Part shown: positions 1-64,000 of the stretch, piece by piece
Layout of the letters: every line of letters starts with the position of its first letter
How positions within the stretch are numbered: position 1 is the first letter of the stretch
Assembly: GCA_964019135.1 (NCBI GenBank)
Contig: OZ025265.1
Location: forward strand, 5,958,318 to 6,022,317
Direction of reading: 5' to 3'
DNA length: 64,000 bases
Origin: Arenicola marina
Lineage: Eukaryota; Annelida; Polychaeta; Arenicolidae
Notes under the pieces: generated by a model
Database searches by the model: none
Seen by the model: the letters and a program-made list of their open reading frames with translations, nothing else
Told to the model about the DNA's origin: nothing
Position numbers and translations under genes: made by a program

Positions 1-847
1 AAAATGCAAGCACGTAATTCCAAATCAAAGAAGGAAAACACATGTTTTCGAAATGAGCCAAGAAGAGATAAATCCGACCCAACCTTCTCTCTCGAACTAA
101 CAGTAGGTTTGTACAATATTGTGACTGGCTAGGCATTAACTACACAGTTGGAACATTACTGGCCGTATAAAAGCTAATGTGATAACTAATTCAGACAAAT
201 ATTGTCGAATATTGATCAATGCTGTCAATCTTTTGTCATTTTATCTAGAACAGCCGAAATATGGCATTGGTGAGTAATAATATAGTTTTTTATAATAAAA
301 AAAAAGATTTACGAAACAATTGCCATCAGCCGATTAAAATTTACAGCACAGAGCTGCCCGCCCCCTCCTCCCAAAGTGGCTGGACTCGTATGTTGTGACG
401 GGAGGCGAGCGAGTCACAAGGATCCCTTGACCCCAACCTCACATTTACCGGCAAGTTGTATTTAATCAGTGCCCGGTATGTACACTGCAAAGTGGTATAT
501 ATATCATTACAGCAGTGTAAAATCTAAGCTTATCCTACAGATCTATAATCTTACACACACGTCTCAACGATCATCATTCATTACAGCAATCAACAAACCA
601 GTTACATTCAGTCATAAATGAAGAACACCCCCCCAAATACCCTTGTACGTTTAGCTGTTCCGCTCAATGCATAAGGAACTCCCTCATTCAGTCTTCGTTG
701 TGTTCGTAGCAGCGGCGTACGCACTACATTTGTGACATACATGGCAAACTTCAGCTCCATATTCAAGTCCCCTGATGAGTTGTTATATGGCAAGCAACAA
801 CACTTTTCACCCGGCCGGCACCTCATTTCTTGTCACGTACACACAGA
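1..847. other. unassigned flank downstream of the gene
   Basis: AT-rich sequence with a GC-rich island near 345-450. I found no coding segment with homology I recognise. It may hold the distal 3' UTR of the DPP-like gene or be intergenic. Confidence 0.5.
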
Positions 848-2170
848 GCCATCCACGCCGTGACACGGGCGGGCGGCACGGCTTCAATCAGACACGGAGT
901 CAGTCGCCATCCACGCCGTGACACGGGTGGACGGCACGGCTTCAATCAGACACGGAGTCAGTCGCCATCCACGCCGTGACACGGGCGGGCGGCACGGCTT
1001 CAATCAGACACGGAGACAGTCGCCATCCACGCCGTGACACGGGTGGACGGCACGGCTTCAATCAGACACGGAGTCAGCCGCCATCCACGCCGTGACACGG
1101 GCGGGCGGCACGGCTTCAATCAGACACGGAGTCAGTCGCCATCCACGCCGTGACACGGGCGGGCGGCACGGCTTCAATCAGACACGGAGTCAGTCGCCAT
1201 CCACGCCGTGACACGGGCGGGCGGCACGGCTTCAATCAGACACGGAATCAGTCGCCATCCACGCCGTGACACGGGTGGACGGCACGGCTTCAATCAGACA
1301 CGGAGTCAGTCGCCATCCACGCCGTGACACGGGCGGGCGGCACGGCTTCAATCAGACACGGAGTCAGTTGCCATCCACGCCGTGACACGGGCGGGCGGCA
1401 CAGCTTCAATCAGACACGGAGTCAGTCGCCATCCACGCCGTGACACGGGCGGGCGGCACGGCTTCAATCAGACACGGAGTCAGTCGCCATCCACGCCGTG
1501 ACACGGGCGGGCGGCACGGCTTCAATCAGACACGGAGTCAGTCGCCATCCACGCCGTGACACGGGCGGGCGGCACGGCTTCAATCAGACACGGAGTCAGT
1601 CGCCATCCACGCCGTGACACGGGCGGGCGGCACAGCTTCAATCAGACACGGAGTCAGTCGCCATCCACGCCGTGACACGGGTGGACGGCACGGCTTCAAT
1701 CAGACACGGAGTCAGTCGCCATCCACGCCGTGACACGGGTGGACGGCACGGCTTCAATCAGACACGGAGTCAGTCACCATCCACGCCGTGACACGGGCGG
1801 GCGGCACGGCTTCAATCAGACACGGAGTCAGTCGCCATCCACGCCGTGACACGGGCGGGCGGCACGGCTTCAATCAGACACGGAGTCAGTCGCCATCCAC
1901 GCCGTGACACGGGCGGGCGGCACGGCTTCAATCAGACACGGAGTCAGTCGCCATCCACGCCGTGACACGGGTGGACGGCACGGCTTCAATCAGACACGGA
2001 GTCAGTCGCCATCCACGCCGTGACACGGGTGGACGGCACGGCTTCAATCAGACACGGAGTCAGTCGCCATCCACGCCGTGACAAGGGTGGACGGCACAGC
2101 TTCAATCAGACACGGAGTCAGTCGCCATCCACGCCGTGACACGGGCGGGCGGCACGGCTTCAATCAGACA
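848..2170. repeat. 58-bp minisatellite, ~23 copies, beyond the stop codon
   Basis: Tandem repeat with a 58-bp period (for example CCATCCACGCCGTGACACGG at 849 and 907). Two interspersed variants differ in a short block (GGGCGGGCGG against GGGTGGACGG). It ends about 100 bp past the stop codon, so it sits in the 3' UTR or immediate downstream DNA. Unlike the intronic arrays it shows no copy of a splice junction. Confidence 0.95.
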
Positions 2171-2271
2171 ATACGGCGTGCTTTGAACACGCCAGTAACA
2201 CGTGGTGAGTATGCGCTAGATTTGAGGGTCTTTGTTTGTTTGTTTTGGCACATGAAGCGAGCGACGCTTGA

Positions 2272-2498
2272 TCAGGACGTCTTCTTGGGCTCGGCTTCCG
2301 GCGCGCGGATGTCCCGTGGCTGGCCGCCGTCCCAGCAGTCCCGCTGCAGGAAGCGCGTCATGGTGCGGTAGAGGTTCTGGCTGGTGTGCGGCCCGGACAG
2401 GCCGTGGTTCTTGTCCGTGTACAGCTGCATGCGGAAGTCCACGTCGGCCTGGGTGAGCGCGCGCATCAGGTGTGCCGAGTGCTGGAAATGTACATTGT
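2272..2498 (-). CDS. DPP6/10-like: exon w20: catalytic His and C-terminus
   Basis: 227 bp with stop TGA at 2272-2274. Acceptor CCGTTCCAG|ACAATG. Reads [17 protein letters not shown], then [10 protein letters not shown] (catalytic His) and [14 protein letters not shown]. About 20 residues ending EPKKTS extend beyond the usual DPP4 C-terminus, reminiscent of the acidic tails of DPP6/10. I saw no convincing polyadenylation signal close downstream; an ATTAAA on the minus strand lies at 461-466. Confidence 0.96.
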
Positions 2499-5400
2499 CT
2501 GGAACGGGACAACACAGAGACATGTAACCAGAGTACACATACCGGATCATAGTTATAGTTAAGCGGACGTACAATTAGCGTTAAAAGTAAATGACACATA
2601 AATAAATAACATGACTGCACAGAATCAATTATTTAATAGTAAGTTTACACCCATATTTGATGGGCTTTTTGACGACGTGCAGTTCCCGGGGTGCAGTGCC
2701 CGGGGTGCAGTGCCCGGGGCGCAGTGCCCGGGGTGCAGTGCCCGGGGTGCAGTGCCTGGGGTGCAGTACCCGGGTTGCAGTACCCAGGGTGAAGTTCCCG
2801 GGGTGCAGTGCCCGGGGTGCAGTGCCCGGGGTGCAGTACCCGGGGTGCAGTACCCGGGGTGAAGTGCCCGGGGTGCAGTGCCCGGGGTGCAGTGCCCGGG
2901 GTGCAGTACCCGGGGTGCAGTACCCGGGGTGCAGTGCCCGGGGTGCAGTGCCCGGGGTGCAGTGCCCGGGGTGCAGTGCCCGGGGTGCAGTGCCCGGGGT
3001 GCAGTGCCCGGGGTGCAGTGCCCGGGGTGCAGTACCCGGGGTGCAGTACCCGAGGTGCAGTGCCCGGGGTGCAGTCGCAGGTTACGTACCATCCGCAGTT
3101 CCGTGGACGAGCAGAAAATGTTTGTCCTTGAAACTGGATGCCTTTCGAGAGACATTGGCGTCCTGAATGAGATAGACAGAGACATATGAGGACATATTAG
3201 GGACATATCAGGGGCAAATCATGGGTATATCAGAACATATCAGGGATATATCAGGACATATCAGGGACATATCAGGACATATCAGGGATTAATCAGGACA
3301 TATCGATATGGTCACAGCCCAGCCGATCTACAGAGCTCGGTACGGAGACTAAGGAAGTCCGGTGTACCAGGTCATGTTGGAGTCCGGTGTACCAGGTCAT
3401 GTTGGAGTCGGGTGTACCAGGTCATGTTGGAGTCCGGTGTACCAGGTCATTTTGGGAGTCCGGTGTACCAGGTCATGTTGGAGTCCGGTGTACCAGGTCA
3501 TGTTGGAGTCCGGTGTACCAGGTCATGTTGGAGTCCGGTGTACCAGGTCATGTTGGAGTCCGGTGTACCAGGTCATGTCGGAGTCCGGTGTACCAGGTCA
3601 TGTTGGAGTCCGGTGTACCAAGTCATGTAGGAGTCCGGTGTACCAGGTCATGTTGAAGTCCGGTGTACCAGGTCATGTTGGAGTCCGGTGTACCAGGTCA
3701 TGTTGGAGTCCGGTGTACCAGGTCATGTTGGAGTCCGGTGTACCAGGTCATGTTGGAGTCCGGTGTACCAGGTCATGTTGGAGTCCGGTGTACCAGGTCA
3801 TGTTGGAGTCCGGTGTACCAGGTCATGTTTGAGCTCTTACCGTCACAAGACGTTGTACTAGTTACAAAGATAGCTCACTTTTGGCTAGAACACTAAAGCT
3901 ATAATTTAGTACCACATAAACTATGGATTTCAATAACGCTTCTCAGAAAAGATAAGACACTTCTTGCGCATAAATGTGCAAAAAGCAGTCTAACAACTAT
4001 ATAACATTCCACAGAACGGAGCGCTTTGACAAGTTAGAGTGACGCACGGGTGACCTAGAAAAGTTAGGGCGACACAAGGGAGGCCATGATAAGTTAGAGC
4101 GACACATGGGCGACCTAGACAACTTAGGGCGACACAAGGGAGGCCATGACAAGTTACAGCGACACAAGGGCGACCTAAACAAGTTAGGGCGACACAAGGG
4201 AGGCCATGACAAGTTAGAGCGACACACGGGCGACCTAAACAAGTTAGGGCGACACAAGGGAGGTCATGATGTATCACAGCTACACAGGGAGACATGGGGG
4301 CGGCGGGTGGGTACTCACGTCGTAGCCACACAGGGGGACACAGGCTCGGTGGGTGGGTACTCACGTCGTAGCCACACAGGGGGACACAGGCTCGGTGGAA
4401 GGGGACTCACGTCGTAGCCACACAGGGGGACACAGGCTCGGTGGGTGAGGACTCACGTCGTAGCCACACAGGGGGCGGCGGGTGGGGACTCACGTCGTAG
4501 CTACACAGGGGGACACAGGCTCGGTGGGTGGGGACTCACGTCGTAGCCACACAGGGGGACACAGGCTCGGTGGGTGGGGACTCACGTCGTAGCCACACAG
4601 GGGGACACAGGCTCGGTGGGTGGGGACTCACGTCGTAGCCACACAGGGGGACACAGGCTCGGTTGGTGGGGACTCACGTCGTAGCCACACAGGGGGACAC
4701 AGGCTCGGTGGGTGGGGACTCATGTCGTAGCCACACAGGGGGACACAGGCTCGGTGGGTGGGGACTCACGTCGTAGCCACACAGGGGGACACAGGCTCGG
4801 TGGGTGGGGACTCACGTCGTAGCCACACATGGGGACACAGGCTCGGTGGGTGGGGACTCACGCCGTAGCCACACAGGGGGACACAGGCTCGGTGGGTGGG
4901 GACTCACGTCGTAGCCACACAGGGGGACACAGGATCGGTGGGTGGGTACTCACGTGGTAGCCACACAGGGGGACACAGGCTCGGTGGGTGGGGACTCACG
5001 TTGTAACCACACAGGGGGACCTAGGCTCGGCGGGTGGGGACTCACGTCGTAACCACACAAGGGGACACAGGCTCGGTGGGTGGGGACTCACGCAGTAGCC
5101 ACACAGGGGGACACAGGCTCGGTAGGTGGGGACTCACGTCGTAGCCACATAGGGGGACACAGGCTGGGCGGGTGGGGACTCACGTCGTAGCCACACAGGG
5201 GGACACAGGCTCGGTGGGTGGGGACTCACGTCGTAGCCACACAGGGGGACACAGGCTCGGTGGGTGGGGACTCACGTCGTAGCCACACAGGGGGACACAG
5301 GCTCGGCGGGTGGGGACTCACGTCGTAGCCACACAGGGGGACACAGGCTCGGTGGGTGGGGACTCACGTCGTAGCCACACAGGGGGACACAGGCTCGGCG

Positions 5401-8400
5401 GGTGGGGACTCACGTCGTAGCCACACAGGGGGACACAGGCTCGGCGGGTGGGGACTCACGTCGTAGCCACACAGGGGGACACAGGCTGGGTGGGTTGGGA
5501 CTCACGTCGTAGCCACACAGGGGGACACAGGCTCGGTGGGTGGAGACTCACGTCGTAGCCACACAGGGGGACACAGGCTCGGCGGGTGAGGACTCACGTC
5601 GTAGCCACACAGGGAGACACAGGCTCGGTGGGTGGGGACTCACGTCGTAGCCACAAAGGGGGACACAGGCTCGGTGGGTGAGGACTCACGTCGTAGCCAC
5701 ACAGGGGGGCGGCGGGTGGGGAATCACGTCGTAGCCACACAGGGGGACACAGGCTCGGTGGGTGGGGACTCACGTCGTAGCCACACAGGAGGCCACAGGC
5801 TCGGTGGCTGGGGACTCACGTCGTAGCCACACAGGGGGACACAGGCTCGGTGGGTGGGGACTCGCGTCGTAGCCACATAGGGGGACACAGGCTCGGTGGG
5901 TTGGGACTCACGTCGTAGCCACACAGGGGGACACAGGCTCGGTGGGTGGAGACTCACGTCGTAGCCACACAGGGGGACACAGGCTCGGCGGGTGAGGACT
6001 CACGTCGTAGCCACACAGGGAGACACAGGCTCGGTGGGTGGGGACTCACGTCGTAGCCACAAAGGGGGACACAGGCTCGGTGGGTGAGGACTCACGTCGT
6101 AGCCACACAGGGGGGCGGCGGGTGGGGAATCACGTCGTAGCCACACAGGGGGACACAGGCTCGGTGGGTGGGGACTCACGTCGTAGCCACACAGGAGGCC
6201 ACAGGCTCGGTGGCTGGGGACTCACGTCGTAGCCACACAGGGGGACACAGGCTCGGTGGGTGGGGACTCACGTCGTAGCCACACAGGGGGACACAGGCTC
6301 GGGCTCGGTGGGTGGGGACTCACGTCGTAGCCACACAGGGGGACACAGGCTCGGCGGGTGGGGACTCACGTCGTAGCCACACAGGGGGACACAGGCTGGG
6401 TGGGTGAGGACTCACGTCGTAGCCACACAGGGGGACACAGGCTCGGTGGGTGGGGATTCACGTCGTAGCCACACAGGGGGACACAGGCTCGGCGGGTGGG
6501 GACTCACGTCGTAGCCACACAGGGGGACACAGGCTCGGTGGGTGGGGACTCACGTCGTAGCCACACAGGGGGACACAGGCTCGGTGGGTGAGGACTCACG
6601 TCGTAGCCACACAGGGGGGCGGCGGGTGGGGAATCACGTCGTAGCCACACAGGGGGACACATGCTCGGTGGGTGGGGACTCACGTAGTAGCCACACAGGG
6701 GGACACAGGCTCGGCGGGTGGGGACTCACGTCGTAGCCACACAGGGGGACACAGGCTGGGTGGGTGGGGACTCACGTCGTAGCCACACAGGGGGACACAG
6801 GCTCGGTGGGTGGGGAATCACGTCGTAGCCACACAGGGGGACACAGGCTCGGTAGGTGGGGACTCACGTCGTAGCCACATAGGGGACACAGGCTGGGCGG
6901 GTGGGGACTCACGTCGTAGCCACACAGGGGGACACAGGCTCGGTGGGTGGGGACTCACGTCGTAGCCACACAGGGGGACACAGGCTCGGTGGGTGGGGAC
7001 TCACGTCGGAGCCACACAGGGGGACACAGGCTCGGCGGGTGGGGACTCACGTCGTAGCCACACAGGGGGACACAGACTCGGTGGGTGGGGACTCACGTCG
7101 TAGCCACACAGGGGGACACAGGCTCGGTGGGTGGGGACTCACGTCGTAGCCACACAGGGGGACACAGGCTCGGCGGGTGGGGACTCACGTCGTAGCCACA
7201 CAGGGGGACACAGGCTGGGTGGGTGGGGACTCACGTCGTAGCCACACAGGGGGACACAGGCTCGGTGGGTGGGGACTCACGTTGTAGCCACACAGGGGGA
7301 CACAGGCTCGGCGGGTGGGGACTCACGTCGTAACCACACAGGGAGACACAGGCTCGGTGGGTGGGGACTCACGTCGTAGCCACACAGGGGGACACAGGCT
7401 CGGTGGGTGAGGACTCACGTCGTAGCCACACAGGGGGGCGGCGGGTGGGGAATCACGTCGTAGCCACACAGGGGGACACAGGCTCGGTGGGTGGGGACTC
7501 ACGTCGTAGCCACACAGGGGGCCACAGGCTCGGTGGGTGGGGACTCACGTCGTAGCCACACAGGGGGACACAGGCTCGGTGGGTGGGGACTCGCGTCGTA
7601 GCGACATAGGGGGACACAGGCTCGGTGGGTGGGGACTCACGTCGTAGCCACACAGGAGGACACAGGCTCGGTGGGTGGGGACTCACGTCGTAGCCACACA
7701 GGGAGACACAGGCTCGGTGGGAGGGGACTCACGTCGGAGCCACACAGGGGGACACAGGCTCGGTGGGTGGGGACTCACGTCGTAGCCACACAGGGGGACA
7801 CAGGCTCGGTGGGTGGGGACTCACGTCGTAGCCACACAGGGGGACACAGGCTCGGCGGATGGGGACTCACGTCGTAGCCACACAGGGAGACACAGGCTCG
7901 GTGGGTGGGGACTCACGTCGTAGCCACACAGGGGGACACAGGCTCGGTGGGTGAGGACTCACGTCGTAGCCACACAGGGGGGCGGCGGGTGGGGAATCAC
8001 GTCGTAGCCACACAGGGGGACACAGGCTCGGTGGGTGGGGACTCACGTCGTAGCCACACAGGGGGCCACAGGCTCGGTGGCTGGGGACTCACGTCGTAGC
8101 CACACAGGGGGACACAGGCTCGGTGGGTGGGGACTCGCGTCGTAGCGACATAGGGGGACACAGGCTCGGTGGGTGGGGACTCACGTCGTAGCCACACAGG
8201 AGGACACAGGCTCGGTGGGTGGGGACTCACGTCGTAGCCACACAGGGAGACACAGGCTCGGTGGGAGGGGACTCACGTCGGAGCCACACAGGGGGACACA
8301 GGCTCGGTGGGTGGGGACTCACGTCGTAGCCTCACAGGGGGACACAGGCTCTGTGGGTGGGGACTCACATCGTAGCCACACAGGGGGACACAGGCTCGGT

Positions 8401-11400
8401 GGGTGGGGACTCACGTAGCCACACAGGGGGACACAGTCTCAGTGGGTGGGGACTAACGTCGTAGCCACACAGGGGGACACAGGCTCGGTGGGTGGGGACT
8501 CACGTCGTAGCCACACAGGGGGACACAGGCTCGGTGGGAGGGGACTCACGTCGTAGCCACACAGGGGGAAACAGGCTCGGTGGGTGGGGACTCACGTCGT
8601 TGCCACACAGGGGGACACAGGCTCGGTGGGTGGGGACTCACGTCGTAGCCACACAGGGGGACACAGGCTCGGTGGGTGGGGACTCACGTCGTTGCCACAC
8701 AGGGGGACACAGGCTCGGTGGGTGGGGACTCACGTCGTTGCCACACAGGGGGACACAGGCTCGGTGGGTGGGGACTCACGTCGTAGCCACACAGGGGGAC
8801 ACAGGCTCGGTGGGTGGGGACTCACGTCGTTGCCACACAGGGGGACACAGGCTCGGTGGTTGGGGACTCACGTCGTAGCCACACAGGGGGACACAGGCTC
8901 GGTGGGTGGGGACTCACGTCGTAGCCACACAGGGGGACACAGGCTGGGTGGGTGAGAACTCACGTCGTAGCCACACAGGGGGACACAGGCTCGGTGGGTG
9001 GGGACTCACGTCGTAGCCACACAGGGGGACACAGGCTCGGCGGGTGGGGACTCACGTCGTAGCCACACAGGGGGACACAGGCTCGGTGGGTGGGGACTCA
9101 CGTCGTAGCCACACAGGGGGACACAGGCTCGGTGGGCGAGGACTCACGTTGTAGCCACACAGGGGGGCGGCGGGTGGGGAATCACGTCGTAGCCACACAG
9201 GGGGACACAGGCTCGGTGGGTGAGGACTCACGTCGTAGCCACACAGGGGGGCGGCGGGTGGGGAATCACGTCGTAGCCACACAGGGGGACACATGCTCGG
9301 TGGGTGGGGACTCACGTAGTAGCCACACAGGGGGACACAGGCTCGGCGGGTGGGGACTCGCGTCGTAGCTACACAGGGGGACACAGGCTCGGCGGGTGGG
9401 GACTCACGTCGTAGCCACACAGGGGGACACAGGCTCGGTGGGTGGGGACTCACGTCGTAGCCACACAGGGGGACACAGGCTCGGCGGGTGGGGACTCACG
9501 TCGTAGCCACACAGGGGGACACAGGCTCGGTGGGTGGGGACTCACGTCGTAGCCACACAGGGGGACACAGGCTCGGTGGGTGGGGACTCACGTCGTAGCC
9601 ACACAGGGGGACACAGGCTCGGTGGGTGGGGACTCACATCGTAGCCACACAGGGGGACACAGGCTCGGTGGGTGGGGAATCACGTCGTAGCCACACAGGG
9701 GGACACAGGCTCGGTAGGTGGGGACTCACGTCGTAGCCACATAGGGGACACAGGCTGGGCGGGTGGGGACTCACGTCGTAGCCACACAGGGGGACACAGG
9801 CTCGGTGGGTGGGGACTCACGTCGTAGCCACACAGGGGGACACAGGCTCGGTGGGTGGGGACTCACGTCGGAGCCACACAGGGGGACACAGGCTCGGCGG
9901 GTGGGGACTCACGTCGTAGCCACACAGGGGGACACAGGCTCGGTGGGTGGGGACTCACGTCGTAGCCACACAGGGGGACACAGGCTCGGCGGGTGGGGAC
10001 TCACGTCGTAGCCACACAGGGGGACACAGGCTCGGCGGGTGGGGACTCACGTCGTAGCCACACAGGGGGACACAGGCTGGGTGGGTGGGGACTCACGTCG
10101 TAGCCACACAGGGGGACACAGGCTCGGTGGGTGGGGACTCACGTCGTAGCCACACAGGGGGACACAGGCTCGGCGGGTGGGGACTCACGTCGTAGCCACA
10201 CAGGGGGACACAGGCTCGGTGGGTGGGGACTCACGTCGTAGCCACACAGGGGGCCACAGGCTCGGTGGGTGGGGACTCACGTCGTAGCCACACAGGGGGA
10301 CACAGGCTCGGTGGGTGGGGACTCGCGTCGTAGCGACATAGGGGGACACAGGCTCGGTGGGTGGGGACTCACGTCGTAGCCACACAGGAGGACACAGGCT
10401 CGGTGGGTGGGGACTCACGTCGTAGCCACACAGGGAGACACAGGCTCGGTGGGAGGGGACTCACGTCGGAGCCACACAGGGGGACACAGGCTCGGTGGGT
10501 GGGGACTCACGTCGTAGCCACACAGGGGGACACAGGCTCGGTGGGTGGGGACTCACGTCGTAGCCACACAGGGGGACACAGGCTCGGCGGATGGGGACTC
10601 ACGTCGTAGCCACACAGGGAGACACAGGCTCGGTGGGTGGGGACTCACGTCGTAGCCACACAGGGGGACACAGGCTCGGTGGGTGAGGACTCACGTCGTA
10701 GCCACACAGGGGGGCGGCGGGTGGGGAATCACGTCGTAGCCACACAGGGGGACACAGGCTCGGTGGGTGGGGACTCACGTCGTAGCCACACAGGGGGCCA
10801 CAGGCTCGGTGGCTGGGGACTCACGTCGTAGCCACACAGGGGGACACAGGCTCGGTGGGTGGGGACTCGCGTCGTAGCGACATAGGCGGACACAGGCTCG
10901 GTGGGTGGGGACTCACGTCGTAGCCACACAGGAGGACACAGGCTCGGTGGGTGGGGACTCACGTCGTAGCCACACAGGGAGACAGAGGCTCGGTGGGAGG
11001 GGACTCACGTCGGAGCCACACAGGGGGACACAGGCTCGGTGGGTGGGGACTCACGTCGTAGCCTCACAGGGGGACACAGGCTCTGTGGGTGGGGACTCAC
11101 ATCGTAGCCACACAGGGGGACACAGGCTCGGTGGGTGGGGACTCACGTCGTAGCCACACAGGGGGACACAGTCTCGGTGGGTGGGGACTAACGTCGTAGC
11201 CACACAGGGGGACACAGGCTCGGTGGGTGGGGACTCACGTCGTAGCCACACAGGGGGACACAGGCTCGGTGGGAGGGGACTCACGTCGTAGCCACACAGG
11301 GGGAAACAGGCTCGGTGGGTGGGGACTCACGTCGTTGCCACACAGGGGGACACAGGCTCGGTGGGTGGGGACTCACGTCGTAGCCACACAGGGGGACACA

Positions 11401-14400
11401 GGCTCGGTGGGTGGGGACTCACGTCGTTGCCACACAGGGGGACACAGGCTCGGTGGGTGGGGACTCACGTCGTTGCCACACAGGGGGACACAGGCTCGGT
11501 GGGTGGGGACTCACGTCGTAGCCACACAGGGGGACACAGGCTCGGTGGGTGGGGACTCACGTCGTTGCCACACAGGGGGACACAGGCTCGGTGGTTGGGG
11601 ACTCACGTCGTAGCCACACAGGGGGACACAGGCTCGGTGGGTGGGGACTCACGTCGTAGCCACACAGGGGGACACAGGCTGGGTGGGTGAGAACTCACGT
11701 CGTAGCCACACAGGGGGACACAGGCTCGGTGGGTGGGGACTCACGTCGTAGCCACACAGGGGGACACAGGCTCGGCGGGTGGGGACTCACGTCGTAGCCA
11801 CACAGGGGGACACAGGCTCGGTGGGTGGGGACTCACGTCGTAGCCACACAGGGGGACACAGGCTCGGTGGGCGAGGACTCACGTTGTAGCCACACAGGGG
11901 GGCGGCGGGTGGGGAATCACGTCGTAGCCACACAGGGGGACACAGGCTCGGTGGGTGAGGACTCACGTCGTAGCCACACAGGGGGGCGGCGGGTGGGGAA
12001 TCACGTCGTAGCCACACAGGGGGACACATGCTCGGTGGGTGGGGACTCACGTAGTAGCCACACAGGGGGACACAGGCTCGGCGGGTGGGGACTCGCGTCG
12101 TAGCTACACAGGGGGACACAGGCTCGGCGGGTGGGGACTCACGTCGTAGCCACACAGGGGGACACAGGCTCGGTGGGTGGGGACTCACGTCGTAGCCACA
12201 CAGGGGGACACAGGCTCGGCGGGTGGGGACTCACGTCGTAACCACACAGGGGGACACAGGCTCGGTGGGTGGGGACTCACGTCGTAGCCACACAGGGGGA
12301 CACAGGCTCGGTGGGTGGGGACTCACGTCGTAGCCACACAGGGGGACACAGGCTCGGTGGGTGGGGACTCACATCGTAGCCACACAGGGGGACACAGGCT
12401 CGGTGGGTGGGGAATCACGTCGTAGCCACACAGGGGGACACAGGCTCGGTAGGTGGGGACTCACGTCGTAGCCACATAGGGGACACAGGCTGGGCGGGTG
12501 GGGACTCACGTCGTAGCCACACAGGGGGACACAGGCTCGGTGGGTGGGGACTCACGTCGTAGCCACACAGGGGGACACAGGCTCGGTGGGTGGGGACTCA
12601 CGTCGGAGCCACACAGGGGGACACAGGCTCGGCGGGTGGGGACTCACGTCGTAGCCACACAGGGGGACACAGGCTCGGTGGGTGGGGACTCACGTCGTAG
12701 CCACACAGGGGGACACAGGCTCGGCGGGTGGGGACTCACGTCGTAGCCACACAGGGGGACACAGGCTCGGCGGGTGGGGACTCACGTCGTAGCCACACAG
12801 GGGGACACAGGCTGGGTGGGTGGGGACTCACGTCGTAGCCACACAGGGGGACACAGGCTCGGTGGGTGGGGACTCACGTCGTAGCCACACAGGGGGACAC
12901 AGGCTCGGCGGGTGGGGACTCACGTCGTAGCCACACAGGGAGACACAGGCTCGGTGGGTGGGGACTCACGTCGTAGCCACACAGGGGGACACAGGCTCGG
13001 TGGGTGAGGACTCACGTCGTAGCCACACAGGGGGGCGGCGGGTGGGGAATCACGTCGTAGCCACACAGGGGGACACAGGCTCGGTGGGTGGGGACTCACG
13101 TCGTAGCCACACAGGGGGCCACAGGCTCGGTGGCTGGGGACTCACGTCGTAGCCACACAGGGGGACACAGGCTCGGTGGGTGGGGACTCGCGTCGTAGCG
13201 ACATAGGGGGACACAGGCTCGGTGGGTGGGGACTCACGTAGTAGCCACACAGGAGGACACAGGCTCGGTGGGTGGGGACTCACGTCGTAGCCACACAGGA
13301 GGACACAGGCTCGGTGGGTGGGGACTCACGTCGTAGCCACACAGGGAGACACAGGCTCGGTGGGAGGGGACTCACGTCGTAGCCTCACAGGGGGACACAG
13401 GCTCTGTGGGTGGGGACTCACATCGTAGCCACACAGGGGGACACAGGCTCGGTGGCTGGGGACTCACGTCGTAGCCACACAGGGGGACACAGGCTCGGTG
13501 GGTGGGGACTAACGTCGTAGCCACACAGGGGGACACAGGCTCGGTGGGTGCGGACTCACGTTGTAGCCACACAGGGGGACACAGGCTCGGTGGGTGGGGA
13601 CTCACGTCGTTGCCACACAGGGGGACACAGGCTCGGTGGGTGGGGACTCACGTCGTAGCCACACAGGGGGACACAGGCTCGGTGGGTGGGGACTCACGTC
13701 GTAGCCACACAGGGGGACACAGGCTCGGTGGGTGGGGACTCACGTCGTAGCCACACAGGGGGACACAGGCTCGGCGGGTTGGGACTCACGTCGTAGCTAC
13801 ACAGGGGGACACAGGCTCGGTGGGTGGGGACTCACGTCGTAGCCACACAGGGGGACACAGGCTCGGCGGGTGGGGACTCACGTCGTAGCCACACAGGGGG
13901 ACACAGGCTGGGTGGGTGAGAACTCACGTCGTAGCCACACAGGGGGACACAGGCTCGGTGGGTGGGGACTCACGTCGTAGCCACACAGGGGGACACAGGC
14001 TCGGCGGGTGGGGACTCACGTCGTAGCCACACAGGGGGACACAGGCTCGGTGGGTGGGGACTCACGTCGTAGCCACACAGGGGGACACAGGCTCGGTGGG
14101 TGAGGACTCACGTTGTAGCCACACAGGGGGGCGGCGGGTGGGGAATCACGTCGTACCCACACAGGGGGACACATGCTCGGTGGGTGGGGACTCACGTAGT
14201 AGCCACACAGGGGGACACAGGCTCGGCGGGTGGGGACTCGCGTCGTAGCTACACAGGGGGACACAGGCTCGGCGGGTGGGGACTCACGTCGTAGCCACAC
14301 AGGGGGACACAGGCTCGGTGGGTGGGGACTCACGTCGTAGCCACACAGGGGGACACAGGCTCGGTGGGAGGGGACTCACGTCGTAGCCACACAGGGGGAC

Positions 14401-17400
14401 ACAGGATCGGTGGGTGGGGACTCACGTCGTAGCCACACAGGGGGACACAGGCTCGGTGGGAGGGGACTTACGTCGTAGCCACACAGGGGGACACAGGCTC
14501 GGTGGGTGGGGACTCACGTCGTAGCCACACAGGGGGACACAGGCTCGGTGGGAGGGGACTCACGTCGTAGCCACACAGGGGGACACAGGATCGGTGGGTG
14601 GGGACTCACGTCGTAGCCACACAGGGGGATACAGGCTCGGTGGGTGGGGACTCACGTCGTAGCCACACAGGAGGACACAGGCTTGGTGGGTGGGGACTCA
14701 CGTCGTAGCCACACAGGGAGACACAGGCTCGGTGGGAGGGGACTCACGTCGGAGCCACACAGGGGGACACAGGCTCGGTGGGTGGGGACTCACGTCGTGG
14801 CCACACAGGGGGACACAGGCTCGGTGGGTGGGGACTCACGTCGTAGCCACACAGGGGGACACAGGCTCGGTGGGTGGGGACTCACGTCGTAGCCACACAG
14901 GGGGACACAGGCTCGGCGGGTTGGGACTCACGTCGTAGCTACACAGGGGGACACAGGCTCGGTGGGTGGGGACTCACGTCGTAGCCACACAGGGGGACAC
15001 AGGCTGGGTGGGTGAGGACTCACGTCGTAGCCACACAGGGGGACACAGGCTCGGTGGGTGGGGACTCACGTCGTAGCCACACAGGGGGACACAGGCTCGG
15101 CGGGTGGGGACTCACGTCGTAGCCACACAGGGGGACACAGGCTCGGTGGGTGGGGACTCACGTCGTAGCCACACAGGGGGACACAGGCTCGGTGGGTGAG
15201 GACTCACGTCGTAGCCACACAGGGGGACACAGGCTCGGTGGGTGGGGACTCACGTCGTAGCCACACAGGGGGACACAGGCTCGGTGGGTGGGGACTCACG
15301 TCGTAGCCACACAGGGGGACACAGGCTCGGTGGATGGGGACTCACGTCGTAGCCACACAGGGGGACACAGGCTCGGTGGGAGGGGACTCACGTCGTAGCC
15401 ACACAGCGGGACACAAGATCGGTGGGTGGGGACTCACGTCGTAGCCACACAGGGGGACACAGGCTCGGTGGGAGGGGACTTACGTCGTAGCCACACAGGG
15501 GGACACAGGCTCGGTGGGTGGGGACTCACGTCGTAGCCACACAGGGGGACACAGGCTCGGTGGGAGGGGACTCACGTCGTAGCCACACAGGGGGAAACAG
15601 GATCGGTGGGTGGGGACTCACGTCGTAGCCACACAGGGGGACACAGGCTCGGTGGGAGGGGACTCACGTCGTAGCCACACAGGGGGACACAGGCTCGGTA
15701 GGTGGGGACTCACGTCGTACCCACACAGGGGGACACAGGCTCGGTGGGAGGGGACTCACGTCGTAGCCACACAGGGGGACACAGGCTCGGTAGGTGGGGA
15801 CTCACGTCGTAGCCACACAGGGGGACACAGGCTCGGTGGGTGGGGACCCACGCCGTAGCCACACATGGGGACACAGGCTCGGTGGGTGGGGACTCACGTC
15901 GTAGCCACACAGGGGGACACAGGCTCGGCGGGTGGGGACTCACGTCGTAGCCACACAGGGGGACACAGGCTCGGTGGGTGGGGACTCACGTCGTAGCCAC
16001 ACAGGGGGACACAGGCTCGGCGGGTGGGGACTCACGTCGTAGCCACACAGGGGGACACAGGCTCGGTGGGTGGGGACTCACGTCGTAGCCACACAGGGGG
16101 ACACAGGCTCGATGGGTGAGGACTCACGTCGTAGCCACACAGGGGGGCGGCGGGTGGGGAATCACGTCGTAGCCACACAGGGGGACACAGGCTCGGTGGG
16201 TGGGGACTCACGTAGTAGCCACACTGGGGGACACAGGCTCGGCGGGTGGGGACTCACGTCGTAGCTACACAGGGGGACACAGGCTCGGCGGGTGGGGACT
16301 CACGTCGTAGCCACACAGGGCGACACAGGCTCGGTGGGTGGGGACTTACGTCGTAGCCACACAGGGGGACACAGGCTCGGTGGGTGGGGACTCACGTCGT
16401 AGTCACACAGGGGGACACAGGCTCGGTGGATGGGGACTCACGTCGTAGCCACACAGGGGGACACAGGCTCGGTGGGAGGGGACTCACGTCGTAGCCACAC
16501 AGGGGGACACAGGATCGGTGGGTGGGGACTCACGTCGTAGCCACACAGGGGGACACAGGCTCGGTGGGAGGGGACTTACGTCGTAGCCACACAGGGGGAC
16601 ACAGGCTCGGTGGGTGGGGACTCACGTCGTAGCCACACAGGGGGACACAGGCTCGGTGGGTGGGGACTCACGTCGTAGCCACACAGGGGGACACAGGCTC
16701 GGTGGGTGGGGACTCACGTCGGGACACAGGCTCGGTGGGTGAGGACTCACGTCGTAGCCACACAGGGGGGCGGCGGGTGGGGAATCACGTCGTAGCCACA
16801 CAGGGGGACACATGCTCGGTGGGTGGGGACTCACGTAGTAGCCACACAGGCTCGGCGGGTGGGGACTTGCGTCGTAGCTACACAGGGGGACACAGGCTCG
16901 GCGGGTGGGGACTCACGTCGTAGCCACACAGGGGGACACAGGCTCGGTGGGTGGGGACTCACGTCGTAGCCACACAGGGGGACACAGGCTCGGTGGGTGG
17001 GGACTCACGTCGTAGCCACACAGGGGGACACAGGCTCGGTGGGTGGGGACTCACGTCGTAGCCACACAGGGGGACACAGGCTCGGTGGGTGGGGACTCAC
17101 GTCGTAGCCACACAGGGGGACACAGGCTCGGTGGATGGGGACTCACGTCGTAGCCACACAGGGGGACACAGGCTCGGTGGGAGGGGACTCACGTCGTAGC
17201 CACACAGGGGGACACAGGATCGGTGGGTGGGGACTCACGTCGTAGCCACACAGGGGGACACAGGCTCGGTGGGAGGGGACTTACGTCGTAGCCACACAGG
17301 GGGACACAGGCTCGGTGGGTGGGGACTCACGTCGTAGCCACACAGGGGGACACAGGCTCGGTGGGAGGGGACTCACGTCGTAGCCACACAGGGGGACACA

Positions 17401-20400
17401 GGATCGGTGGGTGGTGACTCACGTCGTAGCCACACAGGGGGTCACAGGCTCGGTGGGAGGGGACTCACGTCGTAGCCACACATGGGGACACAGGCTCGGT
17501 GGGTGGGGACTCACGTCGTTGCCACACAGGGGGACACAGGCTCGGTGGGTGGGGACTCACGTCGTAGCCACACAGGGGGACACAGGCTCGGTGGGTGGGG
17601 ACTCACGTCGTAGCCACACAGGGGGACACAGGCTCGGTGGGTGGGGACTCACGTCGTAGCCACACAGGGGGACACAGGCTCGGCGGGTTGGGACTCACGT
17701 CGTAGCTACACAGGGGGACACAGGCTCGGTGGGTGGGGACTCACGTCGTAGCCACACAGGGGGACACAGGCTCGGCGGGTGGGGACTCACGTCGTAGCCA
17801 CACAGGGGGACACAGGCTGGGTGGGTGAGAACTCACGTCGTAGCCACACAGGGGGACACAGGCTCGGTGGGTGGGGACTCACGTCGTAGCCACACAGGGG
17901 GACACAGGCTCGGCGGGTGGGGACTCACGTCGTAGCCACACAGGGGGACACAGGCTCGGTGGGTGGGGACTCACGTCGTAGCCACACAGGGGGACACAGG
18001 CTCGGTGGGTGAGGACTCACGTTGTAGCCACACAGGGGGGCGGCGGGTGGGGAATCACGTCGTACCCACACAGGGGGACACATGCTCGGTGGGTGGGGAC
18101 TCACGTAGTAGCCACACAGGGGGACACAGGCTCGGCGGGTGGGGACTCGCGTCGTAGCTACACAGGGGGACACAGGCTCGGCGGGTGGGGACTCACGTCG
18201 TAGCCACACAGGGGGACACAGGCTCGGTGGGTGGGGACTCACGTCGTAGCCACACAGGGGGACACAGGCTCGGTGGGAGGGGACTCACGTCGTAGCCACA
18301 CAGGGGGACACAGGATCGGTGGGTGGGGACTCACGTCGTAGCCACACAGGGGGACACAGGCTCGGTGGGAGGGGACTTACGTCGTAGCCACACAGGGGGA
18401 CACAGGCTCGGTGGGTGGGGACTCACGTCGTAGCCACACAGGGGGACACAGGCTCGGTGGGAGGGGACTCACGTCGTAGCCACACAGGGGGACACAGGAT
18501 CGGTGGGTGGGGACTCACGTCGTAGCCACACAGGGGGATACAGGCTCGGTGGGTGGGGACTCACGTCGTAGCCACACAGGAGGACACAGGCTTGGTGGGT
18601 GGGGACTCACGTCGTAGCCACACAGGGAGACACAGGCTCGGTGGGAGGGGACTCACGTCGGAGCCACACAGGGGGACACAGGCTCGGTGGGTGGGGACTC
18701 ACGTCGTGGCCACACAGGGGGACACAGGCTCGGTGGGTGGGGACTCACGTCGTAGCCACACAGGGGGACACAGGCTCGGTGGGTGGGGACTCACGTCGTA
18801 GCCACACAGGGGGACACAGGCTCGGCGGGTTGGGACTCACGTCGTAGCTACACAGGGGGACACAGGCTCGGTGGGTGGGGACTCACGTCGTAGCCACACA
18901 GGGGGACACAGGCTGGGTGGGTGAGGACTCACGTCGTAGCCACACAGCGGGACACAGGATCGGTGGGTGGGGACTCACGTCGTTGCCACACAGGGGGACA
19001 CAGGCTCGGTGGGTGGGGACTCACGTCGTAGCCACACAGGGGGACACAGGCTCGGTGGGTGGGGACTCACGTCGTAGCCACACAGGGGGACACAGGCTCG
19101 GTGGGTGGGGACTCACGTCGTAGCCACACAGGGGGACACAGGCTCGGCGGGTTGGGACTCACGTCGTAGCTACACAGGGGGACACAGGCTCGGTGGGTGG
19201 GGACTCACGTCGTAGCCACACAGGGGGACACAGGCTCGGCGGGTGGGGACTCACGTCGTAGCCACACAGGGGGACACAGGCTGGGTGGGTGAGAACTCAC
19301 GTCGTAGCCACACAGGGGGACACAGGCTCGGTGGGTGGGGACTCACGTCGTAGCCACACAGGGGGACACAGGCTCGGCGGGTGGGGACTCACGTCGTAGC
19401 CACACAGGGGGACACAGGCTCGGTGGGTGGGGACTCACGTCGTAGCCACACAGGGGGACACAGGCTCGGTGGGTGAGGACTCACGTTGTAGCCACACAGG
19501 GGGGCGGCGGGTGGGGAATCACGTCGTACCCACACAGGGGGACACATGCTCGGTGGGTGGGGACTCACGTAGTAGCCACACAGGGGGACACAGGCTCGGC
19601 GGGTGGGGACTCGCGTCGTAGCTACACAGGGGGACACAGGCTCGGCGGGTGGGGACTCACGTCGTAGCCACACAGGGGGACACAGGCTCGGTGGGTGGGG
19701 ACTCACGTCGTAGCCACACAGGGGGACACAGGCTCGGTGGGAGGGGACTCACGTCGTAGCCACACAGGGGGACACAGGATCGGTGGGTGGGGACTCACGT
19801 CGTAGCCACACAGGGGGACACAGGCTCGGTGGGAGGGGACTTACGTCGTAGCCACACAGGGGGACACAGGCTCGGTGGGTGGGGACTCACGTCGTAGCCA
19901 CACAGGGGGACACAGGCTCGGTGGGAGGGGACTCACGTCGTAGCCACACAGGGGGACACAGGATCGGTGGGTGGGGACTCACGTCGTAGCCACACAGGGG
20001 GATACAGGCTCGGTGGGTGGGGACTCACGTCGTAGCCACACAGGAGGACACAGGCTTGGTGGGTGGGGACTCACGTCGTAGCCACACAGGGAGACACAGG
20101 CTCGGTGGGAGGGGACTCACGTCGGAGCCACACAGGGGGACACAGGCTCGGTGGGTGGGGACTCACGTCGTGGCCACACAGGGGGACACAGGCTCGGTGG
20201 GTGGGGACTCACGTCGTAGCCACACAGGGGGACACAGGCTCGGTGGGTGGGGACTCACGTCGTAGCCACACAGGGGGACACAGGCTCGGCGGGTTGGGAC
20301 TCACGTCGTAGCTACACAGGGGGACACAGGCTCGGTGGGTGGGGACTCACGTCGTAGCCACACAGGGGGACACAGGCTGGGTGGGTGAGGACTCACGTCG

Positions 20401-23400
20401 TAGCCACACAGGGGGACACAGGCTCGGTGGGTGGGGACTCACGTCGTAGCCACACAGGGGGACACAGGCTCGGCGGGTGGGGACTCACGTCGTAGCCACA
20501 CAGGGGGACACAGGCTCGGTGGGTGGGGACTCACGTCGTAGCCACACAGGGGGACACAGGCTCGGTGGGTGAGGACTCACGTCGTAGCCACACAGGGGGA
20601 CACAGGCTCGGTGGGTGGGGACTCACGTCGTAGCCACACAGGGGGACACAGGCTCGGTGGGTGGGGACTCACGTCGTAGCCACACAGGGGGACACAGGCT
20701 CGGTGGATGGGGACTCACGTCGTAGCCACACAGGGGGACACAGGCTCGGTGGGAGGGGACTCACGTCGTAGCCACACAGCGGGACACAAGATCGGTGGGT
20801 GGGGACTCACGTCGTAGCCACACAGGGGGACACAGGCTCGGTGGGAGGGGACTTACGTCGTAGCCACACAGGGGGACACAGGCTCGGTGGGTGGGGACTC
20901 ACGTCGTAGCCACACAGGGGGACACAGGCTCGGTGGGAGGGGACTCACGTCGTAGCCACACAGGGGGAAACAGGATCGGTGGGTGGGGACTCACGTCGTA
21001 GCCACACAGGGGGACACAGGCTCGGTGGGAGGGGACTCACGTCGTAGCCACACAGGGGGACACAGGCTCGGTAGGTGGGGACTCACGTCGTACCCACACA
21101 GGGGGACACAGGCTCGGTGGGAGGGGACTCACGTCGTAGCCACACAGGGGGACACAGGCTCGGTAGGTGGGGACTCACGTCGTAGCCACACAGGGGGACA
21201 CAGGCTCGGTGGGTGGGGACCCACGCCGTAGCCACACATGGGGACACAGGCTCGGTGGGTGGGGACTCACGTCGTAGCCACACAGGGGGACACAGGCTCG
21301 GCGGGTGGGGACTCACGTCGTAGCCACACAGGGGGACACAGGCTCGGTGGGTGGGGACTCACGTCGTAGCCACACAGGGGGACACAGGCTCGGCGGGTGG
21401 GGACTCACGTCGTAGCCACACAGGGGGACACAGGCTCGGTGGGTGGGGACTCACGTCGTAGCCACACAGGGGGACACAGGCTCGATGGGTGAGGACTCAC
21501 GTCGTAGCCACACAGGGGGGCGGCGGGTGGGGAATCACGTCGTAGCCACACAGGGGGACACAGGCTCGGTGGGTGGGGACTCACGTAGTAGCCACACTGG
21601 GGGACACAGGCTCGGCGGGTGGGGACTCACGTCGTAGCTACACAGGGGGACACAGGCTCGGCGGGTGGGGACTCACGTCGTAGCCACACAGGGCGACACA
21701 GGCTCGGTGGGTGGGGACTTACGTCGTAGCCACACAGGGGGACACAGGCTCGGTGGGTGGGGACTCACGTCGTAGTCACACAGGGGGACACAGGCTCGGT
21801 GGATGGGGACTCACGTCGTAGCCACACAGGGGGACACAGGCTCGGTGGGAGGGGACTCACGTCGTAGCCACACAGGGGGACACAGGATCGGTGGGTGGGG
21901 ACTCACGTCGTAGCCACACAGGGGGACACAGGCTCGGTGGGAGGGGACTTACGTCGTAGCCACACAGGGGGACACAGGCTCGGTGGGTGGGGACTCACGT
22001 CGTAGCCACACAGGGGGACACAGGCTCGGTGGGTGGGGACTCACGTCGTAGCCACACAGGGGGACACAGGCTCGGTGGGTGGGGACTCACGTCGGGACAC
22101 AGGCTCGGTGGGTGAGGACTCACGTCGTAGCCACACAGGGGGGCGGCGGGTGGGGAATCACGTCGTAGCCACACAGGGGGACACATGCTCGGTGGGTGGG
22201 GACTCACGTAGTAGCCACACAGGCTCGGCGGGTGGGGACTTGCGTCGTAGCTACACAGGGGGACACAGGCTCGGCGGGTGGGGACTCACGTCGTAGCCAC
22301 ACAGGGGGACACAGGCTCGGTGGGTGGGGACTCACGTCGTAGCCACACAGGGGGACACAGGCTCGGTGGGTGGGGACTCACGTCGTAGCCACACAGGGGG
22401 ACACAGGCTCGGTGGGTGGGGACTCACGTCGTAGCCACACAGGGGGACACAGGCTCGGTGGGTGGGGACTCACGTCGTAGCCACACAGGGGGACACAGGC
22501 TCGGTGGATGGGGACTCACGTCGTAGCCACACAGGGGGACACAGGCTCGGTGGGAGGGGACTCACGTCGTAGCCACACAGGGGGACACAGGATCGGTGGG
22601 TGGGGACTCACGTCGTAGCCACACAGGGGGACACAGGCTCGGTGGGAGGGGACTTACGTCGTAGCCACACAGGGGGACACAGGCTCGGTGGGTGGGGACT
22701 CACGTCGTAGCCACACAGGGGGACACAGGCTCGGTGGGAGGGGACTCACGTCGTAGCCACACAGGGGGACACAGGATCGGTGGGTGGTGACTCACGTCGT
22801 AGCCACACAGGGGGTCACAGGCTCGGTGGGAGGGGACTCACGTCGTAGCCACACATGGGGACACAGGCTCGGTGGGTGGGGACTCACGTCGTTGCCACAC
22901 AGGGGGACACAGGCTCGGTGGGTGGGGACTCACGTCGTAGCCACACAGGGGGACACAGGCTCGGTGGGTGGGGACTCACGTCGTAGCCACACAGGGGGAC
23001 ACAGGCTCGGTGGGTGGGGACTCACGTCGTAGCCACACAGGGGGACACAGGCTCGGCGGGTTGGGACTCACGTCGTAGCTACACAGGGGGACACAGGCTC
23101 GGTGGGTGGGGACTCACGTCGTAGCCACACAGGGGGACACAGGCTCGGCGGGTGGGGACTCACGTCGTAGCCACACAGGGGGACACAGGCTGGGTGGGTG
23201 AGAACTCACGTCGTAGCCACACAGGGGGACACAGGCTCGGTGGGTGGGGACTCACGTCGTAGCCACACAGGGGGACACAGGCTCGGCGGGTGGGGACTCA
23301 CGTCGTAGCCACACAGGGGGACACAGGCTCGGTGGGTGGGGACTCACGTCGTAGCCACACAGGGGGACACAGGCTCGGTGGGTGAGGACTCACGTTGTAG

Positions 23401-26400
23401 CCACACAGGGGGGCGGCGGGTGGGGAATCACGTCGTACCCACACAGGGGGACACATGCTCGGTGGGTGGGGACTCACGTAGTAGCCACACAGGGGGACAC
23501 AGGCTCGGCGGGTGGGGACTCGCGTCGTAGCTACACAGGGGGACACAGGCTCGGCGGGTGGGGACTCACGTCGTAGCCACACAGGGGGACACAGGCTCGG
23601 TGGGTGGGGACTCACGTCGTAGCCACACAGGGGGACACAGGCTCGGTGGGAGGGGACTCACGTCGTAGCCACACAGGGGGACACAGGATCGGTGGGTGGG
23701 GACTCACGTCGTAGCCACACAGGGGGACACAGGCTCGGTGGGAGGGGACTTACGTCGTAGCCACACAGGGGGACACAGGCTCGGTGGGTGGGGACTCACG
23801 TCGTAGCCACACAGGGGGACACAGGCTCGGTGGGAGGGGACTCACGTCGTAGCCACACAGGGGGACACAGGATCGGTGGGTGGGGACTCACGTCGTAGCC
23901 ACACAGGGGGATACAGGCTCGGTGGGTGGGGACTCACGTCGTAGCCACACAGGAGGACACAGGCTTGGTGGGTGGGGACTCACGTCGTAGCCACACAGGG
24001 AGACACAGGCTCGGTGGGAGGGGACTCACGTCGGAGCCACACAGGGGGACACAGGCTCGGTGGGTGGGGACTCACGTCGTGGCCACACAGGGGGACACAG
24101 GCTCGGTGGGTGGGGACTCACGTCGTAGCCACACAGGGGGACACAGGCTCGGTGGGTGGGGACTCACGTCGTAGCCACACAGGGGGACACAGGCTCGGCG
24201 GGTTGGGACTCACGTCGTAGCTACACAGGGGGACACAGGCTCGGTGGGTGGGGACTCACGTCGTAGCCACACAGGGGGACACAGGCTGGGTGGGTGAGGA
24301 CTCACGTCGTAGCCACACAGGGGGACACAGGCTCGGTGGGTGGGGACTCACGTCGTAGCCACACAGGGGGACACAGGCTCGGCGGGTGGGGACTCACGTC
24401 GTAGCCACACAGGGGGACACAGGCTCGGTGGGTGGGGACTCACGTCGTAGCCACACAGGGGGACACAGGCTCGGTGGGTGAGGACTCACGTCGTAGCCAC
24501 ACAGGGGGACACAGGCTCGGTGGGTGGGGACTCACGTCGTAGCCACACAGGGGGACACAGGCTCGGTGGGTGGGGACTCACGTCGTAGCCACACAGGGGG
24601 ACACAGGCTCGGTGGATGGGGACTCACGTCGTAGCCACACAGGGGGACACAGGCTCGGTGGGAGGGGACTCACGTCGTAGCCACACAGCGGGACACAAGA
24701 TCGGTGGGTGGGGACTCACGTCGTAGCCACACAGGGGGACACAGGCTCGGTGGGAGGGGACTTACGTCGTAGCCACACAGGGGGACACAGGCTCGGTGGG
24801 TGGGGACTCACGTCGTAGCCACACAGGGGGACACAGGCTCGGTGGGAGGGGACTCACGTCGTAGCCACACAGGGGGAAACAGGATCGGTGGGTGGGGACT
24901 CACGTCGTAGCCACACAGGGGGACACAGGCTCGGTGGGAGGGGACTCACGTCGTAGCCACACAGGGGGACACAGGCTCGGTAGGTGGGGACTCACGTCGT
25001 ACCCACACAGGGGGACACAGGCTCGGTGGGAGGGGACTCACGTCGTAGCCACACAGGGGGACACAGGCTCGGTAGGTGGGGACTCACGTCGTAGCCACAC
25101 AGGGGGACACAGGCTCGGTGGGTGGGGACCCACGCCGTAGCCACACATGGGGACACAGGCTCGGTGGGTGGGGACTCACGTCGTAGCCACACAGGGGGAC
25201 ACAGGCTCGGCGGGTGGGGACTCACGTCGTAGCCACACAGGGGGACACAGGCTCGGTGGGTGGGGACTCACGTCGTAGCCACACAGGGGGACACAGGCTC
25301 GGCGGGTGGGGACTCACGTCGTAGCCACACAGGGGGACACAGGCTCGGTGGGTGTGGACTCACGTCGTAGCCACACAGGGGGACACAGGCTCGATGGGTG
25401 AGGACTCACGTCGTAGCCACACAGGGGGGCGGCGGGTGGGGAATCACGTCGTAGCCACACAGGGGGACACAGGCTCGGTGGGTGGGGACTCACGTAGTAG
25501 CCACACTGGGGGACACAGGCTCGGCGGGTGGGGACTCACGTCGTAGCTACACAGGGGGACACAGGCTCGGCGGGTGGGGACTCACGTCGTAGCCACACAG
25601 GGCGACACAGGCTCGGTGGGTGGGGACTTACGTCGTAGCCACACAGGGGGACACAGGCTCGGTGGGTGGGGACTCACGTCGTAGTCACACAGGGGGACAC
25701 AGGCTCGGTGGATGGGGACTCACGTCGTAGCCACACAGGGGGACACAGGCTCGGTGGGAGGGGACTCACGTCGTAGCCACACAGGGGGACACAGGATCGG
25801 TGGGTGGGGACTCACGTCGTAGCCACACAGGGGGACACAGGCTCGGTGGGAGGGGACTTACGTCGTAGCCACACAGGGGGACACAGGCTCGGTGGGTGGG
25901 GACTCACGTCGTAGCCACACAGGGGGACACAGGCTCGGTGGGTGGGGACTCACGTCGTAGCCACACAGGGGGACACAGGCTCGGTGGGTGGGGACTCACG
26001 TCGGGACACAGGCTCGGTGGGTGAGGACTCACGTCGTAGCCACACAGGGGGGCGGCGGGTGGGGAATCACGTCGTAGCCACACAGGGGGACACATGCTCG
26101 GTGGGTGGGGACTCACGTAGTAGCCACACAGGGGGACACAGGCTCGGCGGGTGGGGACTTGCGTCGTAGCTACACAGGGGGACACAGGCTCGGCGGGTGG
26201 GGACTCACGTCGTAGCCACACAGGGGGATACAGGCTCGGTGGGTGGGGACTCACGTCGTAGCCACACAGGGGGACACAGGCTCGGTGGGTGGGGACTCAC
26301 GTCGTAGCCACACAGGGGGACACAGGCTCGGTGGGTGGGGACTCACGTCGTAGCCACACAGGGGGACACAGGCTCGGTGGGTGGGGACTCACGTCGTAGC

Positions 26401-29400
26401 CACACAGGGGGACACAGGCTCGGTGGATGGGGACTCACGTCGTAGCCACACAGGGGGACACAGGCTCGGTGGGAGGGGACTCACGTCGTAGCCACACAGG
26501 GGGACACAGGATCGGTGGGTGGGGACTCACGTCGTAGCCACACAGGGGGACACAGGCTCGGTGGGAGGGGACTTACGTCGTAGCCACACAGGGGGACACA
26601 GGCTCGGTGGGTGGGGACTCACGTCGTAGCCACACAGGGGGACACAGGCTCGGTGGGAGGGGACTCACGTCGTAGCCACACAGGGGGACACAGGATCGGT
26701 GGGTGCTGACTCACGTCGTAGCCACACAGGGGGTCACAGGCTCGGTGGGAGGGGACTCACGTCGTAGCCACACATGGGGACACAGGCTCGGTGGGTGGGG
26801 ACTCACGTCGTTGCCACACAGGGGGACACAGGCTCGGTGGGTGGGGACTCACGTCGTAGCCACACAGGGGGACACAGGCTCGGTGGGTGGGGACTCACGT
26901 CGTAGCCACACAGGGGGACACAGGCTCGGTGGGTGGGGACTCACGTCGTAGCCACACAGGGGGACACAGGCTCGGTGGGTGGGGACTCACGTCGTAGCCA
27001 CACAGGGGGACACAGGCTCGGTGGGTCGGACTCACGTCGTAGCCACACAGGGGGACACAGGCTCGGTGGATGGGGACTCACGTCGTAGCCACACAGGGGG
27101 ACACAGGCTCGGTGGGAGGGGACTCACGTCGTAGCCACACAGGGGGACACAGGATCGGTGGGTGGGGACTCACGTCGTAGCCACACAGGGGGACACAGGC
27201 TCGGTGGGAGGGGACTTACGTCGTAGCCACACAGGGGGACACAGGCTCGGTGGGTGGGGACTCACGTCGTAGCCACACAGGGGGACACAGGCTCGGTGGG
27301 AGGGGACTCACGTCGTAGCCACACAGGGGGACACAGGATCGGTGGGTGGGGACTCACGTCGTAGCCACACAGGGGGACACAGGCTCGGTGGGAGGGGGCT
27401 CACGTCGTAGCCACACAGGGGGACACAGGCTCGGTAGGTGGGGACTCACGTCGTAGCCACACAGGGGGACACAGACTCGGTGGGTGGGGACCTACGTCGT
27501 AGCCACACATGGGGACACAGGTTCGGTGGGTGGGGACTCACGTCGTTGCCACACAGGGGGACACAGGCTCGGTGGGTGGGGACTCACGTCGTAGCCACAC
27601 AGAGGGACACAGGCTCGGTGGGAGGGGACTCACGTCGTAGCCACACATGGGGACACAGGCTCGGTGGGTGAGGACTCACGTCGTAGCCACACAGGGGGAC
27701 ACAGGCTCGGTGGGTGGGGACTCACGTCGTAGCCACACAGGGGGACACAGGCTCGGTGGGTGGGGACTCACGTCGTAGCCACACAGGGGGACACAGGCTC
27801 GGTGGGAGGGGACTCACGTCGTAGCCACACAGGGGGACACAGGCTCGGTGGGTGGGGACTCACGTCGTAGCCACACAGGGGGACACAGGCTCGGTGGGTG
27901 GGGACTCACGTCGTAGCCACACAGGGGGACACAGGCTCGGTGGGTGGGGACTCACGTCGTAGCCACACAGGGGGACACAGGCTCGGCGGGTTGGGACTCA
28001 CGTCGTAGCTACACAGGGGGACACAGGCTCGGTGGGTGGGGACTCACGTCGTAGCCACACAGGGGGACACAGGCTGGGTGGGTGAGGACTCACGTCGTAG
28101 CCACACAGGGGGACACAGGCTCGGTGGGTGGGGACTCACGTCGTAGCCACACAGGGGGACACAGGCTCGGCGGGTGGGGACTCACGTCGTAGCCACACAG
28201 GGGGACACAGGCTCGGTGGGTGGGGACTCACGTCGTAGCCACACAGGGGGACACAGGCTCGGTGGGTGAGGACTCACGTCGTAGCCACACAGGGGGACAC
28301 AGGCTCGGTGGGTGGGGACTCACGTCGTAGCCACACAGGGGGACACAGGCTCGGTGGGTGGGGACTCACGTCGTAGCCACACAGGGGGACACAGGCTCGG
28401 TGGATGGGGACTCACGTCGTAGCCACACAGGGGGCACAGGCTCGGTGGGAGGGGACTCACGTCGTAGCCACACAGGGGGACACAGGATCGGTGGGTGGGG
28501 ACTCACGTCGTAGCCACACAGGGGGACACAGGCTCGGTGGGAGGGGACTTACGTCGTAGCCACACAGGGGGACACAGGCTCGGTGGGTGGGGACTCACGT
28601 CGTAGCCACACAGGGGGACACAGGCTCGGTGGGAGGGGACTCACGTCGTAGCCACACAGGGGGACACAGGATCGGTGGGTGGGGACTCACGTCGTAGCCA
28701 CACAGGGGGACACAGGCTCGGTGGGAGGGGACTCACGTCGTAGCCACACAGGGGGACACAGGCTCGGTAGGTGGGGACTCACGTCGTACCCACACAGGGG
28801 GACACAGGCTCGGTGGGAGGGGACTCACGTCGTAGCCACACAGGGGGACACAGGCTCGGTAGGTGGGGACTCACGTCGTAGCCACACAGGGGGACACAGG
28901 CTCGGTGGGTGGGGACCCACGTCGTAGCCACACATGGGGACACAGGCTCGGTGGGTGGGGACTCACGTCGTAGCCACACAGGGGGACACAGGCTCGGCGG
29001 GTGGGGACTCACGTCGTAGCCACACAGGGGGACACAGGCTCGGTGGGTGGGGACTCACGTCGTAGCCACACAGGGGGACACAGGCTCGGCGGGTGGGGAC
29101 TCACGTCGTAGCCACACAGGGGGACACAGGCTCGGTGGGTGGGGACTCACGTCGTAGCCACACAGGGGGACACAGGCTCGATGGGTGAGGACTCACGTCG
29201 TAGCCACACAGGGGGGCGGCGGGTGGGGAATCACGTCGTAGCCACACAGGGGGACACAGGCTCGGTGGGTGGGGACTCACGTAGTAGCCACACTGGGGGA
29301 CACAGGCTCGGCGGGTGGGGACTCACGTCGTAGCTACACAGGGGGACACAGGCTCGGCGGGTGGGGACTCACGTCGTAGCCACACAGGGCGACACAGGCT

Positions 29401-32400
29401 CGGTGGGTGAGGACTCACGTCGTAGCCACACAGGGGGACACAGGCTCGGTGGGTGGGGACTCAAGTCGTAGTCACACAGGGGGACACAGGCTCGGTGGAT
29501 GGGGACTCACGTCGTAGCCACACAGGGGGACACAGGCTCGGTGGGAGGGGACTCACGTCGTAGCCACACAGGGGGCACAGGCTCGGTGGGAGGGGACTCA
29601 CGTCGTAGCCACACAGGGGGACACAGGATCGGTGGGTGGGGACTCACGTCGTAGCCACACAGGGGGACACAGGCTCGGTGGGAGGGGACTTACGTCGTAG
29701 CCACACAGGGGGACACAGGCTCGGTGGGTGGGGACTCACGTCGTAGCCACACAGGGGGACACAGGCTCGGTGGGAGGGGACTCACGTCGTAGCCACACAG
29801 GGGGACACAGGATCGGTGGGTGGGGACTCACGTCGTAGCCACACAGGGGGACACAGGCTCGGTGGGAGGGGACTCACGTCGTAGCCACACAGGGGGACAC
29901 AGGCTCGGTAGGTGGGGACTCACGTCGTACCCACACAGGGGGACACAGGCTCGGTGGGAGGGGACTCACGTCGTAGCCACACAGGGGGACACAGGCTCGG
30001 TAGGTGGGGACTCACGTCGTAGCCACACAGGGGGACACAGGCTCGGTGGGTGGGGACCCACGTCGTAGCCACACATGGGGACACAGGCTCGGTGGGTGGG
30101 GACTCACGTCGTAGCCACACAGGGGGACACAGGCTCGGCGGGTGGGGACTCACGTCGTAGCCACACAGGGGGACACAGGCTCGGTGGGTGGGGACTCACG
30201 TCGTAGCCACACAGGGGGACACAGGCTCGGCGGGTGGGGACTCACGTCGTAGCCACACAGGGGGACACAGGCTCGGTGGGTGGGGACTCACGTCGTAGCC
30301 ACACAGGGGGACACAGGCTCGATGGGTGAGGACTCACGTCGTAGCCACACAGGGGGGCGGCGGGTGGGGAATCACGTCGTAGCCACACAGGGGGACACAG
30401 GCTCGGTGGGTGGGGACTCACGTAGTAGCCACACTGGGGGACACAGGCTCGGCGGGTGGGGACTCACGTCGTAGCTACACAGGGGGACACAGGCTCGGCG
30501 GGTGGGGACTCACGTCGTAGCCACACAGGGCGACACAGGCTCGGTGGGTGGGGACTTACGTCGTAGCCACACAGGGGGACACAGGCTCGGTGGGTGGGGA
30601 CTCACGTCGTAGTCACACAGGGGGACACAGGCTCGGTGGGAGGGGACTTACGTCGTAGCCACACAGGGGGACACAGGCTCGGTGGGTGGGGACTCACGTC
30701 GTAGCCACACAGGGGGACACAGGCTCGGTGGGTGGGGACTCACGTCGTAGCCACACAGGGGGACACAGGCTCGGCGGGTGGGGACTCACGTCGTAGCCAC
30801 ACAGGGGGACACAGGCTCGGTGGGTGGGGACTCACGTCGGGACACAGGCTCGGTGGGTGAGGACTCACGTCGTAGCCACACAGGGGGGCGGCGGGTGGGG
30901 AATCACGTCGTAGCCACACAGGGGGACACATGCTCGGTGGGTGGGGACTCACGTAGTAGCCACACAGGGGGACACAGGCTCGGCGGGTGGGGACTTGCGT
31001 CGTAGCTACACAGGGGGACACAGGCTCGGCGGGTGGGGACTCACGTCGTAGCCACACAGGGGGACACAGGCTCGGTGGGTGGGGACTCACGTCGTAGCCA
31101 CACAGGGGGACACAGGCTCGGTGGGTGGGGACTCACGTCGTAGCCACACAGGGGGACACAGGCTCGGTGGGTGGGGACTCACGTCGTAGCCACACAGGGG
31201 GACACAGGCTCGGTGGGTGGGGACTCACGTCGTAGCCACACAGGGGGACACAGGCTCGGTGGGTCAGACTCACGTCGTAGCCACACAGGGGGACACAGGC
31301 TCGGTAGGTGGGGACTCACGTCGTAGCCACACAGGGGGACACAGGCTCGGTGGGTCAGACTCACGTCGTAGCCACACAGGGGGACACAGGCTCGGTGGAT
31401 GGGGACTCACGTCGTAGCCACACAAGGGGACACAGGCTCGGTGGGAGGGGACTCACGTCGTAGCCACACAGGGGGACACAGGATCGGTGGGTGGGGACTC
31501 ACGTCGTAGCCACACAGGGGGACACAGGCTCGGTGGGAGGGGACTTACGTCGTAGCCACACAGGGGGACACAGGCTCGGTGGGTGGGGACTCACGTCGTA
31601 GCCACACAGGGGGACACAGGCTCGGTGGGAGGGGACTCACGTCGTAGCCACACAGGGGGACACAGGATCGGTGGGTGGGGACTCACGTCGTAGCCACACA
31701 GGGGGACACAGGCTCGGTGGGAGGGGACTCACGTCGTAGCCACACAGGGGGACACAGGCTCGGTAGGTGGGGACTCACGTCGTAGCCACACAGGGGGACA
31801 CAGGCTCGGTGGGTGGGGACCCACGTCGTAGCCACACATGGGGACACAGGTTCGGTGGGTGGGGACTCACGTCGTTGCCACACAGGGGGACACAGGCTCG
31901 GTGGGTGGGGACTCACGTCGTAGCCACACAGGGGGACACAGGCTCGGTGGGTCAGACTCACGTCGTAGCCACACAGGGGGACACAGGCTCGGTGGATGGG
32001 GACTCACGTCGTAGCCACACAAGGGGACACAGGCTCGGTGGGAGGGGACTCACGTCGTAGCCACACAGGGGGACACAGGATCGGTGGGTGGGGACTCACG
32101 TCGTAGCCACACAGGGGGACACAGGCTCGGTGGGAGGGGACTTACGTCGTAGCCACACAGGGGGACACAGGCTCGGTGGGTGGGGACTCACGTCGTAGCC
32201 ACACAGGGGGACACAGGCTCGGTGGGAGGGGACTCACGTCGTAGCCACACAGGGGGACACAGGATCGGTGGGTGGGGACTCACGTCGTAGCCACACAGGG
32301 GGACACAGGCTCGGTGGGAGGGGACTCACGTCGTAGCCACACAGGGGGACACAGGCTCGGTAGGTGGGGACTCACGTCGTAGCCACACAGGGGGACACAG

Positions 32401-35400
32401 GCTCGGTGGGTGGGGACCCACGTCGTAGCCACACATGGGGACACAGGTTCGGTGGGTGGGGACTCACGTCGTTGCCACACAGGGGGACACAGGCTCGGTG
32501 GGTGGGGACTCACGTCGTAGCCACACAGGGGGACACAGGCTCGGTGGGAGGGGACTCACGTCGTAGCCACACAGGGGGACACAGGATCGGTGGGTGGGGA
32601 CTCACGTCGTAGCCACACAGGGGGACACAGGCTCGGTGGGAGGGGACTCACGTCGTAGCCACACAGGGGGACACAGGCTCGGTAGGTGGGGACTCACGTC
32701 GTAGCCACACAGGGGGACACAGGCTCGGTGGGTGGGGACCCACGTCGTAGCCACACATGGGGACACAGGCTCGGTGGGTGGGGACTCATGTCGTTGCCAC
32801 ACAGGGGGACACAGGCTCGGTGGGTGGGGACTCACGTCGTAGCCACACAGGGGGACACAGGCTCGGTGGGTGGGGACTCACGTCGTAGCCACACAGAGGG
32901 ACACAGGCTCGGTGGGTGGGGACTCACGTCGTAGCCAAACAGGGGGACACAGGCTCGATGGGTGAGGACTCACGTCGTAGCCACACAGGGGGGCGGCGGG
33001 TGGGGAATCACGTCGTAGCCACACAGGGGGACACAGGCTCGGTGGGTGGGGACTCACGTAGTAGCCACACAGGGGGACACAGGCTCGGCGTGTGGGGACT
33101 CGCGCCGTAGCTACACAGGGGGACACAGGCTCGGCGGGTGGGGAATCACGTCGTAGCCACACAGGGCGACACAGGCTCGGTGGGTGGGGACTCACGTCGT
33201 AGCCACACAGGGGGACACAGGCTCGGTGGGTGGGGACTCACGTCGTAGCCACACAGGGGGACACAGGCTCGGTGGGTGGGGACTCACGTCGGGACACAGG
33301 CTCGGTGGGTGAGGACTCACGTCGTAGCCACACAGGGGGGCGGCGGGTGGGGAATCACGTCGTAGCCACACAGGGGGACACAGGCTCGGTGGGTGGGGAC
33401 TCACGTAGTAGCCACACAGGGGGACACAGGCTCGGCGGGTGCGGACTCACGTCGTAGCCACACAGGGGGACACAGGCTCGGTGGGTGGGGACTCACGTCG
33501 TAGCCACACAGGGGGACACAGGCTCGGTGGGTGAGGACTCACGTCGTAGCCACACAGGGGGGCGGCGGGTGGGGAATCACGTCGTAGCCACACAGGGGGA
33601 CACATGCTCGGTGGGTGGGGACTAACGTAGTAGCCACACAGGGGGACACAGGCTCGGCGGGTGGGGACTCGCGTCGTAGCCACACAGGGGGACACAGGCT
33701 CGGCGGGTGGGGACTCACGTCGTAGCCACACAGGGGGACACAGGCTCGGTGGGTGGGGACTCACGTCGTAGCCACACAGGGGGACACAGGCTCGGCGGGT
33801 GGGGACTCACGTCGTAGCCACACAGGGGGACACAGGCTCGGTGGGTGGGGACTCACGTCGTAGCCACACAGGGGGACACAGGCTCGGTGGGTGGGGACTC
33901 ACGTCGTAGCCACACAGGGGGACACAGGCTCGGTGGGTGGGGACTCACGTCGTAGCCACACAGGGGGACACAGGCTCGGTGGATGGGGACTCACGTCGTA
34001 GCCACACAGGGGGACACAGGCTCGGCGGGTGGGGACTCACGTCGTAGCCACACAGGGGGACACAGGCTCGGTGGGTGGGGACTCACGTCGTAGCCACACA
34101 GGGGGACACAGGCTCGGCGGGTGGGGACTCACGTCGTAGCCACACAGGGGGACACAGGCTCGGTGGGTGGGGACTCACGTCGTAGCCACACAGGGGGACA
34201 CAGGCTCGGTGGGTGGGGACTCACGTCGTAGCCACACAGGGGGACACAGGCTCGGTGGGTGGGGACTCACGTCGTAGCCACACAGGGGGACACAGGCTCG
34301 GTGGATGGGGACTCACGTCGTAGCCACACAGGGGGACACAGGCTCGGTGGGAGGGGACTCACGTCGTAGCCACACAGGGGGACACAGGCTCGGTGGGTGG
34401 GGACTCACGTCGTAGCCACACAGGGGGACACAGGCTCGGTGGGAGGGGACTCACGTCGTAGCCACACAGGGGGACACAGGCTCGGTGGGTGGGGACTCAC
34501 GTCGTAGCCACACAGGGGGACACAAGGTCGGTGGGTGGGGACTCACGTCGTAGCCAAACAGGGGGACACAAGCTCGGTGGGTGGGGACTCACGTCGTAGC
34601 CACACAGGGGGACACAGGCTCGGTGGGTGGGGACTCACGTCGTAGCCACACAGGGGGACACAGGCTCGGTGGGTGGGGACTCACGTCGTAGCCGCGGTAG
34701 TTGTCGTTGCTATGGGCGAGGCCCATGAAGCGCTCTGTGTAGGCCGTGTCGTAGAAGCGCCAGTCGGTGACGGGCGCCACGGAGATGCCGCAGCCAAACA
34801 CCGGGTCGTCGGCCAGAGCGTGGGCCGTCACGAAGCCGCCGTAGGACTGGAGACAATATACACAATAATATACTCTCCATCATACTGTGTAGTTAATTAT
34901 CGCACATATAAGTATAAACCGCACAACAGAAAAAAGTGATTGTTAAAACAAATTGTTCAGTCACAATGCTTACTATGACGTCACGAAGCCCCCGTATGAC
35001 TGACACACTGACAGATCTAATTGTGTCGTGTATCCCAGTGAACAGACTGAGACGCTTAGTGACACGTGGAGCCGGCCGAGCGCGGAGTGACGTCACAATA
35101 AGGGTAATACGTCTGTCTAGATATGCATTGTAGATCCTTCTTGGCAACCTCAAAGCGGCAAGTTGAATTCTTTAGTCGAAAGAGTTCTTGACAATATAGC
35201 TACGTTCTAAAATGAGTTACGTTCTACACACCGGGCAGCCAATATAATGTACGAGCCACCACAAAGTGGTTTATCACATATATATCAAAAGAAGCTGTGT
35301 TTAAGTTTGTTTATAATAAATGCGTGCTCGAAAGGCTACAGATGTAGTATCTTAGGAAGGGGACCTGGTGGAGAGGCACTCACCCATCCCCAGATGGCAA

Positions 35401-38400
35401 TGCGCTCCTTGTCCACGTAATGCAGCGTGTCTATCAGATACCTGCAAGCAGCATGATGATGTAGACAAAGGTAGGCTTGGGACAGGCAATATCTTTAATG
35501 TAATATGTTGTGTCTGGGCACGTAGAGTAGATTACGGTGGCCACAGGTAACGTATACAAACAGCCCAATGATGCACCGCGCCACACTACCATTATCATCA
35601 CATCACATAACATAATAATATATATTATATATATATATATATATCTCGTCGAGCGATCTCTTCTCATAACTTCGTGAAAAAATTGCAAACACAAATACAA
35701 ACTGCAGCATTGATAGGGTTGATAAGATGATCATTTGTTGTTGTTGTTAACCCGCGTAAGCGCTGTCCTTGGGGCGTGGGTGTGGGTGGGGGGGGGGGGG
35801 GAGGACTCACTTGGCGGCAGCGATCTGGTCGAGCACCTCCAGCGAGCCCAGGCGCCGGTAGATCTTGTGCAGGAAGCGGTCGCCACGACCCCCCGTGCCC
35901 CGCCCGTCCACCGCCACGTAGATGACGTGCTCGGAGGACCCCAGGTAGGTGCCCCACCCCAGGTGGAAGGCCTCCGTCACCGACTGGGTGCCCGGCCCGC
36001 CATACCTGTAACCACATCAAACAAACACACTGTGACTTCTATAGCCCATGGTGAGGGCTTCGTCTTAAGGTTGTGGGCAGTCGGGTGGAAATCGGACCAC
36101 GACCAGAGCGTATAAAGCGCAGAAACATTGACACACTAAGGACACCTCTAACGTGGGTATACGCTACATACGTGTGTATCAACAGCGGGTACTGAGTGAT
36201 GTGCTCCTTCTTCAGCTTCGGGGGCAGATGGATTTGCATCCACAGTTCTGGAAGAAATATGAGGGCGGCGCATAATTTATTGAGTGGAGACAAACCGTCA
36301 GGGTTTCGTTAAAAGCAACACGTAAAAAGTACGAAGGACACGTAGTTTGTACTGTAATTCTGTATTAATCTCCCGGGTACAGAGGAGCCAGGCGTCTCCC
36401 CTGCCGAACCGCCTGCACAAGGCTCAATACAATGAACGACAAACCACGAGACAAATGCTATACGCCGAAGAAAAAACACACAAGTAATCCAATGCAAGCG
36501 TCTATTCCGTTTGCGTGGTTTATACTAGGACAGGCATATATAACTATTTCGTATGCGATTCGGACATAATCCAGCTACTATATACGATAACAGTGAACTA
36601 ATGTACATGCTATCTTATTAATATTAAATTCCTCGAAGTACATACTTTCTCCATCGTCTGTCTCAAACTGGTGGTTTTCCTTGACCGGCAAAGCTTTCGT
36701 TCCTAATTTTTCTCTCAGGGCTGAGTTATCCTCAAACACCGTCACTGGACACATCAATGGTACATCAAGGTCAAATTCAACATGGCGTTCCAGAGACGTT
36801 GCGCATTATGGGAAATATACATCAAATGTTTTCTATTATGTACAGGCATATGCGTCATTGCGTACAAGGAATATGCAATAACTGGTTATTAGTCACTCGT
36901 CATAAAATCAAGCGTATTTTATTGGAAATGACGTGATCATAATGACGGAAATACCGCTGGCTTCCTTGTATTACACAGTTCCACAATGATACTAATAGTG
37001 GGGACATCAAACCATCTCACTAACAAACGGAGGATCGTTATACCCGTCGTTATATTGCAGTAAACAAACAGGCCACCGGCTTGACCTGTATATATGCTAT
37101 GTCTTTAAACGTCATTCCCATTTCAATACTAGAGGGAGCCGGCCCGATAGCTCAGTGGGCTAGAGCGCTCGCATTGAGTGCTCTGGTCACCTGAGAGCCT
37201 TACGGCACGTGGATCGATGGTTCGAGCCCTGCTGTGGCCATGTCTGTGTGGTCGCAGGATAAAGATCCCATGTCCTTCTTCGTAAACAGTAGGTTACTCC
37301 CGGAGATATGGCTCAACTCTCCCTTCCTTCTCCCATTGACGCGATATGACCAACAGTGGTTAAAGCGTCCTGAATAACCAACCAACCAACCAATACTGGA
37401 AATACCCATTGAATGGGTATTTCCCTGGGTACCCTGGGCCCGCGGCATTCAGTACATAGTCACAAGGATAGACTAATGTAGTGTGTACCGTCGTCAGTCC
37501 TGGTGTTCCTCAGCGTGTAGGTGGGGATGCCGGGCCCGCCACAGTGCAGGATGTAGTACTTGGCACTGCGGCTGAAGGAGGCGTCCACGTACAGACAGTC
37601 GCTGCCCAGGCCACACGACAGGCACTCGGGCACGTTGTAGTCATTGCCACGGGTCGTGGAGATCCTGGAGAAGGGAACCAGGCGGCAACATGAACAACAT
37701 TCTGAGGAAGGGACAAGTAGGCGTCAACATGAACAACATTCTGAGGAAGGGAACCAGGCGTCAACATGAACAACATTCTGAGGAAGGAACAAGTAGGCGT
37801 TACATGGACAACATTCTGAGGAAGGGAACCAGGCGGCAACATGAACAACATTCTGAGGAAGGGACAAGTAGGCGTTACATGGACAACATTCTAAGGAAGG
37901 GAACCAGGCGGCAACATGAACAACATTCTGAGGAAGGGACAAGTAGGCGGCAACATGAACAACATTCTGAGGAAGGGAACCAGGCTGCAACATGAACAAC
38001 ATTCTGAGGAAGGGACAAGTAGGAGTGAACATGAACAACATTCTGAGGAAGGGAACCAGGCGGCAACATGTACAACATTCTGAGGAAGGGAACCAGGCGG
38101 CAACATGAACAACATTCTGAGGAAGGGACAAGTAGGCGTTACATGGACAACATTCTGAGGAAGGGAACCAGGCGGCAACATGAACAACATTCTGAGGAAG
38201 GGACAAGTAGGCGTTACATGGACAACATTCTGAGGAAGGGAACCAGGCGGCAACATGAACAACATTCTGAGGAAGGGACAAGTAGGCGGCAACATGAACA
38301 ACATTCTGAGGAAGGGACAAGTAGGCGTTACATGAACAATATTCTGAGGAAGGGAACCAGGCGGCAACATGAACAACATTCTGAGGAAGGGACAAGTAGG

Positions 38401-41400
38401 CGTTACATGGAAAACATTCTGAGGAAGGGAACCAGGCGGCAACATGAGCAACATTCTGAGGAAGGGACAAGTAGGCGTGAACATGAACAACGTTCTGAGG
38501 AAGGGAACCAGGCCGCAACATGAACAACATTCTGAGGAAGGGAACCAGGCGGCAACATGAACAACATTCTGAGGAAGGGACAAGTAGGCGGCAACATGAA
38601 CAACATTCTGAGGAAGGGACAAGTAGGCGTTACATGAACAATATTCTGAGGAAGGGAACCAGGCGGTAACATGAACAACATTCTGAGGAAGGGACAAGTA
38701 GGCGTGAACATGAACAACATTCTGAGGAAGGGAACCAGGCGGCAACATGTACAACATTCTGAGGAAGGGAACCAGGCGTCAACATGGACAACATTCTGAG
38801 GAAGGTACAAGTAGGCGTCAACATGAACAACATTCTGAGGAAGGGAACCAGGCGGCAACATGAACAACATTCTGAGGAAGGGACAAGTAGGCGTCAACAT
38901 GGACAACATTCTGAGGAAGGGACAAGTAGGCGTCAACATGAACAACATTCTGAGGAAGGGACAAGTAGGCGTCAACATGAACAACATTCTGAGGAAGGGA
39001 ACCAGGCGGCAACATGAACAACATTCTGAGGAAGAGACAAGTAGGCGTGAACATGAACAACATTCTGAGGAAGGGACAAGTAGGCGTCAACATGAACAAC
39101 ATTCTGAGGAAGGGACAAGTAGGCGGCAACATGAACAACATTCTGAGGAAGGGAACCAGGCGGCAACATGAACAATCTGAGGAAGGGACAAGTAGGCGTT
39201 ACATGGACAACATTCTGAGGAAGGGAATCAGGCGGCAACATGAACAACATTCTGAGAAAGGGACAAGTAGGCGTTACATGGAAAACATTCTGAGGAAGGG
39301 AACCAGGCGGCAACATGAACAACATTCTGAGGAAGGGACAAGTAGGCGTCAACATGTACAACATTCTGAGGAAGGGACAAGTAGGCGAGAACATGAACAA
39401 CATTCTGAGGAAGGGACAAGAAGGCGTCAACATGAACAACACTCTGAGGAAGCGAACCAGGCCTCAACATGAACAACATTCTGAGGAAGGGACAAGTAGG
39501 CGTCAACATGAACAACATTCTGAGGAAGGGAACCAGGCGGCAACATGTACAACATTCTGAGGAAGGGAACCAGGCGGCAACATGAACAACATTCTGAGGA
39601 AGGGACAAGTAGGCGTTACATGGACAACATTCTGAGGAAGGGAACCAGGCGGCAACATGAACAACATTCTGAGGAAGGGAACCAGGCGGCAACATGAACA
39701 ACATTCTGAGGAAGGGACAAGTAGGCGTTACATGGACAACATTCTGAGGAAGGGAACCAGGCGGCAACATGAACAACATTCTGAGGAAGGGACAAGTAGG
39801 CGGCAACATGAACAACATTCTGAGGAAGAGACAAGTAGGCGTGAACATGAACAACATTCTGAGGAAGGGACAGGTAAGCGTGAACATGAACAACATTCTG
39901 AGGAAGGGAACCAGGCGGCAACATGAACAACATTCTGAGGAAGGGACAAGTAGGCGTGAACATGAACAACATTCTGAGGAAGGGAACCAGGCGGCAACAT
40001 GAACAACATTCTGAGGAAACGACAAGTAGGCGTTACATGGACAACATTCTGAGGAAGGGAACCAGGCGGCAACATGAACAACATTCTGAGGAAGGGACAA
40101 GTAGGCGTTACATGGACAACATTCTGAGGAAGGGAACCAGGCGGCAACATGAACAACATTCTGAGGAAGGGACAAGTAGGCATCAACATGTACAACATTC
40201 TGAGGAAGGGAACCAGGCGGCAACATGAACAACATTCTGAGGAAGGGACAAGTAGGCGGCAACATGAACAACATTCTGAGGAAGGGACAAGTAGGCGTCA
40301 ACATGTACAACATTCTGAGGAAGGGAACCAGGCGGCAACATGAACAACATTCTGAGGAAGGGACAAGTAGGCGGCAACATGAACAACATTCTGAGGAAGG
40401 GACAAGTATGCGTGAACATGAACAACATTCTGAGGAAGGGAACCAGGCGGCAACATGAACAACATTCTGAGGAAGGGACAAGTAGGCGTGAACATGAACA
40501 ACATTCTGAGGAAGGGAACCAAGCGGCAACATGTACAACATTCTGAAGAAGGGAACCAGGCGGCAACATGAACAACATTCTGAGGAAGGGACAAGTAGGC
40601 GTTACATGGACAACATTCTGAGGAAGGGACAATTAGGCGTGAACATGAACAACATTCTGAGGAAGGGAACCAAGCGGCAACATGAACTACATTCTGAGGA
40701 AGAAACAGATAGGCGTGAACATGAACAACATTCTGAGGAAGGGAACCAGGCGGCAACATGAACAACATTCTGAAGAATGGACAAGTAGGCGGCAACATGA
40801 ACAACATTCTGTGGAATGGACAAGTAGGCGTCAACATGAACAACATTCTGAGGAAGGGACAAGTAGGCGTCAACATGAACAACATTCTGAGGAAGGGACA
40901 AGTAGGCCAACATGAACAACATTCTGAGGAAAGGAACCAGGCGGCAACATGAACAACATTCTGAGGAAGGGACAAGTAGGCGGCAACATGAACAACATTC
41001 TGAGGAAGGGACAAGTAGGCGTGAACATGAACAACATTCTGAGGAAGGGAACCAGGCGGCAACATGAACAACATTCTGAAGAATGGACAAGTAGGCGGCA
41101 ACATGAACAACATTCTGTGGAATGGACAAGTAGGCGTCAACATGAACAACATTCTGAGGAAGGGACAAGTAGGCGTCAACATGAACAACATTCTGAGGAA
41201 GGGACAAGTAGGCCAACATGAACAACATTCTGAGGAAGGGAACCAGGCGGCAACATGAACAACATTCTGAGGAAGGGACAAGTAGGCGTCAACATGTACA
41301 ACATTCTGAGGAAGGGACAAGTAGGCGTTACATGGACAACATTCTGAGGAAGGAAACCAGGCGGCAACATGAACAACATTCTGAGGAAGGGACAAGTAGG

Positions 41401-44400
41401 CATCAACATGTACAACATTCTGAGGAAGGGAACCAGGCGGCAACATGAACAACATTCTGAGGAAGGGACAAGTAGGCGGCAACATGAACAACATTCTGAG
41501 GAAGGGACAAGTAGGCGTCAACATGTACAACATTCTGAGGAAGGGAACCAGGCGGCAACATGAACAACATTCTGAGGAAGGGACAAGTAGGCGGCAACAT
41601 GAACAACATTCTGAGGAAGGGACAAGTATGCGTGAACATGAACAACATTCTGAGGAAGGGAACCAGGCGGCAACATGAACAACATTCTGAGGAAGGGACA
41701 AGTAGGCGTGAACATGAACAACATTCTGAGGAAGGGAACCAAGCGGCAACATGTACAACATTCTGAAGAAGGGAACCAGGCGGCAACATGAACAACATTC
41801 TGAGGAAGGGACAAGTAGGCGTTACATGGACAACATTCTGAGGAAGGGACAATTAGGCGTGAACATGAACAACATTCTGAGGAAGGGAACCAAGCGGCAA
41901 CATGAACTACATTCTGAGGAAGAAACAGATAGGCGTGAACATGAACAACATTCTGAGGAAGGGAACCAGGCGGCAACATGAACAACATTCTGAAGAATGG
42001 ACAAGTAGGCGGCAACATGAACAACATTCTGTGGAATGGACAAGTAGGCGTCAACATGAACAACATTCTGAGGAAGGGACAAGTAGGCGTCAACATGAAC
42101 AACATTCTGAGGAAGGGACAAGTAGGCCAACATGAACAACATTCTGAGGAAAGGAACCAGGCGGCAACATGAACAACATTCTGAGGAAGGGACAAGTAGG
42201 CGGCAACATGAACAACATTCTGAGGAAGGGACAAGTAGGCGTGAACATGAACAACATTCTGAGGAAGGGAACCAGGCGGCAACATGAACAACATTCTGAA
42301 GAATGGACAAGTAGGCGGCAACATGAACAACATTCTGTGGAATGGACAAGTAGGCGTCAACATGAACAACATTCTGAGGAAGGGACAAGTAGGCGTCAAC
42401 ATGAACAACATTCTGAGGAAGGGACAAGTAGGCCAACATGAACAACATTCTGAGGAAGGGAACCAGGCGGCAACATGAACAACATTCTGAGGAAGGGACA
42501 AGTAGGCGTCAACATGTACAACATTCTGAGGAAGGGAACCAGGCGGCAACATGAACAACATTCTGAGGAAGGGACAAGTAGGCGGCAACATGAACAACAT
42601 TCTGAGGAAGGGACAAGTAGGCGTCAACATGTACAACATTCTGAGGAAGGGAACCAGGCGGCAACATGAACAACATTCTGAGGAAGGGACAAGTAGGCGT
42701 TACATGGACAACATTCTGAGGAAGGGAACCAGGCGGCAACATGAACAACATTCTGAGGAAGGGACAAGTAGGCGTCAACATGTACAACATTCTGAGGAAG
42801 GGAACCAGGCGGCAACATGAACAACATTCTGAGGAAGGGACAAGTAGGCGGCAACATGAACAACATTCTGAGGAAGGGACAAGTAGGCGTCAACATGTAC
42901 AACATTCTGAGGAAGGGAACCAGGCGGCAACATGAACAACATTCTGAGGAAGGGACAAGTAGGCGGCAACATGAACAACATTCTGAGGAAGGGACAAGTA
43001 GGCGTGAACATGAACAACATTCTGAGGAAGGGAACCAGGCGGCAACATGAACAACATTCTGAGGAAGGGACAAGTAGGCGTGAACATGAACAACATTCTG
43101 AGGAAGGGAACCAGGCGGCAACATGTACAACATTCTGAAGAAGGGAACCAGGCGGCAACATGAACAACATTCTGAGGAAGGGACAAGTAGGCGTTACATG
43201 GACAACATTCTGAGGAAGGGACAATTAGGCGTGAACATGAACAACATTCTGAGGAAGGGAACCAAGCGGCAACATGAACTACATTCTGAGGAAGGAACAG
43301 ATAGGCGTGAACATGAACAACATTCTGAGGAAGGGAACCAGGCGGCAACATGAACAACATTCTGAAGAATGGACAAGTAGGCGGCAACATGAACAACATT
43401 CTGTGGAGTGGACAAGTAGGCGTCAACATGAACAACATTCTGAGGAAGGGACAAGTAGGCGTCAACATGAACAACATTCTGAGGAAGGGACAAGTAGGCC
43501 AACATGAACAACATTCTGAGGAAGGGAACCAGGCGGCAACATGAACAACATTCTGAGGAAGGGACAAGTAGGCGGCAACATGAACAACATTCTGAGGAAG
43601 GGACAAGTAGGCGTGAACATGAACAACATTCTGAGGAAGGGAACCAGGCGGCAACATGAACAACATTCTGAAGAATGGACAAGTAGGCGGCAACATGAAC
43701 AACATTCTGTGGAATGGACAAGTAGGCGTCAACATGAACAACATTCTGAGGAAGGGACAAGTAGGCGTCAACATGAACAACATTCTGAGGAAGGGACAAG
43801 TAGGCCAACATGAACAACATTCTGAGGAAGGGAACCAGGCGGCAACATGAACAACATTCTGAGGAAGGGACAAGTAGGCGTCAACATGTACAACATTCTG
43901 AGGAAGGGAACCAGGCGGCAACATGAACAACATTCTGAGGAAGGGACAAGTAGGCGGCAACATGAACAACATTCTGAGGAAGGGACAAGTAGGCGTCAAC
44001 ATGTACAACATTCTGAGGAAGGGAACCAGGCGGCAACATGAACAACATTCTGAGGAAGGGACAAGTAGGCGGCAACATGAACAACATTCTGAGGAAGGGA
44101 CAAGTAGGCGTGAACATGAACAACATTCTGAGGAAGGGAACCAGGCGGCAACATGAACAACATTCTGAGGAAGGGACAAGTAGGCGTGAACATGAACAAC
44201 ATTCTGAGGAAGGGAACCAGGCGGCAACATGTACAACATTCTGAAGAAGGGAACCAGGCGGCAACATGAACAACATTCTGAGGAAGGGACAAGTAGGCGT
44301 TACATGGACAACATTCTGAGGAAGGGACAATTAGGCGTGAACATGAACAACATTCTGAGGAAGGGAACCAAGCGGCAACATGAACTACATTCTGAGGAAG

Positions 44401-47400
44401 GAACAGGTAGGCGTGAACATGAACAACATTCTGAGGAAGGGAACCAGGCGGCAACATGAACAACATTCTGAAGAATGGACAAGTAGGCGGCAACATAAAC
44501 AACATTCTGTGGAATGGACAAGTAGGCGTCAACATGAACAACATTCTGAGGAAGGGACAAGTAGGCGTCAACATGAACAACATTCTGAGGAAGGGACAAG
44601 TAGGCCAACATGAACAACATTCTGAGGAAGGGAACCAGGCGGCAACATGAACAACATTCTGAGGAAGGGACAAGTAGGCGGCAACATGAACAACATTCTG
44701 AGGAAGGGACAAGTAGGCGTGAACATGAACAACATTCTGAGGAAGGGAACCAGGCGGCAACATGAACAACATTCTGAAGAATGGACAAGTAGGCGGCAAC
44801 ATGAACAACATTCTGTGGAATGGACAAGTAGGCGTCAACATGAACAACATTCTGAGGAAGGGACAAGTAGGCGTCAACATGAACAACATTCTGAGGAAGG
44901 GACAAGTAGGCCAACATGAACAACATTCTGAGGAAGGGAACCAGGCGGCAACATGAACAACATTCTGAGGAAGGGACAAGTAGGCGTCAACATGAACAAC
45001 ATTCTGAGGAATGGACAAGTAGGCGTTACATGGACAACATTCTGAGGAAGGGACAAGTAGGCGTGAACATGAACAACATTCTGAGGAAGGGAACCAGGCG
45101 GGAACATGAACAACATTTTGAGGACTGGACAAGTAGGCGTTACATGGACAACATTCTGAGGAATGGACAAGTAGGCGCCAACATGAACAACATTCTGAGG
45201 AATGGACAAGTAGGCGTGAACATGAACATTCTGTGGAATGGACAAGTAGGCGTCAACATGAATATTCTGCGGAATGGACAAGTAGGCGTCAACATGAACA
45301 ACATTCTGAGGAATGGACAAGAAGGCGTCAACATGAACAACATTCTGTAGAATGGACAAGTAGGTGTCAACATGAACAATACTCTGAGGAATGGACAAGT
45401 AGGCGTCAACATGAACAACATTCTGTGGAATGGACAAGTACGCGTCAACATGTACAACATTCTGAGGAATGGACAAGTAGGCGTCAACATGAACAACATT
45501 CTGAGGAATGGACAAGCAGGCGTTACATGGACAACATTCTGTGGAAGGGACAAGTAGGCGTGAACATGAACAACATTCTGAGGAAGGGAACCAGGCGGCA
45601 ACATGAACAACATTCTGAGGAATGGACAAGTAGGCGGCAACATGAACAACATTCTGAGAAATGGACAAGTAGGCGTTACATGGACAACATTCTGAGGAAG
45701 GGACAAGTAGGCGTCAACATGAACAACATTCTGAGGAATGGACAAGCAGGCGTTACATGGACAACATTCTGAGGAATGGACAAGTAGGCGTCAACATGAA
45801 CAACATTCTGAGGAATGGACAAGTAGGCGTCAACATGAACAACATTCTGAGGAATGGACAAGAAGGCGTCAACATGAACAACATTCTGTAGAATGGACAA
45901 GTAGGTGTCAACATGAACAATACTCTGAGGAATGGACAAGTAGGCGTCAACATGAACAACATTCTGTGGAATGGACAAGTACGCGTCAACATGTACAACA
46001 TTCTGAGGAATGGACAAGTAGGCGTCAACATGAACAACATTCTGAGGAATGGACAAGCAGGCGTTACATGGACAACATTCTGAGGAATGGACAAGTAGGC
46101 GTCAACATGAACATTCTGAGGAATGGACAAGTAGGCGTCAACATGAATATTCTGCGGAATGGACAAGTAGGCGTCAACATGAACAACATTCTGAGGAATG
46201 GACAAGTAGGCGTCAACATGTACAACATTCTGTAGAATGGACAAGTAGGTGTCAACATGAACAATACTCTGAGGAATGGACAAGTAGGCGTCAACATGAA
46301 CAACATTCTGTGGAATGGACAAGTACGCGTCAACATGTACAACATTCTGAGGAATGGACAAGTAGGCGTCAACATGAACAACATTCTGAGGAATGGACAA
46401 GCAGGCGTTACATGGACAACATTCTGAGGAATGGACAAGTAGGCGTCAACATGAACATTCTGAGGAATGGACAAGTAGGCGTCAACATGAATATTCTGCG
46501 GAATGGACAAGTACGCGTCAACATGAACAACATTCTGAGGAATGGACAAGTAGGCGTCAACATGAACAACATTCTGTGGAATGGACAAGTACGCGTCAAC
46601 ATGTACAACATTCTGAGGAATGGACAAGTAGGCGTCAACATGAACAACATTCTGAGGAATGGACAAGCAGGCGTTACATGGACAACATTCTGAGGAATGG
46701 ACAAGTAGGCGTCAACATGAACATTCTGAGGAAGGGAACCAGGCGTCAACATGAACAACATTCTGAGGAATGGACAAGAAGGCGTCAACATGAACAACAT
46801 TCTGTAGAATGGACAAGTAGGTGTCAACATGAACAATACTCTGAGGAATGGACAAGTAGGCGTCAACATGAACAACATTCTGTGGAATAGACAAGTAGGC
46901 GTCAACATGTACAACATTCTGTGGAATGGACAAGTAGGCGTCAACATGTACAACATTCTGAGGAATGGACAAGTAGGCCAACATGAACAACATTCTGAGG
47001 AATGGACAAGTAGGCGTCAACATGAACAACATTTTGAGCAATGGACAAGTAGGCGTCAACATGAACAACATTTTGAGCAATGGACTTTAATATCTTAATC
47101 GTTATTTTTATCACTTATTCTTTGTTGTCTTGAGCAAGACGTGGTACCTGAACAGGTGTCTCTGCAGCGGATCACCATTCGTGCTGATGTAATATCTATA
47201 TAGATGAAAACAACCTCATTAAAGCCTAATATACAAAAAAAGACGAAGCTAGCAAATAAAAGCATGAAAATAAAAATTACATTGGTGATATCTTAAGAAT
47301 AACGAAATGACATGATACATGTGTGTACAAAACATGACCACTTAAATCTTCAAACCCAAGTGGTATACATTTTTTTTTTTTTTAATAAAATGCTTTATTT

Positions 47401-50400
47401 AGCAATTAACATAAAAATACAGATATATATATGTAATTACAAGTCAAAAGATAACATTGTAAAGAAGTTGACTGATCAGCCTAATTGTGAAAGAATCTTA
47501 TCCATTATAGAACATAGTTCATGCTTACCGCATTGACTATAAGTATATTTTCTAAAATGTAGTTCAGAATTTAAAAAAAGACACGACTAGATATTTCTCT
47601 CTGTGGCAAAGAACCGCATTGCATAATATAATCTTTGTACAAGAGATATGTGGTATACATATGTTGTCTAACATAATTACATACTATACAAGGGCAATGA
47701 AAAAACTCATTGAGAGATGTACGCAATATATAGGCAATCACGTTTGAGACACGGCATATCGAATTAAATTTATCTCGGCGATTTCTTGAACGGATTTTAT
47801 TGTGGCAATTAAATTTGAATGAAATACTTACACAAAGTTTTCCTCTTCGTCGTACGCGAGGACGTTGGTGACTTCCCACTGTCCGTGGGTGAGCACAGTG
47901 CGGGCTCCGGGACTCCCCGGCTGTAAGCACAACCACGCAGGGGACCATGGCATAGACATAAAGACTACAGTAAGAGCTACTGCGCACATAAGGGCTAAAG
48001 CGGACCAAAGAACTTGCCGGGACACTGACAGGAGTTATAAGAAAGGTCCCACATACGGGTCCCAGCGCACGAACCCAGAACCCGATGATGTCATCAAATC
48101 TTGTTTATTATTTGCTCGTCCGACAAGGAGAGAACATTATAGTCTTAGTCATAACTATATGGCAAACATTAAATGTAATCACTAAATTTATCTCAGTCGG
48201 AAGACATGGTATCACTACAGAATCAAAGATATAACATTTCAATCAATTTGATAGTAGGAACACTCTGGAACGGGAGCGACTGGCCAGGAAAAGACATGTT
48301 TTATGTTTCATTTAAGCGAATATATCTCTTCTACAAATTGGAATCCAAATGAGTTCCTAATTAATCATTATGACATCGTACGAAATTACATGTCTGTGCA
48401 ACATACATCACGAAAAGGGTGAGTGCACTATGACGTGCCAGACCGGCCACACACTTACCTTGGCCGTGACGACAGTGAGGTGCTTCCAGAAGAGATTACC
48501 AGACCAGCCACACACTTACCTTGGCCGTGACGACAGTGAGGTGCTTCCAGAAGAGATTACCAGACCGGCCACACACTTAGCTTGGCCGTGACGACAGTGA
48601 GGTGCTTCCAGAAGAGATTACCAGACCAGCCCCACACTTACCTTGGCCGTGACGACAGTGAGGTGCTTCCAGAAGAGATTACCAGAGCAGCCCCACACTT
48701 ACCTTGGCCGTGACGACAGTGAGGTGCTTCCAGAAGAGATTACCAGACCAGCCCCACACTTACCTTGGCCGTGACGACAGTGAGGTGCTTCCAGAAGAGA
48801 TTACCAGACCAGCCCCACACTTACCTTGGCCGTGACGACAGTGAGGTGCTTCCAGAAGAGATTACCAGACCGGCCCCACACTTACCTTGGCCGTGACGAC
48901 AGTGAGGTGCTTCCAGAAGAGATTACCAGACCAGCCACACACTTACCTTGGCCGTGACGACAGTGAGGTGCTTCCAGAAAAGATTACCAGACCAGCCACA
49001 CACTTACCTTGGCCGTGACGACAGTGAGGTGCTTCCAGAAGAGATTACCAGACTAGCCCCACACTTACCTTGGCCGTGACGACAGTGAGGTGCTTCCAGA
49101 AGAGATTACCAGACCAGCCACACACTTACCTTGCCCGTGACGACAGTGAGGTGCTTCCAGAAGAGATTACCAGACCGGCCACACACTTACCTTGGCCGTG
49201 ACGACAGTGAGATGCTTCCAGAAGAGATTACCAGACCAGCCACACACTTACCTTGGCCGTGACGACAGTGAGGTGCTTCCAGAAGAGATTACCAGACCAG
49301 CCCCACACTTACCTTGGCCGTGACGACAGTGAGGTGCTTCCAGAAGAGATTACCAGACCGGCCACACACTTACCTTGGCCGTGACGACAGTGAGGTGCTT
49401 CCAGAAGAGATTACCAGAGCAGCCACACACTTACCTTGGCCGTGACGACAGTGAGGTGCTTCCAGAAGAGATTACCAGACCGGCCACACACTTACCTTGG
49501 CCGTGACGACAGTGAGGTGCTTCCAGAAGAGATTACCAGACCAGCCCCACACTTACCTTGGCCGTGACGACAGTGAGGTGCTTCCAGAAGAGATTACCAG
49601 ACCGGCCACACATTTACCTTGGCCGTGACGACAGTGAGGTGCTTCCAGAAGAGATTACCAGACCAGCCACACACTTACCTTGGCCGTGACGACAGTGAGG
49701 TGCTTCCAGAAGAGATTACCAGACCAGCCACACACTTACCTTGGCCGTGACGACAGTGAGGTGCTTCCAGAAGAGATTACCAGACCAGCCCCACACTTAC
49801 CTTGGCCGTGACGACAGTGAGGTGCTTCCAGAAGAGATTACCAGACCAGCCACACACTTACCTTGGCCGTGACGACAGTGAGGTGCTTCCAGAAGAGATT
49901 ACCAGACCAGCCCCACACTTACCTTGGCCGTGACGACAGTGAGGTGCTTCCAGAAGAGATTACCAGACCAGCCCCACACTTACCTTAGCCGTGACGACAG
50001 TGAGGTGCTTCCAGAAGAGATTACCAGACCAGCCCCACACTTACCTTGGCCGTGACGACAGTGAGGTGCTTCCAGAAGAGATTACCAGACCAGCCCCACA
50101 CTTACCTTGGCCGTGACGACAGTGAGGTGCTTCCAGAAGAGATTACCAGACCAGCCCCACACTTACCTTGGCCGTGACGACAGTGAGGTGCTTCCAGAAG
50201 AGATTACCAGACCAGCCACACACTTACCTTGGCCGTGACGAGTGAGGTGCTTCCAGAAGAGATTACCAGACCAGCCCCACACTTACCTTGGCCGTGACGA
50301 CAGTGAGGTGCTTCCAGAAGAGATTACCAGACCAGCCACACACTTACCTTGGCCGTGACGACAGTGAGGTGCTTCCAGAAGAGATTACCAGACCAGCCCC

Positions 50401-53400
50401 ACACTTACCTTGGCCGTGACGACAGTGAGGTGCTTCCAGAAGAGATTACCAGAGCAGCCACACACTTACCTTGGCCGTGACGACAGTGAGGTGCTTCCAG
50501 AAGAGATTACCAGACCAGCCCCACACTTACCTTGGCCGTGACGACAGTGAGGTGCTTCCAGAAGAGATTACCAGACCAGCCACACACTTACCTTGGCCGT
50601 GACGACAGTGAGGTGCTTCCAGAAGAGATTACCAGACCAGCCCCACACTTACCTTGGCCGTGACGACAGTGAGGTGCTTCCAGAAGAGATTACCAGACCA
50701 GCCACACACTTACCTTGGCCGTGACGACAGTGAGGTGCTTCCAGAAGAGATTACCAGACCAGCCCCACACTTACCTTGGCCGTGACGACAGTGAGGTGCT
50801 TCCAGAAGAGATTACCAGACCAGCCCCACACTTACCTTGGCCGTGACGACAGTGAGGTGCTTCCAGAAGAGATTACCAGACCAGCCCCACACTTACCTTG
50901 GCCGTGACGACAGTGAGGTGCTTCCAGAAGAGATTACCAGACCGGCCACACACTTACCTTGGCCGTGACGACAGTGAGGTGCTTCCAGAAGAGATTACCA
51001 GACCAGCCACACACTTACCTTGGCCGTGACGACAGTGAGGTGCTTCCAGAAGAGATTACCAGACCAGCCACACACTTACCTTGGCCGTGACGACAGTGAG
51101 GTGCTTCCAGAAGAGATTACCAGACCAGCCCCACACTTACCTTGGCCGTGACGACAGTGAGGTGCTTCCAGAAGAGATTACCAGACCAGCCACACACTTA
51201 CCTTGGCCGTGACGACAGTGAGGTGCTTCCAGAAGAGATTACCAGACCAGCCCCACACTTACCTTGGCCGTGACGACAGTGAGGTGCTTCCAGAAGAGAT
51301 TACCAGACCAGCCCCACACTTACCTTGGCCGTGACGACAGTGAGGTGCTTCCAGAAGAGATTACCAGACCAGCCCCACACTTACCTTGGCCGTGACGACA
51401 GTGAGGTGCTTCCAGAAGAGATTACCAGACCAGCCCCACACTTACCTTGGCCGTGACGACAGTGAGGTGCTTCCAGAAGAGATTACCAGACCAGCCCCAC
51501 ACTTACCTTGGCCGTGACGACAGTGAGGTGCTTCCAGAAGAGATTACCAGACCAGCCACACACTTACCTTGGCCGTGACGAGTGAGGTGCTTCCAGAAGA
51601 GATTACCAGACCAGCCCCACACTTACCTTGGCCGTGACGACAGTGAGGTGCTTCCAGAAGAGATTACCAGACCAGCCACACACTTACCTTGGCCGTGACG
51701 ACAGTGAGGTGCTTCCAGAAGAGATTACCAGACCAGCCCCACACTTACCTTGGCCGTGACGACAGTGAGGTGCTTCCAGAAGAGATTACCAGAGCAGCCA
51801 CACACTTACCTTGGCCGTGACGACAGTGAGGTGCTTCCAGAAGAGATTACCAGACCAGCCCCACACTTACCTTGGCCGTGACGACAGTGAGGTGCTTCAA
51901 GAAGAGATTACCAGACCAGCCACACACTTACCTTGGCCGTGACGACAGTGAGGTGCTTCCAGAAGAGATTACCAGACCAGCCACACACTTACCTTGGCCG
52001 TGACGACAGTGAGGTGCTTCCAGAAGAGATTACCAGACCAGCCCCACACTTACCTTGGCCGTGACGACAGTGAGGTGCTTCCAGAAGAGATTACCAGACC
52101 AGCCCCACACTTACCTTGGCCGTGACGACAGTGAGGTGCTTCCAGAAGAGATTACCAGACCAGCCACACACTTACCTTGGCCGTGACGACAGTGAGGTGC
52201 TTCCAGAAGAGATTACCAGACAAGCCCCACACTTACCTTGGCCGTGACGACAGTGTGGTGCTTCCAGAAGAGATTACCAGACCAGCCCCACACTTACCTT
52301 GGCCGTGACGACAGTGAGGTGCTTCCAGAAGAGATTACCAGACCAGCCCCACACTTACCTTTGCCGTGACGACAGTGAGGTGCTTCCAGAAGCCAGACTG
52401 GCCGTCCTGCTCCGGGAATATCGCCAGGTACTGCTGTCCTTCCTGGATGAACATTATCTTCTCCTGCAGGCAAGGACAGCCAAGGTTAATCCATGGCTAG
52501 GGGACGTTGCGGGTGTCACTTCATTCAGTGGTATTGTGTGGATGGGCGAATGACTTGTTGGTGTTGGAATGACATTACATGGGAAAAGAGGCCTTGTTAC
52601 TCCTTTAGAGGCCGGATTCCGGACATTTATATTTGTAAAACGCTGCGTTATCTACGGAGCTGTGGAGGTTCCTGCCTCGGTTCAGAAATATATCTAAAAG
52701 TATGGCTTTGAGGACAATGACGTGCACAATCCATATCCACAACCATAAATAATTCCCGTATCCCTGTACAAGGACAGCAATTGACAGATTAACTCATTTC
52801 CTCCATCAGATTACACAAGACACTTTATCTCTGTACAACCTACAGTTACTCTTTAGTAACAGTTACTATTTATAGTCACCAATAACATGCATTTCCACTA
52901 GCATTCACGCCAATGTTGTCATGGCAATCACTGACACCCCACGTGGTTGACAGCTACCACAGACACCCATCCCCGGCCTTCGTGGCTGGTCTCTATCGGG
53001 TTGTCATGGCAATCACTGACACCCCACGTGGTTGACAGCTACCACAGACACCCATCCCCGGCCTTCATGGCTGGTCTCTATCGGGTTGTCATGGCAATCA
53101 CTGACACCCCACCACGTGGTTGACACCTACCACCGGCACCCATCCCCGGCCTTCATGGCTGGTCTCTATTGGGTTGCCATGGCAATCACTGACACCACAC
53201 CACGTGGTTGACACCTACCACCGGCACCCATCCCCGGCCTTCATGGCTGGTCTCTATTGGGTTGCCATGACAATCACTGACACCACACCACGTGGTTGAC
53301 ACCTACCACAGACACCCATCCCCGGCCTTCATGGCTGGTCTCTATCGTGTTTTCGTGGCAGTCCGTCGATTTGACGTCACAGAGGGTGATGACAGTTCTG

Positions 53401-56400
53401 TTTTGCGCTCGGTTGGACCAGGCGACCAGTATGGTGGCGTCATCCTTCCAGGAGACCAGCGTCAGGTAAAACTCCCTGCAACACCACACACAAAAGTGTA
53501 AAACACAGGTTAAAGATCCTCATACAAATGACATATACCGATTTTCCAAATATTTATGCATTGAAATTTACTGGACACATTGTCTAACCGGGCCGGTTAA
53601 CTGTTATCCTGCCGCTGAGCTGTTCAAGAAATGCACGTGTTATCATATATCGATCTCCGGGTTCAGTGGTAAGCACCGACAGCCAGGCCTCCCTGTGTAT
53701 TATAATGTAGCCCCCCCCCCCCCCCCCACCAAAAAAAATGGCAAACGTTGGCTATGTCCCAATTCACGGATATTAGAAAACAATATATTAGAGTCTGAGT
53801 TATTGCTCTTGTCATGCTAATATGATGGAAATACGATCCCCTCCCCGCCCCTCCCCCGCCCTAACAGAAATCCCGCATCTAGGAAAGAACCGCAAATCTG
53901 ACCAATCTCTTCATGAACGGTAGCCGTGGTTTGAGCTTTTCTCAAAATTGTACATTATTTGAAAAAAATCATCTGTACATTATCGCGAGCAAACGGTTCG
54001 ATTATACTTTGTACTTATACTTTATACTTTGTCAATATTTATATTACACTATAAAATCTGGATTAGGCTTTCGCCAACGCAAAGTTAGAGGTGAACATTT
54101 ATGTGTACGTGTACGTATTGTCAACGTCTTTACAGAATAAAGCTTTGAAACAAATATAGGCACCCCACACTTTCCAACACAAAATGCACCGGTCGACCAT
54201 AAGATGTCTTTAACGACATATCTTCCATTTATTGCACATTATATATTCGTATTTACAAAGCTTTCGATAGTAGGATACTGTATATGAAGTGCTGACGTCT
54301 GTTAACGCGATGTACATAATCTGCAGTCTGTAATAAACGTGATATCCACCATGCGTAAAACACAACTTTCAGTGTCCTGTAGTTATAATATAAAATATCG
54401 ACCATTTTCAATGCCTAAGCTATGGGCGGATTGTCTCAGCCTGGCCGGTGGGCCGCCTGTGGCTCACCCCACAGGGACTTACTTGTCGCGGAACTCGGCT
54501 GGAGGCTGGAGCTGCTTGGCGATGGGTCGGTTCACGTCTATCACAAACAGCGTCACGAGAGGGTTCACGTGAGCCGCGTCATCACCAGCCTGCACCAATC
54601 AAAACATCGGATATCCTACACACATCTGAGGTCACACATCACTGGCGTCTCAGATGTTACATAGTATGGACAATTTCCACTACTCTACCCTCATATGAAC
54701 ACCTATAGACAGATGCACGAGGAGCTTGTACACGACGAAATAGAACATATTGTTGTTTTAGGCCGCAAACAAGGGCTAAACTGGGCCAAGGGACTTCCCG
54801 CCACGATACATGATGAAAGGATGAAACATGTGCCAGATGATATGCATATGGCATTGCTTCTCGTGCGAGATGGGTTTATCTCAGCACAAGTCTTCAACGA
54901 TTTCGGAGATGCGTGCTGAGATAAACCCATCTCGCACGGGAAGCAATGCTAAATGTATTTTCTCCCTCGAATAGAACTTTAAACGTCGCCATTAAGTCAA
55001 CACGGAGATCTAACGATGACAATAATTTTCACGACCGCACGTAAATATTTGGTCAAAATCATAACAGTGGCGCTCAATAGCACCAGTAACTAAGTGTTCA
55101 CGCGACGTGTTTCCCTGGAGATATGACGTCGTCAAAGTGATTACGCCTCTGCGGCGGAGGTAGGCCTAACTAACGTATTGTTTTAGGCAAAATGGTATAT
55201 ATTTCTTAACATGAACCTTCTGTTTCGTAAATAGTAGCTATTAGTTCTATAGTTGTAGTTCATATGATTCAGGTCTATAGCTATTTAGTTCGGTGGGTTT
55301 GTTGGAACAATTTATGTAAATATCAGTTACGTGCATTGACACCGCGATAACCACTGAGTGACAAGATCTGTAACGTGAATGGCGGCAGCAAAACAACGCA
55401 CGATTGGAAAACTAAAATGAATTTTACAAAGGAAGTTTCAGCTTTTAAGCCGCCAAACTTCGCCACATGAACTAATTTATCAAACTGTAACATAATATGA
55501 TAAAATCTCAATTTCTGACACGTATACCCAGACGGGTTTTTCCCGGAACTGGTGTCAACATTGGCCACTGACAACAGAGTGCGAGAATAGCCCGAGATTC
55601 CAATTTAAAGGTATCCTCCTCACACGTAGGCCGAGGACTTTGACCCCTCACCTTGGGATACGCTATCTCCTCACACGTACGCCGAGGACTTTGACCCCTC
55701 ACCTTGGGATACGCTATCTCCTCACACGTACGCCGAGGACTTTGACCCCTCACCTTGGGATACGCTATCTCCTCACACGTACGCCGAGGACTTTGACCCC
55801 TCACCTTGGGATACGCTATCTCCTCACACGTACGCCGAGGACTTTGACCCCTCACCTTGGGATACGCTATCTCCTCACACGTACGCCGAGGACTTTGACC
55901 TCTCACCTTGGGATACGCTATCTCTTCACACGTACGCCGAAAACTTTGACCCCTCACCTTGGGATACGCTATCTCCTCACACGTACGCCGAAAACTTTAA
56001 CCCCTCACCTTGGGATACGCTATCTCCTCACACGTACGCCGAGGACTTTGACCCCTCACCTTAGGATACGCTATCTCCTCACACGTACGCCGAGGACTTT
56101 GACCCCTCACCTTAGGATACGCTATCTCTTCACACGTACGCCGAGGACTTTAACCCCTCACCTTGGGATACGCTATCTCCTCACACGTACGCCGAGGACT
56201 TTGACCCCTCACCTTGGGATACGCTATCTCTTCACACGTACGCCGAGGACTTTAACCCCTCACCTTGGGATACGCTATCTCCTCACACGTACGCCGAGGA
56301 CTTTGACCCCTCACCTTAGGATACGCTATCTCCTCACACGTACGCCGAGGACTTTGACCCCTCACCTTAGGATACGCTATCTCCTCACACGTACGCCGAG

Positions 56401-59400
56401 GACTTTGACCCCTCACCTTAGGATACGCTATCTCCTCACACGTACGCCGAGGACTTTGACCCCTCACCTTAGGATACGCTATCTCCTCACACGTACGCCG
56501 AGGACTTTGACCCCTCACCTTAGGATACGCTATCTCCTCACACGTACGCCGAGGACTTTGACCCCTCACCTTAGGATACGCTATCTCCTCACACGTACGC
56601 CGAGGACTTTGACCCCTCACCTTAGGATACGCTATCTCCTCACACGTACGCCGAGGACTTTGACCCCTCACCTTAGGATACGCTATCTCCTCACACGTAC
56701 GCCGAGGACTTTGACCCCTCACCTTGGGATACGCTATCTCCTCACACGTACGCCGAGGACTTTGACCCCTCACCTTGGGATACGCTATTTCCTCCACGTT
56801 GCCGTAGATGTTGGTTCCGGCGCCGTAGACGGGGTACTTATAGGCCGGCACAGAGGTGTCGTTGAAGACGGCGTAGGCCAAGGCCTGACTGTTGGGAGAC
56901 CACCAGTGGGCAGCGTTACCGTGCAGCAACTCCTCTGCAGAAACAAAAACAACTAATTATATAATGTTGATGTTTGCGAGTAGAACAACAATTATAATAA
57001 CTCCAAATTAATGTTTCAGCAATATACCTTGGTTTACGTTATTATGACACTTCATATATGCCGGATACAGCTACGGGCTACCATTATCATAAATTATGAA
57101 TGCGCCAAAATAGATTCATATTCATATTCATTAATATTTTTCGGTAGCCCTGTTGTCCATGTTGCTCCACAATGGATGAACTTAGAAGTTACCGCTTAAT
57201 GTTACACTATAGATGGTATAATGACTACGTTCTTTGCGATAAATATAGCAGCAGATAAATGCAGTTCGTTTTATTTAAGAATCTGATACGGTCTTGGTCA
57301 CCGCTGTATTTTTGTGAACATTTAAACAACTCCTCTTATTGTCGCTAGGCTGAGGACCACGGGTTCTCCATACACACCCTCATACAGCCAGTCGGGAATG
57401 CCGTTAAAGATGAACTTGCTGCCCGAGTGAGTGAGTTGTGAGGCTGTGGAGAGCGGGTTGCTCTGGTAGTACAAGTTGTTGCTGTACACAAAAGTCTGTA
57501 AACAGACAGAGGGGGGTACGTATGTCATAACAATCTACATATATTCTATGCAATATGCCTAAGTGCTATTACGGTTATTGTCGTCACACGTATCCTTATT
57601 GAGTCAAAACCTTCAAAGACTCAACGAATAACATGTACGTAACTACAATTACGGTTCAACTCTTGGCTGTACGTAAATAAATTAATGTAAATATTTTAAT
57701 GTAAGTTGTCAACGAAGTAGATATTCTGGCTTGTAACTGAAGTATAGAAGGTGAGATGCGGACTGAGGCAGGCTTACGAGAGAGTGTCCCGAGGAGGACC
57801 AGCCTGCATACTGTAGCTTCCGGTCCTTCCAGTCCTCGTTGGCCACCAGCGGGAACTCCATCAGCCTCCTGGCGGGCAACAAAGACAACACTAAGCGGCT
57901 GCCCGGCAGTGTATTTACATAAGTACACAATAAACCATGGTACACCATTACCGGTATTTAATGCCCATTTTAATTGCGGTCCGAGTCGTGTTTGGCCGCC
58001 AGAGCCCGGGACTGGCGAGGGCTGAGGTCGTTACCGCCCGTGGTCATTAATGTCCCGTCACTCTATTGGCTATATCCGGGAGCGTAATGCCCTGCCGCTC
58101 ACGTCCCGTGCATACAACCACTTGCATTAGTCACCCATGGCGCACTATGAACTGGGTCTGCGTCCGTATTGAAAGCAGCCGGCTTCCTCGGGGCCGAGAT
58201 CATTATATATCACACACAATGTAATTCACTAATATACATAGATATTAATTCGGTTATTGCAACATCCTTACTAAAGAATGTGTAACATAATACGCCAAAA
58301 TTTATCCAAGTTTGTGAGACGGCAAACATATGTACACGTGCTTCATGGGCGGAGTGCCACACAGGAGACCCATTTACCCATACCCATGCTGGTTGCCAAG
58401 GATACATAATAACATCACAGGTAAAGCACCTACCCCGGCTGGTCGCTGGCATCTCTGTTGTAGATCACATACTTGGCTTTGAAGGAATGTCTATAGACCT
58501 ATCAGCACAGATAAAAACAAGCCCATCATCAACGAATATCCCGAGTATTCTTTAGTGCTTGCGTGTTTCACAGGAACCGGTTATCGCAGGGGAAGGAAGC
58601 GTAAGCGAACCTCTTTGGAATAACCACTATAATCGTGTCTGTGAAGCAAATGTCGTGCTTCCTTACTTAAATGACAGCTGGATATCAATATAGAAGCAGA
58701 TATAGCCATTCCACGTTCCAGGTTGTTTCACCAAAATGAAATTGGTAGGCTATGTGAATAAATAGGCCTATATTTGCAGGCATTGGGTAGATTCGTCCAC
58801 AATAAATACTTACCATTTCGATATCATAAGCTACAAGAACGTATTTCAGATCGGGTGATACGAAGAACCGATCGGTGTTATATTTCCTCTGCAACAAAAA
58901 TAATGATGTTCACATCAACAGGGAAATGCACTGAGCAAACTAATCTCTGATATTCTTGTACGGACAAACCATACAAAAATTAGGCGATATAATATGGCAT
59001 TGACATAGCTAAGGCGCCTGCTGAGCCCACTGGCCTACATCATGATAACCAGTAGTATCTAGGGAACATGGCGGCACAATGTTGGGAAATATACCACATA
59101 CTTAACATACTAGAACGAAGATAAGTAATCAGCACAACCAAAACTTCAACAAATTCATTGATAAATATACCTCAAAGAAGAGAAAAAAGCTTGGCAGCTG
59201 ACAAACCTGGGAAGATATTTGTGTCTAGTCGACGTTTTAGGGATGATAAAGAGGCCAGGGGCCGTTTTCATAATCACCACTTAGGCTACGCCACTAGACT
59301 TACCGCTAGGTGGAAGATTTGTCGAGCGATTATCAGGTTCAAAATACATATGTAGTCACCCAAAAAGTGGATTTTCTGAATTAAGAAAGTGCTAAAATTA

Positions 59401-61439
59401 TATTAAATACGACTTCTTAATCATGAGCACCACCACCACGAGCTGGTGACGCAAAACGCACCTTTCGTGCGTAACTTACGAAGGGATTCTGAATACGGCC
59501 CCACAACCTTAGTGCCAGGAATAGAACAGCCCGACTGGCAACGTTAAAGTAATGAGCAAGGTCGCTTAGAACACTGACAAGGTAATTGTACTTTATGACG
59601 CAGATTTCTTGTTTGAGACGAGTGGAGAGCGCGGATGAGATACTGTTTGAGACGAGTGGAGAGCGCGGATGAGATACTGTTTGAGACGAGTGGAGAGCGC
59701 GGATGAGATACTGTTTGAGACGAGTGGAGAGCGCGGATGAGATACTGTTTGAGACGAGTGGAGAGCGCGGATGAGATACTGTTTGAGACGAGTGGAGAGC
59801 GCGGATGAGATACTGTTTGAGACGAGTGGAGAGCGTGGATGAGATACCGTTTGAGACGAGTGGAGAGCGCGGATGAGATACTGTTTGAGACGAGTGGAGA
59901 GCGCGGATGAGATACTGTTTGAGACGAGTGGAGAGCGCGGATGAGATACTGTTTGAGATGAGTGGAGAGCGCGGATGAGATACTGTTTGAGACGAGTGGA
60001 GAGCGCGGATGAGATACTGTTTGAGACGAGTGGAGAGCGCGGATGAGATACTGTTTGAGACAAGTGGAGAGCGCGGATGAGATACCGTTTGAGACGAGTG
60101 GAGAGCGCGGATGAGATACCGTTTGAGACGAGTGGAGAGCGCGGATGAGATACTGTTTGAGACGAGTGGAGAGCGCGGATGAGATACTGTTTGAGACGAG
60201 TGGAGAGCGCGGATGAGATACTGTTTGAGACAAGTGGAGAGCGCGGATGAGATACCGTTTGAGACGAGTGGAGAGCGCGGATGAGATACTGTTTGAGACG
60301 AGTGGAGAGCGCGGATGAGATACTGTTTGAGACGAGTGGAGAGCGCGGATGAGATACTGTTTGAGACAAGTGGAGAGCGCGGATGAGATACCGTTTGAGA
60401 CGAGTGGAGAGCGCGGATGAGATACTGTTTGAGACGAGTGGAGAGCGCGGATGAGATACTGTTTGAGACGAGTGGAGAGCGCGGATGAGATACTGTTTGA
60501 GACGAGTGGAGAGCGCGGATGAGATACTGTTTGAGACGAGTGGAGAGCACGGATGAGATACTGTTTGAGACGAGTGGAGAGCGCGGATGAGATACTGTTT
60601 GAGATGAGTGGGTAACTCACGAATGTCGAGTTGTCCATGATGGAGGTGGTGGTGTTGGAGACGGGGTCAAACTGCAACAAGTCCATGTCCCGCGTGGCAA
60701 ACACCAACATGTCATCTTCTGCAAGCAGCGGCAACAACAAGCGATGTTTACACTGTAGCCGCTCAGCCCACACCGACAATACACCACGTCCGTCATGCGA
60801 TGGGCGTCACGCAGTGCACGATGGGCGTCACGCAGTGCACGATGGGCGTCACGCGGTGCACGATGGGCGTCACGCAGTGCACGATGGGCGTCACGCAGTG
60901 CAAGATGGGCGTCACGCGGTGCACGATGGGCGCCACGTGGTGCACGATGGGCGCCGCGCGGTGCACGATGGGCGCCACGCGGTGCACGATGGGCGCCACG
61001 CGGTGCACGATGGGCGCCACGCGGTGCACGATGGGCGCCAGCGAGGGTGTATTGTGTTTGTCAACTAAATGCGTATAAGTTGTTATGTGTGTTTCTTCTT
61101 CAATTTCTATTTACTTTTCTAAATATATATATTGCATACATTGCACGAAATGTGCTTTTACGCTGTGTTATTTCAATTACTCGGAATAAATAAATGTCAT
61201 AACGAATACTTGTAAATACAAATAATCCATACAATATAAAATTAATTCTAACGGCATGGCATCAAGTTCAATTATTACAAAGGCAATGCTATATGAATCC
61301 ATAACTGATGATACATTGCATGCACAGCGCTAGACGTTGATACCTCCCGTCCACTTGGCATCGAAGTGTCTTGTGGAGAAGTGCGGACTAAACATGTCCT
61401 GGAAGGTGAACGGCTCGCCTGGCACCTCCGCGTCATGTT
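2272..61439 (-). CDS. DPP6/10-like: S9B dipeptidyl-peptidase family gene (DPP6/DPP10-like, catalytic triad intact), 20 exons, 5' end missing
   Basis: Twenty minus-strand exons with GT-AG borders join in consistent phase into about 761 codons ending in TGA at 2272-2274. Family members are single-pass type II membrane proteins with an eight-blade beta-propeller and an alpha/beta-hydrolase domain that removes N-terminal dipeptides after Pro/Ala; DPP6/DPP10 instead modulate Kv4 channels. Seen here: an Arg in YRHSF, the Glu-Glu motif in WLYEEELLHG, a Cys-rich stretch starting CLSC, the oxyanion Tyr in HTYGGPG, the nucleophile Ser in GWSYGG, the Asp in HGTADDNVHF and the His in YTDKNHGL. The propeller stretches [27 protein letters not shown] and NRAQN are closest, from memory, to DPP6/DPP10, yet those vertebrate proteins lack the Ser. 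I infer an active enzyme near the DPP6/10 branch; an ordinary DPP4 orthologue is the alternative. About 40 or more N-terminal residues, including the membrane segment, are not in the window. Exons are w1 (5') to w20 (3'). Confidence 0.93.
2677..3076. repeat. 14-bp minisatellite, ~28 copies, 13 bp past the donor of w19
   Basis: Period 14 bp, unit CCCGGGGTGCAGTG on the plus strand. It fills most of the w19-w20 intron and starts 13 bp after the w19 5' splice site. Units carry a partly palindromic CCCGGG. Open frames through it are by-products of a short-period repeat without stops, not genes. Confidence 0.95.
3090..3162 (-). CDS. DPP6/10-like: exon w19: catalytic Asp
   Basis: 73 bp, isolated 31.5 kb from w18. 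Acceptor CATTCAG|GACGCC, donor GCGGATG|GTACGT. Reads [20 protein letters not shown], then TAD, matching 'LLIHGTADD' of DPP4, where the first Asp is the catalytic acid. Phase joins w18 and w20 exactly. Confidence 0.94.
3180..3310. repeat. degenerate ACATATCAGG short repeat
   Basis: Loose tandem repetition of about 10-21 bp (ACATATCAGGGACATATCAG-like), just upstream in the transcript of the w19 acceptor. Copies are too diverged to count reliably. Confidence 0.75.
3357..3830. repeat. 25-bp minisatellite, ~19 copies
   Basis: Period 25 bp, core GGTGTACCAGGTCATGTTGG. Lies about 200 bp upstream, in transcript direction, of the w19 acceptor in the 31.5-kb intron. On the sense strand each unit has CTG|GTACAC, a donor-like string, but it does not match a neighbouring exon. 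Confidence 0.93.
3831..4029. other. unique spacer between two arrays
   Basis: About 200 bp of AT-rich single-copy sequence inside the 31.5-kb intron. No exon or element recognised. Confidence 0.6.
4030..4270. repeat. 30-bp minisatellite organised as 60-bp dimers, ~4 dimers
   Basis: Alternating related 30-bp half-units, both starting AAGTTAG and containing GCGACACA. One half carries GGAGGCCATGA, the other GGGCGACCTA. It abuts the far end of the 46-bp array. Confidence 0.85.
5590..6290. repeat. 406-bp local duplication inside the 46-bp array
   Basis: The unit-variant pattern starting at 5632 recurs at 6038 (offset 406 bp), including the altered AAAGGGGGAC unit and the GGAGGCCACAGG unit, showing a recent block duplication. 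Confidence 0.8.
7361..12500. repeat. ~2.73-kb higher-order tandem duplication in the 46-bp array
   Basis: The ordered series of unit variants from about 7361 to 9760 recurs from about 10093 to 12495 with offset 2732-2735 bp (7905 and 10637; 8492 and 11227; 9052 and 11787; 9763 and 12498). The 3-bp change in offset comes from one unit lacking CGT near 8412. I saw very few differences between the blocks, so the event looks recent. Confidence 0.85.
13500..27200. repeat. ~3.91-kb higher-order repeat blocks, three full and one truncated
   Basis: Diagnostic variant runs recur at 14016, 17925, 19389 and 23298 (offsets 3909, 1464, 3909). Others recur at 15610, 20983 and 24892 (5373, 3909). Blocks begin near 13.5, 17.4 (truncated to 1464 bp), 18.9 and 22.8 kb. 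Order and variants are almost identical between blocks, meaning kilobase-scale amplification was laid over the 46-bp repeat. Confidence 0.85.
28679..30960. repeat. 1141-bp higher-order duplication in the 46-bp array
   Basis: Variant runs at 28679, 28779 and 29139 recur at 29820, 29920 and 30280 (offset 1141 bp). The same run is a later copy of that seen at 24892 in the 3.9-kb blocks. Confidence 0.8.
31683..32935. repeat. 597- and 322-bp local duplications near the exon end of the array
   Basis: The run beginning at 31767 recurs at 32364 and 32686 (offsets 597 and 322, the latter seven units). A GGGTCAGACTC variant unit at about 31262, 31355 and 31951 marks shared ancestry. Confidence 0.75.
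34685..34846 (-). CDS. DPP6/10-like: exon w18: nucleophile Ser; its 3' end seeds the 46-bp array
   Basis: 162 bp, phase 0 at both ends. Acceptor GTCTCCAG|TCCTAC, donor TACGAC|GTGAGT. The first codon is the nucleophile Ser (SYGGF), followed by [20 protein letters not shown] and RFMGL, ending YRGYD. The final 9 bp plus the donor occur in nearly every unit of the 30-kb array that follows. Confidence 0.96.
34847..35383. other. intron w17-w18, no element recognised
   Basis: AT-rich unique sequence of 537 bp containing a few TGACGTCA-like strings near 34975 and 35090. No repeat or gene seen. Confidence 0.6.
35384..35441 (-). CDS. DPP6/10-like: exon w17: ends in Gly-Trp just before the catalytic Ser
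   Basis: 58 bp. Acceptor CTTGCAG|GTATCT, donor GGATGG|GTGAGT. Reads [19 protein letters not shown], matching 'FVDNKRIAIWGW'. The active-site motif GWSYGG is split between this exon and w18. I recall the same split in mammalian DPP4, which would make this an old intron position. Confidence 0.95.
35442..35810. other. intron w16-w17 with TA microsatellite and G14 run
   Basis: Contains an (AT)n stretch at about 35618-35644 and a G14 homopolymer at 35788-35801 on the plus strand. On the sense strand that is a C-run starting about 8 bp after the w16 donor. Confidence 0.85.
35811..36005 (-). CDS. DPP6/10-like: exon w16: hydrolase core with oxyanion Tyr
   Basis: 195 bp. Acceptor GTTACAG|GTATGG, donor GCCAA|GTGAGT. 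Reads [17 protein letters not shown], then [11 protein letters not shown] and [17 protein letters not shown]. The Tyr before GGPG is the counterpart of human DPP4 Tyr547, which stabilises the oxyanion. A C-homopolymer begins about 8 bp after its donor. Confidence 0.96.
36172..36247 (-). CDS. DPP6/10-like: exon w15: start of hydrolase domain
   Basis: 76 bp. Acceptor TTCTTCCAG|AACTGT, donor CACAC|GTATGT. Reads [15 protein letters not shown], then YPLLIHT, matching '[23 protein letters not shown]' of DPP4. Confidence 0.93.
36248..36645. other. intron w14-w15, no element recognised
   Basis: 398 bp of AT-rich unique sequence; nothing coding or repetitive recognised. Confidence 0.6.
36646..36744 (-). 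CDS. DPP6/10-like: exon w14: end of propeller
   Basis: 99 bp. Acceptor GTGTCCAG|TGACGG, donor GAGAAA|GTATGT. Reads [15 protein letters not shown], matching 'LRVLEDNSALDKML' of DPP4, then ETDDGE. Confidence 0.93.
36745..37123. other. 3' half of intron w13-w14, no element recognised
   Basis: Unique AT-rich sequence leading up to the SINE insertion; no exon seen. Confidence 0.6.
37131..37390 (+). mobile_element. tRNA-derived SINE, ~260 bp, antisense to the gene
   Basis: The head looks like a tRNA gene with pol III promoter boxes: A-box-like GATAGCTCAGTGGGCTAGAG at 37147-37166 and B box GGTTCGAGCCC near 37219. An unrelated body follows and the 3' tail is AACCAACCAACCAAC. A 7-bp direct repeat CAATACT flanks it (37124-37130 and 37391-37397), consistent with a target-site duplication. 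I do not recognise the family. The short target duplication and intact boxes suggest a fairly young copy. Being antisense in an intron it adds no coding sequence. Confidence 0.8.
37398..37424. repeat. 13-bp perfect inverted repeat beside the SINE
   Basis: GGAAATACCCATT and its reverse complement AATGGGTATTTCC are separated by one base. It starts just past the right-hand direct repeat of the SINE. It may be chance or a short hairpin. Confidence 0.7.
37489..37664 (-). CDS. DPP6/10-like: exon w13: Cys-rich propeller segment
   Basis: 176 bp. Acceptor CCCTTCTCCAG|GATCTC, donor ACGACG|GTACAC. Reads [18 protein letters not shown], then [14 protein letters not shown], keeping the four Cys of human DPP4 (CLSC...C...C) that form disulfides. 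The polypyrimidine-CAG of its acceptor is the template sequence of the 9.4-kb array lying upstream in the transcript. Confidence 0.95.
40298..42740. repeat. 1220-bp higher-order duplication in the 38-bp array
   Basis: Variant runs at 40298, 40531 and 40949 recur at 41518, 41751 and 42169 with a constant offset of 1220 bp and almost no differences. Confidence 0.85.
42890..45000. repeat. 1106-bp higher-order duplication in the 38-bp array
   Basis: Runs at 42932, 43123, 43274 and 43541 recur at 44038, 44229, 44380 and 44647 with offset 1106 bp. The block is related to the 1220-bp one before it. Confidence 0.85.
45200..46960. repeat. GAATGGACAAG-subtype blocks repeated at ~300-550 bp
   Basis: Runs holding shortened units (AACATGAATATTCTGCGGAA) and the CTGTAGAATGG variant recur at about 45.2, 46.1 and 46.5 kb, and at 45.3, 45.9, 46.2 and 46.8 kb respectively. 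This indicates local block duplication of a separate subfamily at the w12-proximal end. Confidence 0.75.
47148..47195 (-). CDS. DPP6/10-like: exon w12: propeller, 48-bp micro-exon
   Basis: 48 bp. Acceptor TATATAG|ATATTA, donor TTCAG|GTACCA. Reads [15 protein letters not shown], aligning with 'YYISNEYKG...RNLY' of DPP4. Short, but held by phase on both sides and by homology. Confidence 0.9.
47196..47831. other. intron w11-w12, no element recognised
   Basis: 636 bp of AT-rich unique sequence with a T13-14 run near 47370. No exon or mobile element seen. Confidence 0.6.
47832..47920 (-). CDS. DPP6/10-like: exon w11: propeller
   Basis: 89 bp. Acceptor GCTTACAG|CCGGGG, donor TTTGT|GTAAGT. Reads [20 protein letters not shown], matching 'VRHLTSGNWEVIKILAYDE' of DPP10 very closely. 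Confidence 0.94.
47921..48436. other. 3' part of intron w10-w11, no element recognised
   Basis: About 516 bp of unique sequence between the 61-bp array and the w11 acceptor. Confidence 0.6.
48437..52392 (-). repeat. 61-bp donor-spanning minisatellite, ~65 copies
   Basis: Period 61 bp. On the sense strand each unit holds 34 bp matching the end of exon w10 (CTTCTGGAAGCACCTCACTG ... GGCCAAG), then GTAAGTGTG and about 18 bp of intron. The array therefore runs into the exon itself (52359-52392). Nearly all units keep AAG|GTAAGT; I noticed two altered donors (near 48577 and 49611). Variation is concentrated in the intronic part (GACC/GACCGG, CCCC/CCAC). A 59-bp unit lacking two bases occurs at 50221 and again at 51561. 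Confidence 0.97.
49560..52230. repeat. 1340-bp higher-order duplication in the 61-bp array
   Basis: The rare 59-bp unit and the order of flanking variants around 50221 recur around 51561. The offset of 1340 bp equals one 59-bp plus twenty-one 61-bp units. The outer limits are approximate. Confidence 0.75.
52359..52463 (-). CDS. DPP6/10-like: exon w10: propeller; its 3' end seeds the 61-bp array
   Basis: 105 bp, phase 0 at both ends. Acceptor CCTGCAG|GAGAAG, donor GGCAAAG|GTAAGT. Reads [17 protein letters not shown], then [12 protein letters not shown], aligning with 'PVFSRDGSKFFMTVP...GEFHHIAM' of DPP10. A few residues shorter than the vertebrate proteins at the w9/w10 join. Its last 34 bp recur about 65 times downstream. 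Confidence 0.92.
52464..52914. other. 3' part of intron w9-w10, no element recognised
   Basis: 450 bp of unique sequence between the 85-88-bp repeat and the w10 acceptor. I looked for a small extra exon for the DPP segment between w9 and w10 and found none. Confidence 0.6.
52915..53350 (-). repeat. 85-88-bp donor-spanning tandem repeat, 5 copies
   Basis: Units start at 52915, 53000, 53085, 53173 and 53261 (85, 85, 88 and 88 bp apart). The last one overlaps exon w9. On the sense strand each carries about 39 bp of the w9 end (ATAGAGACCAGCC ... GGGGATGGGTG), then the donor region. Three copies keep GTAGGT; the two farthest from the exon read GTAGCT. This may show an early or stalled stage of the process that made the larger arrays. 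Confidence 0.93.
53307..53475 (-). CDS. DPP6/10-like: exon w9: propeller; its 3' end seeds the 85-88-bp array
   Basis: 169 bp. Acceptor TGTTGCAG|GGAGTT, donor CTGTG|GTAGGT. Reads [12 protein letters not shown], then [17 protein letters not shown], strikingly like 'WLNRAQNVSILTLCD' of DPP6. It ends with [10 protein letters not shown]. About 39 bp of its 3' end recur in the adjoining tandem repeat. The donor was chosen because it keeps phase 0 into w10. Confidence 0.9.
53476..54482. other. intron w8-w9 with a C17 run
   Basis: About 1 kb of AT-rich unique sequence. A C17 homopolymer at 53711-53727 is followed by A8, and a second C-rich patch lies near 53840. No gene or mobile element recognised. 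Confidence 0.65.
54483..54589 (-). CDS. DPP6/10-like: exon w8: propeller
   Basis: 107 bp. Acceptor TTGGTGCAG|GCTGGT, donor GACAA|GTAAGT. Reads [18 protein letters not shown], matching 'KAGAVNPTVKFFVVN' of DPP4, then [11 protein letters not shown], matching the 'MPPD' segment of DPP6/10. No array lies at its splice sites. Confidence 0.92.
54590..54850. other. intron w7-w8 sequence before the hairpin
   Basis: Unique sequence. A plus-strand frame of 74 codons runs from 54695 into the hairpin, but it has no similarity I recognise and no splice context. Confidence 0.4.
54851..54949. repeat. near-perfect 37-bp inverted repeat with 25-bp loop
   Basis: Left arm 54851-54887 begins GCATTGCTTCTCGTGCGAGA and ends CTCAGCAC. 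Right arm 54913-54949 is its reverse complement with a single mismatch (T/C, a G-U pair in RNA). Such a stem could fold as a strong RNA hairpin in the intron, or be a tiny palindromic transposon or a replication snap-back. No target-site duplication was obvious. Confidence 0.9.
54950..55616. other. intron w7-w8 sequence after the hairpin, no element recognised
   Basis: 667 bp of unique AT-rich sequence up to the 51-bp array. Confidence 0.55.
55617..56794 (-). repeat. 51-bp donor-spanning minisatellite, ~23 copies, in frame
   Basis: Period 51 bp. On the sense strand each unit has the last 21 bp of exon w7 (GAGGAGATAGCGTATCCCAA + G, one mismatch to the exon) followed by GTGAGGGGTC. It is continuous with the exon (56774-56794). 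Because 51 is 17 codons, the frame stays open for about ten units ([10 protein letters not shown] then EEIAYPK) until units carrying TTAACCCC bring a TAA. Using any distal donor would add a multiple of 17 residues without a frameshift. Confidence 0.97.
56774..56934 (-). CDS. DPP6/10-like: exon w7: Glu motif and propeller; its 3' end seeds the 51-bp array
   Basis: 161 bp. Acceptor TTCTGCAG|AGGAGT, donor CCCAAG|GTGAGG. Completes WLYEEELLHG, then [20 protein letters not shown] and ends EEIAYPK. In DPP4 the two Glu bind the substrate's free amino group. The last 21 bp of the exon recur in every unit of the adjoining minisatellite. Confidence 0.95.
56935..57377. other. intron w6-w7, no element recognised
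   Basis: 443 bp of AT-rich unique sequence. Confidence 0.6.
57378..57495 (-). CDS. DPP6/10-like: exon w6: propeller, leading into the Glu motif
   Basis: 118 bp. Acceptor TTTACAG|ACTTTT, donor GAGG|GTGTGT. Reads [11 protein letters not shown], then [12 protein letters not shown], matching 'NNIYY' and 'IFNGIADWLYEEE'. Its last codon is split with w7 so that the Glu-Glu motif is rebuilt across the junction. Confidence 0.93.
57778..57868 (-). CDS. DPP6/10-like: exon w5: propeller
   Basis: 91 bp. Acceptor CCGCCAG|GAGGCT, donor CTC|GTAAGC. Reads [13 protein letters not shown], then [13 protein letters not shown], matching 'LQYAGWGPKGQQL' of DPP6 and 'VTWSPVGHKL' of DPP4. Confidence 0.9.
57869..58433. 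other. intron w4-w5, no element recognised
   Basis: 565 bp. A GC-rich patch at about 57975-58195 differs from the AT-rich surroundings and may be an old repeat fragment, but I do not recognise a family. Confidence 0.45.
58434..58498 (-). CDS. DPP6/10-like: exon w4: propeller, Arg of the substrate N-terminus site
   Basis: 65 bp. Acceptor CTGATAG|GTCTAT, donor CGGG|GTAGGT. Reads [14 protein letters not shown], aligning with 'WRHSYTASYDIY' of DPP4. The Arg corresponds to human DPP4 Arg125, which contacts the substrate. The acceptor has a mediocre pyrimidine tract, but phase and homology fix it. Confidence 0.88.
58499..58813. other. intron w3-w4, no element recognised
   Basis: 315 bp of unique sequence; nothing coding or repetitive seen. 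Confidence 0.55.
58814..58888 (-). CDS. DPP6/10-like: exon w3: propeller
   Basis: 75 bp, phase 0 at both ends. Acceptor GTTGCAG|AGGAAA, donor ATG|GTAAGT. Reads [16 protein letters not shown], nearly the same as '[14 protein letters not shown]' of vertebrate DPP10 as I remember it. This is one of the clearest DPP6/10-type signatures in the gene. Confidence 0.93.
58889..59257. other. 3' part of intron w2-w3, no element recognised
   Basis: About 370 bp of AT-rich unique sequence between the w3 acceptor and the MITE-like element. Confidence 0.5.
59261..59505. mobile_element. possible MITE with GGGGCCGTWTTCA termini, ~245 bp
   Basis: GGGGCCGTTTTCATAATC at about 59261 faces the reverse complement of GGGGCCGTATTCAGAATC ending near 59505, giving imperfect terminal inverted repeats of about 17 bp. 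No transposase is encoded. Many marine-invertebrate non-autonomous DNA elements have termini of this style. No clear target-site duplication was found. Confidence 0.45.
59609..60611 (-). repeat. 34-bp minisatellite, ~30 copies, 9 bp past the donor of w2
   Basis: Period 34 bp; on the sense strand the unit contains CCACTCGTCTCAAACAGTAT. The first unit starts directly after GTGAGTTAC, the w2 donor. The unit does not include exon sequence but carries a pyrimidine-rich stretch ending in CAG. Long frames on the minus strand repeat [11 protein letters not shown]-type motifs and are not genes. Confidence 0.95.
60621..60718 (-). CDS. DPP6/10-like: exon w2: propeller blade 1
   Basis: 98 bp. Acceptor CTTGCAG|AAGATG, donor TTC|GTGAGT, leaving in phase 0. 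Reads [10 protein letters not shown], then NTTTS and DNSTF, matching the 'LLLENTTF / FLENSTF' segment of DPP10 and DPP4. NTT and NST are possible N-glycosylation sites. The 34-bp minisatellite begins 9 bp after its donor. Confidence 0.92.
60798..61039. repeat. 21-bp minisatellite, ~12 copies
   Basis: Period 21 bp, unit CACGATGGGCGCCACGCGGTG with a second variant ATGGGCGTCACGCAGTG. Lies in the w1-w2 intron, about 80 bp before the w2 acceptor. The period is a multiple of 3, so several frames stay open. Confidence 0.93.
61040..61343. other. 5' part of intron w1-w2, no element recognised
   Basis: About 300 bp of AT-rich unique sequence after the w1 donor. Confidence 0.55.
61344..61439 (-). CDS. 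DPP6/10-like: exon w1: start of propeller domain
   Basis: 96 bp. Acceptor TTACAG|AACATG, donor G|GTATCA. It enters with two bases of a split codon, so an upstream exon must exist. Reads [12 protein letters not shown] then DAKWTG, the counterpart of the 'TLEDLF...ARW' segment just after the membrane anchor in DPP6/DPP10. This is the most upstream exon I can support. Confidence 0.88.
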
Positions 61440-62470
61440 CTGTAACAGTCAATGGAACAATTCATCTGATTGTGTCGACCACGTGAAGCCACTGACTGAT
61501 GCTATATATATAACAAGCAAGAGACGGACCAACAAGCCACGCCTTTATACCCGTACGGCATACACAGTGTGTGGAATAAAATGATATTCGCGAATAATTA
61601 TAATCAGCTACCTGATACACGCATATAATGTATAGTCCGAGGCAACATTAGAGGGGTGAGCTTCATCTGATGGTAAATACCAGGCGGTGTGGCGAAGGGT
61701 TAAACAATACCTTCATCTCATGCCGCACAACAACTATGTAACATTGCCAAATGTGAATCCATATAAACTATTAACACATGAATAGCTGACATTGTTTTCA
61801 CTTTAATTATTTTTGTCTGATGCATTTTAAGTAATTTTGTCTGATGAAGTGTCAAGTTATATAAATAATTAAGCATATAAATCCTCACCAAAGACTTATT
61901 ACAAGAAGGCAAGTTTGTAAAATGGTCTATTGAGCAGCCATAGACCGAGATAAGTAAAGGCATATCGGGTTAATTTGTTATGGATGTACATGGAAGACAG
62001 AAAAGGCTATAATAAGTGATTCATTAAGGTAAACACAGACTTGAGATCATTCACACAGCACAGTGATCGTCACAGGATACATCAACACAAGTCTCAAGTT
62101 GGTTGTCATCATGATACTGACATCATTCGCATTCATCATCGCTGTCCCTTTATCGCGACATCGACCGAAGTATCATTCACAACACATCGATATCATGGTC
62201 ATCAGTCCAACACATCAAACATGGCCTTCACCTAAGATATCTACTCCACGTATACACCACAGAGAACCAGAGTCACCTGACATGGGTGGAGACACGGCGG
62301 CCGACGGACGGGAGTCAGCGACCCGGGCAGCGAGACTCAGACACCACAACCACGTAGTCAGACCAGGGAAACACCAGAGCCAACAGCGACAGAACCCAAC
62401 GCTCTCACAGAGTGCCAGCACGGAACCTTAATCATTTCAGCGTTAGTAAGGCGACCAAGGTCACCGCCCT
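61440..62470. other. sequence upstream of w1, no exon recognised
   Basis: About 1 kb. I looked on the minus strand for the membrane-anchor exon of the DPP-like protein and found none. A GC-richer patch at 62240-62420 has open frames but no recognisable protein. Confidence 0.5.
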
Positions 62471-62757
62471 CTGTAAGACCACTACCAGTCGCCCCCGTAA
62501 GACGACCACCGGTCACCTCTGTAAGACGACCACCGGTCACCTCCGTAATACGACCACCGGTCACCTCCGTAAGACGACCACCGGTCACCTCCGTAAGACG
62601 ACCACCGGTCACATCCGTAAGACGGCCACCGGTCACATCCGTAAGACGACCACCGGTCACCTCCGTAAGACCACCACCGGTCACATGCGTACGATGGCCA
62701 CCGGTCACCTCCGTAAGACGACCACCGGTCACCTCCGTGAGATAATCACCGGTCACT
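62471..62757. repeat. 24-bp minisatellite, ~12 copies
   Basis: Period 24 bp, core CGTAAGACGACCACCGGTCA. On the sense strand units contain GAG|GTGACC, a donor-like string. It lies upstream of w1, so probably in the next intron. Confidence 0.92.
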
Positions 62758-64000
62758 GGTCACATATATGTTATAGTCTGCGTGATCGGTTTGGCCCGGA
62801 GGTGGCTTGTGGCTTGACCCTGTGTAGCTGTATAAAAAGTCCTATACACACTATCATACCAGACAAAGCTTGGCAGCGGTTTGCATAATAACAGGACGTC
62901 ATTGCTCAGTTTCGGCCATCATCCACCCACATCCGACGTGCACTGTGTCAGTTTAGTCACCCAGTGCCCCTGATTAACATATATGCTCAGTGCCATCATT
63001 AGGATTATTATGCTTGATTATGCCACTAATCGTAACCGCAATGTTCGGGTTGTTGAAAGGCAAACGAACTTCTGTTTGCATTGCAAGAGACAATATTCTT
63101 CAATAATAACTGTTGAAGACAGCCAATCGGAAAGGTCATTACATCGCTTTGAGTTGGCTGTGATAAAAAAAGGAAGTTTCAAAACGTATACGACCTTTAG
63201 AGTGCCATTTATGAATATATAACTACGTATCAACTGATACACAAGTTTGGTATACTATGCGACATACCAGTTAAAGCTATTCAATAAAGATATCCGTGAG
63301 TATAAAGATAATTATTTCTGTGTTACTGTATCGCCTTGATGAGGGTTTACACTGAAACAACTAATATATCCACCACATTTAACTCTGGATGCACCCTGCC
63401 TGAACAGACGTTGTATTAGGCACAGCGCGTAATATGTCCCCTACACGGCCCGACGACCAGCACCATAGAGACAGACCACAACAGCTTCTAGATATCAGAC
63501 CACGGCTACAGCTTCAGGAGAACATCGCCTGCAGTGTCCTCATTCCCATCGCCACATGCAGGATACGTTGGTATAATGGGTATAATGCACGCGGATCTCC
63601 CCCGCTAGTTCCTGACCTGACCTCCGCCACGTATAACAGTGAGCCTAGCGGGTGACCTCAATCGTGTGAGGGGGGCGAACACAGTTTACGTTGAATAACT
63701 TAAAATTAACTTAAAATTACATTTATTTCTCAGGGAAGGCTAGTCTTCCCTCCTGTGGCGGGAGATGGTTTGACTGGGTGAGGGGGTCTAGTATTGTGAG
63801 TACTGCCGTGACAACCTGTGAATTGTTTGTGCTTTAATGTGCTACTGCCAACTAACGTGAATATACCAGATACGTGTCGTATTAATTTGACGCGACGTCG
63901 ATACAATTAACACTGAGAGGTGAGTGAATAATACAGGCCAACACTTACACCGGATTAACGTTCAACCAGATGCATACTTACACAACTGAACTTCTTTAAT
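62758..64000. other. right flank, no exon recognised
   Basis: About 1.2 kb of mostly AT-rich unique sequence. No coding exon, tRNA or mobile element could be supported. It presumably lies in the 5' part of the DPP-like gene, whose first exon(s) would then be past the window edge. Confidence 0.5.

Follow-up and report, generated by a model that had tools for sequence, protein, structure and literature searches.

Why are eight of the 19 introns of a single gene filled with tandem repeats, and why do so many of these repeats lie against a splice site? The question is raised by a window of 64,000 nucleotides (the whole stretch of DNA that was analyzed), for which an earlier note had described minisatellites seeded repeatedly at the gene's own splice junctions. 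The analysis reported here confirms the observation as a whole and partly supports its interpretation: the arrays are probably minisatellites of the 'mirage' type, and the gene whose introns house them is a serine-protease gene of the DPP4/DPP10 type.

The gene lies on the minus strand of the window, as do all exons and intronic arrays listed below with their window positions, and codes for a DPP4/DPP10-type (S9B) peptidase. Spliced alignment to human DPP10 and pig DPP4 yields 19 exons; an exon added by hand on the 5' side of the aligned set (w1) brings the model to 20 exons, 19 introns, and 761 codons in a single open frame. Pfam analysis finds both domains of a DPP, the propeller (DPPIV_N, 1.2e-95) and the peptidase (Peptidase_S9, 2.1e-56). 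The motifs WGW/SYGG (the slash marks an exon border), GTADDNVHF, and DKNHG match DPP4 in the alignment, with Ser, Asp, and His in place; we take these to be the catalytic residues and the peptidase to be presumably active, unlike DPP10. No Rfam match at the gathering threshold and no tRNA was found in the window. In a scan of genome contigs, the matches listed comprise at least 80 loci, all with bacterial titles, at 44-52% identity.

The first visible exon, w1 (61344..61438), has an open frame, a CAG acceptor, and a GT donor. It is the weakest exon call because the DPP10 and DPP4 alignments stop short of it, and further 5' exons are expected upstream. The 3' part of w2 (60621..60718) is covered by the spliced alignment, its acceptor being read from the sequence. 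Spliced alignment places w3 (58814..58888), w4 (58434..58498), w6 (57378..57495), w8 (54483..54589), w13 (37489..37664), w14 (36646..36744), w15 (36172..36247), w16 (35811..36005), w17 (35384..35441), and w19 (3090..3162). The two runs disagree by a few bases at five exons: w5 (57778..57868; start at 57868 with DPP10, 57865 with DPP4), w9 (53307..53475; end at 53307 with DPP4, 53301 with DPP10), w10 (52359..52463; end at 52359 with DPP10, 52355 with DPP4), w11 (47832..47920; start at 47920 with DPP10, 47904 with DPP4), and w12 (47148..47195; end at 47148 with DPP4, 47154 with DPP10). Exons w7 (56774..56934) and w18 (34685..34846) both end inside arrays, the latter opening with the serine motif SYGGF. 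In the last coding exon, w20 (2273..2498), homology reaches as far as 2335-2341 and the remainder is open frame. The model is least secure at the borders of w1 and where w11 starts. Several exon ends at array-bearing introns are fixed by homology across the border: YPK/AG (w7/w8), HLF-R-I (w12/w13), and HGTAD/DNVHF (w19/w20).

TRF returns 34 rows for the window, many of them overlapping, among which 11 clear tandem arrays occupy introns 1, 2, 7, 9, 10, 12, 18, and 19; the arrays outnumber the introns because four sit in intron 18. They make up 47,774 of the 56,880 intron bases (84%), leaving 266 array-free bases in intron 18 (31,522 bp) and 77 in intron 12 (9,483 bp). The set omits a short AT-rich array in intron 5, away from junctions (57673-57704, 14 bp, 2.3 copies, 32 bases), and two 1.9-copy rows upstream of the gene (61811-61857 and 62172-62224). 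Two flanking arrays are likewise uncounted: a 58-bp array of 22.8 copies (848-2170), some 100 bases beyond the end of the coding frame, and a 24-bp array of 12 copies (62468-62756), upstream of the visible exons, in which several frames are open.

Four arrays span the end of an exon together with its donor. By TRF edges, the 51-bp array (55616..56799, 23.2 copies) takes in the final 26 bases of w7 (21 by the edge of the exact run), the 88-bp array (52915..53360, 5.1 copies) the final 54 bases of w9, the 61-bp array (48438..52392, 64.8 copies) the final 34 bases of w10, and the 46-bp array (4278..34693, about 661 copies) the final 9 bases of w18. The last is the largest of all: it extends over 30.4 kb and repeats the exon-18 donor. 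Exact copies of the donor 9-mer, the real donor counted, amount to 541 GACGTGAGT in the 46-bp array, 63 AAGGTAAGT in the 61-bp array, 22 AAGGTGAGG in the 51-bp array, and 3 GTGGTAGGT in the 88-bp array. Two more arrays start just inside the intron, the 34-bp array of intron 2 (59610..60611, 29.5 copies) past 9 intron bases and the 14-bp array of intron 19 (2677..3075, 28.5 copies) past 14. On the acceptor side, the 39-bp array (37680..47085, about 241 copies) stops 15 bases short of the w13 acceptor, and a 21-bp array (3177..3304, about 6 copies) stops 14 bases short of the w19 acceptor. The three remaining arrays are off-junction: a 21-bp array in intron 1 (60798..61037, 11.4 copies), some 80 bases from the acceptor, and a 60-bp (4027..4269, about 4 copies) and a 25-bp array (3356..3833, 19.1 copies) within intron 18.

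This anatomy agrees in nearly every respect with what the earlier note had read from the letters: the same eight introns, units across the exon end and donor after w7, w9, w10, and w18, and arrays just past the donor after w2 and w19. The array before w19 is absent from that description. Its statement that the units before w13 copy the acceptor is right for the intron side only, because these units carry a pyrimidine tract and CAG (206 copies of TTCCTCAG) and no exon-13 sequence. The units were also held to be unrelated to one another, and indeed they look so: the best local score among the 55 unit pairs is 20. Two pairs, both in opposite orientation, outscore all 100 shuffles, which is weak evidence at most as the shuffles were made in one orientation. 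Spread of one repeat through the gene is rejected on these low scores (20 or below). A 22-base unit pattern has no match in viral contigs.

Placement was assessed against a null in which a single unit stands for each array and receives a random position on the collapsed gene (11,729 bp), wholly exonic units being barred. Adjacency was set at 15 bases, a limit taken from the earlier note, with three arrays barely inside it (14, 14, and 15 bases). The gene was chosen for the pattern itself, and the placement P values are thus post hoc and concern one gene. Under random placement, six of the 11 arrays are donor-adjacent (1.15 expected, P 0.0003), eight lie at any junction (2.28 expected, P 0.0002), and four span a donor (0.82 expected, P 0.006); acceptors taken alone show no excess among the 11 arrays (P 0.32). 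When each array is held to its own intron, P becomes 0.001 for donor-adjacent, 0.001 for junction, and 0.011 for donor-spanning arrays. If intron 18 is represented by its main array only, the three secondary ones being dropped, six of eight arrays lie at donors (P 0.00003); adding the intron-5 array as a twelfth gives P 0.0005 for donors and 0.0005 for junctions, without matching for composition.

Composition accounts for a part of this excess. The GC content is 0.58 in exons and 0.41 in array-free intron, and nine of the 11 arrays reach 0.53 or more, the two acceptor-side arrays having the lowest values (0.47 and 0.40). With a GC-matched null, in which units are dropped only on windows with similar GC, the expected number of junction-adjacent arrays is lifted from 2.28 to 3.81 (8 seen, P 0.0082) and that of donor-spanning arrays from 0.82 to 1.69 (4 seen, P 0.066), while 2.21 donor-adjacent arrays are expected (6 seen, P 0.0097). 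With the twelfth array included, the GC-matched values are P 0.066 for spanning, 0.0105 for donor-adjacent, and 0.0102 for junction arrays. GC-rich births combined with exclusion from exons would yield about half of the junction arrays observed and about a quarter of the excess. Composition alone does not suffice, since GC matching leaves the donor-adjacent excess in place: a donor bias beyond GC content remains, in one gene and post hoc. The claim of repeated seeding at splice junctions therefore divides. The local sequence speaks for several independent births beside splice sites, while the case for a specificity for junctions loses some of its force, but not all, under the GC-matched null. 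To note, the CpG o/e is 0.90 in exons, 0.94 in introns, and 0.85 in flanks; together with the intron GC of 0.41, this suggests a weakly methylated genome, and nothing further.

The explanation that we favor, with a modest degree of confidence, is that GC-rich repeats arise through slippage or duplication, are selected out of exons, are left at exon edges with some donor bias, and grow on a kilobase scale. Exons being the GC-rich part of the gene, many births would occur in or near them; selection would remove the arrays inside exons, so that the surviving births would be intronic or would overlap an exon edge. A birth overlapping the edge would keep an intact junction at the exon-proximal copy, and the array could then expand, whether through unequal exchange or through duplications of kilobase size. 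Up to hundreds of decoy splice sites would be present in the pre-mRNA, and the spliceosome is expected to pick among them the copy nearest to the exon; the arrays would thereby be removed with the intron. Several observations stand behind this scheme: the anatomy of the arrays, in particular the continuity of unit and exon at four donors; their GC richness, and the rise in expected junction-adjacent and donor-spanning numbers on GC matching; terminal direct repeats for some arrays; and large exact internal duplications. It is also in keeping with passages of PMC2820488, in which minisatellites are often G/C-rich and thought to be born between short direct repeats. The low GC of the two acceptor-side arrays counts against it, and the extra donor bias remains outside what it explains. 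The earlier note had offered a tolerance effect, in which a junction-spanning duplication survives by keeping a usable junction. Tolerance alone is insufficient, as arrays deep in an intron should be no less tolerated; combined with exclusion from GC-rich exons, it does better.

Traces of birth and growth are found within the arrays. A terminal direct repeat, in which the first bases of the unit reappear where the far flank begins, occurs in four of nine scored arrays (5 and 7 bases exact; 12 and 16 bases with one mismatch), and no clear one was found in the other five; the two acceptor-side arrays (39-bp and second 21-bp) were left out of this test and the 88-bp array was not followed to its end. 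Five or more exact bases occur with a frequency of 0.002 in 20,000 random pairs. Such a terminal partial copy might instead arise during array growth. In the 61-bp array, GTCTGG stands by eye at the exon-side edge and at the unit ends, followed by the six bases TAATCT, which look like filler. The longest exact internal duplications measure 5,361 bp in the 46-bp array, 1,183 bp in the 39-bp array, and 571 bp in the 61-bp array. The first of these forms two nearly head-to-tail blocks at 13587-24320 on the minus strand (5,361 bp exact at a lag of 5,373 bp), due either to duplication in the very recent past or to an error of assembly. Length polymorphism and somatic instability would fit with recent internal duplications, the sequence being of one haplotype. 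The share of consensus 12-mers is even along the 46-bp array (0.70-0.75 per tenth); in the 39-bp array it is 0.38-0.39 in the donor-side fifth as against 0.50-0.58 elsewhere.

The donor bias that composition leaves over is a ground for a different, tentative reading, in which junctions, donors above all, are mutational hotspots: some process linked to transcription or splicing would provoke breaks or slippage a short way into the intron and so seed the arrays there. The six arrays at donors point this way (P 0.0003-0.001 on position only, 0.0097 when GC-matched), and so does a regularity in their first units. Although they measure anywhere from 14 to 88 bp, the first units in introns 2, 7, 9, 10, 18, and 19 without exception terminate between +25 and +43 of the intron (P 0.005, noticed post hoc). 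A bolder form, which we regard as doubtful, makes active junctions the recurrent birthplaces of minisatellites in this lineage: the downstream breakpoint would lie some 25-43 bases into the intron, and splicing or transcription would seed the repeats and drive intron expansion. Against hotspots stand the reliance on one gene with post hoc thresholds and the donor-spanning class, which alone gives P 0.066 after GC matching. Strand composition bears on R-loops, a cause named by the earlier note: the sense-strand GC skew is negative (C-rich) in eight of the 11 arrays, including the 46-, 34-, and 14-bp donor arrays, while the three that are G-rich on the sense strand (51, 88, and 61 bp) are all among the four donor-spanning arrays. 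R-loops are thus rejected as the cause of the whole set and may still apply to these three.

The junctions of the other introns also speak against hotspots. Eleven introns have no clear arrays, and at their 22 junctions small duplications score 17.7 on average versus 16.8 at 80 control positions, with one exception, the intron-17 acceptor. A continuum of births that would extend to the other junctions as small duplications is rejected on this comparison, the same acceptor excepted. There, within intron 17 (34979-35002, minus strand), a 24-bp stretch repeats the acceptor CAG and the first exon bases of w18 with 22 of 24 matches, 153 bp upstream of the original. Both mismatches fall on third codon positions, and the copy reads SYGGFVTS and then a stop. 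The catalytic-serine exon may have been duplicated long ago, or the copy may represent a mirage of this exon with two units.

Could the arrays instead be maintained by selection, many donors raising U1 binding and thereby guarding long introns from premature 3' end formation or stabilizing exon definition? The 541 and 63 exact donor 9-mers of introns 18 and 10 lend this some appeal, as does the near-invariance of the donor G and T (0.97-1.00) in the three arrays scored for conservation (46, 61, and 51 bp; the 88-bp array was left out). Yet the donor 9-mer ranks unremarkably among the windows of its unit, 14 of 46, 28 of 61, and 8 of 51. The donor columns being ordinary within the unit, these three arrays give no sign of selection for many donors, and their conservation fits neutral homogenized repeats, as expected. 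Besides, the 39-bp array became large (9.4 kb) without a donor, and 11 of the 19 introns manage without clear arrays. We hold this explanation to be very unlikely.

Equally improbable in our judgment is that the internal copies serve as alternative splice sites that would generate protein variants, as in human IFI6 (6-16). Downstream repeat units are used there as splice donors according to a passage of PMC4526556, and the title of Turri 1995 refers to a minisatellite with multiple splice donors. IFI6 resembles the arrays described here, so far as these sources describe it, in having donor-type repeat units within a minisatellite; its donors are reported as used, whereas the internal donors of the four junction-spanning arrays here are putative. 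The 51-bp unit would suit such a role: it is 17 codons long and in frame with w7, each unit retained by use of an internal donor could lengthen the protein by 17 residues without a frameshift, and the frame stays open through 10 units until the first stop. However, three stops occur within this array in the w7 frame, and a single unit of 88, 61, or 46 bp would shift the frame.

That the array sizes are mostly an assembly artefact, a suspicion to which the exact 5,361-bp repeat of the 46-bp array (lag 5,373 bp) might give rise, is hardly to be expected either. The continuity of units with exons and the variants found within arrays hold whatever the array length, and every junction array would have to be wrong for the finding to disappear.

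The closest known systems are the mirage minisatellites of amphioxus, which the earlier note had named correctly: passages of PMC3087553 describe them in several genes, Adh3 and globin genes among them, on the donor side in BflGb9 and on the acceptor side in BflGb6. In BflGb6, the 3' end of an intron and the start of the exon are tandemly duplicated, and an acceptor-derived case is therefore not new, contrary to what had been supposed. According to the same source, the regular splicing of Adh3 and globin genes is reportedly unharmed, the mirages are unstable in length, and they are possibly general in cephalochordates; PMC3902484, as excerpted, adds PGBD5, with similar repeats, and troponin C to the amphioxus set. 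The likeness to the present gene lies in the boundary-spanning unit, the copies of splice signals, and the occurrence on donor and acceptor sides. A unit across the exon-intron boundary, with several copies of the splice signal per array, is found in four of the 11 arrays (51, 88, 61, and 46 bp); the other seven are not mirages in the strict sense.

The difference is one of scale. The amphioxus units are 10-160 bp long and affect several genes (PMC3087553, PMC3902484), and the globin and PGBD5 copy numbers given in those passages are 2 to 7 units. The present gene has eight junction-adjacent arrays, four of them spanning, of up to 30.4 kb and about 661 units, amounting with the rest to 84% of its intron DNA. 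A literature search, in which few subscription papers were covered, found no array this large and no gene with so many junctions affected. The kind is thus already known, and the number of junctions per gene and the array size exceed the published passages, as the earlier note had supposed. Mirages have also been proposed as a source of introns (in a passage of PMC3087553). Intron gain by tandem genomic duplication, as far as its description goes, is similar in that a splice-signal sequence is tandemly duplicated within a gene; it differs in that no new intron is evident here, the borders of the array-bearing introns matching DPP homology.

The locus bears on splicing and on the origin of minisatellites alike. 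Intron 18 puts to a natural test the way in which the spliceosome settles on a single 5' splice site. Hundreds of downstream copies share the sequence of the true donor and of what immediately surrounds it; local sequence can therefore hardly decide the choice, and where a site stands with respect to the exon must count. With several births having occurred independently in the same gene, the origin of minisatellites also becomes testable against splice-site position across a whole genome. Finally, if the host is other than a lancelet, minisatellites of this kind would reach into another lineage.
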